Origin: Betaproteobacteria bacterium
Lineage (GTDB): Bacteria; Pseudomonadota; Gammaproteobacteria; Burkholderiales; SG8-41
Direction of reading: 5' to 3'
Length of the DNA: 52,054 bases
Assembly (NCBI GenBank): GCA_025363435.1
Contig: JANYDY010000029.1
Coordinates: 1 to 52,054, forward strand
Shown here: positions 1-52,054 of the stretch, one piece after another
Layout of the letters: every line of letters begins with the position of its first letter
Position numbering within the stretch: the stretch's first letter is position 1
The notes under the pieces: generated by a model
Seen by the model: the letters and a program-made list of their open reading frames with translations, nothing else
Databases searched by the model: none
Told to the model about the DNA's origin: nothing
Program-made: the position numbers and the translations under genes

Positions 1-123
1 CCGCGCTTTGTGGTCTTCAATGAGTCGATTCCGCACACGCCGACGCACAAGGTTGCCAAACACATTCTGAAAAAAGACACGACCTTGCGTACGCGCGCGA
101 CGGATTTCCAGCCGCCGAAGTAG
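1..123 (+). CDS. C-terminal end of an AMP-dependent acyl-CoA synthetase/ligase (partial)
   Basis: Only the last 40 residues and the TAG stop are inside the window; frame 1 is open from the first base. The tail has the pattern PHTPTHKVAK followed by a basic end, which resembles the C-terminal lid of the ANL superfamily (P-x-T-x-x-K with the lysine used in acyl-adenylate formation). It is most like carnitine/crotonobetaine-CoA ligase type enzymes, which activate organic acids as CoA thioesters in the cytoplasm. The co-directional deacetylase and Bug receptor genes downstream suggest it closes a small catabolic operon. The family assignment rests on a short tail, so the substrate is unknown. Confidence 0.6.
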   Translation, partial: PRFVVFNESIPHTPTHKVAKHILKKDTTLRTRATDFQPPK

Positions 124-162
124 TATTAGGCGTTGTCGTTAAACAATAGGCGCAGCAGCGCC

Positions 163-196
163 CTCACCCCACCCTCTCCCGGAGGGAGAGTGTGAG
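163..196. repeat. REP-like palindromic hairpin
   Basis: Perfect 7-bp stem CTCTCCC/GGGAGAG (174-180 and 184-190) with loop GGA, enclosed by an outer CTCAC/GTGAG pair (163-167, 192-196). It lies between the ligase stop and the deacetylase start. C-rich/G-rich hairpins of this form are common intergenic REP-type repeats in proteobacteria; it could also stabilise or terminate the upstream transcript. Copy number in the genome cannot be judged here. Confidence 0.55.
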
Positions 197-240
197 AACG
201 GCGCCGATTCGCTGATGCGAATCGACGGATTGGAGAAAAT

Positions 241-1098
241 ATGAAAAGCGGCGTCAAGACCTGGCCCAACGGCAGCAAAATCGCCGTCGCACTGACCGTC
301 ATGTTCGAAACCTGGCCCGAGGGTAAATGGCCGCCCTACGCGGCGCAGCGCTGGCAGCCGAAACCCGGCGCGCTCGATCATCAGTCGATCACCTTCGCGC
401 AGTATGGCGGTAAGGCCGGCATTTGGCGCATCCTGCGCATCCTTGACGAATGTGAGATGCCGGCAACCTTCTGCACCAATGCGCACAGCGTCGAGGTTTA
501 TCCCGATGCCGCCGCACAGGTAGTGAAGTGCGGCCATGATTTTGCTGCGCATGGTTATACGCAGGACGCGAATCTTGCCGACATGACGGCCGAGCAGGAA
601 CAGGCGACGATACGCCGTTGCATCGAAGTGCTGGAGAAAAATACCGGCCAGCGCCCGCAGGGCTGGCTGTCACCGATTCTGGCGTGGACAGCCAACACTG
701 ACGGCTTTCTCGCGCAGGAAAAAATGCTCTGGCACGGCGACGCCAATTACACCGATCTGCCGCGACGCATACAAACACCGCACGGCCCGCTCGCCCACGT
801 GCCGCACAGCGACTACACCGACAACCGCGTGCTGTGGCTCTCGCCGCAGGATTATTTCAACGTCTACAAAGACACTTTCGATTATTTGTACGCCAATGAA
901 CCGCTGTCGCTGCTGGTGATGACGGTACACTGCCATTTCGGCGGGCGGCCGCTGATGTCGGCGCAACTGCACAAGCTGCTGCGTTATTTCTCGAGCTTTC
1001 CCGGCGTCTGGTTTGCGCGCCATCGCGAACTTGCGCAATGGGCGCTTGAAGGCGATGCGGATGAAATCAGCAACGCGCAGCGTTTTTTCCCGAAGTAG
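241..1098 (+). CDS. Polysaccharide deacetylase family (PuuE/NodB-like) hydrolase
   Basis: A 285-residue soluble protein with no signal peptide. The centre shows a NodB-type pattern: PATFCTNAHSVE, then GHDFAAHGYTQDANL, where the two histidines sit where metal ligands lie in the PuuE/allantoinase-like branch, then RPQGWLSP. The usual N-terminal TFDDG motif is replaced by a diverged FETWPEG stretch, as in metabolic members rather than chitin or peptidoglycan deacetylases. A role in cleaving a C-N bond of a small cyclic amide or an N-acyl compound is plausible but inferred. It precedes the Bug receptor by 13 bases, so the two are probably co-transcribed. Confidence 0.75.
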   Translation: MKSGVKTWPNGSKIAVALTVMFETWPEGKWPPYAAQRWQPKPGALDHQSITFAQYGGKAGIWRILRILDECEMPATFCTNAHSVEVYPDAAAQVVKCGHDFAAHGYTQDANLADMTAEQEQATIRRCIEVLEKNTGQRPQGWLSPILAWTANTDGFLAQEKMLWHGDANYTDLPRRIQTPHGPLAHVPHSDYTDNRVLWLSPQDYFNVYKDTFDYLYANEPLSLLVMTVHCHFGGRPLMSAQLHKLLRYFSSFPGVWFARHRELAQWALEGDADEISNAQRFFPK

Positions 1099-1111
1099 CA
1101 AAGGAGGAATC

Positions 1112-2074
1112 ATGACAATTACCAAACTTGCGATTGCTGTGCTGGCCGCACTTGCTGCGTTACCCGCGGTTGCGCAGAACTATCCGACCCGCGCGATCCG
1201 CCTCGTCGTGCCGTCATCACCCGGCGGCGGCACCGACATCACCGGCCGCATCGTTGCGCAAAAACTCTCCGAACAGCTCGGCCAGACCGTAGTTGTCGAT
1301 AACCGCGCCGGCGCCGGCACCATCATCGGCAATGATATCGTCGCCAAAGCGCCGCCCGACGGTTATACGCTGCTGATGGGCCTGTCGACATTGGCGATCA
1401 ATCCGAGCATGTACGAAAAAATGCCGTACGATGCTTTGAAAGATTTCGCACCGGTGTCGCTGGCGGTGATGTCGCCCAACGTGCTCACCGTGCATCCGTC
1501 GCTGCCGGCGAAAACGGTGAAAGAGTTTATCGCTCTCGCCAAAACAAAGCCGGGCACCATTACTTACGGCTCGGCCGGCCAGGGCACCAGCCCGCATTTG
1601 TCAGGCGAATTGTTGAAGGTGCTGGCGAAAATCGACATCGTGCATGTGCCGTTCAAGGGCTCTGGCCAAAGCGTGATCAGTTCGCTGGCCGGTGAAATTG
1701 CGTCGAACTTCCCGAGTGTGCCGACGGCGATGCCCTACATCAAGGCCGGCAAGCTGCGCGCGCTCGGCGTGACCACGGCGAAGCGCACGCAGGCATTGCC
1801 CGATGTGCCGAGTATTGCCGAAGCCGGTGTGCCCGGTTATGAAGCCACGCAATGGTTCGGCGTTCTGGCGCCGGCCGGCACGCCGCGACCTATCATCGAC
1901 AAGCTCAATGCCGAAATGGTCAAGCTGCTGAAATCACCGGATGTGCGCGAGCGCTTCATTGCCGACGGCACCGATCCGGCGCCGACAACACCGGAGGAGT
2001 TCGCCGCCTATATCAAGTCCGAAACAGATAAATGGACCAAGGTCATCAAGGCAGCGGGGATCAAGCCTCAGTAA
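1112..2074 (+). CDS. Bug-family tripartite tricarboxylate transporter receptor
   Basis: A 320-residue periplasmic solute-binding protein. The chosen ATG is preceded by a strong AGGAGG ribosome site at 1103-1108 and gives a clean signal peptide ending in AVAQ just before NYPTRAIR, the usual start of mature Bug proteins. Typical Bug signatures follow: PGGGTD, GAGTIIGNDIVAKAPPDGYTL, and HVPFKGSGQ in the middle. Receptors of this family capture carboxylates or related small molecules for TctAB-type permeases. No tctA or tctB gene lies nearby, so it must use a permease encoded elsewhere or act in sensing. An in-frame upstream extension to 1013 would erase the signal peptide and was rejected. Confidence 0.93.
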   Translation: MTITKLAIAVLAALAALPAVAQNYPTRAIRLVVPSSPGGGTDITGRIVAQKLSEQLGQTVVVDNRAGAGTIIGNDIVAKAPPDGYTLLMGLSTLAINPSMYEKMPYDALKDFAPVSLAVMSPNVLTVHPSLPAKTVKEFIALAKTKPGTITYGSAGQGTSPHLSGELLKVLAKIDIVHVPFKGSGQSVISSLAGEIASNFPSVPTAMPYIKAGKLRALGVTTAKRTQALPDVPSIAEAGVPGYEATQWFGVLAPAGTPRPIIDKLNAEMVKLLKSPDVRERFIADGTDPAPTTPEEFAAYIKSETDKWTKVIKAAGIKPQ

Positions 2075-2177
2075 TTTGCGTCTGGTTTTGTCGTCCTCCG
2101 TTACGCTGCTTAGCAGCGTCTATTCCCGGGGATACAAGGGGGGGCACGCCGGAGTGTGGCGCAGGGGCCCCATTTGT

Positions 2178-2266
2178 GGGGATGCGACCACGGAGGCGTG
2201 CAAGCGCACGCGAATTCCGGCGTGCTGCGTCCCGCTACGGGGTCGCATCCATCGGCAAGCCGATGG
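2178..2266. repeat. Structured intergenic element with nested inverted repeats
   Basis: The 261 bases between the Bug gene and the convergent glycosyltransferase gene contain three inverted repeats. A perfect 10-bp pair GGATGCGACC/GGTCGCATCC (2180-2189 and 2241-2250) encloses a hairpin GCGTGC/GCACGC (2196-2201 and 2206-2211). A CCATCGGC/GCCGATGG hairpin (2249-2266) abuts it. Short frames here do not look like protein. It resembles a mobile or dispersed intergenic repeat, but only one copy is visible. A run of T residues on the + strand (2306-2325) follows and could help end transcription. Confidence 0.5.
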
Positions 2267-2335
2267 AGCCTGCTCTGCCCTTCGCGGGCGCGCGCCTTCG
2301 TTCAAATTTTTTTCATTTTTTTGTCGTTGCTCTGA

Positions 2336-4240
2336 CTAAACGCTAAACGCTTGCGGTGATTCTCCACGCAGATGTCGTTGCCAGATCGTCGTATAGGCAG
2401 CTTCCAGATGCCGGCAGTAGCGCGCCGTATCAAACAAGGCACAGGTGCCACGGTTGCGTTCGATACGGCTGCGGATTTCAGCGAGCACGCCCGGTGAAGT
2501 TGCAAGCGCATAAGCACGCGCTTCGTATTCGGCAAGATTCTGCGTAATCAAATCGGGCAACCCCACCGCGCTCAATACGCTAGCGGCAACGCGGCCGGTG
2601 AAGGTCTCTCCCATACAGGTCAGCAGCGGCAGGCCCGCCCACAGCGCATCGCTGGCAGTCGTATGCGCGCAACACGGCAGCGTATCCAGAAACAGATCGG
2701 CACAGCGCTGGCGCGCCAGATGCGTTTCGAGATCAACGCGGCGTGCGAACACCAGTCGATCCGCTGCAACACCGCGCGACACCGCCTCACGCCGCAGATT
2801 GGCGGCGGCATCCGGATTGTCTTCGAGCAGCCACAGTACGCTGCCGGCTATTTTTTTTAGCAGGCGCATCCAACTATCGAATAGTTGCGGCGTGATTTTG
2901 TAGTTGTTGTTGAAGCAGCAGAAAACAAATGCGCCCTCCGGCAGACCGCAGGCGGCACGACTTGGCGCGGCAGCGGGAATCGCGCGTTTTGAATCGTTGA
3001 CCTGATAACAGTCCGGCAAGCAGATCACTTGTTCGCTGAAATACGCTTCGTGCTGCACCGGAATGACGATGCGGTCGACGATGATGTAGTCGTAACACGG
3101 CATGCCCATGGTGCCGGGCGCGCCCAGATAATTAATCTGCAGCGGCGCGGCGCGGCGCGCGAACAGGCCGGGCCGCGCAATACCAACGAAGCCGTTCAAA
3201 TCGATCAACAGATCAATCGAACGCGCGCGGATTTCAGCGGCGGCCGCATCGTTGCTGAGCCTGCGGATATCGACAATTTCATCAAAGGCGTGGTTGATAC
3301 GCTGGCGCACTGCACTGCCGTCGTCACCGCCTCGATCAAAAGCGATCAGCTCGAAGCGGGTCTTGTCGTGCCGCTCGAACAGCTCGACCATCAGAAAGCC
3401 GGTAGCATGATGGCGGAATTCGCCGGCGACGTAACCGATGCGAATGCGGCCACCGGGCTGACGCGGCGCCGCTGGCGGCAGCGGCGGCAGCGCAAAATCC
3501 GCGCCGTAAATTTCAGCGCAGCGGCGCTGGCTTTGCGCCGACGACACGGTTGCGAGATAGGCGAAAGGTTCGATGGTTTTTTTGCCGGCGGCGATGCCGG
3601 TTTCGACCGCAGCGGTGAGTTCGTCGAAGCGGCTCCAGTCGCAGCAGATCATGCTCGCCTGCAACAGCCGGCCCGGCGCATACGGGTAATCCGGTGCGAT
3701 CGCCAGCAGGTTGCGATAGGCGATGGCGGCATCTACCGGCCGCAACATCAGCATCAGCAACACGGCGCGGTTGTACAGGGCTTCGACGTAATACGGTCGC
3801 AGCGTCAGCGCCCGTTCATACGAGGCAAGCGCCTCGTCGTTGCGTTTGAGCTCCTGCAATACATTGCCGCGGTTGTTCAAGGCCCCGGCATCGGCGGGTT
3901 TGAGTGCAACTACGCGTTCGTAACTGTCCAGCGCCTCGTTGAAACGCCCGAGCTGCTGCAAAGCGAGGCCGCAATTAAACAACGCGTCGGCGTAATCGGG
4001 CCGGCCTTTCACCGCCTGCGTGTAATCGTCAACCGCCTGCGTCAGCGCGCCCAGCGCCATGCGCGCGTTACCGCGCTGATAGGCGATTTCCGGATTCCAC
4101 GGATCGTATTGCTGCGCGCGATCGAACCAGGCGAGCGCATCCGCCGGCCGCTTTTGTTGCAACAGCGATTTGCCGCGGCGCAGAAAATGCGCGGCGACGC
4201 CGAACGCCCTGATCAGATGCCGGAACATTTCATTTGGCAT
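2336..4240 (-). CDS. TPR-containing GT41 (O-GlcNAc transferase/SPINDLY-like) glycosyltransferase
   Basis: A 634-residue cytoplasmic protein. Residues ~15-200 are tandem tetratricopeptide repeats (patterns such as ADALFNCGLALQQLGRFNEALDSY). From ~255 a GT41 catalytic region follows: IRIGYVAGEFRHHATG with the family histidines, INYLGAPGTMG, CCFNNNYKITPQ, VLWLLEDNP, LDTLPCCAHTTASDALWAGLPLLT and the GRVAASVLSAVGLPDL tail. Such enzymes transfer a sugar from UDP-GlcNAc or another nucleotide sugar to Ser/Thr of proteins, or act on unknown acceptors in bacteria. It sits 83 bases beyond the end of the minus-strand catabolic cluster and may be a separate unit. The acceptor protein is unknown. Confidence 0.9.
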   Translation of the reverse strand: MPNEMFRHLIRAFGVAAHFLRRGKSLLQQKRPADALAWFDRAQQYDPWNPEIAYQRGNARMALGALTQAVDDYTQAVKGRPDYADALFNCGLALQQLGRFNEALDSYERVVALKPADAGALNNRGNVLQELKRNDEALASYERALTLRPYYVEALYNRAVLLMLMLRPVDAAIAYRNLLAIAPDYPYAPGRLLQASMICCDWSRFDELTAAVETGIAAGKKTIEPFAYLATVSSAQSQRRCAEIYGADFALPPLPPAAPRQPGGRIRIGYVAGEFRHHATGFLMVELFERHDKTRFELIAFDRGGDDGSAVRQRINHAFDEIVDIRRLSNDAAAAEIRARSIDLLIDLNGFVGIARPGLFARRAAPLQINYLGAPGTMGMPCYDYIIVDRIVIPVQHEAYFSEQVICLPDCYQVNDSKRAIPAAAPSRAACGLPEGAFVFCCFNNNYKITPQLFDSWMRLLKKIAGSVLWLLEDNPDAAANLRREAVSRGVAADRLVFARRVDLETHLARQRCADLFLDTLPCCAHTTASDALWAGLPLLTCMGETFTGRVAASVLSAVGLPDLITQNLAEYEARAYALATSPGVLAEIRSRIERNRGTCALFDTARYCRHLEAAYTTIWQRHLRGESPQAFSV

Positions 4241-4323
4241 AGGAATGCGCAGGTATCCGTAGTTGGGTCAGCATTGCCTGATGATACAAGCCGGCCTGAC
4301 CGGCGATGGAGGCATTTTGCCGC

Positions 4324-5274
4324 TTAGTCTTCGCGAATTCCCGCGTCTTTAATGACTTTGTCCCAGCGGTTGATGTCAGCACGCATGGAAGCGGCAAATT
4401 CCTCCGCGGTGCCGCCGAGTGTTTCAACACCGGCGCTGAAAAAACGTTCTTTGACGTCGGCGCGGCCGAGCACGCGCAGGGTTTCCTGATTCAGGCGCGC
4501 CACAATAGCCGGTGGCGTTTTTGCCGGCGCAAAAAATCCGTAAAACGAAACCGACTCGTAGCCGGACAGCCCGGCCGAGGCCACGGTCGGCAATCCCGGC
4601 GCCAGTTCGGTCGGTCGCGCGCTGGTCACGGCGAGCGCTTTCAAGCGCCCTGATTTGACATGCAGCATGGCAGCGCCGGCGGCCGGGAACATCACTTGCA
4701 CCTGACCGGCCATCAGCGCCGTGAGCCCGGGGCCGGTGCCCTTGAACGGCACGCGCACGATTTCGACACGCGCCATCGATTTGAACAATTCGGCGCCCAG
4801 ATGCATCGCCGAGCCCGCAGCGCCGGTTGCATAGTTGAGCTCGCCCGGTCGCGCACGCGCCAGCGCCGTCAGCTCTTTGACCGAGTTCACCGGCAATGCC
4901 GGATGCACGACGAGTATGTTCGGCGCCATCGCCACCAGTATGATGGGCGAAAAATCCCTGACCGGGTCCCACACCACCTCTTTCATCAACGGCAGGATCC
5001 ACAGCGCGCTGCTGTATAAAAGCAGCGTGTGGCCATCGGCTGCGGATTTTGAAACCGCCTGCGCAGCGAGCGCACCGCTGCCGCCGCCTTTGGCTTCAAC
5101 AATCACCTGTTGCGCAAAGGCGGCCGTGAGCCCCTGCGCAATCAGGCGCGCGGCGAGATCATTGCCGCCACCGGGCTCTGCGGTGATGATGCGGATCGGT
5201 TTGGACGGATAGTTTTGTGCCGCGGCATTGAACGCAATCGCCACACACATCAACACAATCGCAAAGGCTCGCAT
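4324..5274 (-). CDS. Bug-family receptor at the 3' end of the hyu cluster
   Basis: 316 residues with a signal peptide (MRAFAIVLMCVAIAFNAAAQ) followed by NYPSKPIRIITAEPGGGND, the standard mature N-terminus. Later motifs are SAADGHTLLLYSS, NILVVHPALPV and RVPFKGTGPGL. The start chosen is the methionine at 5274, 7 bases after the hyuA stop; a longer version starting at 5346 would overlap hyuA by 65 bases and hide the signal peptide. This is the second Bug gene of the same transcription unit (the other is at 10045-11034). Tight spacing implies co-transcription and a shared substrate class with the HyuAB enzyme. Confidence 0.92.
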   Translation of the reverse strand: MRAFAIVLMCVAIAFNAAAQNYPSKPIRIITAEPGGGNDLAARLIAQGLTAAFAQQVIVEAKGGGSGALAAQAVSKSAADGHTLLLYSSALWILPLMKEVVWDPVRDFSPIILVAMAPNILVVHPALPVNSVKELTALARARPGELNYATGAAGSAMHLGAELFKSMARVEIVRVPFKGTGPGLTALMAGQVQVMFPAAGAAMLHVKSGRLKALAVTSARPTELAPGLPTVASAGLSGYESVSFYGFFAPAKTPPAIVARLNQETLRVLGRADVKERFFSAGVETLGGTAEEFAASMRADINRWDKVIKDAGIRED

Positions 5275-5281
5275 CACCGGC

Positions 5282-7390
5282 TCAAAGATCGACCACCAGA
5301 TTGCTGTAGGCATCGACAGACCATTTTGCATCCGGTGCAATGACAACGGTCGTTTCGCGTTCTTCGATCAGCGCAGGGCCGGCGCCGCTTTCACCCGGCG
5401 TCAGGCCATAGCGGCTGTAAACGGCGCAGTCGACATGGCCATGCTGCGGGCCGAAATAAACGCGGCGGCTGGCCTTGCGGGCCGTTGCATCAATTTTGCC
5501 GGGCAGCTGCGGCGACAGATTGAACGGCGGCTTTTTGCCGGCAGCGCGCACGCGCCAGGTGATGGCTTCCGTTGCGGCGATGCTGAGTGCGCGGCCGAAC
5601 TGGCGCGCGTACGCGGTCTCGAAGCGTGCCGTCACCTGCTGGAGCGCCGCGGCGCGATCGCCGCCGGTGAAATCGATGCCGCTGACCGGCACTTCGATTT
5701 CATAGCCCTGCCCGCTGTAACGAATATCGACGCTGCGCTCAATCGTGATTTCATCGATTCGCGCGCCCGCTGCTTCGAGCATGGCGTTTGCGCGCGCTTC
5801 CATTTCGGCATACATCGCGCCGACACGCGACCAGTCAAGCACATCGAGCGGGCCGACGTAACTGCGCGACAGGTTGATCACCGGTGGCGCGATGCACAAG
5901 CCGACGGCCGATGTAGCGCCAGCGCCGAGCGGATACACAATGCGGCGTATGCCGAGAATTTTCGCCACCTGCCACGCGTGTATCGGCGCCGCGCCGCCAA
6001 AAGTTATCAGCGTGAACGTGCGAATGTCGAGCGCGCGCTCGGCGGCATAACGTTTGCCCGCCGCCACCATCGCCTCATTAACAACAGCAAAAATGCCCCA
6101 CGCCGCTTCCACGGTGGTTTTGGCAAGCGGTACGCCGACGCTTTCATCGATAGCATTTTTCGCTGCAGCGGCATCCAGCGTCATGTCACCGCCGAGAAAA
6201 CCCGCCGGGTCGACAAAGCCGAGCACGAGGTCGGCGTCGGTTACGGTCGGTTTTGTGCCGCCCCGACCGTACGCCGCCGGCCCGGGTGCGGCGCCGGCGC
6301 TATGCGGACCGACCTTCAGCAACCCAAGCGTGTCGATATGCGCGATGCTGCCGCCGCCGGCGCCGATCTCGATCAATTCGATGACCGGGATCAACACCGG
6401 CAGACCACTGCCACGACGGAAACGCATGGCGCGCGCGGTTTCAAATATGTTGGCGTGGAAGGGCTGGCCGTTTTCAATGCAGCACAATTTTGCCGTCGTG
6501 CCGCCCATGTCGAAGGCAAGCGCGTGCTCAATGCCCAGCAACTCGGCGTAACGCGCTGCGGCAAGCGCACCGGCGGCCGGCCCCGACTCGATCAACTGGA
6601 TCGGGATCTGCTGCGCGATATCGACGCTGGAGATACCGCCGTTGGAGAGCATGACGTGCACATGCTTGCGATAGCCGCGCGCGGCTAAAACGGCATCGAG
6701 TTGCGAAAGATAATTTTTAACGCCGGGCCGCACGTAGGCGTTGAGCACGGTAGTTGATGCACGTTCGTATTCGCGCAGCTCGGGTGCGACTTCACTGGAG
6801 ATCGTGCAGTCGATCTGCGGAAATTCGCGCGCCGCCAGATCGCGTATCACCTGCTCGTGCGCGGCGTTGCGGTAGGCGTGCAGCAGACAAACGGCAACCG
6901 AAGCCACGCCGGCGGCCGCAAGTTCAGTCAACGCGCGGCGCGCCGAATCGAGATCGATCGTCTGCAATACCTCGCCGTTCCACGCCATGCGTTCGCTGAC
7001 TTCGCGTGTGAGGCTGCGCGGCACGATGGGATCGGGACGCTCGAAACGGTAGTCGTAATGATCGTAGCGCGATTCGCGACCCATCACCAGCACGTCGCGA
7101 AAGCCTTCGGTCATGATCAAGCCGGTAACGCAGCCTTTGCGCTCGATGATAGCGTTGGTGACGAGGGTCGTCGCGTGCGAAATTCTGGCGAGATCGGCAT
7201 ACGCCACGCCGGCGCGCTTGCACAATTCGCCGACACCCTCGAGAAAGGCCCGGCCCGGGTCGTCAGGCGTAGTCAGTTGTTTGCCGATATAGAGTTCGCC
7301 GCTCGCCTGCTTGAGCAAGGCGAAATCTGTAAACGTGCCGCCGATGTCGACACCGAGAACGATGTCGCCGGTATTTGTGTTGGTACTCAT
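5282..7390 (-). CDS. hyuA: Hydantoinase/oxoprolinase family protein, subunit A (HyuA)
   Basis: A 702-residue cytoplasmic enzyme, normal length for the HyuA family (N-methylhydantoinase A, 5-oxoprolinase, acetone carboxylase beta relatives). The N-terminal nucleotide-binding signature VLGVDIGGTFTDF is at residues 11-23; SHATTLVTNAIIERKG and a second phosphate motif, ALAFDMGGTTAKLC near residue 290, follow. These enzymes couple ATP hydrolysis to opening a cyclic amide, or to carboxylation, together with subunit B. Its ATG overlaps the hyuB stop by four bases, so the two are translationally coupled. The exact ring substrate (hydantoin, oxoproline, or another lactam/imide) is not determinable from sequence. 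Confidence 0.92.
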   Translation of the reverse strand: MSTNTNTGDIVLGVDIGGTFTDFALLKQASGELYIGKQLTTPDDPGRAFLEGVGELCKRAGVAYADLARISHATTLVTNAIIERKGCVTGLIMTEGFRDVLVMGRESRYDHYDYRFERPDPIVPRSLTREVSERMAWNGEVLQTIDLDSARRALTELAAAGVASVAVCLLHAYRNAAHEQVIRDLAAREFPQIDCTISSEVAPELREYERASTTVLNAYVRPGVKNYLSQLDAVLAARGYRKHVHVMLSNGGISSVDIAQQIPIQLIESGPAAGALAAARYAELLGIEHALAFDMGGTTAKLCCIENGQPFHANIFETARAMRFRRGSGLPVLIPVIELIEIGAGGGSIAHIDTLGLLKVGPHSAGAAPGPAAYGRGGTKPTVTDADLVLGFVDPAGFLGGDMTLDAAAAKNAIDESVGVPLAKTTVEAAWGIFAVVNEAMVAAGKRYAAERALDIRTFTLITFGGAAPIHAWQVAKILGIRRIVYPLGAGATSAVGLCIAPPVINLSRSYVGPLDVLDWSRVGAMYAEMEARANAMLEAAGARIDEITIERSVDIRYSGQGYEIEVPVSGIDFTGGDRAAALQQVTARFETAYARQFGRALSIAATEAITWRVRAAGKKPPFNLSPQLPGKIDATARKASRRVYFGPQHGHVDCAVYSRYGLTPGESGAGPALIEERETTVVIAPDAKWSVDAYSNLVVDL

Positions 7391-9036
7391 TGCGATTCCG
7401 CGCCATAGATCTTGCGCGCCGCCTGTTCCGTGACGAGGCCTTCGACGAGATCTTTCTTGAGCTTGGCCGGACTGCGTTGTTGCGGCGGCCCGAAACCGCC
7501 GCCACCCGGCGAATGAATTTTCAGGAACTGGCCGGGACCAAGCTCACCGCGCCCCTTGGGCGGAAACGCTTTGACGCCGTCGAGCCAGATGCCGGCCGTA
7601 TCGGCATCGCCGCCACCCGACAAGCCGCGCGGCGGATGCGTGACGCGATCCATACGGCTCGAGGCAGTGATGACTTCACCGGTGCTGTTTTCGACCACCA
7701 GTTCGATGCCGAGACCGCCGCGAAATTCACCGGCGCCGCCCGAATCCGCGCGCAGCGCTTTTCTTTTGATCGTCAGCGGCACCACACTCTCGATCACCTC
7801 GACCGGCGGCGAACCCGAATTCGACGGATAGGGCGTGCACGAATAACCGTCCTTGCCGTCGCAGGCGCCCATGCCGCCGCTGCTAATCATCATGAACGAG
7901 AATGGGCGGCCGTCGTGGCCATGCGCACCGGCGAACACCGTACGATTGGTCGGCGAACCGCAGGCCGCCATCACGCGTTCCGGGATCGCTTTGGACATCG
8001 CGTCCATGGTCAGCGTCGGAATGTAGTGTGCGGTCTGGTTGCGCGCGAACACCGGCGCCGGGAACTGCGCATTCAGTATGCACCCAGGCGGCGCAAAGAC
8101 GTTGACCGGCCGCGTAATGCCTTCGTTGTATGGCGTATGCGGATCAAGGATGCATTTCAGCGCGTAGATAAACGCTGAATGCGTGAAGTTGTAGACAACG
8201 TTGATACCGCCGGGACTGACTTGCGGCGAAGTGCCGGCGCAGTCGATTTCGATTTCGCTGCCGCTAACCTTGATCGTGCATTGCAGAGTGACCGGGCTTT
8301 TGAAGCCGTCGGCCTCCACCGTGCTGGAGTACGTGCCGTCGGGAATTTTTTCGATGGCGCGGCGAAATACCGCTTCGGTGCGCGCGTTAAGCGCGCGCGA
8401 CAACGGTCGCCAGTCGTCGATGCCGGTTTCATCCATCAGCCTGACGAGTTCGGACGCGCTGGTACGGCAGGATGCGATCAGCGCGTTAAGATCGCCGATG
8501 ACCTGCTCGGAGACGCGCACATTTTTCTCGAGTATCGCGAACAACATGGCGTCGGGTTCGCCGGCGCGGAACAGCTTCACCGGTGGGAAACAGATGCCCT
8601 CTTCATAGACCTGGCGCGCGTCGGGCACGGTTGAGCCGCCGACATCGGCGACGTGCGAGCAGGCGCCGGCAAAACCGACCAGCCTGCCGGCGCGGAAGAT
8701 CGGCATGGTGATATAAAAATCCGGCAGATGGCCGGAGCCGAACCACGGGTCGTTGGTAAACAGCACGTCGCCCGGCTGCAGAGTTTGCGGCGGGATGCGT
8801 TCCAGTATGGCGCGTATGGTGCGCGGCAGGATGATGCCCATGCGCGGCGTGCCGCGCGTGGTGTAACCGATGCCGGTACCGTCACTATCGCAGAGCGCAC
8901 AGCCGAAATCGTTGGATTCACGCGCGACCGTCGAGAACGCCGCGCGCACCAGTGTGTGCGCAGCTTCGTCAACAATAGAAATGCAACGCTCCCACAAAAT
9001 CTCGAGCGTGACCGGATCGTCAAGCGATATTTGCAT
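7387..9036 (-). CDS. hyuB: Hydantoinase/oxoprolinase family protein, subunit B (HyuB)
   Basis: 549 residues, beginning MQISLDDPVTLEILWERC, the usual HyuB N-terminus. Family landmarks are FTNDPWFGSGHLPDF, GACSHVADVGG, the PGGINVVYNFTHSAF region, and the glycine-rich end (PPRGLSGGGDAD, HSPGGGGFGPP). It forms the catalytic complex with HyuA, whose start codon it overlaps by 4 bases. An in-frame extension upstream to 9393 runs antisense through the cyclodeaminase-like gene and lacks family similarity, so the start at 9036 is preferred; 20 bases separate it from that gene. Confidence 0.92.
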   Translation of the reverse strand: MQISLDDPVTLEILWERCISIVDEAAHTLVRAAFSTVARESNDFGCALCDSDGTGIGYTTRGTPRMGIILPRTIRAILERIPPQTLQPGDVLFTNDPWFGSGHLPDFYITMPIFRAGRLVGFAGACSHVADVGGSTVPDARQVYEEGICFPPVKLFRAGEPDAMLFAILEKNVRVSEQVIGDLNALIASCRTSASELVRLMDETGIDDWRPLSRALNARTEAVFRRAIEKIPDGTYSSTVEADGFKSPVTLQCTIKVSGSEIEIDCAGTSPQVSPGGINVVYNFTHSAFIYALKCILDPHTPYNEGITRPVNVFAPPGCILNAQFPAPVFARNQTAHYIPTLTMDAMSKAIPERVMAACGSPTNRTVFAGAHGHDGRPFSFMMISSGGMGACDGKDGYSCTPYPSNSGSPPVEVIESVVPLTIKRKALRADSGGAGEFRGGLGIELVVENSTGEVITASSRMDRVTHPPRGLSGGGDADTAGIWLDGVKAFPPKGRGELGPGQFLKIHSPGGGGFGPPQQRSPAKLKKDLVEGLVTEQAARKIYGAESQ

Positions 9037-9056
9037 AACCCGGATTATGCCGCTAA

Positions 9057-10025
9057 TCAGGCGGCAGGCAGTTCGATCGGTAGTTCCATGCCGATTTTTT
9101 TCTTCAGCGCACGCTGATAAACAAGATTGGCCAGGGCGATGTCCTGGCTGGCCATGCCCTGGGTGATGATGAGGACGCGCTGATTTTCGTTGCTGCGGCC
9201 CGGATGTTTGCCGCTGACGACTTCGGCAACCGTGGCATCGATCCAGCCCGGCGCTTCGGCGCCGAACAGTTCCGTCAATTCTTTTTGCAGCTGCGCGCGG
9301 CTGTCGACCACAAAGAGATCGGACTTCTCGGCGAGGTCGCGCCCCGGTTCGGCGCTGTCCAGAGTAGCCACCACGGTACCCGGCGCGATCCACGATTCTT
9401 CGAGCATGGCACGCGCGCTATTGGTCGCCGTCAACACCAGATCGGCACCGCGCACCGCGGCTTCAATGCTGTCGGCCGCTTTGGCATTGACCCCGTAATT
9501 TGCTTTTGCTTTGGCAGCGAGTGCGGCACGCGTTTCCGGGCGGCGCGAGGCGATGCGCACTTCTTTCAGCTTGAACAGCCGCGTAAAATATTCGAGCGCG
9601 GTGGTCGCCAGGCGCCCGGCGCCGACCAGCGCCAGCGTGCCGGCGTCCTTGCGTGCAAGGCGGTGCGCCGCCATCACAATGGAGGCAACCGTGCGCTGCG
9701 CATAGGTCCAGGTTTCGTCGACCAGCGCCAGCGGGCGCGAGCTCGCAACATCGACCAGCATGATGAAACGCGTGGCGTCCTGCGAGGTTTCATCGGTGGC
9801 ATTGTGCGAAACAAAACGAAAACCGCCGACCGAAGCCTCATCGAGTATGCAGGCCTTGAGGTGGTAGTGATTCTCGAAACGGTCGCGCATATTCATGTTC
9901 GGCGGCACCGGCCAGCGCACCTGGCCGGCGGCATCCTGCGCGACGACGCGCGCGATTTCGGCGAGCACATCGTCCGGCGTCAACAGCGCATGGCATTGTC
10001 TGGCGGTGAGGTAAATCAGCGACAT
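9057..10025 (-). CDS. Ornithine cyclodeaminase / mu-crystallin family protein
   Basis: 322 residues in the OCD/mu-crystallin fold: N-terminal dimerisation part, then a Rossmann segment ALVGAGRLATTALEYFTR (residues ~130-150), RIASRRPE and DLVLTATNSA, ending with GMASQDIALANLVYQRA. Members include ornithine cyclodeaminase, alanine dehydrogenase, ketimine reductases and delta-1-pyrroline-2-carboxylate reductase; all act on amino or imino acids with NAD(P)(H). In this operon (19 bases after a Bug gene, 20 bases before hyuB) it probably processes a cyclic imine or amino acid intermediate. That role is inferred; the substrate is not known. Confidence 0.88.
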   Translation of the reverse strand: MSLIYLTARQCHALLTPDDVLAEIARVVAQDAAGQVRWPVPPNMNMRDRFENHYHLKACILDEASVGGFRFVSHNATDETSQDATRFIMLVDVASSRPLALVDETWTYAQRTVASIVMAAHRLARKDAGTLALVGAGRLATTALEYFTRLFKLKEVRIASRRPETRAALAAKAKANYGVNAKAADSIEAAVRGADLVLTATNSARAMLEESWIAPGTVVATLDSAEPGRDLAEKSDLFVVDSRAQLQKELTELFGAEAPGWIDATVAEVVSGKHPGRSNENQRVLIITQGMASQDIALANLVYQRALKKKIGMELPIELPAA

Positions 10026-10044
10026 GTAATTCTTTCCTGCGTAA

Positions 10045-11034
10045 TCAAACGTCGGGTTTGATGCCGGCTTTGATGATAATCGGGCCGATCACATCGCTCT
10101 CAGTCTTCAGCGTGGCGGTAAACTGTTCGGGCGTATCGCCAACGATATCGAAACCGATTTGCGCAAGACGCTGCTGCACTTCCGGGTTCTTCAACGCAGT
10201 GACAATCGCGGCGTGCAGTTTAGCGATAATTTCACGCGGCGTCCCGGGTGGCGCAACGACGCCGTAACGACCTTCCATCGGATGTATTTTGATGCCGACT
10301 TCGTTCAGCGTCGGCAGCTCGGGCGCCGCCGTCGGGCGTTTGCTACCGATGCTCGCCAGTAGACGCAGGCGGCCGTTTTTCGCCTGCGGCAATGCCGGAC
10401 TGAGATCGGCGAACATGAGGTCGATTTCACCCGAGACCACGGCGGTCAGCGCCGGCCCGGTGCCTTTGTATGGCACGTGAACCATGCTGACGCCGGTCAC
10501 CGCCGAGAACAGCTCGGCCGCAACGTGTGAACTCGCACCGCTGCCTGATGAACCGTAACTGAGCAGATTTTTTTTCGACAGCGCGAGTTTGATCAGCTCG
10601 CGCACGTTCTTCGCCGGCACGCCTGGATTGACTGCAATCACGTAGGCGGTAACCGCAAGTTGCGACACCGGCAGCAGATCCCTCTGCACGTTGTAGCCGA
10701 TTTTCGGATAGAGATGCGGCGCCACCACAAGATTGCCGGAACTGCCGAGCCCCAACGTATAGCCGTCAGGCGCCGCCTTCGCCACCAGTTCCATGCCGAT
10801 GGTGCCGCCGGCGCCGCCGCGGTTTTCAATCACTACTGCCTGCCCCAACGCTTCGCTCAATTTGGGCGCGATCACACGCCCGCAAATATCCGCCGGGCCG
10901 CCCGGCGCAAAACCGATGAACACGCGGATCGCTTTGCTCGGATAGTTCGCCGTGCTCTGTGCGACGGCACCGCCGTTTACAAGCAGCGCAGCCATCGATA
11001 CGACCGCCAACGAAATTTGACCAATATGTTTCAT
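10045..11034 (-). CDS. Bug-family receptor between the tautomerase and OCD genes
   Basis: 329 residues: signal peptide MKHIGQISLAVVSMAALLV ending around GGAVAQ, mature start NYPSKAIRVFIGFAPGGPAD, then GGAGGTIGMELVAKAAPDGYTL and HVPYKGTGPAL. The start at 11034 is chosen because a GGAG motif lies about 8 bases upstream; an alternative ATG at 11046 adds four residues. It precedes the OCD-like gene by 19 bases, so it is part of the cluster. A 131-base gap separates it from the upstream tautomerase-VOC gene and holds a 10-bp palindrome, so an internal promoter is possible. Confidence 0.92.
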   Translation of the reverse strand: MKHIGQISLAVVSMAALLVNGGAVAQSTANYPSKAIRVFIGFAPGGPADICGRVIAPKLSEALGQAVVIENRGGAGGTIGMELVAKAAPDGYTLGLGSSGNLVVAPHLYPKIGYNVQRDLLPVSQLAVTAYVIAVNPGVPAKNVRELIKLALSKKNLLSYGSSGSGASSHVAAELFSAVTGVSMVHVPYKGTGPALTAVVSGEIDLMFADLSPALPQAKNGRLRLLASIGSKRPTAAPELPTLNEVGIKIHPMEGRYGVVAPPGTPREIIAKLHAAIVTALKNPEVQQRLAQIGFDIVGDTPEQFTATLKTESDVIGPIIIKAGIKPDV

Positions 11035-11052
11035 GATGTGCTCCATAAATTT

Positions 11053-11062
11053 TGACCGGTCA
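11053..11062. promoter_or_regulatory. Candidate operator palindrome TGACCGGTCA
   Basis: A perfect 10-bp palindrome 18 bases upstream of the Bug start at 11034, inside the longest gap in the downstream half of the cluster. The position suits a regulator site, but a 10-bp palindrome can also arise by chance in GC-rich DNA and no matching promoter hexamers were convincing. Confidence 0.25.
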
Positions 11063-11165
11063 TGTCACTAAGCAAGGATCATGACAGCCCGCGTGCGCGG
11101 CAAACCCGGGCGCTCAATGCAACCTCGCACCATGCCGGCCCGCAATGGCCCTGAAGCAGTGCACG

Positions 11166-11738
11166 CTAACGCGGCTCTTCGTAGAGCTCGATTTTATTGC
11201 CGTCCGGATCGGCGACGTATATCGTGCGGCCGTAAATGCCGTCGTGCAGCTCCTCAAAAAATTGTACGCCGGCTTGTTTCAGCCGCGCGGCCAACGCATC
11301 AACGCCACTGACACGAAATGCCATGTGATCGATTTGCGGTGCGCCGCCGGGCCCGCCGGTGGTCAGCGCGAGGCCCTGCTTGAACGGCACGAAAGGGCGG
11401 CCGTCGGTCAGGGGTTTGGCATTGCGCCCGGTGAAGCCGAGCAGATCGGCATAGAATTTTTTCGAAGCATCGAGATCGCGTACCTGCAGCAACATATGTG
11501 CGAAGCCGTATATTTTCGGCTCTTTCGGTGCTGCAGGCTTGCCGGGTTCAGGCTCGTTGTCGATACCGAGTTTCCCATCGCGGCCCCAGCTGTCTTTCGG
11601 CACGTCGTGAATAATCACGTGCAGATGTTCGCCGCCGCAATCGGCATGCTGCATCATCGCTTCGGTAATCGCCGCGACCAGCCGGCGTTTTTGATTGACG
11701 CTGCGTCCCGGCCATAAATCAACTGTCACTACCGGCAT
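11166..11738 (-). CDS. Tautomerase (4-OT-like) fused to a VOC (glyoxalase/dioxygenase-like) domain
   Basis: 190 residues in two parts. Residues 2-55 align without gaps to 4-oxalocrotonate tautomerase: Pro directly after the initiator Met (the catalytic base once Met is removed), Arg at mature position 11, and the GRS and VII patterns. The family Arg39 is His here and Phe50 is Trp. After a Pro/Lys/Glu-rich linker (61-75), residues 76-188 form a VOC domain with likely metal ligands His81, His138 and Glu184, and ending DPDGNKIELYE. VOC proteins do isomerisations, glyoxalase or extradiol reactions. A bifunctional enzyme handling a keto/enol intermediate of the cluster is an inference. It ends 131 bases before the Bug gene. 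Confidence 0.85.
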   Translation of the reverse strand: MPVVTVDLWPGRSVNQKRRLVAAITEAMMQHADCGGEHLHVIIHDVPKDSWGRDGKLGIDNEPEPGKPAAPKEPKIYGFAHMLLQVRDLDASKKFYADLLGFTGRNAKPLTDGRPFVPFKQGLALTTGGPGGAPQIDHMAFRVSGVDALAARLKQAGVQFFEELHDGIYGRTIYVADPDGNKIELYEEPR

Positions 11739-11765
11739 AAGCTGCCTCCGTTTTCAAATACCCTG

Positions 11766-12857
11766 TTACGCAGATTTTCTGACGCGTGCCAGCAAACCCT
11801 TCAGATCGAGGCCCGTGATACCCATCGCCGCGGCGCCGCGCCCGCCATCGCGATAACTTTTGCCGACAACGATTTCGGCAAGCCGGAACAGATTTTCCGC
11901 CGCCGGCACAGCAACACCGGCGATTTTCGCAAAGGTCATGAACGGCAACAGGCCGTGGCCGAAATCTTCCTGATAATAACGGTGATTAAGCGAACCCGGC
12001 GCCTTGATGCGACTGTTGGCGCTGCCGGCCGCAATTGCCGCGGCAAAATCATCGCTGTCGCTGACCGCCGCTTCCACCGTGCCGATGGCCTTCATTTCTT
12101 CAATCAGGTTTGGCAGCGTGTGGCCAAAAGCGCGCGCCATCGCGCGCCGCTCGTCGTCGAGCGCGCGCATCACGCGCGCTACACCCGGCGTCATGCCTTG
12201 CGCGTAAAAAGTATAGTTGCCGGCAGTCGCCTCGACCCAGGCTGCGCCGAGTATCGCGCCCGGCGGATGCAGCACCATGTTGACATTGCACAAGCCGGAG
12301 AACAGCACGTCGGCGACCGCTTTGGCGCAGGGAAAAAGCTGCATCGCGATTTCAACCGCGCGTTCACTGCCGGGCAGCGACGCAACGCGCACCTGCTTCG
12401 CACGCCCGCTGATCGTGACGCGCTGTGGCTGATTTTTGCGCGCGACGTAAGTAAGCGTGGAAAACTCCGCCACCGGCGGCACATCGGCACGCTGCTTTTT
12501 GAAGGCAGTTTCGAATTCGAGCGCACCACCGGTGTGGCCCGGATTGAGCACGACGGGCACATCGGCTTTGGCACCGGCCTGCGCGAGTGCAAACGCCATC
12601 ACGGCGTGAGAGATGGTCGGCAGCGTACAAACCAGCGCCTCGCAACCATTGATGGCCGCGCGCAGATCGGCGGTAATCAGCAGCGGTTTGGCGAGGCCTT
12701 CACCGAATACACCATCGAATTGAACGCCGCCCAAGCGTGCAAACGGATCGAGCGTAGCCTGGGAACGGTTCCACAGATGAACTTCGTGGCCGGCCTGTGT
12801 GAGTTCGACCACGGCGGCCGCACCGCCCGCACCTGCGCCGAGTATGGCAACGCGCAT
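11766..12857 (-). CDS. NAD/NADP octopine/nopaline dehydrogenase family protein
   Basis: 363 residues. The N-terminal Rossmann motif is VAILGAGAGGAAAVVEL (residues 3-19), followed by HEVHLWNRS. The C-terminal half has the opine-dehydrogenase landmark NMVLHPPGAILGAAW plus DDERRAMARAFGH. Opine dehydrogenases reductively condense an amino acid with a 2-oxo acid, or run in reverse to oxidise N-(carboxyalkyl)amino acids. The reverse, catabolic direction would fit this uptake cluster, but that is inference. It is one base from the M24 gene upstream and 27 bases from the tautomerase-VOC gene downstream. Confidence 0.85.
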   Translation of the reverse strand: MRVAILGAGAGGAAAVVELTQAGHEVHLWNRSQATLDPFARLGGVQFDGVFGEGLAKPLLITADLRAAINGCEALVCTLPTISHAVMAFALAQAGAKADVPVVLNPGHTGGALEFETAFKKQRADVPPVAEFSTLTYVARKNQPQRVTISGRAKQVRVASLPGSERAVEIAMQLFPCAKAVADVLFSGLCNVNMVLHPPGAILGAAWVEATAGNYTFYAQGMTPGVARVMRALDDERRAMARAFGHTLPNLIEEMKAIGTVEAAVSDSDDFAAAIAAGSANSRIKAPGSLNHRYYQEDFGHGLLPFMTFAKIAGVAVPAAENLFRLAEIVVGKSYRDGGRGAAAMGITGLDLKGLLARVRKSA

Positions 12858-12858
12858 A

Positions 12859-13992
12859 TCAGCGCACGACCAGTAATTTATCAGTGTTGGCGTAATCGGA
12901 CAGCAGCTCGCAACCCGTCCCGGTCACCAGCATCATGTCCTTGTTCTGCATGCCGTAGCCATGACCGGTTTGATAGCACAAGGGCTCCACACCCAGCACC
13001 ATGCCGGCCTCAAGTTGCGCGTCACCGCGCTTGCCAATTTCCGGCGTTTTACCAATGTAAGGATCTTCGTGCAGATGCAGGCCGATACCGTGACCGACGA
13101 AGGAAATCGGCGGCAAATTCAATTCCATTAATTTGCGCAAAAAGGCTGCGTATATCGCGCGGCAGCTCGCCCCCGGCTTAATCATGTCCATCAACAGATA
13201 TTTGCACTCGACAAGATTCTGCCAGATTTTTTCCGCATGCGCAGGCGCGCGCTGCACGACGGCGGTGCGGCAAACGCCGGCCTGGTAGCCGTTGATCACG
13301 GAAAATATTTCGACACGACAGACGTCTTCGATTTGCAGCTTGCGCTCGCTCGGCCCGACATTGGGCAACTGGCTGCGCTCGCCGGTGGCGACGATCATCA
13401 ACTTGAAATGCTCGGCGCCCAGCGTGTAGATATTGCGCGTCATTTGCGCAGCGATGTCCATTTCCGTGTCGCCGGTTTTCACCGCCGCCAGCGCGTCGGT
13501 GATCGACTGATCGGCGATACGCGACAACCGCCGCAGCAGATCGATTTCATCGCGCGTCTTGATCTGTCGCAGGCGCGCCAGCAACGCTTCGTTGCCGCTA
13601 AAGGTTGCTTTTGGCAATTCGCGCGTCAACCGCGCCAGATCACCGGCCGGCAGATAGTCCATCTCGATACCGATACGCGCTGCTTCGAGGCCAAGCTCTT
13701 GCAACTGAATGGCCAGCACCGCCATCGCGCTGTCGGTGAATTCGGCCCAGATGCGCGACGGCGTATCGGGTTCGCGTCGCTTGATGGTAGACGCCTCCAT
13801 ATCGACACCGAAAATCGCCGTTCTGCCGTCGGTGGTGACGATCACCATCGCATGGCGGTGGCGGATCAGCGGCTGCGACGGCACGACAAAACCGGTCAGA
13901 TAAGCAAAGTTCTCCGGCGAACAGGAGATCATGGCATCGAGACCCGCCGCCTGCATGGCTTTGACCTGACGGTTTACAATTTCCTGTCGCAT
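12859..13992 (-). CDS. M24 (pita-bread) family protein with degenerate metal site, creatinase-like
   Basis: 377 residues with creatinase/prolidase N-terminal domain (1-140) and M24 C-terminal domain. The start MRQEIVNRQ at 13992 lies 4 bases after the upstream gene's stop; an in-frame extension to 14082 would overlap that gene. In metallo-M24 peptidases five residues bind two metals. Here the first Asp is Glu228, the second is Gly239, His301 (GHGIGLHLHED) and Glu336 are kept, and the last Glu is Lys351 (NKDMMLVT). Loss of this many ligands argues against a dimetal Xaa-Pro peptidase and for a metal-independent hydrolase like creatinase or ectoine hydrolase, cleaving a C-N bond. The substrate is unknown. 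Confidence 0.88.
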   Translation of the reverse strand: MRQEIVNRQVKAMQAAGLDAMISCSPENFAYLTGFVVPSQPLIRHRHAMVIVTTDGRTAIFGVDMEASTIKRREPDTPSRIWAEFTDSAMAVLAIQLQELGLEAARIGIEMDYLPAGDLARLTRELPKATFSGNEALLARLRQIKTRDEIDLLRRLSRIADQSITDALAAVKTGDTEMDIAAQMTRNIYTLGAEHFKLMIVATGERSQLPNVGPSERKLQIEDVCRVEIFSVINGYQAGVCRTAVVQRAPAHAEKIWQNLVECKYLLMDMIKPGASCRAIYAAFLRKLMELNLPPISFVGHGIGLHLHEDPYIGKTPEIGKRGDAQLEAGMVLGVEPLCYQTGHGYGMQNKDMMLVTGTGCELLSDYANTDKLLVVR

Positions 13993-13996
13993 TTTT

Positions 13997-15157
13997 TTAT
14001 GCAGTCGTACGGTATTTTTCGATTTTGGCTTCGTCAATCGCGATACCCATCCCCGCCGCCATCGGCACTTCAATCGCACCATCGACGAATTTCATCGGCA
14101 CTGCGATCAGATCGTCTTTGTAATAAATACCGGCAATGCGGCCGTGCTGATGTTCGGCCGGCGTCGACACCGGGATCACGCAGGAAAGCGTTGCCGCCGG
14201 CGCCGCAGCGGCCAGCTGCACATTAGCGAGATTGCCGATACCGGTTTCAATCGAACCGTTGACGTTGCAGACGATGCCGGCAGCGCGGCACACTGCAGCA
14301 ACTTCCATCGCGCGATACAACCCGCCGGGTTTGGTGGTGTAAATCGAAATGATATCGATGGCATGCTGTTCGGCGATTTGTATAGCGTCGTGCGCATTCC
14401 ACGCCGACTCGTCGGCCATCACCGGCGTGTCGAGCGCGCGCGCGACTTCGGCAATGCGCTCGATGCCCATGCACGGTTGTTCGGCGTATTTGAGGCGCTG
14501 CTTTTCCATTTCGCGCAAGATCACTACCGCTTCGCCGGGTGTTTTATAACCTTCATTGGCATCGACGCAGATGTCGATGTCGGGGCCGGCGGCGTTGCGC
14601 ACTGCGCGCACCATCTCGATGTCGCGTTTGGCATCGACGCCGATCTTGACTTTGATGGTCTTGATGCCTTCCTTGACGACCTGGGCGACCTCCTTTTCCG
14701 CCTCGGCAATCGCAATCAAGCCGATCGAGTGCGTGACCGGCACCCGCGTGCGCACACACCCGCCGAGCAGCACGTGCACCGGCACGTTGAGCGTTTTGCC
14801 GGCCAGATCATAGGCGGCGAATTCGACCGCGGCCTTCGCGTACGGATAACCCCTGATCGCGGCATCCATGCGCGCATGCAGTTCGACGATATTGGTCGCA
14901 TCAACGCCTTTGACTGCCGGCCCGAGATAACGCGCGATGACGAGCTCGACGATCGCCGCCGATTCACCGAAGTAACGGCCGAATTCACCGCCCCAGTCTT
15001 TCAGCGCCGCCGCTTCGCCCCAGCCGATGCGGCCGTCTTCGTCGGTCATCCTGGTCAGGATGTAACGGCCAATCGGCTCGGTGAGGCCGGTCCATTTATG
15101 TTCGCGCCGCGTCGGCAGTTGCACGACGATGGTTTCAAGAGAAGCAATGCGGCTCAC
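13997..15157 (-). CDS. Enolase superfamily enzyme, muconate lactonizing enzyme (MLE) subgroup
   Basis: 386 residues, GTG start. The C-terminal barrel shows the MLE/dipeptide-epimerase catalytic set: a KxK motif (IKVKIG), Mg ligands in CVDANEG, AEQP and MADES, and the opposite lysine in YTTKPGG. Such enzymes abstract an alpha proton from a carboxylate and give cycloisomerisation, racemisation, N-succinyl/dipeptide epimerisation or o-succinylbenzoate synthesis. Next to an M24 hydrolase and an opine-dehydrogenase-like gene, epimerisation of an N-substituted amino acid is one possible role, inferred only. The 89 bases upstream, after the coxL-type gene, are the first sizeable gap in the run and might contain a secondary promoter. 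Confidence 0.9.
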   Translation of the reverse strand: MSRIASLETIVVQLPTRREHKWTGLTEPIGRYILTRMTDEDGRIGWGEAAALKDWGGEFGRYFGESAAIVELVIARYLGPAVKGVDATNIVELHARMDAAIRGYPYAKAAVEFAAYDLAGKTLNVPVHVLLGGCVRTRVPVTHSIGLIAIAEAEKEVAQVVKEGIKTIKVKIGVDAKRDIEMVRAVRNAAGPDIDICVDANEGYKTPGEAVVILREMEKQRLKYAEQPCMGIERIAEVARALDTPVMADESAWNAHDAIQIAEQHAIDIISIYTTKPGGLYRAMEVAAVCRAAGIVCNVNGSIETGIGNLANVQLAAAAPAATLSCVIPVSTPAEHQHGRIAGIYYKDDLIAVPMKFVDGAIEVPMAAGMGIAIDEAKIEKYRTTA

Positions 15158-15246
15158 GGTGTACTCGTGATAAAGGTGAAATAAATAGTGGATTACTGCA
15201 AGAAAATTGCTGCCTGCAGTTTATCGGTGATGCAGAGGCGGCGCAA

Positions 15247-17544
15247 TCATGCGCGCTTCGCCGCGCGCGCATTTTCAATCAACTGCCAGACCCGCGCCTG
15301 CGACAGCGGCAACGCATTGGTCGCCACAGCGAGGGAACTCAGCGCCGATGCGACGGCGTTGGCAACGACGCCGCCGACCGGAATGATGCCGCCCTCACCC
15401 GCGCCTTTGACGCCGAGCGGATTGAGCGGCGACGGATACTGTTCAAGCGCAATTGCGCGGATGCGCGGAAAATCGACCGCGCAGGGAATCAAATAGGCTG
15501 CAAGCGAGCCGGTCAGCAACTGGCCTTCTTCGTCGTAGACCATGCCTTCGAGCAGCGTGCCGCCCAGACCCTGCACGATGGCGCCAACCGTCTGCCCGTG
15601 CAGCGTATTCGGATTGAGGATGCGGCCGACATCCTCGACGGCGACGTAATCGAGTATTTCGACCTGGCCGGTGCGCGGATCAACGCTGACGTGCGCAGCG
15701 TGTGTGCCATAGCTATAGGTGCGCTTCACATTGTGGAAGGTGCCGGCGGCGGCAAAACCGCCGACGGACAATTCGCCCAGCGTCAGCCGGCGCCTGCCCG
15801 CGGTAACGGCGCGCAGGCCGTCGACAATGGCGACCTCCTGCGGCACGCAACTGAATCGCGCTACCGCTGCATCTCGTATCGCCTGTTTAAGATTTTCCGC
15901 AGCCACCAGTATCGCCGAGCCGCCCATCACCGAGGCGCGCGAGCCGAACGAACCGAAGCCTTCGTGGATGCCGGTGGTCGAGCCGTGATGCACGGCGGCG
16001 ATATGCTCAATGGGAATTTCGAGCGCATCAGCGGCGATTTGCGCGAACACCGTTTCGAGGCCCTGGCCGACCGCAGAGGCGCCGACATAAACCGTTACCA
16101 TGCCCTGCGCATCGAGCAGCAACCGCGCGTTTTCACGCGGGCCGGCCGAGCCGCCCTCAACGTAACAACCGATGCCGAGACCGTGATAACGGCCATCGAT
16201 CAATTTGCCCTGCAGTGCGGATTTCGTTTTCCAGTCGATCTCGACGAGACAACGCTCAAGCGTGATGCTGTACTCGCCGCTGTCGAATTCACCGCTACCG
16301 CCGTACGGCAGCACCTGCGGCAAGGCATACGGAATTTCCGCCGCGGTGACGAGATTGCGCCGGCGCATTTCCACACGGTCGAGGCCGAGTTCGGCGGCGG
16401 CGATATCGATCAGGCGCTCACGGCAGAAATCGGCTTCGAAACGCCCCGGCGCGCGATAAGTGCCGACCGGCGTTTTATTGCTCACATAAAGCGTGACGTC
16501 GAGTTGCACAGCGGGTATGCGATACGGCCCCGGCAGCATCTGCGCCAGATTGCGCGATGGCGTGACGGCGTTCGGCCGCGCATAAGCGCCGATGTTGGCC
16601 CACGCACTGCCGCGTAAACCGAGGATGGTACCGTCACGGCGGCAGGCGATTTCGAGTTCGCATTCGACTTCGCGCGCATGCGTGGTTGCCATCAGATGTT
16701 CGCGCCGGTCTTCGACCCATTTGACCGGACGGTTGAGCCGGCGCGCGGCGAACGGAATCAGAAAATCTTCAGGGAAAAATTCGCCGCGCGCGCCGAAACC
16801 GCCACCGATGTCGGTTTCGACCGCATCGACCGCGTGTTCGGGCAACTCGAGCATTTTCGCCAGTGCCGCGCGCACAAAAAACGGCACCTTGGCCGCACCC
16901 GACAGCGTCAGGCGATTATTCACGGCATCCCATTCGGCGACGAGGCCGCGCGTTTCCAGCGGAATCGCCGCATGCCGGTGCACCTGAAAGGTTTCGCGTC
17001 GCACATAGCCGGCGTCTTTGAAAGCCTGTTCGATATCGCCGCGCACCGCGCTTAACCCCGCTACGCGATTGCTGGCGCAGGCTTCGAACAGCAGTGCCGC
17101 GCCGGCGGCGAGACCGGCGCGACCGGTGACCGCGGGCAATGCTTCAATATCAACATCAACCACATTCGCCGCGTCTTCGGCAATTGCCGCCGAATCTGCA
17201 ATCACCAGCGCGACAGGCTCGCCGACATAACGTACTTTGTCGCGCGCAATTACCGGCTGCACCACACGGTCGAGCGAGGGCTGCGATTCGGAACGCACCG
17301 CGATGGTTGGAATAGTGTTGCCGAGATCGGCGGCGGTAATGACGGCACGCACACCGCGCATGGCCAGTGCCGCCGCCGTATCGATTGCGCTGATGCGGCC
17401 ATGCGCAACTGCGCTGCGTACAACTGACGCATACAACATTCCGTCGCGTTGAAGATCGTCGATATACTGACCGCGCCCTCGCAGGAACCTCAGGTCTTCA
17501 ATACGTTCGACGGGATTTCCGATATAGGAATCCCGGCGCGTCAT
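15247..17544 (-). CDS. Xanthine dehydrogenase/CO dehydrogenase family molybdopterin-binding subunit (CoxL-like)
   Basis: 765 residues, the large Mo-cofactor subunit of a three-part molybdenum hydroxylase. Visible family features: N-terminal RIEDLRFLRGRGQYIDD, GGGFGARGEFFPED, the active-site region with TYRAPGRFE, and the C-terminal KGAGEGGIIPVGG, where the Glu is the expected catalytic base. The CO-dehydrogenase-specific Cys loop is absent, so this is not a CO oxidiser but a hydroxylase inserting water-derived oxygen at an electron-poor carbon, often in N-heterocycles or aldehydes. Its start overlaps the Fe-S subunit stop by 4 bases. Confidence 0.92.
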   Translation of the reverse strand: MTRRDSYIGNPVERIEDLRFLRGRGQYIDDLQRDGMLYASVVRSAVAHGRISAIDTAAALAMRGVRAVITAADLGNTIPTIAVRSESQPSLDRVVQPVIARDKVRYVGEPVALVIADSAAIAEDAANVVDVDIEALPAVTGRAGLAAGAALLFEACASNRVAGLSAVRGDIEQAFKDAGYVRRETFQVHRHAAIPLETRGLVAEWDAVNNRLTLSGAAKVPFFVRAALAKMLELPEHAVDAVETDIGGGFGARGEFFPEDFLIPFAARRLNRPVKWVEDRREHLMATTHAREVECELEIACRRDGTILGLRGSAWANIGAYARPNAVTPSRNLAQMLPGPYRIPAVQLDVTLYVSNKTPVGTYRAPGRFEADFCRERLIDIAAAELGLDRVEMRRRNLVTAAEIPYALPQVLPYGGSGEFDSGEYSITLERCLVEIDWKTKSALQGKLIDGRYHGLGIGCYVEGGSAGPRENARLLLDAQGMVTVYVGASAVGQGLETVFAQIAADALEIPIEHIAAVHHGSTTGIHEGFGSFGSRASVMGGSAILVAAENLKQAIRDAAVARFSCVPQEVAIVDGLRAVTAGRRRLTLGELSVGGFAAAGTFHNVKRTYSYGTHAAHVSVDPRTGQVEILDYVAVEDVGRILNPNTLHGQTVGAIVQGLGGTLLEGMVYDEEGQLLTGSLAAYLIPCAVDFPRIRAIALEQYPSPLNPLGVKGAGEGGIIPVGGVVANAVASALSSLAVATNALPLSQARVWQLIENARAAKRA

Positions 17545-18026
17545 GGCGTGCCGCCGCGTCTGCCTGTTTTATACGCGGCGCGTGCTTCGAGCACGGCCTC
17601 GACGATGCCGATGTAACCGGTGCAACGGCAGAGGTTGCCGGAAAGCGCTTCGCGTATGCGCGCCTCGCCGCAATCCGGCTCCACGCTCAACAGCGCGTGC
17701 GCGGTCATCAGCATGCCGGGCGTGCAGAACCCGCATTGCAAGGCGTGATGGCGGCGGAACGAGACCTGCAAAGGCGCCAGCGTGTCGCCATCGGCAAGGC
17801 TTTCGACCGTTTCGATTTTTGCGCCGTCAACCTGCACCGCCAGTATCAGACAGGCGCGCGCCGGCTTGCCATCGACAATCACGGTACAGGCGCCGCACAC
17901 GCCGTGCTCGCAGCCGACATGCGTGCCAGTGAGGCCAAGTTCGTGGCGCAGGCAATCGACCAAGGTCAGGCGCGGCTCGACATCGACCTCGTGCGTTTTA
18001 CCGTTGACATTGAGTTTGGTTTGCAT
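17541..18026 (-). CDS. (2Fe-2S) subunit of molybdenum hydroxylase (CoxS-like)
   Basis: 161 residues, the standard length. The plant-ferredoxin-type cluster motif CEHGVCGAC plus a later Cys (ARAC) binds the first 2Fe-2S centre, and the helical domain motifs CGFCTPGM and GNLCRCTGY bind the second. It passes electrons from the Mo site to FAD in the M subunit. The gene starts 2 bases after the coxM-like stop and overlaps the coxL-like start by 4 bases, giving the canonical M-S-L order. Confidence 0.95.
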   Translation of the reverse strand: MQTKLNVNGKTHEVDVEPRLTLVDCLRHELGLTGTHVGCEHGVCGACTVIVDGKPARACLILAVQVDGAKIETVESLADGDTLAPLQVSFRRHHALQCGFCTPGMLMTAHALLSVEPDCGEARIREALSGNLCRCTGYIGIVEAVLEARAAYKTGRRGGTP

Positions 18027-18028
18027 GG

Positions 18029-18883
18029 CTAGCGCGCCGCCGCACGTTTGAGCGCGCGTTCGGTCAGCGTTTCAACCAGCGCGCGGCGGTATGCGGCGGG
18101 CGCGTCGATATCGCCGGCAGCATCAATCGCGTGCGCTGCGGCCTTGGCGGTTTCAAGTATCGCAGCAGCATCAGCCTTGCGTCCGTTCAAGACGGCTTCG
18201 GCTTCGTTGATACGTTGCAACTCCGCGCTGGCGCCGATGACGCCGATATGTGTGTTGCCGGCGACGCCGTCGGCGAGATCGTAATACAGCGCAATGCCGG
18301 CCAGCGCGAAAGCGCCTTGCTGACGCGCGAATTCCTCAAACGCCCAGCGCCGCTGCGGCGGCCACGGCGGCAGGCGCAATTCGGTGACGAGTTCATCGTG
18401 CGCGAGTGCATTCATCATCGGCCCGACAAAAAAATCTTTTGCCGCAATGCTGCGCGAACCGGCGCGCCCGACCGCAGTGATTTCGGCGTCGCAGGTCAGC
18501 GCGATACCCGGCAATTCGGCCGCGGTGTCGGCATGCGCAAGACTGCCGCCAACGGTGCCGCGGCTGCGGATCGGATAATGCGCGATATACGTAACGGCAT
18601 CGGCGAGCAGCGGATGCGCCGCCGCAAGCCGTTTATCGTTTTCGATATCGCACCAGCGTACTTTGGCGCCGAGGCAGACGCCTTGCGCTGAAATCGTGAT
18701 CGCATCGAGGCCGGGAATACGCCGCAGATCGACCAGCAGCGAGGGCGCGGCCAAACGAAAAGCGAGAATCGGAATCAGACTTTGCCCGCCGGCAATCGGC
18801 AACGCATCGGCGTGCGCAGCCAGCAGTTCTATCGCTTCATTCAGCGTCTGCGGCGCAGCGTAGTTGAAGGCGGGCAGCTTCAA
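18029..18883 (-). CDS. FAD-binding subunit of molybdenum hydroxylase (CoxM-like)
   Basis: 284 residues when read from a TTG start at 18883, giving KLPAFNYAAPQTLNEAIELL at the N-terminus as in most CoxM proteins, with a purine-rich AAGAGA stretch upstream. A longer frame from ATG 18943 adds a basic, non-family N-terminus running through palindromic promoter-like DNA and is less likely. FAD-binding features are PIAGGQSLIPILAFRL and SRGTVGGSLAHADTAAELP. First gene of the minus-strand catabolic run; nested inverted repeats lie just upstream. Confidence 0.88.
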   Translation of the reverse strand: MKLPAFNYAAPQTLNEAIELLAAHADALPIAGGQSLIPILAFRLAAPSLLVDLRRIPGLDAITISAQGVCLGAKVRWCDIENDKRLAAAHPLLADAVTYIAHYPIRSRGTVGGSLAHADTAAELPGIALTCDAEITAVGRAGSRSIAAKDFFVGPMMNALAHDELVTELRLPPWPPQRRWAFEEFARQQGAFALAGIALYYDLADGVAGNTHIGVIGASAELQRINEAEAVLNGRKADAAAILETAKAAAHAIDAAGDIDAPAAYRRALVETLTERALKRAAAR

Positions 18884-18967
18884 GAGTGGCGGTCTCTTAT
18901 TGTTTCGATGAAAGGGCCGGTGGCGCGCCGCGCGCCGCACCACACATGATCATGCATGGAGGTCTTA

Positions 18968-19014
18968 AGTATAGCACCGCGAATTTCGCGCAAATTTTTG
19001 CGCGGCAGCTATAC
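18968..19014 (-). promoter_or_regulatory. Nested dyad-symmetry region upstream of the cox-type operon
   Basis: GTATAGC (18969-18975) and GCTATAC (19008-19014) form a perfect outer inverted repeat. Inside are CCGCG/CGCGG (18977-18981, 19001-19005) and two overlapping palindromes, CGCGAATTTCGCG (18978-18990) and CGCGCAAA/TTTGCGCG (18987-19004). On the minus strand a TATACT hexamer (18968-18973) could be a -10 box about 85 bases before the coxM start, but no good -35 was found. The region also begins only 11 bases past the tRNA-Phe 3' end, so it may equally end or process that transcript. The symmetry is directly visible; the function is inferred. Confidence 0.45.
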
Positions 19015-19025
19015 ATTTGAATGGA

Positions 19026-19101
<76 letters not shown>

Positions 19102-19147
19102 GTATCGGGACTGGCCGCGAACGCGGTCAGGTCGACAAAAGGGCGCT

Positions 19148-19176
19148 ATTAAAACCTTATTGCTGTAATGCGTCAA
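19148..19176 (-). promoter_or_regulatory. Sigma-70-type promoter for tRNA-Phe
   Basis: TTGACG (19171-19176) and TTTAAT (19148-19153) separated by exactly 17 bases on the minus strand. The predicted start near 19141 leaves a 40-base leader containing a CCGCG/CGCGG mini-hairpin before the mature tRNA. Confidence 0.7.
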
Positions 19177-19251
19177 GCAAGCGTCACACCGATTTTACCT
19201 CATGCGGAAGCGCTTGCCCTGCCGCTGCGCGAGGTTTCACGACGCACAAAC

Positions 19252-19281
19252 AAGAAGGCCCCGCTTGCGCGAGGCCTTCTT
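19252..19281 (-). terminator. Terminator downstream of groEL
   Basis: 9-bp stem AAGAAGGCC/GGCCTTCTT (19252-19260 and 19273-19281) with an additional inner CGC/GCG pairing. It lies 57 bases after the groEL stop. On the minus strand it is followed by GTTTGT, a modest T-tract; the + strand side has TTTT, so it may work in both directions. Confidence 0.65.
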
Positions 19282-19337
19282 TTGCAACTTGACCCGGGCG
19301 AACCCGGGGAGCTTTGTAATTTGCGCGGGTGCGCGAA

Positions 19338-21011
<1,674 letters not shown>

Positions 21012-21299
21012 TTATTCAACGACGCCCATGATGTCTTCTTCACGCATCACGAGCAGTTCTTCGCCTTCGACTTTGACGGTTTGGCCGGAATATTTTCCGA
21101 ACAGCACGCGGTCGCCGACTTTAAGGTCGAGCGGGCGCAGTTTGCCGTCTTCCAGAATCTTGCCTTTGCCGATGGCTTTGACTTCGCCTTGATCAGGCTT
21201 TTCAGCGGCGGCGTCGGGAATGACGATACCCGAGGCGGTCTTGCGCTCTTCTTCCAACCGCTTGACGATAAGGCGGTCGTGTAAAGGACGAATCTTCAT
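21012..21299 (-). CDS. groES: Co-chaperonin GroES
   Basis: 95 residues beginning [14 protein letters not shown], with the mobile-loop stretch [16 protein letters not shown] and the end [10 protein letters not shown]. The ATG at 21299 has a GAGGAG ribosome site just upstream; an in-frame extension to 21404 would run through the CIRCE operator and promoter and is rejected. GroES caps the GroEL ring. First gene of the groESL operon. Confidence 0.99.
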
Positions 21300-21349
21300 A
21301 CTTGCATCTCCTCTGCGTTTACTTGGACGAACTGAAAAGGGGGTTGTTA

Positions 21350-21376
21350 CTAGCACTCGATATGAGCGAGTGCTAA
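21350..21376 (-). promoter_or_regulatory. CIRCE operator (HrcA binding site)
   Basis: CTAGCACTC (21350-21358), 9-base spacer, GAGTGCTAA (21368-21376): the CIRCE inverted repeat with one mismatch at an outer position. It abuts the -10 box of the heat-shock promoter, 51 bases upstream of groES, so HrcA bound here would block transcription. Confidence 0.95.
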
Positions 21377-21405
21377 TAATAGGGGCTTGCGGCTTGTATT
21401 TCAAG
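21377..21405 (-). promoter_or_regulatory. Sigma-32 (RpoH)-type heat-shock promoter of groESL
   Basis: On the minus strand CTTGAA (21400-21405), a 14-base spacer, then CCCCTATTA (21377-21385). This matches the RpoH pattern CTTGAA-N13-15-CCCCAT closely. Together with the adjoining CIRCE it indicates dual heat-shock control. Confidence 0.85.
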
Positions 21406-21521
21406 CGCAGGCGCTAGCGGGCAACGCGCGCTGGCCGCGCAGGCGGGCGCCTGGTCGGCATTATAATTTATTTAAAACAGTGTCTTACTGGATTCCTCCG
21501 GCGCGGATGCGGCGGCCGAAG

Positions 21522-22166
21522 TTAATTTGACGCCGTCAACGGATTAGTCGCCGGCACACCGAAGCGGTAGACCGTGCGGCGGCTGCGGTCGCATTTTGGC
21601 GGAATCGGCGAGTGCGGGCAGGGGCCGCTGCGGCGGCCGCTTTCGTCCAGCGTGGCGTCATCGGCGTACTCGCCCCAGATGCCGCCGCGCACCGGCCGGA
21701 ATAACCACATCAGGTAACCGCGGCGCGCCGCCACTTCGACCAGATCGTCGGTATCGGGTGCATCAGCGACCACCATCTGATTATTGTTCAAGCCATACGG
21801 AAAAGCGCCGAACGCCTGCAGGCATTCAACGGCTTCGCGTGATTCCGCGCCGGGGCGCGTACACGCCGGACGCTCGGCGCGCTGCACATCCCACGCACCC
21901 AGTTCCCAGGCCGCCTTCATCGCCGCGAGATCGACGGTGAGAAGATCGTTCCAGCGCTCGTTGAGTTGCAATGCAGAACTCGGCACCGGTGTATAGGAAA
22001 CTGTCTCGGCCGTTGGAATATCGGCGAGCTTTTCTTTGATGAAAGCGTGCCAGTGCAAAGTAAGGATGACCGGTGTATCCGCGCAGGGCACGGCGGCCAG
22101 TGTTATTGCGAATAACGGCAAACCAGTCGCGTTGACCTGATCTTCGATACGATCGAGTAGTTCCAT
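21522..22166 (-). CDS. Conserved-looking protein of unknown function
   Basis: 214 residues; I do not recognise the family. It has no signal peptide or membrane segment. It begins MELLDRIEDQVNATG, has an LTLHWHAFIKEKL stretch (two close His), a YGLNNNQMVVADAPDTDDLVEVA stretch, and a Cys/Pro/Arg-rich C-terminus with CPHSPIPPKC that could hold a metal. A run of GGAGGTGAT just before the ATG is a strong ribosome site, so it is likely a real gene. It is divergent from bioA with 286 bases between, in which no clear promoter or other feature was found. Confidence 0.7.
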   Translation of the reverse strand: MELLDRIEDQVNATGLPLFAITLAAVPCADTPVILTLHWHAFIKEKLADIPTAETVSYTPVPSSALQLNERWNDLLTVDLAAMKAAWELGAWDVQRAERPACTRPGAESREAVECLQAFGAFPYGLNNNQMVVADAPDTDDLVEVAARRGYLMWLFRPVRGGIWGEYADDATLDESGRRSGPCPHSPIPPKCDRSRRTVYRFGVPATNPLTASN

Positions 22167-22452
22167 GGCAAGATCACCTCCACAGGAATGCTACACTCAG
22201 ACCAGCACAAACTATGCCACACATATTCAACAACGCTGTGCAATGCGGCAAGGTTGACCGTCGCCCGTCGCCAGCTGGTAAATATCGTTACGGCAGCCTT
22301 CAAATCGAACTTGAGTTACGGCTGCGCGGGATCCTCCCGTGATAGTCGCGTGAAAAACCGGCCTTCTCTGACATCATGCCCGTGCGATTCACATTTTGCA
22401 TGACGCCGTCCGCTTGTAAAGTCTTATTCAGGACGCCAATGCCGAGCAGCAG

Positions 22453-23781
22453 ATGAACCCCGGCGCTGCCAATTCCGATCTGCTTGCACGCAGCGCACGC
22501 GCGGTGTGGCATCCGTGCACGCAAATGAAGCAGCACGAGACGCTGCCATTGTTGCCGATCGCGCGCGGCAGCGGCGTCTGGCTGTATGACTTTGAAGGCC
22601 GTCGTTATCTCGATGCGATCAGTTCGTGGTGGGTCAATCTGTTCGGCCACGCCAATCCGCGCATCAACGCTGCGTTGCAAGAGCAACTTGAAACGCTGGC
22701 ACACGTCATTCTTGCCGGCTGCACGCACGCGCCGGTGGTCGAATTGTCGGAGCGCCTCGCCGCGCTGACCGGCGGCCGCCTCGGCCACTGCTTTTACGGC
22801 AGCGACGGCGCTTCGGCCGTTGAAATCGCCTTAAAGATGAGCTTTCATTATTGGCGCAATTGCGGTCGGCACGGGAAAACCGGCTTCGTCAGCCTCACCG
22901 GCAGTTATCACGGCGAAACGCTGGGCGCGTTGTCGGTCACCGATGTCGCCCTGTTCAAGGACACTTACGCACCGTTACTGCGTCAAAGCGCGCAGGTACC
23001 CAGCCCGGACTGGCGGCTGGCAGAGGCCGGCGAATCGCCGCGCGATTTTGCTGCGCGTTGCGCGCAGTCGCTCGAAACGCATCTCGAACAACATCACGGC
23101 GAGACCGCTGCGCTAATCGTCGAGCCGCTGGTGCAGGGCGCCACCGGCATGGCCATGTATGACGCCGAATATTTGCGCCTTGCGCGTGCGTTATGCGATC
23201 GCTACAAAGTGCATCTGATCGCCGACGAAATCATGGTTGGTTTCGGCCGCAGCGGTACCTTCTTTGCGCATGAGCAGGCCGGCATCACGCCGGATTTTCT
23301 GTGCCTGTCGAAGGGCATTACCGGCGGTTACCTGCCGCTGGCGGCGGTGATGACGACCGGCACCGTCTACCGGGCGTTCTATGACGACACGACGGCGCGC
23401 GGTTTTCTGCATTCGCATTCGTACACCGGCAACGCCCTGGCCTGCCGCGCCGCACTGGCGACGCTCGATATTTTCGCCGCCGACAAGGTCATTGAAACGA
23501 ACCGCGCCAAACGTTCGGCATTGAGCGAAGCTGCGGCGTCCATCGCGCAGCATCCGCGCGTGCGCAACTTCCGCAACACCGGCATGATCTGGGCCTTCGA
23601 AGCAGAAACCGGCGACCCGGATTTCGCACGCAAATTTCATCAGGCCGCACTCAATCGCGGTGTGCTGCTGCGGCCGATCGGCAATACCGTCTATTTCATG
23701 CCGCCCTACGTTATCAATGAAAGTGAAATTAATTTTCTGACGGCGGGTACGCTTGACGCCCTCAACAAATGCCTGACATGA
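22453..23781 (+). CDS. bioA: Adenosylmethionine-8-amino-7-oxononanoate aminotransferase
   Basis: 442 residues, a class III PLP aminotransferase. BioA-specific features: HPCTQM near the N-terminus, DAISSWWVNLFGH, and SLTGSYHGETLGALSVTD. The PLP lysine is Lys287 in LSKGITGGYLPL, after ADEIMVGFGRSG. It converts 7-keto-8-aminopelargonate to 7,8-diaminopelargonate in biotin synthesis using S-adenosylmethionine as amino donor. No other bio gene lies in the window, so here it is separated from the rest of the pathway. The upstream ribosome site is weak. Confidence 0.95.
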   Translation: MNPGAANSDLLARSARAVWHPCTQMKQHETLPLLPIARGSGVWLYDFEGRRYLDAISSWWVNLFGHANPRINAALQEQLETLAHVILAGCTHAPVVELSERLAALTGGRLGHCFYGSDGASAVEIALKMSFHYWRNCGRHGKTGFVSLTGSYHGETLGALSVTDVALFKDTYAPLLRQSAQVPSPDWRLAEAGESPRDFAARCAQSLETHLEQHHGETAALIVEPLVQGATGMAMYDAEYLRLARALCDRYKVHLIADEIMVGFGRSGTFFAHEQAGITPDFLCLSKGITGGYLPLAAVMTTGTVYRAFYDDTTARGFLHSHSYTGNALACRAALATLDIFAADKVIETNRAKRSALSEAAASIAQHPRVRNFRNTGMIWAFEAETGDPDFARKFHQAALNRGVLLRPIGNTVYFMPPYVINESEINFLTAGTLDALNKCLT

Positions 23782-23794
23782 GCGTCCGCCGGCA

Positions 23795-25192
23795 ATGAAG
23801 CTGAGCTTTCTGGGCGCTGCTGGTGAAGTGACGGGATCGTGTTATCTGATCGAAACGGCAAACCTCCGTTTCATCGTTGATTGCGGCATGTTTCAGGGCG
23901 GGCGCGATGCCGATGAAAAAAACCGCGCGGATTTTGCATTCGACCCGCGCACGCTCGATTTCGTCCTGCTGACACACGCGCATATCGATCATTCGGGCCT
24001 GTTGCCGCGCCTTTGCGCGCAGGGTTTTCGCGGTGACATTTACACCACGGCTGCGACCATCGATCTGCTTGAGGTCCTGCTGCTCGATTCTGCGCATATC
24101 CAGGAAAAAGATCTGGAGTGGCGGGAACGCGCGCACAAATCGGGCCGGCGGCCCCGCAGCGAACGCAAGCTGCCGCTTTACAGCGTAGCGCAGGCGCTGG
24201 CCAGCCTCACGCAGTTGCGCGCCATCGACTACGACCAGGAGTTCCGCCCGAAACCCGGTGTACGCTGCTGCCTGCGCGATGCCGGGCACATACTGGGCGC
24301 GGCGATCATTGAAGTCCGGGTGTTGGAAGGCGGCAGCGAGACAAAATTTGTTTTCTCCGGCGACATCGGCCGCGCCGCTCATCCGATCGTGCGCGACGTC
24401 ACGACTATCGATGATGCCGATGTGCTGCTGGTGGAATCGACCTACGGCAACCGCTTGCATAAAAGTCTTGCCGACACGATGACAGAACTGGAGGCCGCGC
24501 TCAACGCAACACTTGCGCATGGCAACGTGATCGTTCCCGCATTTGCGGTCGGCCGCACCCAGGACCTGCTCTACCTGCTGAGCGATCTGTACCGGCAAAA
24601 GCGCCTGCCGCCGCTTTGCATCTACGTCGATTCGCCGATGGCGCTGAAGGCAACCGAAATCACACTCAAGCATGCCGAACTGCTCGACGCGGAAACGCGC
24701 GTTATGTTCAACTGGCTGTGCAGCAATCACGAACGACCGCAGATCAATTTTATTCACGATGTTGAAGAATCGATGGCACTGGAAAAAATAAAAAGCGGTG
24801 CGGTCATTATTTCGGCCAGCGGCATGTGCAACGCCGGTCGCGTAAAACGCCACCTCGCGAATAATCTGAACCGCCCGGAATGCGCGGTGGTGTTCACCGG
24901 ATTCCAGGCCGCCGGCACGCTCGGTCGCCGTATCGTTGATGGCGAAAAATCCGTGCGGATTTTCGGTGAAGAAATAGCGGTGCGCGCAAAAATTCACACG
25001 ATCGGCGGTCTTTCCGCGCACGCCGATCAGGCCGAGCTGCTGACATGGTTGCGCAATTTCCGGCGGCCGCCGCGGCGTACCTTTGTTGTGCATGGCGAGG
25101 CAGAGGCCGCCGCCGCATTTCGCGCCGCGATCGTGCGCGAGCTGAAATGGAATGCGGATGTCGCGCAGGCGCGCGCCGTAATTGAGGTCTGA
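23795..25192 (+). CDS. Metallo-beta-lactamase/beta-CASP RNA-metabolising exonuclease-like protein
   Basis: 465 residues. The zinc motif H61-A-H63-I-D65-H66 is in place, followed by GDIGR and the beta-CASP insertion (AFAVGRTQDLLYLL) and the RNA-specificity end with SASGMCNAGRVKRHL, VFTGFQAAGTLGR and IGGLSAHADQAELL. This is the YSH1/CPSF73-like bacterial branch, which cleaves RNA. It starts 13 bases after bioA and ends one base before dacB, so it is probably co-transcribed with both. The cellular RNA target is unknown. Confidence 0.93.
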   Translation: MKLSFLGAAGEVTGSCYLIETANLRFIVDCGMFQGGRDADEKNRADFAFDPRTLDFVLLTHAHIDHSGLLPRLCAQGFRGDIYTTAATIDLLEVLLLDSAHIQEKDLEWRERAHKSGRRPRSERKLPLYSVAQALASLTQLRAIDYDQEFRPKPGVRCCLRDAGHILGAAIIEVRVLEGGSETKFVFSGDIGRAAHPIVRDVTTIDDADVLLVESTYGNRLHKSLADTMTELEAALNATLAHGNVIVPAFAVGRTQDLLYLLSDLYRQKRLPPLCIYVDSPMALKATEITLKHAELLDAETRVMFNWLCSNHERPQINFIHDVEESMALEKIKSGAVIISASGMCNAGRVKRHLANNLNRPECAVVFTGFQAAGTLGRRIVDGEKSVRIFGEEIAVRAKIHTIGGLSAHADQAELLTWLRNFRRPPRRTFVVHGEAEAAAAFRAAIVRELKWNADVAQARAVIEV

Positions 25193-25193
25193 T

Positions 25194-26612
25194 ATGCGTA
25201 ACCTGATTTTTATTGCGCTGTTTTTTGCTGCCGCTGCTTTTGCGCAGGAGCGCAACGCGCGCCTGCCGGCGGGCGTTGCCCAGGCCCTCGCGCAAGCCGG
25301 CATCGGCGAGCCGGCGGTCAGCATCTTTGTGCAGGAAGCCGGCGCCGATCAGCCGGTCCTCGCGGTGGGCGAAACGCGCGCCTTCAATCCGGCCTCAACC
25401 ATCAAGCTGCTGACAACCTTCGCTGCACTCGATCAGCTCGGCCCCGCTTATCAGTGGATCACCGAAGCTTATGCCGCGGCACCCTTGCAAGGCGATGTGC
25501 TGACCGGCGACCTGATTCTGCGCGGCAGCGGCGACCCGCGCCTGACGCTCGAAAATTTCTGGCTGATGTTGCGCAACCTGCGCGCGCGCGGGCTGCGTGA
25601 GATCCGCGGCGATCTGGTTCTCGACCGCAGTTTTTTCAGCGGCATTGAAACGACCGATCCGGCAGGCTTCGACAATGAACCGACGCGCCCGTACAACACG
25701 CTGCCCGATGCATTGCTGGTCAATTTCAAATCTTTTCGCCTGAGTTTTATTCCGAATGCCGCACAACGCGCCATCAATATCGCCGTTGAACCGGCGTTAC
25801 CGCAGGTGCAAATCGTCAACAACCTTGTGCTCGGCACGGAAGCCTGCGGCGACTGGGTGGAAAAACTGAAAATCACCGCGACGGCAGAGGCTGCGTCGGC
25901 ACGCCTGGTTTTTAGCGGCAACTACGCGCTCGCCTGCGGCGAGAAAGACCGCCATTTCAGTCTGCTCGGCCACGCGCAATATGTACACGCGTTGTTTACA
26001 CAGTTGTGGCGCGAACTCGGCGGCAGCTTCAATGGCGGCGTGCGCGACGGCGTTGCGCCGGCAGGCGCGAAACCATTGCTGCTCAATACGTCCCAGCCGC
26101 TTGCAGACATCGTGCGCGACATCAATAAATTCAGCAACAACGTGATGGCTCGGCAGCTCTTTCTCTCGCTGGGCGCGACGACACTCGGCGCGCCGGCAAG
26201 CAACGACAAGTCGATGCGTACGATAAAGCAGTGGCTGGAGCTACGACGTCTGGCGATGCCCGAGCTGGTGCTGGAGAACGGCTCGGGTTTGTCGCGCCTC
26301 GAACGCGTCAGCGCGCGGGGGCTCGGGCAAATGCTGCTCTACGCCAACCGCAGTGCGGTGATGCCGGAGTTCGTTGCGTCGCTGCCACTGGTCGCCGTCG
26401 ACGGTACCATGCGCAAACGTCTCAATGGCGCGGAGATCGCAGGACAGGCGCATATCAAGACCGGCAGTCTGGCCGGCGCGCGCGCGATTGCGGGCTACGT
26501 GCTCGACGCCAAAGGACGCACCATGATCGTGGTGTTCCTAGTCAATCACGCGCGCGCCGCTGAGGCGCCCGCCGCCCAGGACGCGCTGTTGAAATGGGTT
26601 TATTCGCGCTGA
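25194..26612 (+). CDS. dacB: D-alanyl-D-alanine carboxypeptidase/endopeptidase (PBP4 family)
   Basis: 472 residues with a signal peptide (MRNLIFIALFFAAAAFAQ). The three penicillin-binding motifs are visible: Ser68-Thr-Ile-Lys (STIK), SNN in NKFSNNVMARQ, and KTG in IKTGSLAGARA near the C-terminus. Acts in the periplasm, trimming or cleaving peptidoglycan cross-links. Start ATG 25194 is one base after the upstream stop; a TTG in frame at 25182 would weaken the signal peptide. Length is normal for PBP4 proteins. Confidence 0.94.
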   Translation: MRNLIFIALFFAAAAFAQERNARLPAGVAQALAQAGIGEPAVSIFVQEAGADQPVLAVGETRAFNPASTIKLLTTFAALDQLGPAYQWITEAYAAAPLQGDVLTGDLILRGSGDPRLTLENFWLMLRNLRARGLREIRGDLVLDRSFFSGIETTDPAGFDNEPTRPYNTLPDALLVNFKSFRLSFIPNAAQRAINIAVEPALPQVQIVNNLVLGTEACGDWVEKLKITATAEAASARLVFSGNYALACGEKDRHFSLLGHAQYVHALFTQLWRELGGSFNGGVRDGVAPAGAKPLLLNTSQPLADIVRDINKFSNNVMARQLFLSLGATTLGAPASNDKSMRTIKQWLELRRLAMPELVLENGSGLSRLERVSARGLGQMLLYANRSAVMPEFVASLPLVAVDGTMRKRLNGAEIAGQAHIKTGSLAGARAIAGYVLDAKGRTMIVVFLVNHARAAEAPAAQDALLKWVYSR

Positions 26613-26830
26613 TCGGCCAGCCGATTTGCGCCGGCGCATAGCCCCTGCCAGCGCGTTTTCCCCGGCCAAGCCGACACGGCGTGCGCCAAGTATGACGTCG
26701 CACAGCCGTGCCCGAGCAAAATCAGGCGCCATAAAATCATATTTATTTATATAAATCAAATATTTATATCTGTTTGTTGCCAAAACACAACAGATTTAAG
26801 CATTTTCCCTAACAAATAAATGGACTTATG
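26613..26830. other. Gene-free stretch with an AT-rich tract
   Basis: No credible coding frame on either strand. The first ~120 bases are GC-rich; from about 26736 the DNA turns strikingly AT-rich (runs of A and T such as ATTTATTTATATAAATC), unlike the rest of the window. An A/T-rich block directly before a probable promoter may act as an UP element or bind a nucleoid protein. No terminator for dacB was found here. Confidence 0.5.
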
Positions 26831-26859
26831 TGGACAACTTAAAGCGCTTTCTTTACTCT
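26831..26859 (+). promoter_or_regulatory. Candidate promoter for the structured RNA/OMP leader
   Basis: TGGACA (26831-26836), 17-base spacer, TACTCT (26854-26859). The -35 box is good and the -10 poor. The spacer contains the 10-bp palindrome AAAGCGCTTT (26841-26850), a possible operator. The expected start near 26866 is just before the first helix of the proposed RNA. Confidence 0.35.
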
Positions 26860-26865
26860 GAACCT

Positions 26866-27068
26866 AACGCCTAACCGATGGGAGATTTGGCAAGTCGATA
26901 CGAGCCTGCATCAGGGAAGCAACCGGAAGTATCCCGTTGAAGGCTCCAGGCAACCCAAATTCAATCATCGTAATGGCCCACGTGCAATAAAAGTGGCGCG
27001 GTACTAAAGGTCTAATCACAAAGCTGCGCCACCATCTACATAGCCGGGTCGCCCCCGGCTATTTTTTT
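26866..27068 (+). ncRNA. Candidate structured RNA or cis-regulatory leader
   Basis: About 200 bases with nested pairings visible by eye: CGATG/CATCG (26876-26880 with 26966-26970), ATTTGG/CCAAAT (26885-26890 with 26955-26960), GAGCCT/AGGCTC (26902-26907 with 26941-26946) and GGGA/TCCC (26914-26917 with 26932-26935) stack into one branched arm. A second hairpin is GTGGCGC/GCGCCAC (26993-26999 with 27026-27032), and a terminator hairpin ends it at 27068. No known riboswitch consensus was recognised (c-di-GMP, glycine, cobalamin, SAM and 6S were considered). It ends 53 bases before the ompA-like gene, for which no separate promoter was found, so control by read-through is possible. The start coordinate is approximate. 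Confidence 0.5.
27042..27068 (+). terminator. Intrinsic terminator upstream of the OmpA-like gene
   Basis: Stem AGCCGGG/CCCGGCT (27042-27048, 27054-27060), loop TCGCC, then A and seven T residues. It is a textbook intrinsic terminator. It lies before, not after, a gene on the same strand, which points to an sRNA end or a regulated attenuator. Confidence 0.85.
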
Positions 27069-27121
27069 CGAATTTGCAGTTTTTGGTAAAGATCATTTTG
27101 AGCACTATAGGAGAAGCAACC

Positions 27122-27688
27122 ATGTCCATGAAAACACGTATCGGTATCATTGCAATTGCAATTGGTGCGGCCGTCAGCGGCATCGCCGCTGCTGCCGACA
27201 ACACGTATTACATTGGCGGTGGCTGGGGTCAGACAAGGCCCAATTTCGATACCGCCGGGACGGCGTCCGGCGTAGGCACAAATTTCGACAGCTCGGACGG
27301 CTCTTATAAACTCTACGGCGGTTATAACTTCCACAAGAATTTCAGCGTCGAAGCCACCTGGATCAATCTCGGCAGCTTTAACTCAAACGCCGGCAGCATG
27401 GTCGAAATGGCGGGCTGGGGTCTGGCGCTGGTCGGTTATATGCCGTTGAACAAAGAGTTCTCGCTGCTCGGCCGCATCGGCGAATACCGCATGCGCCTGA
27501 AACGCAATCCGCTGGGCACCTCGGACAACTCGTGGAGCCCGAGCTTGGGCGTCGGCTTGAAATACGATTTCAACGCGAACTTCAGCGCGCGCGGTGAATT
27601 CGAACGTATCACCAAAATGGGCAGCAACACGACCACCATCAGCACGAACGCCAATGTTTACACGCTGGGTCTGAGCTACCAGTTCTAG
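27122..27688 (+). CDS. OmpA-like beta-barrel outer-membrane protein
   Basis: 188 residues with a signal peptide (MSMKTRIGIIAIAIGAAVSG, cleavage near AAAAD). The mature part is an eight-strand-like barrel: YYIGGGWGQTRPNF, SYKLYGGYNFHKNFSVEATW, SPSLGVGLKYDFNANFSARGEFERI, and the C-terminal strand NVYTLGLSYQF ending in Phe, the usual BAM recognition signal. There is no peptidoglycan-binding domain, so it resembles the OmpA N-domain/OmpX-type families. The ATG at 27122 follows AGGAGAAGCAACC. Transcription may depend on read-through of the terminator upstream. Confidence 0.88.
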   Translation: MSMKTRIGIIAIAIGAAVSGIAAAADNTYYIGGGWGQTRPNFDTAGTASGVGTNFDSSDGSYKLYGGYNFHKNFSVEATWINLGSFNSNAGSMVEMAGWGLALVGYMPLNKEFSLLGRIGEYRMRLKRNPLGTSDNSWSPSLGVGLKYDFNANFSARGEFERITKMGSNTTTISTNANVYTLGLSYQF

Positions 27689-27706
27689 AAATTCGCCAGC
27701 GGGAAA

Positions 27707-27730
27707 CAAGGGCCGGTGATCCGGCCCTTG
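27707..27730. terminator. Bidirectional hairpin between convergent omp and ubiD genes
   Basis: Perfect 10-bp stem CAAGGGCCGG/CCGGCCCTTG with loop TGAT, between the two convergent stop codons. There is no long T-tract on either side, but the position and strength suggest a shared terminator. Confidence 0.6.
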
Positions 27731-27742
27731 GTATTGCCGGCA

Positions 27743-29206
27743 CTACAAGCCGATTTCTGTCCACAAAGCGTCGATACGCGCTTTGGTTGCTGTATCCATG
27801 GCGATCGGGGCGCCCCACTGCCGCGATGTTTCCTGCGGCCATTTGTTGGTCGCATCAATGCCCATCTTTGAACCGAGTCCGGCCACCGGGCTTGCAAAGT
27901 CAAGGTAATCGATCGGCGTGTTGTCGGCGATCAGCGTATCACGCTGCGGATCAACCCGCGTTGTCAACGCCCAGATTACTTCCTTCCAGTCGCGCACGTT
28001 GATGTCGTCGTCGGTGACGATAATGAATTTTGTGTACATGAACTGGCGCAGAAACGACCAGATGCCGAACATGACGCGCTTGGCATGCCCCGCATACTGT
28101 TTGCGCATGCTGACCACCGCGATGCGATAGGAGCAACCTTCCGGTGGCAGATAAAAATCGACAATTTCCGGAAACTGCTTTCGCAACAGCGGCACGAAAA
28201 CTTCATTGAGCGCCGCACCCAGCACCGCCGGTTCATCCGGTGGCTTGCCGGTATAGGTGCTGTGATAAATCGGCTCGCGCCGCATGGTCATGCGTTCAAT
28301 GGTGAACACCGGAAAACGTTCCTGCTCATTGTAATACCCGGTGTGGTCGCCGAACGGGCCTTCGAGCGCGGTTTCGCCCGGCTGAATAAAACCTTCGAGT
28401 ATGATTTCGGCATTCGCCGGCACCTGCAAATCATGGCTCAGGCATCGGGTGATCTCGGTGCGCGCGCCGCGCAACAACCCCGCAAACTGATACTCGGACA
28501 AACTGTCAGGCACCGGCGTCACCGCACCGAGTATGGTTGCCGGATCGGCGCCGAGCGCTACCGCCAGCGGGAATGGCTTGCCCGGCTGCGCGAGACAATG
28601 ATCGCGATAATCGAGCGCACCACCGCGCATGCCGAGCCAGCGCATGATTACTTTGTTCGGCGCGATGATCTGCTGCCGGTAGATGCCGAGATTCTGCCGC
28701 GCTTTGGCCGGCCCGCGCGTAACAACAAGGCCCCAGGTAATCAGCGGCGCAATATCGCCGGGCCAGCAGGTCTGGATCGGCAGGCGGGTGAGATCGACCG
28801 CATTGCCTTCCCACACTACTTCCTGGCAGGCCGCGCTCGACACCAGCGAGGGCGCCATGCTGAAAATCTGCTTGAGCAGCGGCAATTTGTCCCAGGCATC
28901 CTTCCAGCCACGCGGGGGTGCGGGCTCCTTGAGCGCCGCCAGCAGCTCACCGACCTCGCGCAAGGCGCCGGCATGCTCCTGCCCCATGCCAAGTGCAACA
29001 CGCAGCGGCGTGCCGAACAGATTGCCGAGCACCGGAATGCTGTGGCCTTTGGGGTTTTCGAACAACAGTGCGGGGCCCTGCGCCTTCAGCACGCGGTCGC
29101 ATATTTCGGTCATCTCCAGCCGCGGATCAACCTCGGCGGTGATGCGCTTGAGTTCGCCACGGCGTTCGAGCATGGCGATGAATTCTCTGAGATCACGGTA
29201 CTTCAT
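27743..29206 (-). CDS. ubiD: UbiD family decarboxylase (3-octaprenyl-4-hydroxybenzoate carboxy-lyase)
   Basis: 487 residues beginning [21 protein letters not shown], the standard UbiD start; an in-frame extension to 29302 was rejected as non-family. Family landmarks: [44 protein letters not shown] and [13 protein letters not shown]. It uses prenylated FMN (made by UbiX, not in this window) to decarboxylate the polyprenyl-hydroxybenzoate in ubiquinone synthesis. It follows ubiA by 16 bases on the same strand. Confidence 0.96.
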
Positions 29207-29222
29207 TCTAAAAATACCTGAC

Positions 29223-30119
29223 TCAGCGGCCGATCGGCGGCCCCGGAAACAGCGGCAGAAAATAAACAAAATCGGCGGCAATGCCGGCGAATATCGCCGC
29301 ACCTATCCAGTTGTTGCACAAAAACGCCTTAAAGCAGCGCTCGCGCTGCCGCGTGCGGATCAAATTGTATTCAAGGGCGACCAGCATGCACGCCATCACC
29401 AGGCCGGAAAAATAGCAAACGCCCATGCGCGCCCAGTAGCCGACATAAATCATCATCGCGATGAACAGGCAGTAGCAGACCATGATCGCCAGCACGTCGT
29501 GACGGCCGAATAAAATAGCCGAAGACTTGAGGCCGAGCTTGATGTCGTCATCGCGATCGACCATCGCGTACTGCGTATCATAGGCAATCGCCCAGAACAC
29601 GTTCGCCAGCACTATCGTCCAGGCAATCGGCACAACAACGTTGTGATGCGCAGCGAACGCCATCGGCACGCCGAAGCCGAAAGCGATACCAAGCCAGGCT
29701 TGCGGCAGCCAGAACACGCGTTTTAAAAACGGATAGATTACCGCCAGCGCCAGCGCTGCCACCGAAAGCCGCACCGTCAGCGCGTTGAGTTGCCATACCA
29801 ATGCGAAGGCAAGTCCGGCCAGCACTGCGGCCAGCAGCAGCGCCTCGCGCGGTGAAATCCGTTTTGCTGCGAGCGGACGATCGCGCGTGCGTTCGACGTG
29901 GGCGTCGAAATTACGGTCGGCGTAATCATTCATCACGCAGCCGGCCGAACGCATCAGGACAACGCCCATGACAAATATGAACGCAATAGAACTATTAGGC
30001 GAGCCAACCGACGACATCCACAGCCCCCACAGGGTCGGCCACAACAACAACAATATGCCGACCGGCTTGTCGAGCCGCGTCAGCTTTTCATAAATGTCGA
30101 GTCGTTCGGTCAGTTTCAT
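29223..30119 (-). CDS. ubiA: 4-hydroxybenzoate octaprenyltransferase
   Basis: 298 residues, a polytopic inner-membrane prenyltransferase with about eight hydrophobic segments. The two Asp-rich prenyl-diphosphate motifs are NDYADRNFD and DRDDD. It starts [13 protein letters not shown] at 30119, overlapping the ubiC stop by four bases; a longer start at 30206 adds a non-family stretch inside ubiC. It attaches the polyprenyl tail to 4-hydroxybenzoate. Genes are in pathway order ubiC-ubiA-ubiD. Confidence 0.96.
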
Positions 30120-30661
30120 GATGGCAACGCAAGGATAGCGGGCAAAAACACTTCCGTCACTAACAGGCGCGAACCGCGAAACACAAACAACGACCGCCGC
30201 GCCCACAGGCTGGCCGGCTTGACCTCAAGCAGGGCGCAGGCCGATGCGTAGAGCGCATGCCCCGGCCTGATCTGCCGGTAACGCAGTGGCTGCCGCGCCA
30301 CCCGCGGGTCGGCGAACAGCGCCGCCCCCAGCGGGCGCGTTCCCAGGGTCAACAGCAGGCGCCACGGCCCTCTTAACGCGCGGCGCGCCGCCACCGAGTG
30401 CGCGAACACCACCGCTACGCCGTCGCTGTGCAGCGCGACCTCACGCACAGCGCACGATATGCGCGCAGCGGATGCGATCAGCGCGCGCTCATCGCGGGTC
30501 GCCGGCGCGCGCGTCAGCGCCAGCAGATCGACGTGGAAGCGGCGTGAACGCAGCTGTATGCGCCGCGTCAGCGAGCCGCGATGGAGCAGCCAGCGGCGCA
30601 TGCGCGCATCGGCGCCAACCGGGCGGTGGTGCCAAAGTGTGTCGGAAAATTTCATGGCCAT
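30116..30661 (-). CDS. ubiC: Chorismate lyase
   Basis: 181 residues. It has the UbiC layout with WLLHRGSLTRRIQ near the N-terminus, REVALHSDGVAVVFAHSV in the centre, and RYRQIRPGHALYASA followed by ARRSLFVFRGSRLLVTEVFLP at the C-terminus. It removes pyruvate from chorismate to give 4-hydroxybenzoate, the first ubiquinone-specific step. The second methionine (30655) is an equally likely start. Its identity is well supported by its place directly before ubiA, with a 4-base overlap. Confidence 0.9.
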   Translation of the reverse strand: MAMKFSDTLWHHRPVGADARMRRWLLHRGSLTRRIQLRSRRFHVDLLALTRAPATRDERALIASAARISCAVREVALHSDGVAVVFAHSVAARRALRGPWRLLLTLGTRPLGAALFADPRVARQPLRYRQIRPGHALYASACALLEVKPASLWARRSLFVFRGSRLLVTEVFLPAILALPS

Positions 30662-30750
30662 GCTTTATTTTAAGCGGCTGGTCCGCAAGCGCGGATGCCA
30701 TCGCCGCCGCCGATTATCCTCTACCGCGGAAATATTTACGCACTCACCCG

Positions 30751-32913
30751 CTAAACGCGCAAATAGTTCTGTCTGCCGCCGAGCCATCGTTGCAAATGCG
30801 TATCCGCAACCTGTGACTGTGTTTGCAGCATATCCTGCGCAACGTTACGCGCCGATTCGACCAGATCGATATCCGTGTTGACGTCGGCGAAGCGCAGCAT
30901 CGGCACGCCGCTCTGCCGCGCGCCGAGCAGCTCACCGGGCCCGCGTATACGCAGGTCCTCACGCGCGATTTCAAATCCGTCGGTGTTCCCGTAAATGATT
31001 TTCAGCCGCTCGCGCGCCAGCGCCGAGAGGGCGCTTTGATACAGCAGTATGCAGGTGCTGTGGCCGGGCCCGCGGCCGACGCGGCCGCGCAACTGATGCA
31101 GCTGCGCCAGCCCCATGCGTTCAGCGTTTTCAATCACCATCAGCGTCGCATTCGGCACGTCTACGCCGACTTCGATCACCGTTGTCGCCACCAGCAATTG
31201 AATCGAGCCGGCGGTGAAAGCCTGCATCACCGCGGCTTTTTCCGCCGTCGCCAGCCGCCCGTGCACCAGCCCGATACGCAGTTCGGGAAAAGTGGCACGC
31301 AGGCGTTCGTGGGTGTCGAGCACTGACTGCAGCTGCAATGCTTCGAAGCTGCCGCGGCCGCGCCCTTTTTTCGGCGGCGGCGCCGCACCTTCCGCCGCCT
31401 CGGCCTCTTCAATCAGCGGGCACACCCAATAGGCCTGGCTGCCCGCCATGCAGGCGTCGCGCACGCGCTGGATGACTTCGTCGCGCCGCGCGTCCGACAC
31501 CAGGCGCGTTGCTACGGGCGTGCGGCCGGGCGGCATTTCATCAATCACCGAAACGTCAAGGTCGGCGTAATAACTCATCGCCAGCGTGCGCGGAATCGGC
31601 GTTGCGCTCATCATCAACTGGTGCGGCTGCGTGCGCGCGCCGGCTTTGCTGCCTTTCTGGCGCAAGGCCAATCGCTGCTTCACACCGAAACGGTGCTGCT
31701 CATCGACGATGGCCAAGCCGAGTTTTTTGAATTCAACATCATCCTGAAACAGCGCGTGCGTGCCGATCACGACCTGCGCTTCCCCCGATGCGGCGCGTGC
31801 CAGCGCCTCGCGTTTGGGTTTGGCGGCGAGATTGCCGGCGAGCCACACCACCGAAATATCGAGCCTGGCGAGCCAGCCCGAAAATTTTGCGTAATGCTGT
31901 TCACCGAGAATTTCGGTCGGCGCCATGATCGCAACCTGAAACCCGTTTTCGATCGCCTGCAAAGCAGCCAGCGCCGCCACAACCGTTTTGCCGCTGCCGA
32001 CGTCGCCCTGCAATAAACGCTGCATCGGGTAAGCGCGCGTCAGATCAGCGCTGATTTCACCGGCCGCCTTGCGCTGTGCTGCAGTCAATGCAAACGGCAG
32101 GCTGTCGAGCAGCGCGCGCGTCAGCTCGACACGCGGCTTCAGCGCAGGCGCGCTCACCTGTTTGCGCCGGTCGTAATGGATGCGCATCGACAATTGTTGC
32201 GCCAGTAGTTCGTCGAACTTGACGCGCTGCCATGCCGGATGGGTACGTTGCTCAAGTTGCGCGAGTTCCGCCACTGGCGGCGGATGATGCAGATAACGCA
32301 CGCTGTCGCGAAATCCGGCCAGTTTCAATTTTCGCAGCAGGCTTTGCGGCAGGGTATCTTCAAGGTCGACCGTTTCAAGCGCGTTGCCGACCAAACGCTG
32401 CAGACTGGCCTGCGACAAGCCCGCTGTCGTCGGATAGACGGGCGTCAGCTGTTTGGCAACCGGCGCACCTTCAGCCACCACGCGATATTTCGGGTGCACC
32501 ATTTCCGCACCGAAAAATCCCTGACGGATCTCGCCGTACATGCGCACACGCGTACCGACCGCGAGCTGGCGCACCTGGCTCATATAAAAATTCAGGAAGC
32601 GCATGACCACCACACCCGAGTCGTCTTCGACCGTGCAGACGAGCTGGCGCTTGGGCCGGAACTTGATCGCGCTATCGCTGACCACGCCTTCGACCAGCAC
32701 GACCTGTCCGCCGGGCGCATCGGCGATGCGGTACAAACGCGTCTGGTCTTCGTAACGCAACGGCAGATGCAGCACGAGATCGAAATCGCGATGAATGCCG
32801 ATTTTAGCCAGCGTCGCCTGCGTCGCTTTGCTTGCCTTGCCGAGGATACCCGCAGGCGACGGACGCGCGCCGGCGGCGGACTCGCGTTGCGCCGCCGGAC
32901 GCTTCAAACGCAA
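30751..32913 (-). CDS. recG: ATP-dependent DNA helicase RecG
   Basis: 720 residues. N-terminal wedge (OB) domain, then helicase motifs: Walker A GDVGSGKTVVA, DEQHRFGVKQR (motif II), MSATPIPRTLA (motif III), TTVIEVGVDVPNA and QLRGRVGRG. It remodels stalled replication forks and Holliday junctions. It begins 4 bases after the RidA-family gene, so the two are probably co-transcribed. Full length. Confidence 0.97.
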   Translation of the reverse strand: MRLKRPAAQRESAAGARPSPAGILGKASKATQATLAKIGIHRDFDLVLHLPLRYEDQTRLYRIADAPGGQVVLVEGVVSDSAIKFRPKRQLVCTVEDDSGVVVMRFLNFYMSQVRQLAVGTRVRMYGEIRQGFFGAEMVHPKYRVVAEGAPVAKQLTPVYPTTAGLSQASLQRLVGNALETVDLEDTLPQSLLRKLKLAGFRDSVRYLHHPPPVAELAQLEQRTHPAWQRVKFDELLAQQLSMRIHYDRRKQVSAPALKPRVELTRALLDSLPFALTAAQRKAAGEISADLTRAYPMQRLLQGDVGSGKTVVAALAALQAIENGFQVAIMAPTEILGEQHYAKFSGWLARLDISVVWLAGNLAAKPKREALARAASGEAQVVIGTHALFQDDVEFKKLGLAIVDEQHRFGVKQRLALRQKGSKAGARTQPHQLMMSATPIPRTLAMSYYADLDVSVIDEMPPGRTPVATRLVSDARRDEVIQRVRDACMAGSQAYWVCPLIEEAEAAEGAAPPPKKGRGRGSFEALQLQSVLDTHERLRATFPELRIGLVHGRLATAEKAAVMQAFTAGSIQLLVATTVIEVGVDVPNATLMVIENAERMGLAQLHQLRGRVGRGPGHSTCILLYQSALSALARERLKIIYGNTDGFEIAREDLRIRGPGELLGARQSGVPMLRFADVNTDIDLVESARNVAQDMLQTQSQVADTHLQRWLGGRQNYLRV

Positions 32914-32917
32914 TCTC

Positions 32918-33295
32918 TCACGCGAGCTGCAAAACGGCGTCGATTTCCACCAGCGCGCCGCGCGGCAGACTCGCCACGCCGACGGCGGCGCGCGCCGGAT
33001 AGGGCTGGCGAAAATATTCGGCCATCACTTCATTGACGCGTGCGAAGTTGGCGAGATCGGTCAGATAAACCGTCACGCGCACCGCATCATCGAGACTGCC
33101 GCCGGCCGCCGCCGCCACCGCCTTGAGATTGTCGAACACGCGCACGATTTGCGCGTCGATGCCGTCCACCATCTGCATGGTTTTCGGGTCGAGCCCGATC
33201 TGCCCCGACATATACAGGGTGTCGCCGCTGCGCATCGCCTGCGAATAAGTGCCGATGGCCTGCGGCGCATCGTTGCTGTGTACCGGCTGCTTCAC
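32918..33295 (-). CDS. RidA family reactive intermediate/imine deaminase
   Basis: 125 residues, the family length. Features: [11 protein letters not shown] at the N-terminus, [11 protein letters not shown], and the C-terminal [20 protein letters not shown], where the Arg and Glu line the trimer active site. Hydrolyses enamines/imines formed by PLP enzymes, giving ammonia and 2-oxo acids. It sits just before recG, likely in the same transcript, and is divergent from the HD-GYP gene 156 bases away. Confidence 0.94.
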
Positions 33296-33451
33296 TCTGG
33301 CCTCCCGTTGATTTCGATTCGCGAACAGGTGTAATCATGAAGCCTGCAAGTCAGGAATTCAATCACAACGCGTCAGCGCGGTCTGCACAGCCGGCGCCGG
33401 CACGCTTAGAATCGGTGTCTGCGTTGGTTTTACCGGTCGAAAGGTCTTGCC

Positions 33452-36400
33452 ATGACAACTGCCGCCCCTGCGCAATCCGCAGCCCCGTTTGTTCCAGACG
33501 TGACGAAATGGCGGCGCTATCCGTTGCACATACATATATCGGTATTGTTCACCTTGCTGATCGTTGTTTTCGGTGCCATTACCGGTTGGCACAACTACCA
33601 GCAGAACACCTCGCTCATGCTGTCGGCCTCCGATGAATTGTTTGAAAGCATCGGCCGCGAAACGGTACTCGAAATCAACCGCACCTATGCGCCGATCGAA
33701 CTGTTGACCGACCTGATCGCCAAACAGCAGCTCACCGAAGCAACCTCGCTCGAAGACCGCCTGCCGCGCCTGCCGGGCCTGACCGAAGCGCTGACGCGAA
33801 ATCCGGCGATGTCGGCTTTCTACGTCGGTTACGCCAGCGGTGATTTTTTTCTCGTGCGCCCGCTGCCCACCGAACAGAAGCTGCGCGACAATCTGGGCGC
33901 CCCGCCCGCCGCCGCCTATCTGGTGCAAAGCATCGACCATGACAACAAGCGCGGCTCGCGCGCCCGTTTCATCTATCTCGACGCCCGGCTCAAGCCACTG
34001 CTGACCGTCGAGCGCCCCGACTACCGTTTCGACCCGCGCACGCGCGAGTGGTACATGCGAGCGATGGCGTCGGAGCAGCAGATCAAGAGCGACCCCTACG
34101 TTTTTTTCACTACGCGATTACCCGGCATTACGATGGCGCGCAAAAACCGCTCCGGCGTCAGCGTCGTGGGCGCCGATGTCGGGCTTGCCGACATCTCGGA
34201 ACGCCTGCAAAAACGGCGCATTGCGCCGTCGGCTGAAATCGTGCTGTTCGACGCGGCGGGCCGCGCGCTGGCTTCGAGCAGAACCAACCGGCCGCTGTGG
34301 AAGGAAACGGGCGCATCAACGCTGCAACTCGCCACGCTGTCGGATCTCGGCGGCGCGGCCCTGGGTGGCCTCGCCAACGGCTTCCGCAGCGGTAACATCG
34401 ACCGCAACTTCAGCTTCACAGCCGATGACCGCGACTGGATCGGTCGCATCAACAAACTCAGCGCCGGCGGCCAGGATTTGTATCTCGGCGTGCTGGCGCC
34501 GCACGACGAGCTGCTGCGCGATGCGGCACGCATCCGCAGCGAAAATATCGCCATCACGCTGGCCATCCTGCTGCTGACGATTCCGGTCGCCTGGCTGCTG
34601 TCGCGCGCCGTCTCAAAACCGCTGCGGCAGCTCAGCGCCGAGGCCGGTGCAATCCGCAATTTCAATTTCGGCCAGAGCACGCCAATCAATTCCTTCGTGC
34701 TCGAAATCGACGATCTTGCGCAAACCATGGACGGCATGAAATCCACCATCCGCAAATTTCTTGATCTGTCGACGGCACTCGCCGCTGAAAGCGATCTCGA
34801 CCGCCTGCTCGAACGCGTGGTCAGCGAATCAATGGCGCTGGCGCACGCCGATGCCGCCGTGGTGTATCTGCTTGACGACGATGGCGTGTTGCTGCAGCCC
34901 ACCCATCGCAGCTGGCGCAACGCCACCGCACTGTCGGCGCAAAACCCGCTCGCCTCGCTGCATCTAAAGAACGACGCAGCCAATCAGGTGGTGGCCGCCG
35001 CGCGCAGCGGCAGCGCACGAGTGGCCAGTCTGCGCATCGGCGATAGCGATGTCACCACGCGTTATTTTGCCGATGCCATGCGCGGATTACGCAGCGAACG
35101 CCTTGGTGTGGCGGTAATCCCGTTGCGCAATCGCCACCACGACGTTATCGGTGTACTCGCGGTCGGCCGCAAAATCGATAATGACACCGCGGTCGCGTTC
35201 TCACCCGAACTTATTGCCTTCATCGAAGCGCTATCGGGCACCACCGCGATCTCGATCGAAACGCGGCAGCTGATCAAGGCGCAGAAGGATCTGCTCGAGT
35301 CGCTGATTCAGCTGGTGGCCTCGGCCATCGACGCCAAATCGCCGTACACCGGCGGACATTGCCAGCGCGTGCCCGAGCTGACCAAGATGCTGGCGCAGGC
35401 GGCCTGCGCTGCGGAAAGCGGGCCGTATCGCGATTTCAATCTGAACGCCGAGGAATGGGAGGCCGTGCACATCGCAAGCTGGCTGCACGACTGCGGCAAG
35501 GTGACAACGCCCGAATACGTAGTCGACAAGGCAACCAAGCTGGAAACGATTTACGACCGCATCCACGAAATCCGCACGCGCTTCGAAGTATTGAAGCGCG
35601 ACGCCGAAATCGATTACTGGAAAACTGTCGCCGCCGGCGGCGACGCGGCCGCACTCAAACCGGCGTTGCAAACAGCGCTGGCCGAACTTGATGCCGATTT
35701 CGCCTTCGTCGCCGAATGCAATATCGGTGGCGAATTCATGGCGGCGGAAAAAATCGAACGGCTGCGGCGTATCGCCGGGCGCCACTGGCTGCGCACGCTC
35801 GACGCCCGTCTCGGCGTCTCGCACGACGAGAAAAAACGCATGGAACGCGCGCCGGCGGCGGCGCTGCCCGCGCGTGAGCAACTGCTCGCCGACAAAGCCG
35901 AACACATCATCGACCGCCCGCCGCAGGAACTGATGAGCGACGACAATCCCTGGGGCTTCAAGCTCACGGTGCCCCTGCATAAATACAATCGCGGCGAAAT
36001 CCACAACCTCGCCATCAGCCGCGGCACGCTGACCGATGAAGACCGTTTCATCATCAACGACCACATCGTGCAAACCATCATCATGCTGAGCCGGCTGCCG
36101 TTTCCGAAACATCTGCGCGGCATCCCCGAAATCGCCGGCGGCCACCACGAAAAAATGGACGGCACCGGTTATCCAAAACGCCTCTCACGCGATGAAATGA
36201 GCCCGGTTGCACGCATGATGGCGATCGCCGATATTTTCGAAGCGCTGACCGCCGCCGATCGCCCTTACAAAAAAGGCAAGGCGCTATCAGAGGCAATCAA
36301 GATCATGGGCTTCATGAAAAAAGACCGGCACATTGATCCCGAATTATTCGAACTGTTCCTGACCTCGAACATCCACCGCCAGTACGCGGAACGCTATATG

Positions 36401-36457
36401 CGGCCCGAACAGATCGATGACGTCGATATTCGTCCTTATCTGTCGCAAACCGTTTGA
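33452..36457 (+). CDS. Cache-HAMP-GAF-HD-GYP signalling phosphodiesterase with large catalytic insertion
   Basis: 1001 residues. Membrane segment at ~28-47, a periplasmic Cache-like sensor (~48-360, with the DPRTREWYMRA pattern), second membrane segment ~366-384, HAMP (~385-440), GAF (~455-610), then an HD-GYP domain from ~620. The HD is at ~678-679 (LHDCGK) and the HHEKMDGTGYP motif starts at ~898. In ordinary HD-GYP proteins these are about 60-70 residues apart; here about 150 extra residues are inserted, starting near KLETIYDRIHEIRTRF. Such proteins hydrolyse cyclic di-GMP or another cyclic dinucleotide. Activity is likely because key motifs are intact, but the effect of the insertion is unknown. 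Confidence 0.9.
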   Translation: MTTAAPAQSAAPFVPDVTKWRRYPLHIHISVLFTLLIVVFGAITGWHNYQQNTSLMLSASDELFESIGRETVLEINRTYAPIELLTDLIAKQQLTEATSLEDRLPRLPGLTEALTRNPAMSAFYVGYASGDFFLVRPLPTEQKLRDNLGAPPAAAYLVQSIDHDNKRGSRARFIYLDARLKPLLTVERPDYRFDPRTREWYMRAMASEQQIKSDPYVFFTTRLPGITMARKNRSGVSVVGADVGLADISERLQKRRIAPSAEIVLFDAAGRALASSRTNRPLWKETGASTLQLATLSDLGGAALGGLANGFRSGNIDRNFSFTADDRDWIGRINKLSAGGQDLYLGVLAPHDELLRDAARIRSENIAITLAILLLTIPVAWLLSRAVSKPLRQLSAEAGAIRNFNFGQSTPINSFVLEIDDLAQTMDGMKSTIRKFLDLSTALAAESDLDRLLERVVSESMALAHADAAVVYLLDDDGVLLQPTHRSWRNATALSAQNPLASLHLKNDAANQVVAAARSGSARVASLRIGDSDVTTRYFADAMRGLRSERLGVAVIPLRNRHHDVIGVLAVGRKIDNDTAVAFSPELIAFIEALSGTTAISIETRQLIKAQKDLLESLIQLVASAIDAKSPYTGGHCQRVPELTKMLAQAACAAESGPYRDFNLNAEEWEAVHIASWLHDCGKVTTPEYVVDKATKLETIYDRIHEIRTRFEVLKRDAEIDYWKTVAAGGDAAALKPALQTALAELDADFAFVAECNIGGEFMAAEKIERLRRIAGRHWLRTLDARLGVSHDEKKRMERAPAAALPAREQLLADKAEHIIDRPPQELMSDDNPWGFKLTVPLHKYNRGEIHNLAISRGTLTDEDRFIINDHIVQTIIMLSRLPFPKHLRGIPEIAGGHHEKMDGTGYPKRLSRDEMSPVARMMAIADIFEALTAADRPYKKGKALSEAIKIMGFMKKDRHIDPELFELFLTSNIHRQYAERYMRPEQIDDVDIRPYLSQTV

Positions 36458-36498
36458 GTTTCACCTGCCGTCCGGCCAATTCGCACAGGGAAACGCCA

Positions 36499-37464
36499 GT
36501 GTCCTTTCACCGCATCGCTGCAATACTCACGGTCGTTGTTGCCGCCTGCGGCGCAGACATCGTGTCCGCACAAAGTTATCCGGCCAAAGCGATACGTATC
36601 GTTACCAACGAAGCCGGCGCCGGACTCGATTTTTCGGCGCGCCTGATCGCGCAGGGCTTAAGCGAACGCTTGAAGCAACCGGTGATTGTCGATAACCGCG
36701 GCGGCGCCGGCGGCATTATCGCCGGCGAAATGGTGGCGAAGGCGCCTCCCGACGGTTACACGCTGATTTTTTTCAGCAACGGCTTGTGGACGGTGCCGCT
36801 GTTGCAAAAAGCGCCATTCGATCCGCTGAAGGATTTTGCACCGGTCACTCTGGCGGTGATTTCGCCGAACATTCTGGTTGTACATCCCTCGCTGCCGGTC
36901 AAATCAGTGAAAGAACTGCTGGCGTTTGCCCGGGCGCGACCGGGCGAACTCAATTACGCATCCGGCGGCAAAGGCGCGCCCACCCATCTCGCCGCCGAGT
37001 TGTTCAACTCGATGGCTCACATCAACCTCGTGCACATCCCGTACAAGGGCAGCGGCCCCGCGCTCAACGCGCTGCTTGGCGGTGAAGCACATCTGATGTT
37101 CACGGTTGCCAATGGCGGTCTGCCCCATGTGAAATCCGGCCGCCTGCGCGCATTGGCCGTGACCACAGCGCGGCCCTCGAGTTTGCTGCCGGGGCTACCG
37201 ACGATTGCGGCAGCCGGTGTTCCCGAATACGAGGCGGTGACCATGCAGGCATTGTTTGCGCCAGCACGCACACCGGAAGCGATTATTCAATTGTTGAATC
37301 AGGAAACCCTGCGCGTGATTCAATTGCCTGAAATCCGCGAGAAATTTTTTAACGCTGCGACCGAAGTGGTCGGCAGCACACCCGAACAATTGCGTACGGC
37401 TGTGGCTTCCGATATGGCAAAACTCGACCGCGTCATCAAGGCGACGGGGTTGCGTAACGACTAA
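36499..37464 (+). CDS. Bug-family receptor with GTG start
   Basis: 321 residues. The best start is GTG at 36499 with an AGGGAA site about 9 bases upstream; it gives a signal peptide (SFHRIAAILTVVVAACGADIVSAQ) and mature start SYPAKAIRIVTNEAG. The stretch VAAC also fits a lipobox, so lipidation is possible, although cleavage after SAQ is the family norm. Bug motifs GGAGGIIAGEMVAKAPPDGYTL and HIPYKGSGPAL are present. It follows the HD-GYP gene by 41 bases and faces the DUF1932/enolase pair, whose substrate it may deliver. Confidence 0.9.
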   Translation: MSFHRIAAILTVVVAACGADIVSAQSYPAKAIRIVTNEAGAGLDFSARLIAQGLSERLKQPVIVDNRGGAGGIIAGEMVAKAPPDGYTLIFFSNGLWTVPLLQKAPFDPLKDFAPVTLAVISPNILVVHPSLPVKSVKELLAFARARPGELNYASGGKGAPTHLAAELFNSMAHINLVHIPYKGSGPALNALLGGEAHLMFTVANGGLPHVKSGRLRALAVTTARPSSLLPGLPTIAAAGVPEYEAVTMQALFAPARTPEAIIQLLNQETLRVIQLPEIREKFFNAATEVVGSTPEQLRTAVASDMAKLDRVIKATGLRND

Positions 37465-37490
37465 TGCACAACGGATGCGCGCGTAACGAA

Positions 37491-38369
37491 TTACCAGGGC
37501 TCGCCGGCCAGCGCCTTGACGACGGCGCGACCATCGCGTGATTTGTCGCGGCTCTCCGGCGTTTCGCGGCCGAGCGCGGTGCTGGCGACAAACTGATAAA
37601 CCTCAGCAGCGCCTTCGATCATTTTCGGCGTCATGCCGGCGGCTTCCAGCGTTTTGGCGATTTCCAGCACTTCGGGTACCCAGCGATAGGATTTCGACGG
37701 CATCACTGGCAGCGCATCGATGACCACATCGTGTATGCGTTTGCGCGGCGCCGTGAACTGCGCTTCCAGTTCGGCGCCGACCCCCAAACGCTCGGCGGCA
37801 ATCAACATCTGCAGTACCAGTGCGGTGACGCCCTTGCTGATGACGGCGTCGCACATTTTCAACGCGCTGGCATCACCGATGCGCGCGCTGAGCACGCGCA
37901 CTGCGAAATCCGGCGTGGCGAAAACATTCAAGACTTCGGCATCGGGCCCCGATGTATAAAGCCGCGCCTGCACGCCGGCGCGCGGCGGTGGACTGAACAC
38001 GCCGGCATCGAGGCAGCGCGCGCCGCTCGCCGTAATCGCTGCGTAAACCGCCTGCATGGTGGTCGGCGCAATCGCATTGCAATCGACCACCAGCGGCTGC
38101 GTGCCGGCGCGCTTGATTGATTGCGCGAGCAACTGCGCAAACTCCAGTGCGGCGCCCGGATTCATGATCGATAGAATCACGTCGCATTGCGCGGCAAGCC
38201 GGTCTAACGAACCGACATCACGGATGCCCGCCTCGTGCGCCAGTTCGCGGCTGCGTGCGCTGCGGCCGTCGAGCGCGGTACAAACGTCGAAACCCTTGCC
38301 TCGCAGCTGTTGTGCGATGGCCTGCCCCATGCTGCCGGGACTCATGACACCGACCGTTTTGATCGTCAT
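37491..38369 (-). CDS. NAD(P)-dependent oxidoreductase, 6PGDH-like with DUF1932 C-terminus
   Basis: 292 residues. Rossmann motif VGVMSPGSMGQAIAQQL at the N-terminus, then DVILSIMNPGAALEFAQ, and a helical C-terminal part of DUF1932 type (KMCDAVISKGVTALVLQML). Beta-hydroxyacid dehydrogenase relatives oxidise hydroxy acids. The ATG overlaps the stop of the enolase-superfamily gene by 4 bases (ATGA), so both are translationally coupled and likely act in sequence on one sugar-acid or hydroxy-acid substrate. An upstream in-frame extension to 38474 lacks family similarity. Confidence 0.88.
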   Translation of the reverse strand: MTIKTVGVMSPGSMGQAIAQQLRGKGFDVCTALDGRSARSRELAHEAGIRDVGSLDRLAAQCDVILSIMNPGAALEFAQLLAQSIKRAGTQPLVVDCNAIAPTTMQAVYAAITASGARCLDAGVFSPPPRAGVQARLYTSGPDAEVLNVFATPDFAVRVLSARIGDASALKMCDAVISKGVTALVLQMLIAAERLGVGAELEAQFTAPRKRIHDVVIDALPVMPSKSYRWVPEVLEIAKTLEAAGMTPKMIEGAAEVYQFVASTALGRETPESRDKSRDGRAVVKALAGEPW

Positions 38370-39472
38370 GCAACCGCGTAACGCTTGATGATGTCGCGAT
38401 TGAACGACAGGCCGAGACCCGGCTTGTCCGGCACCACGAGATCGCCTTTTTCGATTTGCGGGATTTCTTCCCACAGCGGCGACGACCAGGCAATGTATTC
38501 GACGGTGAGGCCGTTCGGCACACCGGCGATCAAATGCACGTGCAGCTCAGGCAGCACGTGGCTGACCACCGGGATGTTGAACGCTTCGGCCATGCCGGCA
38601 ACTTTCAGCCATTGCGTGATGCCGCCGACGCGCATCAGGTCGATCATCGCAATGTCGACCGAGTGCGCTTCGAACATATGACGGAAGGGCACCGTGCCGA
38701 AAGTATATTCGCCGCCGGCACAGGGTGTGGCCAGCGCATCGGCGACGCGCGCCAAGCCGGCGTAATCGTCATGCGCCGAGACGTCTTCGAGCCAGTAGAG
38801 ATGCACGTCCTCGATGCGCCGTCCGATGTCGATCGCCTGATGCACGCTCCAGTGTTGATTGATATCGCACATCAGATCGATATCCGGCCCGATCGCTTCG
38901 CGGATTTTGCGCGCGCGCTCGACTTCGACCAGCGGGTTCCTGTTGCCGGGAATCGCCAGCTGCATTTTCATTTGGCGAAACCCGCGCTCGACCAGTTTCG
39001 GCGCCGCCTTTAAACAATGGTCGAGCGTGTAGAAACGCATCAAGGCGCCACTCGCGTATGTCACCACGCGGTCGCGGTGTCCGCCGACCATTTTCGCCAG
39101 CGACAGATTGGAAGCCTTGCCCTTGATGTCCCACAGCGCAATGTCGATCGCCGCCACCGCGTGCGCCATGATGCCGCCGGGCCCGAGATTGCCGCCCAAT
39201 GCACGCAACTTGCCGGTAACCGCTTCGATGCGCAGCGGATCTTCGCCGACCACCATGCCGGCCAGCTGATCAACCATCGCTTTCAACGACGCAATCGCCG
39301 GGCCGCCGTAAAAGCCGCCGTAATAGGTCAGGCCGATGCCTTCGATGCCGGCGTCGGTGCCAAGTGTGAGCGTGACGATATCGCGCGACGCACCATGCGC
39401 GACCGGGCCGTCGGCAAGCGCTTCGACTGCCGGCAGGCGAATGACTTGCGATGAGACATGCGTAATTTTCAT
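38366..39472 (-). CDS. Enolase superfamily enzyme, mandelate racemase-like
   Basis: 368 residues, starting MKITHVSSQVIRLP. The barrel carries KMQ in place of KxK/KxH, metal ligands in LMCDINQHW, WLEDVS and GGEYTF, and the HVLPELH histidine of mandelate-racemase-type enzymes. This pattern fits sugar-acid dehydratases and racemases. It is coupled to a DUF1932 dehydrogenase and convergent with a Bug receptor gene. The substrate is unknown. An upstream in-frame extension to 39685 would run into the tRNA-Ala gene and is rejected. Confidence 0.88.
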   Translation of the reverse strand: MKITHVSSQVIRLPAVEALADGPVAHGASRDIVTLTLGTDAGIEGIGLTYYGGFYGGPAIASLKAMVDQLAGMVVGEDPLRIEAVTGKLRALGGNLGPGGIMAHAVAAIDIALWDIKGKASNLSLAKMVGGHRDRVVTYASGALMRFYTLDHCLKAAPKLVERGFRQMKMQLAIPGNRNPLVEVERARKIREAIGPDIDLMCDINQHWSVHQAIDIGRRIEDVHLYWLEDVSAHDDYAGLARVADALATPCAGGEYTFGTVPFRHMFEAHSVDIAMIDLMRVGGITQWLKVAGMAEAFNIPVVSHVLPELHVHLIAGVPNGLTVEYIAWSSPLWEEIPQIEKGDLVVPDKPGLGLSFNRDIIKRYAVA

Positions 39473-39657
39473 TTTCGTTCCCTGAAAGTAGCAGCGCCTA
39501 AAAGCGACAGATGATATCGCGCCACAGCGGGCGCTGCGAGACTGTCCCGGCGCAAAAACCTGCACGACTTTGGCGGCTGAACGGTGCCGCCGGGCGCTGC
39601 GACAGAATGGCGAGCGCGCACGCAGAAAAAACCTGCGCAACGGCATTCCAGGGAAAT

Positions 39658-39733
<76 letters not shown>

Positions 39734-39746
39734 ACTATAAGCGCTT

Positions 39747-39776
39747 ATTTTAGCAGCAATTCATGGCAACAGGAAA
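39747..39776 (-). promoter_or_regulatory. Probable promoter of tRNA-Ala
   Basis: On the minus strand TTTCCT (39771-39776), 18-base spacer, TAAAAT (39747-39752). Transcription would start about 7 bases before the mature tRNA. The perfect 12-bp palindrome ATAAGCGCTTAT (39737-39748) overlaps the -10 box and predicted start. Confidence 0.5.
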
Positions 39777-39810
39777 GCCGCGCCCTCAAGGTCGGCACGC
39801 TTTCGTGCGT

Positions 39811-39816
39811 TATAAT
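39811..39816 (+). promoter_or_regulatory. Perfect -10 box upstream of sapC
   Basis: TATAAT on the + strand, 28 bases before the sapC ATG, leaving a ~23-base leader with a GGAGG ribosome site. The -35 region is poor. A short GCACG/CGTGC hairpin (39795-39808) sits directly upstream and might position an activator. Confidence 0.5.
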
Positions 39817-39844
39817 CCGGACACCCTTTCCTGGAGGACCCGCC

Positions 39845-40645
39845 ATGCCGACCACACCCGAAACGACCGCGCCGCAAATTACGCCGCCCTATGGTTTTCA
39901 GGAGGTCGTTGCCCTGACCAAATCGCACCGCGTACTGCTACCGAAGGGAACGGCGCTGCCGATGACCTTCCGCAACATGAATCCGATGCCGGTCAGCTTT
40001 ACCGAGTTTCCGATCGCCAGTCGCGACTATCCGCTGGTTTTCATCAGCGGCGATCAGGGCAAGACTGTGACGCCCATGCTGGTCACGGGCCTGGCTGCGC
40101 AACAAAACCTGTTTGTCATGTCGGACAACACCTGGGACCGCCGCGCCTATCTGCCGGCCTACGTGCGGCGTTATCCGTTCTGCATGACGCGCGTGATGGT
40201 TGATGGCAATGAAGCGCCGGAACGCGTCGCCTGCGTTGAAAAACGCGCGATCAACGATAAAGGCGAAAAACTTTTCGACGACAAAGGCGGACCGACCGCG
40301 GAGTGGGAAATGCGGCAGAAGCTGCTGTTCGAATACGAAGCCGATCTGGCGCGCACCGAAGAAATGTGCCGCCTGCTGACTCAACATCAATTGCTCGAAC
40401 CGTTCACCATGCAGGCAACGCCGGATCAGGGCGAACCGATCCAGCTCACCGGCATGTTCCGCGTTTCGGAAGAAAAGATTGCCCTGCTGGATGCCGCCGT
40501 GCTGAAAGATCTGACGCTCAAAGGCGTGCTCGGCCGCATTTACGCGCATCTGATGTCGCTCGACAACTTTCAGCGCGTGCTCGTTCGCAGCGCCGCGCTG
40601 ACCAATCGCGCAGCGACGAAAGCACCGCCGAAAAAAGCCGATTAA
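39845..40645 (+). CDS. sapC: SapC family protein
   Basis: 266 residues. The start ATG 39845 follows a clean GGAGG; reading further upstream would pass antisense through tRNA-Ala and is rejected. SapC-family landmarks: [15 protein letters not shown], then [21 protein letters not shown], and [10 protein letters not shown]. The family is annotated as peptide/S-layer-related in Caulobacter, but its molecular role is not settled. The stop overlaps the convergent lgt stop by four bases. Confidence 0.85.
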
Positions 40646-41421
40646 CGCCGGCTGTTCGCAAACGCGAACAGCGCCACTCCCGCGGCGATCATCGGCAGTG
40701 ACAGCCACTGCCCCATGCTGAAGCCGAACGCGAGCAAGCCGAGAAAGCTGTCGGGCTCGCGCGTGAACTCGACGGCGAAACGGAAGCTGCCATAGCCGAC
40801 GAGAAATGCCGCCGCCACCGCGCCGCGCGGCCGCGGCTTCGCCGCGTAAAACCACAGCAACAGAAACAGCACGGCGCCCTCGAGCGCAAATTCGTAGAGT
40901 TGTGACGGATGGCGCGGCACGCGGTCGACATTCGGAAATATCGTCGCCCACGGCAAATCGGTCGCGCGACCCCACAATTCCGCGTTGATGAAATTGCCGA
41001 TGCGCCCGCTGCCGAGCCCGAGCGGCACCAGGGGTGCGATGAAATCGATGGTCGCAAGCCAGCTCTGGCGGTGCTTGTGCGCATACCACGCCAGCGCAAC
41101 GACGACGCCGAGAAACCCGCCGTGGAAGGACATGCCGCCTTCCCACAGATAAAAAATACGCCACGGCTCGGCGAAGTACTCGCTGAATTTATAGAAGAGC
41201 ACATAGCCGAGACGACCGCCGAGAATGGTGCCGACAATGCCGTAGAATAAAGCGTCATCGAGATCGGCATAGCTCCACACCGAATGTGGACGCGTTCTGA
41301 TCGCATAGCGGCCGACCGCCCAGATCAACCCGAAACCGATCAAATAGGTCAGCCCGTACCAGCGCACCGCAAGCGGGCCGAGATGAATCGCGACGGGATC
41401 GAATTGCGGATGTACCAGCAC
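40642..41421 (-). CDS. lgt: Prolipoprotein diacylglyceryl transferase
   Basis: 259 residues from the GTG at 41421, which gives the family start [23 protein letters not shown]; another GTG at 41463 would add 14 atypical residues and lies across a TATAAT hexamer. Inner-membrane enzyme with about seven hydrophobic segments and the signature [17 protein letters not shown] plus HGGFLG. It transfers diacylglycerol to lipobox cysteines, the first step of lipoprotein maturation. Divergent from ilvD. Confidence 0.95.
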
Positions 41422-41481
41422 AAAGGCCGCCTGAGGTTGGGTTAGAATCGTAATTATAAACACTCACTGAAGCGGACCATC

Positions 41482-43155
41482 ATGGCACTCAATAAGCGCA
41501 GTCACCTTATCACTCAGGGCGTGGCGCGTTCGCCCAATCGCGCGATGTTGCGTGCGGTCGGTTTCGGCGACGGCGATTTCGAAAAACCCATCGTCGGCGT
41601 CGCCAACGGCCACTCCAACATGAATCCGTGCAATGCCGGCATCCAGCCACTGGTCGATCGCGCGATGACGGCGCTGCGCGCGGCAGGCGCGATGCCGCAG
41701 GTATTCGGCGTGCCGACCATCACCGACGGCATCGGCATGGGCACCGAAGCGATGAAGTATTCGCTGGTGTCGCGCGAAGTGATCGCCGATGCGATTGAAA
41801 CTTCTGTGAATGGCCAGGCCATGGACGGCGTGCTGGTGTGCGGTGGCTGCGACAAAAACATGCCGGCGGGTATGATCGCCATGGCGCGCATCAATGTGCC
41901 GGGCATTTACGTCTATGCCGGCACCATCAAGCCGGGCAAATGGAAAGGCCAGGACCTCACCGTCGTCAGCGTATTCGAAGCGGTCGGCGCTTACAGTGCC
42001 GGCAAAATGAACGACGAAGATTTCATCGGCATCGAAAAAAACGCCTGCCCCTCGGTCGGCGCCTGCGGCGGCATGTACACCGCGAACACCATGTCATCAT
42101 CGTTCGAAGCGCTCGGCATGAGCCTGCTCGGTTCTTCGCAAATGGCCTCGCCCGATGCGGAAAAAGCCGATTCCGCCGCAGCATCGGCGACGACACTGGT
42201 CAACGCGATCAAGCTGAACATCCGCCCGCGTGACATCATTACGCGCAAGTCGATCGAGAATGCGGTGGCGCTCATCATGGCGACCGGTGGCTCGACCAAC
42301 GCAGTGCTGCACTTTCTTGCCATTGCGCACGCGGCCGACGTCAAATGGACCATAGACGATTTCGAACGCGTGCGCCGCAAGGTGCCGGTATTGTGCGATT
42401 TGAAACCCTCGGGCAAATACGTCGCGGTTGATTTCCACCGCGCCGGCGGCGTGCCGCAGGTTTTGAAAATGCTGCTTGCGCACGGCTTGCTGCACGGCGA
42501 ATGTATGACCGTCACCGGCCGCACCATGGCCGAAGAACTGGCAAAAATTCCGGCCGCACCGCGCGCCGATCAGGATGTGATCCGGCAATGGGACAACGCG
42601 CTCTACAAACAAGGCCACCTCGCCATACTCAGAGGCAATCTCGCACCTGAAGGCTGTGTCGCCAAAATCACCGGCCTTAAATCGCCGATGATCACGGGGC
42701 CGGCGCGCGTGTTTGATTCCGAACCGGCGGTGATGAAGGCGATCATGGCGCGCAAGATCAAGCCGGGCGACGTTGTCGTCATCCGCTACGAAGGTCCGCG
42801 CGGAGGCCCCGGCATGCAGGAAATGCTGGCGCCGACCGCTGCATTGATCGGCCAGGGCCTCGGCGAATCGATCGGCCTGATTACCGACGGCCGTTTTTCC
42901 GGCGGCACCTGGGGCATGGTGGTCGGCCACGTCTGCCCCGAAGCCTATGCCGGCGGCCCGATCGCACTGGTGAAGGAAGGCGATTCGATCACCATCGATG
43001 CACACAAACGCCTGATTCAAGTCAACGTCAGCGCGCGCGAACTGGCGCAGCGGCGCAAGAAATGGAAACAGCCGAAGCCGCGCTACACGCGCGGCCTGCT
43101 GGCCAAATACATGAAGCTGGTGTCGAGTGCCAGCACCGGCGCGGTAACAGACTGA
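41482..43155 (+). CDS. ilvD: Dihydroxy-acid dehydratase
   Basis: 557 residues. The three Fe-S cysteines are Cys50 (NPCN), Cys123 (GGCDKNMP) and Cys195 (GACGGMYT), the pattern of 2Fe-2S enzymes of the IlvD/EDD family. The C-terminal [20 protein letters not shown] region is present. It makes 2-oxo acids in valine, leucine and isoleucine synthesis; a sugar-acid dehydratase role is less likely given the full agreement with IlvD. It is divergent from lgt, with a short 60-base control region. Confidence 0.95.
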
Positions 43156-43189
43156 CTGCGCAGCCAGGCAATCACGATACGGCGAAACA

Positions 43190-44176
43190 GTGCCCTCCCT
43201 CGTCACAGCAACCTGGTCTGCCTGGCGCGCGGCCAATTTGCCGCCGACCGGAAGATTCGCCGAACGCGATCTCGCCTCGGCCATTGTCAAACTGGGCATA
43301 CGCGTACCGCGCTCGGCGCGCACCGCCGAGACGCTGGGCGCCGAGCGCGAAGGCACCGGCGTACTGATCGATAACGATGGCTTGATACTCACCATCGGCT
43401 ATCTGCTGCTCGAAGCCGATTCGGTGCTGCTGGTGGCCAGCGACGGCCGTGTCATGCCGGCGTCTATCGTCGGCTTCGACCATTCAACCGGTTTCGGACT
43501 GGTGCGCGCGCACCAGCCGCTCGGCGGCGCGCCGCTCGAACTCGGTAACGCCGCGTCGGCGCGCGAACTCACCACGGCAATGGTCGCCGCACATCCGGGC
43601 GCCGGCGGCCTCTCGTACGTCTGCATCACGTCGCGGCGCCGCTTCACCGGCTGGTGGGAATACGCGCTTGATGACGCCATCTTCACCGCGCCGGCGCGCG
43701 ACAATCACAGCGGCGCTGCATTGATCAATGCAGACGGGCAACTGGTCGGCATCGGTTCGCTGTGGGTGGGTGACGCCATCAACGCCGGCGCGGCATTTCC
43801 CGGAAATATGTTTGTTCCGACCGATGTGCTGCCGTCCATCACGCCGGACCTCATTGCACACGGACGCCGGCGCGATGCGGTGCGGCCGTGGCTCGGCGTG
43901 TACTCGGAAGAAGTGCGCGGCCACGTGCTGGTCACCCAGGTGCTGCGCGGCGCACCGGCGGATCTCGGCGGACTCAAACGCGGCGACGTCATACTCGCCA
44001 TCGACGGCAAGGCGATCGGCAGCCAGTCCGAGTTTTATGAAGTGCTGTGGACAAGCAGCAGCGCCGGCGACGAAATCACACTGCAGATCTGGCGCAACAA
44101 GCTAGTGCGCGAACTCAAGATCCGTTCGATCGATCGCATGGACTATCTGCGGCCGTGGTCGGTATCGACGCACTGA
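43190..44176 (+). CDS. Trypsin-like/PDZ protein of HtrA type with degenerate triad
   Basis: 328 residues, GTG start. The fold follows HtrA/DegP: protease-like domain (~35-215) then a PDZ domain (~225-310, LGVYSEEVRGHVLVTQVLRGAP and GLKRGDVILAIDGK). Aligned with HtrA, the catalytic His is Tyr71 (LTIGYLLL), the Asp is Gly101 (HSTGFGL), and Ser174 is kept (NHSGAAL). It should therefore be catalytically weak or dead. There is no signal peptide, so it is probably cytoplasmic. It lies 34 bases after ilvD and 6 bases before the DUF255 gene; a scaffold or ligand-binding role is inferred. Confidence 0.85.
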   Translation: MPSLVTATWSAWRAANLPPTGRFAERDLASAIVKLGIRVPRSARTAETLGAEREGTGVLIDNDGLILTIGYLLLEADSVLLVASDGRVMPASIVGFDHSTGFGLVRAHQPLGGAPLELGNAASARELTTAMVAAHPGAGGLSYVCITSRRRFTGWWEYALDDAIFTAPARDNHSGAALINADGQLVGIGSLWVGDAINAGAAFPGNMFVPTDVLPSITPDLIAHGRRRDAVRPWLGVYSEEVRGHVLVTQVLRGAPADLGGLKRGDVILAIDGKAIGSQSEFYEVLWTSSSAGDEITLQIWRNKLVRELKIRSIDRMDYLRPWSVSTH

Positions 44177-44182
44177 GCCGCA

Positions 44183-46198
44183 ATGACCAATAGACTCGCG
44201 CAGGAAACCAGCCCTTACCTGCAGCAACACGCCGACAATCCGGTCGATTGGTACGCCTGGGGCGACGAAGCGCTGACGCTGGCGCGCAAAAGCAACAAGC
44301 CCATTCTGCTCTCGGTCGGTTACTCGGCCTGCCACTGGTGCCACGTCATGGCGCACGAATCGTTTGAAGACCCCGCGGTGGCGGCGGTGATGAACAAGTT
44401 GTACGTCAACATCAAGGTTGATCGCGAAGAACGCCCCGACCTCGATCAGATTTACCAGACCGCGCATGCCATGCTGACGCAGCGCAATGGCGGCTGGCCG
44501 CTCACCATGTTTTTGCTGCCGGACCAGACGCCGTTTTTCGGCGGCACCTATTTTCCGAAGACCGCGCGCCACGGCCTGCCCGGCTTTATCGACCTGCTGC
44601 CGCAAATCGCCACCGCCTATCGCAATCAACAAACCGAGATCGCCCAGCAAAGCGAATCGCTGAAGGCGGCCCTCGCGCGCACGCTGCCGCCGCCGGCCAC
44701 TGCGGCAACGCTGACTTCGGCGCCACTCGACACTGCGCTGCGCGAATTGAAAGACAGCTTCGATGAAGTCGAGGGCGGCCTCGGCAACGCGCCGAAGTTT
44801 CCGCATCCGGCCGAACTTGAGTTGTGCCTGAGCAGCGGCGTCGGGCTGGGTGACGACTACGCACACCAGCTGGTCAAGCTGACGCTGACCAAAATGGCCG
44901 AGGGCGGCATTTATGATCAGGTCGGCGGCGGCTTCTGCCGCTACAGTGTCGACCAGACGTGGACGATCCCGCACTTCGAAAAAATGCTCTATGACAACGG
45001 GCCGCTGCTGCGTCTCTACAGTGATATGTGGCTGCTTGATGCGCAGCCGCTGTTCAGCCGCACGGTCGCCGACACCGCCGCGTGGGTGATGCGCGAAATG
45101 CAATCATCTGAAGGCGGCTACTACTCATCGCTGGATGCCGACTCGGAGCACGAAGAAGGCAAGTACTACGTGTGGACGCCGGATGAGGTGCGCGCCACCG
45201 TCAGCGCAGATGAATACACCTTGATCGCGCCGCACTACGGTCTCGACGCGCGCGCCAATTTCGAACATGAATACTGGCATCTGCGCGTCAACCGACCGCT
45301 CGCGCCGGGGGCCGACGATCTTGCGCGGCTCGATGCAGCGCGCGCGAAATTGTTCGCGCTGCGCGAACAGCGCGTGCGCCCCGGTCGCGATGAAAAAATT
45401 CTGGTCAGCTGGAACGCGCTGATGATCAAGGGCATGGCGCGCGCAGCGCGCGCCTTCAATCAGCCGGTGTGGCTGCAATCGGCGCGCCGCGCGGCGGATT
45501 TTCTGCGCACGACACTCTGGCGCAACGGCCGCCTGCTGGCGACCTGCAAGGACGGCCACGCCCATCTCAACGCCTATCTCGACGATTACGCCTTCCTGCT
45601 CGACGCGCTGATCGAACTCATGCAGCACGATTTGCGCGCCGCCGACATCGCCTGGGCGCGCGAACTGGCGGAAGTCCTGCTCGAGCAGTTCGAAGACCGC
45701 GACAACGGCGGTTTCTTTTTCGTCAGCCACGATCACGAACAATTGATCCTGCGCAGCAAAATCGGGCACGACAATGCCACGCCTTCGGGCAATGGCATCG
45801 CCGCAATCGCCTTGAACCGTCTCGGCCATCTGCTTGGCGAGCCACGCTGGTGCGTGGCCGCCGAACGTACGATCATGGCCTTCAAACCGGCGATGGAACG
45901 TCAGGCCAGCGGCCACAGCAGCCTGTGCGTCGCGCTTGAAGAGCAGTTGGCACCACCCGCAATTGTGGTACTGCGCGGCGATGGTGCGGCAGACTGGCAA
46001 CGCCGGCTCGCCGCGCGTTACCTGCCGCACGCATTGATCGTGCGCATCCCGGATGCGCCATCGGCGCTGCCCGCCATGCTCGACAAGCCTGCGCCGGCAC
46101 ACGGCGTCAACGCCTGGGTTTGCCGGGGCGTTGAATGTCTGCCGGCGATCAGCGGTTTCGACGACCTCGTTGCGACGCTCACCGCCTCGCGACACTGA
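44183..46198 (+). CDS. DUF255 thioredoxin-fold/(alpha/alpha)6 barrel protein (YyaL/SPATA20-like)
   Basis: 671 residues. The N-terminal thioredoxin-like domain has Cys50-His-Trp-Cys53 (SACHWCHVM) and FGGTYFP; the rest is an alpha/alpha-barrel with [26 protein letters not shown] and [18 protein letters not shown]. Members are widespread but their function is unproven; redox or carbohydrate-epimerase-like roles have been suggested. Length is normal. It follows the HtrA-like pseudo-enzyme by 6 bases. Confidence 0.93.
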
Positions 46199-46228
46199 TT
46201 GGAAGCAAACAAACGAATTTGTTATGAT
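46199..46228 (+). promoter_or_regulatory. Probable promoter of the cytochrome c gene
   Basis: TTGGAA (46199-46204), 18-base spacer, TATGAT (46223-46228), directly after the DUF255 stop. The cytochrome ATG is about 80 bases downstream, with AAGGAG just before it. Confidence 0.5.
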
Positions 46229-46307
46229 GCCGCCGGTTTGCAATTGTCACCGCGGTGGCATAAACACCGCGCAGCGCCAGTTACCCGAGTTTATACAAGG
46301 AGACCAC

Positions 46308-46619
46308 ATGAAAGCGTTTTACGTTGCACTGATCGGCATCACCAGTCTGCTCGCCACCGCCGGCGCCGCTGCCGCAACCGCCGAGGAAACCTATAAAGCA
46401 AGCTGCGCCGCCTGCCACGACGCCGGTGTTGCCGGCGCGCCTAAACTGGGCGACAAAGCCGGCTGGGCGCCGCGCATCAAGACGGGCAAGGACGAGCTCT
46501 ACAAATCGGCCATTTCGGGCAAACCGGGCACCGCGATGATGGCCAAGGGCGGTGCGTCCAACCTGTCCGACGCCGACGTCAAGGCCGTGGTTGACTTGAT
46601 GATGGCCAAAGCCAAATAA
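46308..46619 (+). CDS. Small monohaem cytochrome c (c5-like)
   Basis: 103 residues: signal peptide (MKAFYVALIGITSLLATAGA, cleavage near AAATA), then the haem motif Cys33-Ala-Ala-Cys36-His37 and a distal Met77 or Met78 in GTAMMAKGG. The spacing fits the class I cytochrome c5/c555 type, a periplasmic electron carrier. It stands alone with its own promoter and a strong terminator. Partner enzymes are not identified. Confidence 0.93.
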   Translation: MKAFYVALIGITSLLATAGAAAATAEETYKASCAACHDAGVAGAPKLGDKAGWAPRIKTGKDELYKSAISGKPGTAMMAKGGASNLSDADVKAVVDLMMAKAK

Positions 46620-46633
46620 CCGGTCTTGCACAG

Positions 46634-46664
46634 AAAAAGGCGCAGCATTTGCTGCGCCTTTTTT
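46634..46664 (+). terminator. Intrinsic terminator after the cytochrome gene
   Basis: GGCGCAGC (46639-46646), loop ATTT, GCTGCGCC (46651-46658), followed by six T residues; five A residues precede the stem. It lies 19 bases after the stop. Confidence 0.95.
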
Positions 46665-46700
46665 ATTGCTGCCGCCGGGCTTCTGTTCGTTGCCGCGAAA

Positions 46701-46729
46701 TTGACAAGCCGCATGCGCCTACGGATAAT
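46701..46729 (+). promoter_or_regulatory. Sigma-70 promoter of the liv operon
   Basis: Perfect TTGACA (46701-46706), exactly 17-base spacer, GATAAT (46724-46729). Expected start near 46736; the livJ ATG follows a GAGGCGGGG ribosome site. Confidence 0.88.
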
Positions 46730-46772
46730 GATTTATCTTGTCACAACAACAATTTAACGAGGCGGGGACGCT

Positions 46773-48035
46773 ATGAACAGAAGCCGGATTTTTACGCTGT
46801 GCGGCGCCATGGTTTTGCTCCTCAGCGGTTGCGGCAAGGAAGAACCGCCGGCGCCCAAGGCTGCGGCCCCGGAAATGATCGTCAAAATCGGCCACGCCGC
46901 ACCGCTCACCGGCGGCATTGCCCACCTCGGCAAAGACAACGAAAACGGCGCGCGTCTCGCCATTCAGGAAGCCAACGCGCGCGGCATCATGATCGACGGC
47001 AAAAAAGTCCGGTTTGAGATGCTGGCCGAAGACGATGAGGAAAAACCCGATCGCGGCCCCATCATTGCGCAAAAATTCATCGACGCCAAAGTCGCCGGCG
47101 TAGTCGGCCATTTGAATTCCGGCGTGTCGATTCCCGCCTCCACCGTTTATGCGCAGGCCGGCATTCCGATGGTGACCGGTTCGTCGACCAATCCGAAACT
47201 CACCGAGCAGGGATTGAAAAACGTCTTCCGTACGGTCGGCCGCGACGACCAGCAGGGTCCGGCAATCGCCAGTTACCTCGCCAGCGAATACAAACCCAAA
47301 CTGGTCGCCATTATCGACGATGCCACTGCCTATGGCGAAGGTCTCGGCAACGAGGTCGAGAAAACACTGACCGTCGCCGGCGTCAAAGTACTGCCGCGCG
47401 AAAAAGGCAGCAAGGACACGCGCGACTGGAAAGCGGTGCTGACCAAAATCAAAGGCAAAAAACCCGACGCCGTGTTCTACGGCGGCATGGACGCCACTGC
47501 CGGCCCGCTGTTGAAACAGGGCCGCGAACTCGGCATTAAAGTCGTTTTCGCCTTCGGCGACGGCGCCTGCACCAACACCATGAAAGATCTCGCCGGCGAC
47601 GCCGCCGAAGGTTTCGTCTGCTCGCAGGCCGGCATACCGGTGCAGGCGGCAAACCCCAAATTTCTCACTGACTACAAAGCCAGATTCAACACCGAGCCGA
47701 TTCAGTATTCGCCCTTCACCTATGACGGCACGCATTTGCTGATTGCAGCGATGCAGAAGGCCAACTCGGCGGAGCCGGCAAAATATCTGCCGGAGCTCGC
47801 TAAAATCAGCTACGACGGCGCTACCGGCAAAATCGAATTCGATGAAAAAGGCGATCGCAAAAATGCCGAAATGACCATCTTCATGATGAAAAGCGGCAAG
47901 ATCGAACCGCTCGCCATCATCACCGGCGGGGCATCGGTCAAGTACGAGGATTTCGTCAAGGCGGCCGCTGCCGCTGCGGCGCCGGCAGTTGCCGCGGCGG
48001 CGCCTGCCGCACCGGCAACCCCGGAAAAGAAATAG
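46773..48035 (+). CDS. livJ: Branched-chain amino acid type ABC transporter substrate-binding lipoprotein
   Basis: 420 residues. The signal peptide ends in a lipobox (LLSGC, Cys20), so the protein should be a lipoprotein rather than freely soluble like most LivJ/LivK. The periplasmic-binding fold type I starts at KIGHAAPLTGGIAHLGKD and includes NSGVSIPAS and GSSTNPKLT. The C-terminus is an Ala/Pro-rich low-complexity tail. Ligands may be leucine-type amino acids, or amides and aromatic acids, as in many relatives. First gene of livJHMGF. Confidence 0.93.
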   Translation: MNRSRIFTLCGAMVLLLSGCGKEEPPAPKAAAPEMIVKIGHAAPLTGGIAHLGKDNENGARLAIQEANARGIMIDGKKVRFEMLAEDDEEKPDRGPIIAQKFIDAKVAGVVGHLNSGVSIPASTVYAQAGIPMVTGSSTNPKLTEQGLKNVFRTVGRDDQQGPAIASYLASEYKPKLVAIIDDATAYGEGLGNEVEKTLTVAGVKVLPREKGSKDTRDWKAVLTKIKGKKPDAVFYGGMDATAGPLLKQGRELGIKVVFAFGDGACTNTMKDLAGDAAEGFVCSQAGIPVQAANPKFLTDYKARFNTEPIQYSPFTYDGTHLLIAAMQKANSAEPAKYLPELAKISYDGATGKIEFDEKGDRKNAEMTIFMMKSGKIEPLAIITGGASVKYEDFVKAAAAAAAPAVAAAAPAAPATPEKK

Positions 48036-48060
48036 TGATCGGACAACAGTCAATCAAATC

Positions 48061-48086
48061 AAAACGGCACCTGCGGGTGCCGTTTT
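48061..48086 (+). terminator. Partial terminator between livJ and livH
   Basis: 11-bp stem AAAACGGCACC/GGTGCCGTTTT with loop TGCG. Placed within the operon, it probably lowers permease expression relative to the binding protein, as is common for periplasmic binding proteins. Confidence 0.85.
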
Positions 48087-48112
48087 CTTGTGCTGTCGCC
48101 TGAAGCAAGACG

Positions 48113-49039
48113 ATGGATACTTTTCTTCAGCAGATCATCAACGGACTGACACTCGGCAGCGTCTACGCCGTCGTCGCGCTCGGCTACACGATGGTTTACG
48201 GCATCATACAACTGATTAATTTCGCGCATGGCGAAGTCGTCATGATCGGTGCGATGGTCGCCTTTACCGTCATCGGCTGGCTGGCCGCCAACACGACGCT
48301 GCCGCCGCTATTGATCGTGCTGATCGGCACGCTGGCGGCGATTCCGGCCTGCGTTGCTGTCGGCTACGCGCTGGAAATTTTCGCTTATCGGCGCTTGCGC
48401 AACGCGCCGCGTCTGGCGCCTCTGATCACCGCAATCGGCGCGTCCATCGTGCTGCAGCAGCTCGCCATGATGATCTGGAGCCGTAACCCGCTCGGCTTCC
48501 CGCAGATCATTCCGAACACCGTGTACCACATTGAGGGCGCGACGATCACCCTGATACAGATTGCGATTATCGCGACCTCGGTGCTGCTGATGGCCGGGCT
48601 GACATTTGTGGTCTATCGCACGCGCCTCGGCGTTGCGATGCGCGCGGCTTCGCAAAACGCGCAAATCGCCGGCCTCATGGGTGTCAACGTCAACCAGATC
48701 ATCGCCGCCACCTTCATGCTGGGCGCGGCGCTGGCGGCAGTCGCCGGCGTGATGGTCGGCACCTATTACGGCATCGCACATTACACGATGGGTTCGCTGC
48801 TCGGCCTGAAAGCATTTTGCGCGGCGGTGCTGGGCGGCATCGGCAATCTCGCCGGCGCCATGCTCGGCGGCATGCTGCTTGGCCTCGTCGAAGCGCTCGG
48901 CGCCGGCTACATCGGCGACCTTACTAACAACGTATTCGGCAGCAATTATCAGGACGTCTTCGCGTTTCTGGTTTTGATCGCCGTGCTGGTGTTGCGCCCG
49001 TCCGGCCTGCTCGGCGAGCGCATCGGCGAGCGCGCATGA
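48113..49039 (+). CDS. livH: Branched-chain amino acid ABC transporter permease LivH
   Basis: 308 residues, polytopic inner-membrane protein. LivH features: INGLTLGSVYAVVALGYTMVYGI, NFAHGEVVMIGA near the N-terminus, and AAVLGGIGNLAGAMLGG (the coupling-helix/EAA-like region) near the C-terminus. It pairs with LivM to form the channel. The stop overlaps the livM start by four bases. Confidence 0.96.
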   Translation: MDTFLQQIINGLTLGSVYAVVALGYTMVYGIIQLINFAHGEVVMIGAMVAFTVIGWLAANTTLPPLLIVLIGTLAAIPACVAVGYALEIFAYRRLRNAPRLAPLITAIGASIVLQQLAMMIWSRNPLGFPQIIPNTVYHIEGATITLIQIAIIATSVLLMAGLTFVVYRTRLGVAMRAASQNAQIAGLMGVNVNQIIAATFMLGAALAAVAGVMVGTYYGIAHYTMGSLLGLKAFCAAVLGGIGNLAGAMLGGMLLGLVEALGAGYIGDLTNNVFGSNYQDVFAFLVLIAVLVLRPSGLLGERIGERA

Positions 49040-50102
49040 ACATCAGCGACAAACTGAAATCGAATCCGGCCGCGCTGTGGAGCGCCGTCGTGCTGATTGC
49101 CTGCGCGCTGGTCGCGCTGCCGTTTGTTTTGGCGATGGCGGGCACGACGTGGGTGCGCGTCACCAATCTGGCAATACTGTTTACCCTGCTGGCGCTGGGT
49201 CTGAACATCGTGGTCGGTTTCGCCGGGCTGCTCGACCTTGGTTACATCGCCTTCTACGGTGTCGGCGCCTACACGTACGCGCTGCTGGCGTCGCCGCAAT
49301 TCAATCTGCATCTGCCGTTCTGGATCATTTTGCCGATCGGCGCACTCACCGCCTGCGTGTTCGGGGTACTGCTCGGCGCGCCGACGCTGAAGCTGCGCGG
49401 CGACTATCTGGCGATAGTCACCCTGGGTTTCGGCGAAATTGTCCGCATCTTTTTCAATAACCTGTCGCAGCCGGTCAATATTACCAACGGCCCGCAGGGT
49501 ATTTCGCGCATCGATCCGATCAGCATCGGCAATTTCAGTTTCAACGGAAGCGAAGTCATTCTCGGCATCAATTTCAGCGGACCGGTCAAATACTATTACC
49601 TGCTGCTGCTGGTGCTGATTGCAGTGATCGTGATCAATCTGCGGCTCGAGGATTCGCGCATCGGCCGCGCCTGGCAGGCAATCCGCGAAGACGAAATCGC
49701 AGCAGCGGCGATGGGCATCAACACGACGCGGATCAAACTGCTGGCCTTTGCGATGGGCGCCTCTTTCGGCGGCGTCGCCGGCGGCATGTTCGCCGCGATG
49801 CAGGGCTTCATCAGCCCGGACAGCTTCGTGCTGGTCGAGTCGGTGATGGTGCTGTCGATGGTGGTGCTGGGCGGCATGGGCAATATCTGGGGCGTGATTG
49901 TCGGCGCGCTGCTGCTGTCGTTTGTGCCGGAGTTGCTGCGCCACACCGTCGACCCGCTGCAGCGTTCGCTGTTCGGGCGGCTTATTGTCGAACCGGAAGT
50001 GGTGCGCATGCTGCTGTTCGGGCTGGCGCTGATGCTGATGATGCTGTTCCGCCCGGCCGGGCTGTGGCCGTCGAAAGTGCGCCGGCGCGAGCTGGCGGAA
50101 AA

Positions 50103-50106
<4 letters not shown>
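49036..50106 (+). CDS. livM: Branched-chain amino acid ABC transporter permease LivM
   Basis: 356 residues, about eight to ten hydrophobic segments. LivM motifs: LNIVVGFAGLLDLGYIAFYGVGAY, LRGDYLAIVTLGFGEIVR, and the coupling loop VVLGGMGNIWGVIVGA. It overlaps livH upstream and livG downstream by four bases each (ATGA), giving tight translational coupling. Confidence 0.96.
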
Positions 50107-51569
<1,463 letters not shown>

Positions 51570-51573
<4 letters not shown>

Positions 51574-52054
51574 AAATATCCGAACCCGTTCAAAACACCC
51601 TGCTCGCGCTCGGCGCCGCGGCATTGATCGGCGCGCTGTTTTTTCTCTATAACAAGACCGAAGCGGTTGATCTGCGCGAGCGCAACGAAACTCTCGGCAC
51701 GCTACGCGAACTGAAGGAAATTGATGTGCGCTGGGACGTCGACGTGCTGCGCGCGCGCCTTGAAGCCGATGCCGCCGGCGCGCCGCAAATCGACCGCGCG
51801 CCTGCTGCGCGCAAAGCGCTGCAAAATCTCGAGGCGGCGGGCAAAACGATCGTCAGCCCGGCGCTGACCGCGGCCTTGCCCGACCTCGCCAAGGCATTTC
51901 AGCAAAAAGCCGAGTTGGTGGGTAAATTCTCGGCCGCCAGCGCGGCAGCCAAAGCCGGTCTTGACGGACTGTTGCGCAACAGCAGCGAACTTGCGACGCA
52001 AACTGCAACGCCGAAAGCGCGCGGCCCGTCGCTCGAAGCCACGCTCAATCGCCT
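51570..52054 (+). CDS. Membrane-anchored protein, possibly a DAHL-domain sensor kinase (partial)
   Basis: Starts at ATG 51570, overlapping the livF stop by four bases (ATGA), and is cut by the window edge after ~161 residues. A single hydrophobic segment (residues ~10-27, LLALGAAALIGALFFLY) is followed by an all-helical, Ala/Leu-rich extracytoplasmic region beginning RNETLGTLRELKEIDVRWDV. That order and the L-K-E-I-D-x-x-W-D-V-D pattern recall DAHL (double all-helical ligand-binding) sensors of histidine kinases. If so, transport and sensing are coupled. The kinase part is outside the window, so this is tentative. Confidence 0.6.

Follow-up and report, generated by a model that had tools for sequence, protein, structure and literature searches.

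A co-inherited uptake and catabolism gene cluster with a conserved MLE-M24-ODH core in a Betaproteobacteria bacterium

We found that a run of twelve minus-strand genes in a Betaproteobacteria bacterium is co-inherited and that three of its members, MLE, M24 and ODH, form a conserved core. The run lies in the window, that is, the whole stretch of 52,054 nucleotides that was analysed (contig JANYDY010000029.1). Our tentative reading, held with somewhat less than even confidence, is that the cluster is a mosaic operon for the aerobic catabolism of a nitrogen-containing, probably heterocyclic, carboxylic acid, in which ring cleavage or lactonisation would be combined with NAD(P)-linked C-N cleavage. 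ORF calling showed positions 4324-18883 to be filled by minus-strand ORFs, twelve in number, where an earlier reading of the sequence alone had counted eleven; its family names are upheld, as each gene scores above the Pfam gathering score of the named family. It had recognised no known pathway in this combination, and no paper on the combination was among the matches listed in searches of open-access literature. In gene order, followed by the tRNA gene, the features are:

18029..18883, minus strand: M, FAD-binding medium subunit of the Mo hydroxylase (FAD_binding_5 143 bits, CO_deh_flav_C 56 bits)
17541..18026, minus strand: S, 2Fe-2S small subunit (Fer2_2 99 bits)
15247..17544, minus strand: L, molybdopterin large subunit (MoCoBD_1/2 234/228 bits)
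13997..15157, minus strand: MLE, MLE-subgroup enolase-superfamily enzyme (MR_MLE_C 165 bits)
12859..13992, minus strand: M24, pita-bread (creatinase/prolidase-fold) protein (Peptidase_M24 122 bits)
11766..12857, minus strand: ODH, opine-dehydrogenase-like enzyme (Octopine_DH 113 bits)
11166..11738, minus strand: Taut-VOC, tautomerase-VOC fusion (Tautomerase 57 bits and Glyoxalase 62 bits in one protein)
10045..11034, minus strand: Bug1, TctC-type periplasmic receptor (TctC 251 bits)
9057..10025, minus strand: OCD, ornithine-cyclodeaminase/mu-crystallin family, alanine dehydrogenase/ketimine reductase-like (150 bits)
7387..9036, minus strand: HyuB, apparent add-on module (Hydantoinase_B 483 bits)
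5282..7390, minus strand: HyuA, apparent add-on module (Hydantoinase_A 259 bits)
4324..5274, minus strand: Bug2, TctC-type receptor, apparent add-on module (TctC 196 bits)
19026..19101, minus strand: tRNA-Phe(GAA), directly upstream, in the interval that separates the cluster from GroEL at 19338-20984 (ARAGORN)

The recomputed gaps between the genes are, in the same order, 2, -4, 89, 4, 1, 27, 131, 19, 20, -4 and 7 bases, so that the 89- and 131-base gaps described earlier were both recovered. These two gaps leave room for separate transcripts, which counts against the single operon of our reading; no excess of promoters or terminators was found in the run. Several probable starts differ from the longest-ORF starts: for HyuB we prefer 9036 to 9393, because the latter overlaps OCD and the homologue in the related locus L058 has 550 aa against 549; M24 probably starts at 13992, a start column common to the aligned homologues, and Bug2 at 5274, according to the start listing of the window only. 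M starts at the TTG at 18883, with GTG 18943 as a possible alternative. As had been stated, a Pfam search detects neither a regulator nor TctA or TctB among the twelve genes. Of the tripartite tricarboxylate transport components the run has TctC-type Bugs only, and three TctA genes lie elsewhere in the genome, away from it.

The comparison sample comprised 80 named loci, 56 of them flanked by 6 kb or more before M24 and 7 kb or more after it. In 74 of the 80, MLE immediately precedes M24. All 56 well-flanked loci contain MLE, 50 contain ODH, and tautomerase and VOC are present in 31 each, in 30 cases together. The trio of M24, ODH and tautomerase/VOC, which had been singled out for neighbourhood comparison, was therefore nearly right, the tightest pair being MLE-M24. 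The M24 distances between pairs of loci are correlated with the corresponding distances for MLE (r 0.76, 72 loci), ODH (r 0.85, 51 loci) and DpsA (r 0.86, 40 loci), with r reached in 0 of 999 permutations in each case and with a contribution of shared descent to all three correlations. The gene order is not a product of chance, because it recurs across genomes, and together with the correlated distances this conserved order bears out the view of a co-inherited uptake and catabolism cluster. Scattering of the genes in relatives, which the sequence-only reading had named as evidence against itself, was not seen for MLE-M24-ODH and was seen for HyuBA-Bug2.

Carriers of the core are alpha- and betaproteobacteria and two Chloroflexi MAGs, and include named strains of Aminobacter, Shinella, Bradyrhizobium, Mesorhizobium and Variovorax. 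Uncharacterised plasmid clusters of this kind are found in Aminobacter, Shinella and Phyllobacterium, for example on pUSP1 of Aminobacter sp. MSH1 (NZ_CP028969), and are annotated as enolase C-terminal domain-like, Xaa-Pro peptidase, amidohydrolase, octopine/nopaline dehydrogenase, DpsA, amidohydrolase, tautomerase and isochorismatase. They resemble the window in M24 (73-74% identical) and ODH (61-62%), in the adjoining position of MLE and M24 and in having tautomerase and a VOC domain. They differ in carrying ABC uptake, GntR, RidA, CobW and AHa/AHb/Isochorismatase-VOC, where AHa is a 5'-deoxyadenosine-deaminase/TRZ-ATZ type aminohydrolase and AHb is hydantoinase-like, whereas the window has M-S-L, OCD, HyuAB and the Bugs.

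Judged from its sequence, M24 belongs to a pita-bread protein family without the normal metal site. The ligand positions, at which D, D, H, E and E are expected in a metallopeptidase of the prolidase/aminopeptidase P type, are occupied by E228, G239, H301, E336 and K351, so that three of five ligands are changed relative to L145, a canonical M24 encoded in this genome. This E-G-H-E-K pattern is invariant in 27 of 27 aligned sequences, and family members are 63-93% identical to the window protein. The pita-bread fold is retained in the model (pLDDT 92.9), for which Foldseek gave a query TM of 0.74-0.85 to prolidases, DoeA and creatinase. Creatinase and the ectoine hydrolase DoeA work without metal; M24 is like them in fold and, as a DoeA homologue does, carries Glu where the first Asp ligand would stand, but has a ligand pattern and a family of its own.

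In MLE, K169/K171, D199/E226/D249 and K276 are conserved in at least 98% of the 76 aligned rows, among them that of the window; we take these to be the K-x-K motif, the D/E/D metal ligands and the second Lys, roles presumably common to the whole MLE subgroup. The residues of muconate cycloisomerase (CatB) are thus present, although they are shared by the whole subgroup and not CatB-specific. The best NCBIfam match, TIGR02534, reaches 223 bits against a cut-off of 335, and for none of the NCBIfam families listed does MLE attain the cut-off. As the best solved match, 2p88, titled MR/MLE family protein only, is a racemase, racemase or epimerase chemistry is possible as well. In six relatives (L106, L118, L119, L120, L121 and L126) MLE-M24 is followed by a CMD-family gene on the opposite strand and then by an alpha/beta hydrolase, which in all six passes the cut-off for PcaD, 3-oxoadipate enol-lactonase (260-274 bits versus 255.85); PcaD is absent from the window. 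The TIGR02534 match and this PcaD equivalog one gene past MLE-M24 recall the beta-ketoadipate ortho-cleavage pathway for catechol/protocatechuate, from which the cluster differs in the subthreshold MLE, in lacking both an intradiol dioxygenase and CatC within the twelve genes, and in the extra M24, ODH and imine enzymes.

ODH combines an Octopine_DH domain with H197 and D298, presumably the His/Asp catalytic dyad of CENDH-type opine dehydrogenases, which are conserved in no fewer than 98% of the 55 rows. Its best PDB match is 1bg6 (148 bits) and its nearest relative N-(1-D-carboxylethyl)-L-norvaline dehydrogenase; oxidation or synthesis of N-carboxyalkyl amino acids, the activity of the CENDH type, is a candidate function. 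OCD matches 1omo best (89 bits). In Taut-VOC, Pro directly follows the start Met, and we take H81, H138 and E184 to be the likely VOC metal positions. Among 34 loci with tautomerase and VOC, the two form one ORF in 7, are separate neighbours in 9 and lie 3 kb apart in 1, while the other 17 have the order Taut, Isochorismatase-VOC, with VOC fused to isochorismatase. This fused VOC is related to the window's VOC domain, a domain-fusion clue that links tautomerase, VOC and isochorismatase steps. Single VOC domains are commonly glyoxalase-type enzymes and not dioxygenases, which speaks against ring cleavage as we read it.

M-S-L has the FAD, 2Fe-2S and MoCo subunits of the xanthine oxidase family, with the motifs GGFGARGEF, GTYRAPGR and GVKGAGEGG in L and with the active-site Glu. 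No CODH-type active-site Cys motif was seen. In the motif alignment of L (20 rows, 19 loci), five rows (L070, L076 twice, L129, L135) have other motifs. The best PDB matches of L are 6-hydroxypseudooxynicotine dehydrogenase (7dqx, 469 bits) and quinoline 2-oxidoreductase (1t3q, 411 bits), and the three-subunit architecture is also that of N-heterocycle Mo hydroxylases, which favours the earlier proposal of a putative ring hydroxylase; the remaining nicotine or quinoline pathway genes are absent from the run. The front end is variable, being either a Mo hydroxylase or a deaminase/hydantoinase/ureidohydrolase, and 6 of 18 loci with a window-type Mo large subunit also have AHa. Hydroxylation is not universal, because the close relatives L062 and L064 have no Mo enzyme within the 21 kb covered.

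Taken as a fixed pathway of twelve genes, the proposal of the sequence-only reading would have the Mo enzyme hydroxylate a ring, HyuAB open it with ATP and M24, ODH and OCD finish. HyuA is indeed nearest to an N-methylhydantoinase (7hk5, 378 bits), the top-scoring families for HyuA and HyuB are the caprolactamase subunits CapA and CapB, and one locus, L047, groups distant versions of M24 (23%), ODH (29%), HyuA (47%) and HyuB (40%) with Bugs and an MLE-family enzyme. Both subunits are full length and in tandem as in ATP-dependent hydantoinase/caprolactamase/oxoprolinase systems, but they fall short of the CapAB equivalog cut-offs (484 and 221 bits, each against 1000) and are an inconstant part of the cluster: HyuBA-Bug2 follows OCD in only one (L058) of five close relatives with sequence beyond OCD, was not found there in L059, L060, L061 and L063, and HyuA occurs in 1 of the 80 loci (L057, whose contig ends inside OCD, was left out of the former count). 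Because of this rarity beside the core HyuBA-Bug2 looks like an add-on module, ring opening by HyuAB as a fixed step is not supported, and we regard the fixed pathway as quite unlikely. Catabolism of an N-(carboxyalkyl) amino acid, such as an opine or a glycation product, is unlikely too. Here ODH would be the key C-N cleaver, hydantoinase/ureidohydrolase or deaminase would act on imidazolone-type parts, and glyoxylate or pyruvate would be produced, in keeping with the nearest relative of ODH and with the D-amino acid dehydrogenase, malate synthase G, AHa and AHb of Aminobacter clusters. It leaves MLE, tautomerase, PcaD and the Mo enzyme unexplained, however, malate synthase G is found in 8 of 80 loci, and the 15 listed of 97 matching open-access papers showed no bacterial pathway of this kind.

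Three further explanations carry far less weight. That the cluster is a chance run of independent genes beside a tRNA gene is very unlikely and would apply at most to HyuBA-Bug2; the cluster does lie 3' of tRNA-Phe, as in L058 and L059, and is patchy there (one of five sufficiently long same-family stretches has it, L172 from the genome of L059), but the recurrence of the order in independent loci from different classes and the correlated distances disfavour chance for the core. An ectoine- or creatinine-type pathway, in which M24 would be an ectoine hydrolase or creatinase, OCD would be EutC and HyuAB an N-methylhydantoinase, has the M24, OCD and HyuAB families in common with the run, and the M24 model resembles DoeA, creatinase and prolidases alike. 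It is highly improbable given that M24 scores 83-84 bits against DoeA/EutD (TIGR02993, cut-off 613; a true member within the same order reaches 755) and differs from true DoeA in its ligands, that OCD scores 94 bits against EutC (cut-off 472), and that no deacetylase, threonine-dehydratase-like partner or carbamoyl-sarcosine amidase is among the twelve genes. Biosynthesis of an opine metallophore by a reductively acting ODH appears extremely improbable: the ODH family is reported to include metallophore synthases (PMC7438024), yet the twelve genes comprise no nicotianamine-synthase-like gene or exporter, and the presence of hydrolases, a Mo hydroxylase and Bug receptors argues for import and degradation.

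Under the preferred reading of a mosaic catabolic operon, Bug1 (and Bug2) would bind the acid and pass it to a TctAB encoded elsewhere, possibly with one of the three TctA, and M-S-L would, by analogy to its closest solved relatives, hydroxylate the carbon adjoining the ring nitrogen. The metal VOC domain of Taut-VOC may next open or isomerise the activated ring and the tautomerase ketonise the enol product, after which MLE might form a lactone or lactam from the unsaturated acid by cyclo-isomerisation, or catalyse the reverse elimination, as the relatives with PcaD suggest. M24 could then cut a C-N or ester bond without the normal metal site, ODH would take off the N-alkyl amino acid portion in an NAD(P)-linked oxidation, and OCD would take on the resulting imine or amino acid. 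HyuBA might broaden the substrate range by hydrolysing a related cyclic imide or lactam at the expense of ATP.

Many core carriers also encode the synthesis of cofactor F420, and in some of them a Mer-like gene and genes for F420 biosynthesis lie next to the core. It is conceivable, if rather doubtful, that a widely transferred and so far undescribed pathway for N-heterocyclic carboxylates has MLE-M24-ODH as its core, an "aza" beta-ketoadipate route with a metal-independent pita-bread hydrolase, swappable front ends (Mo hydroxylase, deaminase/hydantoinase/ureidohydrolase, perhaps Rieske oxygenase) and one branch that uses the Mer-like F420 enzyme and carries genes for making F420. The function of F420 in Betaproteobacteria was untested as of a 2021 review (PMC8498797). 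The analysis defines a recurrent gene module with precise, testable parts that is also present in named strains, and offers an M24 family without the normal metal site. It also gives a lead on the role of F420 in Proteobacteria and, if the F420 branch is read correctly, would mean a catabolic role for this cofactor in Betaproteobacteria.

The minus strand between 4324 and 18883 is filled by twelve genes, which corrects the count of eleven given in the sequence-only reading; the remainder of its description of the run was right. The 89- and 131-base gaps it named were confirmed on recomputing, and neither a regulator nor TctAB is found among the twelve genes, as it had claimed. The cluster and other features of the window are as follows:

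4324-18883, minus strand, order read from 18883 down: M, S, L (three-subunit Mo hydroxylase), MLE (enolase superfamily), M24 (pita-bread protein), ODH (opine-dehydrogenase-like), tautomerase-VOC fusion, Bug1 (TctC-type receptor), OCD, HyuB, HyuA, Bug2
2336-4240: TPR protein, immediately downstream of Bug2 and adjoining Bug2 in locus L058 too, that carries a glycosyltransferase family 41 (OGT-like) domain
33452-36457: sensor of 1001 aa with Cache, HAMP, GAF and HD-GYP-type HD domains
36454-39685: another Bug gene (plus strand), a DUF1932 dehydrogenase and a second MR/MLE enzyme (minus strand), a separate small catabolic-looking group near tRNA-Ala
41482-43155: dihydroxy-acid-dehydratase-family gene, after the Bug/DUF1932/MR-MLE group

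The cluster starts with the TTG codon of M at 18883; a tRNA-Phe gene, situated between the cluster and GroEL, ends 142 bases upstream of this codon. Counts of promoter-like sites (2 vs 4.8 expected) and terminator-like sites (24 vs 19.5 expected) were uninformative. The source genome comprises 2.97 Mb in 118 contigs and is about 92% complete.

A search with ODH gave matches in 29 of the 399 genomes sampled from the order, ten of these besides the window's own showing 58-61% identity; the other 11 members of the family in the same sample gave none. For M24 no match at E 1e-30 or better was found in 368 other genomes of a class sample. Plasmid records from the hosts Aminobacter, Shinella and Phyllobacterium carry M24 at 73-74% identity (13 records) and ODH at 61-62% (14 records). 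When named genome contigs were scanned using a seven-protein M24 alignment, 128 relatives emerged, and the best 80 of these (L057-L136, 63-93% identical) were kept. Unless stated otherwise locus counts refer to these 80 M24 loci and are therefore conditioned on the presence of M24; many of the loci come from MAGs, and the species names in several titles seem unreliable. Co-occurrence was counted in the 56 loci whose sequence extends 6 kb or more before M24 and 7 kb or more after it.

The most constant arrangement is MLE on the same strand within 300 bases upstream of M24, as seen in 74/80 loci. In another four (L079, L081, L086, L110) MLE lies 1.0-3.3 kb upstream, L117 has only a 45% MLE paralogue downstream of M24, and in L134 MLE was not found. 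Among the 56 well-flanked loci, ODH is present in 50 and a DpsA-like dehydrogenase in 38, followed by AHa (deaminase-like, 34), tautomerase and VOC (31 each), AHb (hydantoinase/allantoinase-like, 29), isochorismatase (18), the Mo large subunit (15), OCD (5) and HyuA (1). In this set AHb is always accompanied by AHa (29/29) and isochorismatase always by AHb (18/18). All five OCD-positive loci, four at 84-93% identity and L065 at 28%, also have the Mo large subunit, tautomerase, VOC, Bug and ODH; a 28% OCD homologue in L064 falls just below the threshold used. Pairwise protein distances are correlated between M24 and MLE (r 0.76, 72 loci), M24 and ODH (0.85, 51 loci) and ODH and DpsA (0.92, 36 loci), values reached by none of 999 label permutations and inflated by common descent. 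A paralogous set, M24' (30-32% identity), MLE' (45-49%) and ODH' (33-41%), occurs in L042, L043, L070, L117 and L129, in some cases adjacent to the first trio; all of these except L042 carry the Mer-like gene, a luciferase-family neighbour of ODH in some relatives.

Closest to the window in layout are L057-L061 and L063, which share the order MLE-M24-ODH-TautVOC-Bug1-OCD with it. M-S-L is visible in five of these six, the contig of L061 beginning inside MLE. HyuB-HyuA-Bug2 follows OCD only in L058 among the close relatives; in L059, L060, L061 and L063 that position is taken by other genes, and the contig of L057 ends inside OCD. HyuBA-Bug2 thus looks like an accessory. L062, L064 and L065, whose M24 is 79-86% identical, carry AHa, DpsA, AHb, tautomerase and Isochorismatase-VOC instead. 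As close relatives differ in front end and add-ons, the cluster in the window is one of several local assemblies of a modular system. M-S-L is no strict alternative to AHa, since 6 of the 18 loci with a Mo large subunit at least 44% identical to the window's have both (L065, L069, L071, L072, L074, L077). The 'resolvase' of Aminobacter-type clusters was not used in the argument (model pLDDT 77.7; weak Foldseek matches to PhyH-type oxygenases, E 2e-4, TM 0.33); this family of about 227 aa, also annotated as hypothetical, gave no Pfam match and is kept in AHa/AHb clusters (L052-L056 and Rhizobiales loci, e.g. L090:17741-18430).

Fusions vary as well. Among the 34 loci having both tautomerase and VOC, the two share one ORF, as in the window, in seven (L057-L061, L063, L100); in 17 tautomerase is followed by an Isochorismatase-VOC fusion, in nine they are separate neighbours, and in L122 they lie 3 kb apart. 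The simplest reading of the gene order has tautomerase, VOC and, in the loci that possess it, isochorismatase acting at adjacent steps, with the fusion seen in the window having arisen in a context that lacks isochorismatase.

The tRNA-Phe gene is also found upstream of the cluster in L058 and L059, here with a HipA-family gene between the tRNA and M (L059:3311-4618 and L058:1930-3237, 99% alike); the corresponding interval in the window is too short to hold this gene. Ten stretches around GroEL were obtained from family genomes, five of which extend more than 10 kb beyond the tRNA: the cluster is present in L172, from the genome of L059, and absent from L173, L174, L179 and L180. The others, L171 and L175-L178 (L177 left out of the search), are too short to tell. 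The tRNA-Phe site looks variable. A genomic island is suggested by tRNA adjacency and patchiness and is not proven, as no tRNA-Phe repeat of at least 12 bases was found elsewhere in the window and no integrase family among the window ORFs scanned. In the MAG locus L060 a phage terminase small subunit (642-1142, Terminase_4, 42 bits) lies upstream of the cluster.

At the metal-ligand positions M24 has E228, G239, H301, E336 and K351, so that three of five ligands are changed compared with L145, a canonical M24 of the same genome. None of the five residues varies among 27 orthologues. In an automatic alignment, uncertain at H301, a true DoeA (L147) shares the Glu of the first position and differs elsewhere. 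By Foldseek the predicted fold (pLDDT 92.9) resembles prolidases as well as DoeA and creatinase, with prolidase-type entries ranking first. K169, K171, D199, E226, D249 and K276 of MLE are kept in at least 98% of 76 rows and H197 and D298 of ODH in at least 98% of 55 rows; in their families these are catalytic or metal-ligand positions. Among solved proteins, 6-hydroxypseudooxynicotine dehydrogenase and quinoline 2-oxidoreductase come closest to the Mo large subunit, whose motifs recur in most other loci's Mo subunits, those of L070, L076, L129 and L135 lacking them and belonging to other subfamilies. For HyuA the closest protein is N-methylhydantoinase. The tautomerase is a member of the 4-oxalocrotonate tautomerase family, and the best NCBIfam match of MLE is the muconate cycloisomerase family, below cut-off.

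In six loci (L106, L118, L119, L120, L121, L126) MLE-M24 is followed by a CMD-family gene on the opposite strand, for which Pfam confirms the CMD domain in L118 and L119, and then by an alpha/beta hydrolase, which in all six passes the cut-off for PcaD, 3-oxoadipate enol-lactonase (260.4-273.5 bits vs 255.85). A putative enol-lactonase near a cycloisomerase-like enzyme fits lactone chemistry, in line with a proposed route through ring cleavage and a lactone. The front end found elsewhere, with AHa, AHb and an isochorismatase resembling ureidoacrylate/biuret hydrolases, is typical of N-heterocycles. According to a study on Bordetella, Bug27 and Bug69 bind quinolinate, so Bug proteins can bind pyridine carboxylates (PMC11452294). 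Because of the lactone signs of MLE and PcaD, the tautomerase family, this front end and the Bug precedent, an N-heterocyclic carboxylate is favoured as the putative substrate class, with no single compound supported over others. Open-access literature on ectoine hydrolase/M24 and on hydroimidazolone catabolism gave nothing usable for naming the substrate.

A link to cofactor F420 was suggested by other loci. In L075 and in L034 and L039, two ODH loci from another family of the order that were read in detail, the gene after ODH encodes a luciferase-family protein most similar to methylene-H4MPT reductase Mer (149 bits in L075, 144 in L034; cut-off 276), and TctC, TctB and TctA come next (TctA/TctB by Pfam in L075 and L039). 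F420 biosynthesis genes lie near by in all three, and likewise in L117; CofGH (1139 bits), NpdG and CofE of L034 and CofD and CofC of L039 exceed their own cut-offs. The Mer-like gene reaches a score of at least 100 bits in ten of the 80 loci. In one genus, 8/9 ODH loci (L033-L039 and L041, not L040) encode a Rieske oxygenase alpha subunit as well. The window's genome has CofGH (1122.9 bits, cut-off 1018), and on its contig C19 homologues of CofGH, NpdG, CofE and CofD stand next to Bug genes (L140:8754-13513). CofGH was found in 28/49 M24-carrier genomes (26 over cut-off), drawn from 50 loci hand-picked from the 80, including all ten with the Mer-like gene and leaving out L089; the background of 19/300 genomes of the order (17 over cut-off) is unsuited to alphaproteobacterial carriers. 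Carriers with the Mer-like gene have CofGH in 9/10 cases (not L123), vs 19/39 of the others. F420 is not supported as part of the window's own cluster. The Mer-like protein has no good match in the window's genome (30 bits). Within the family CofGH occurs in 5/9 genomes and ODH in 0/11 other members sampled; the genome of L059, inferred to be of the window's genus and carrying the cluster, gave no CofGH match. Shared ancestry may explain the association among carriers. According to a 2021 review, experimental work on F420-dependent enzymes of bacteria had not gone beyond the Actinobacteria (PMC8498797).

Our search of open-access literature found no description of this enzyme combination, which is weak evidence of absence. 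The MLE-M24-ODH core is a recurrent module for which no published description was found. The cluster is real, co-inherited and catabolic; its parts all belong to known families, and their combination is new and modular.
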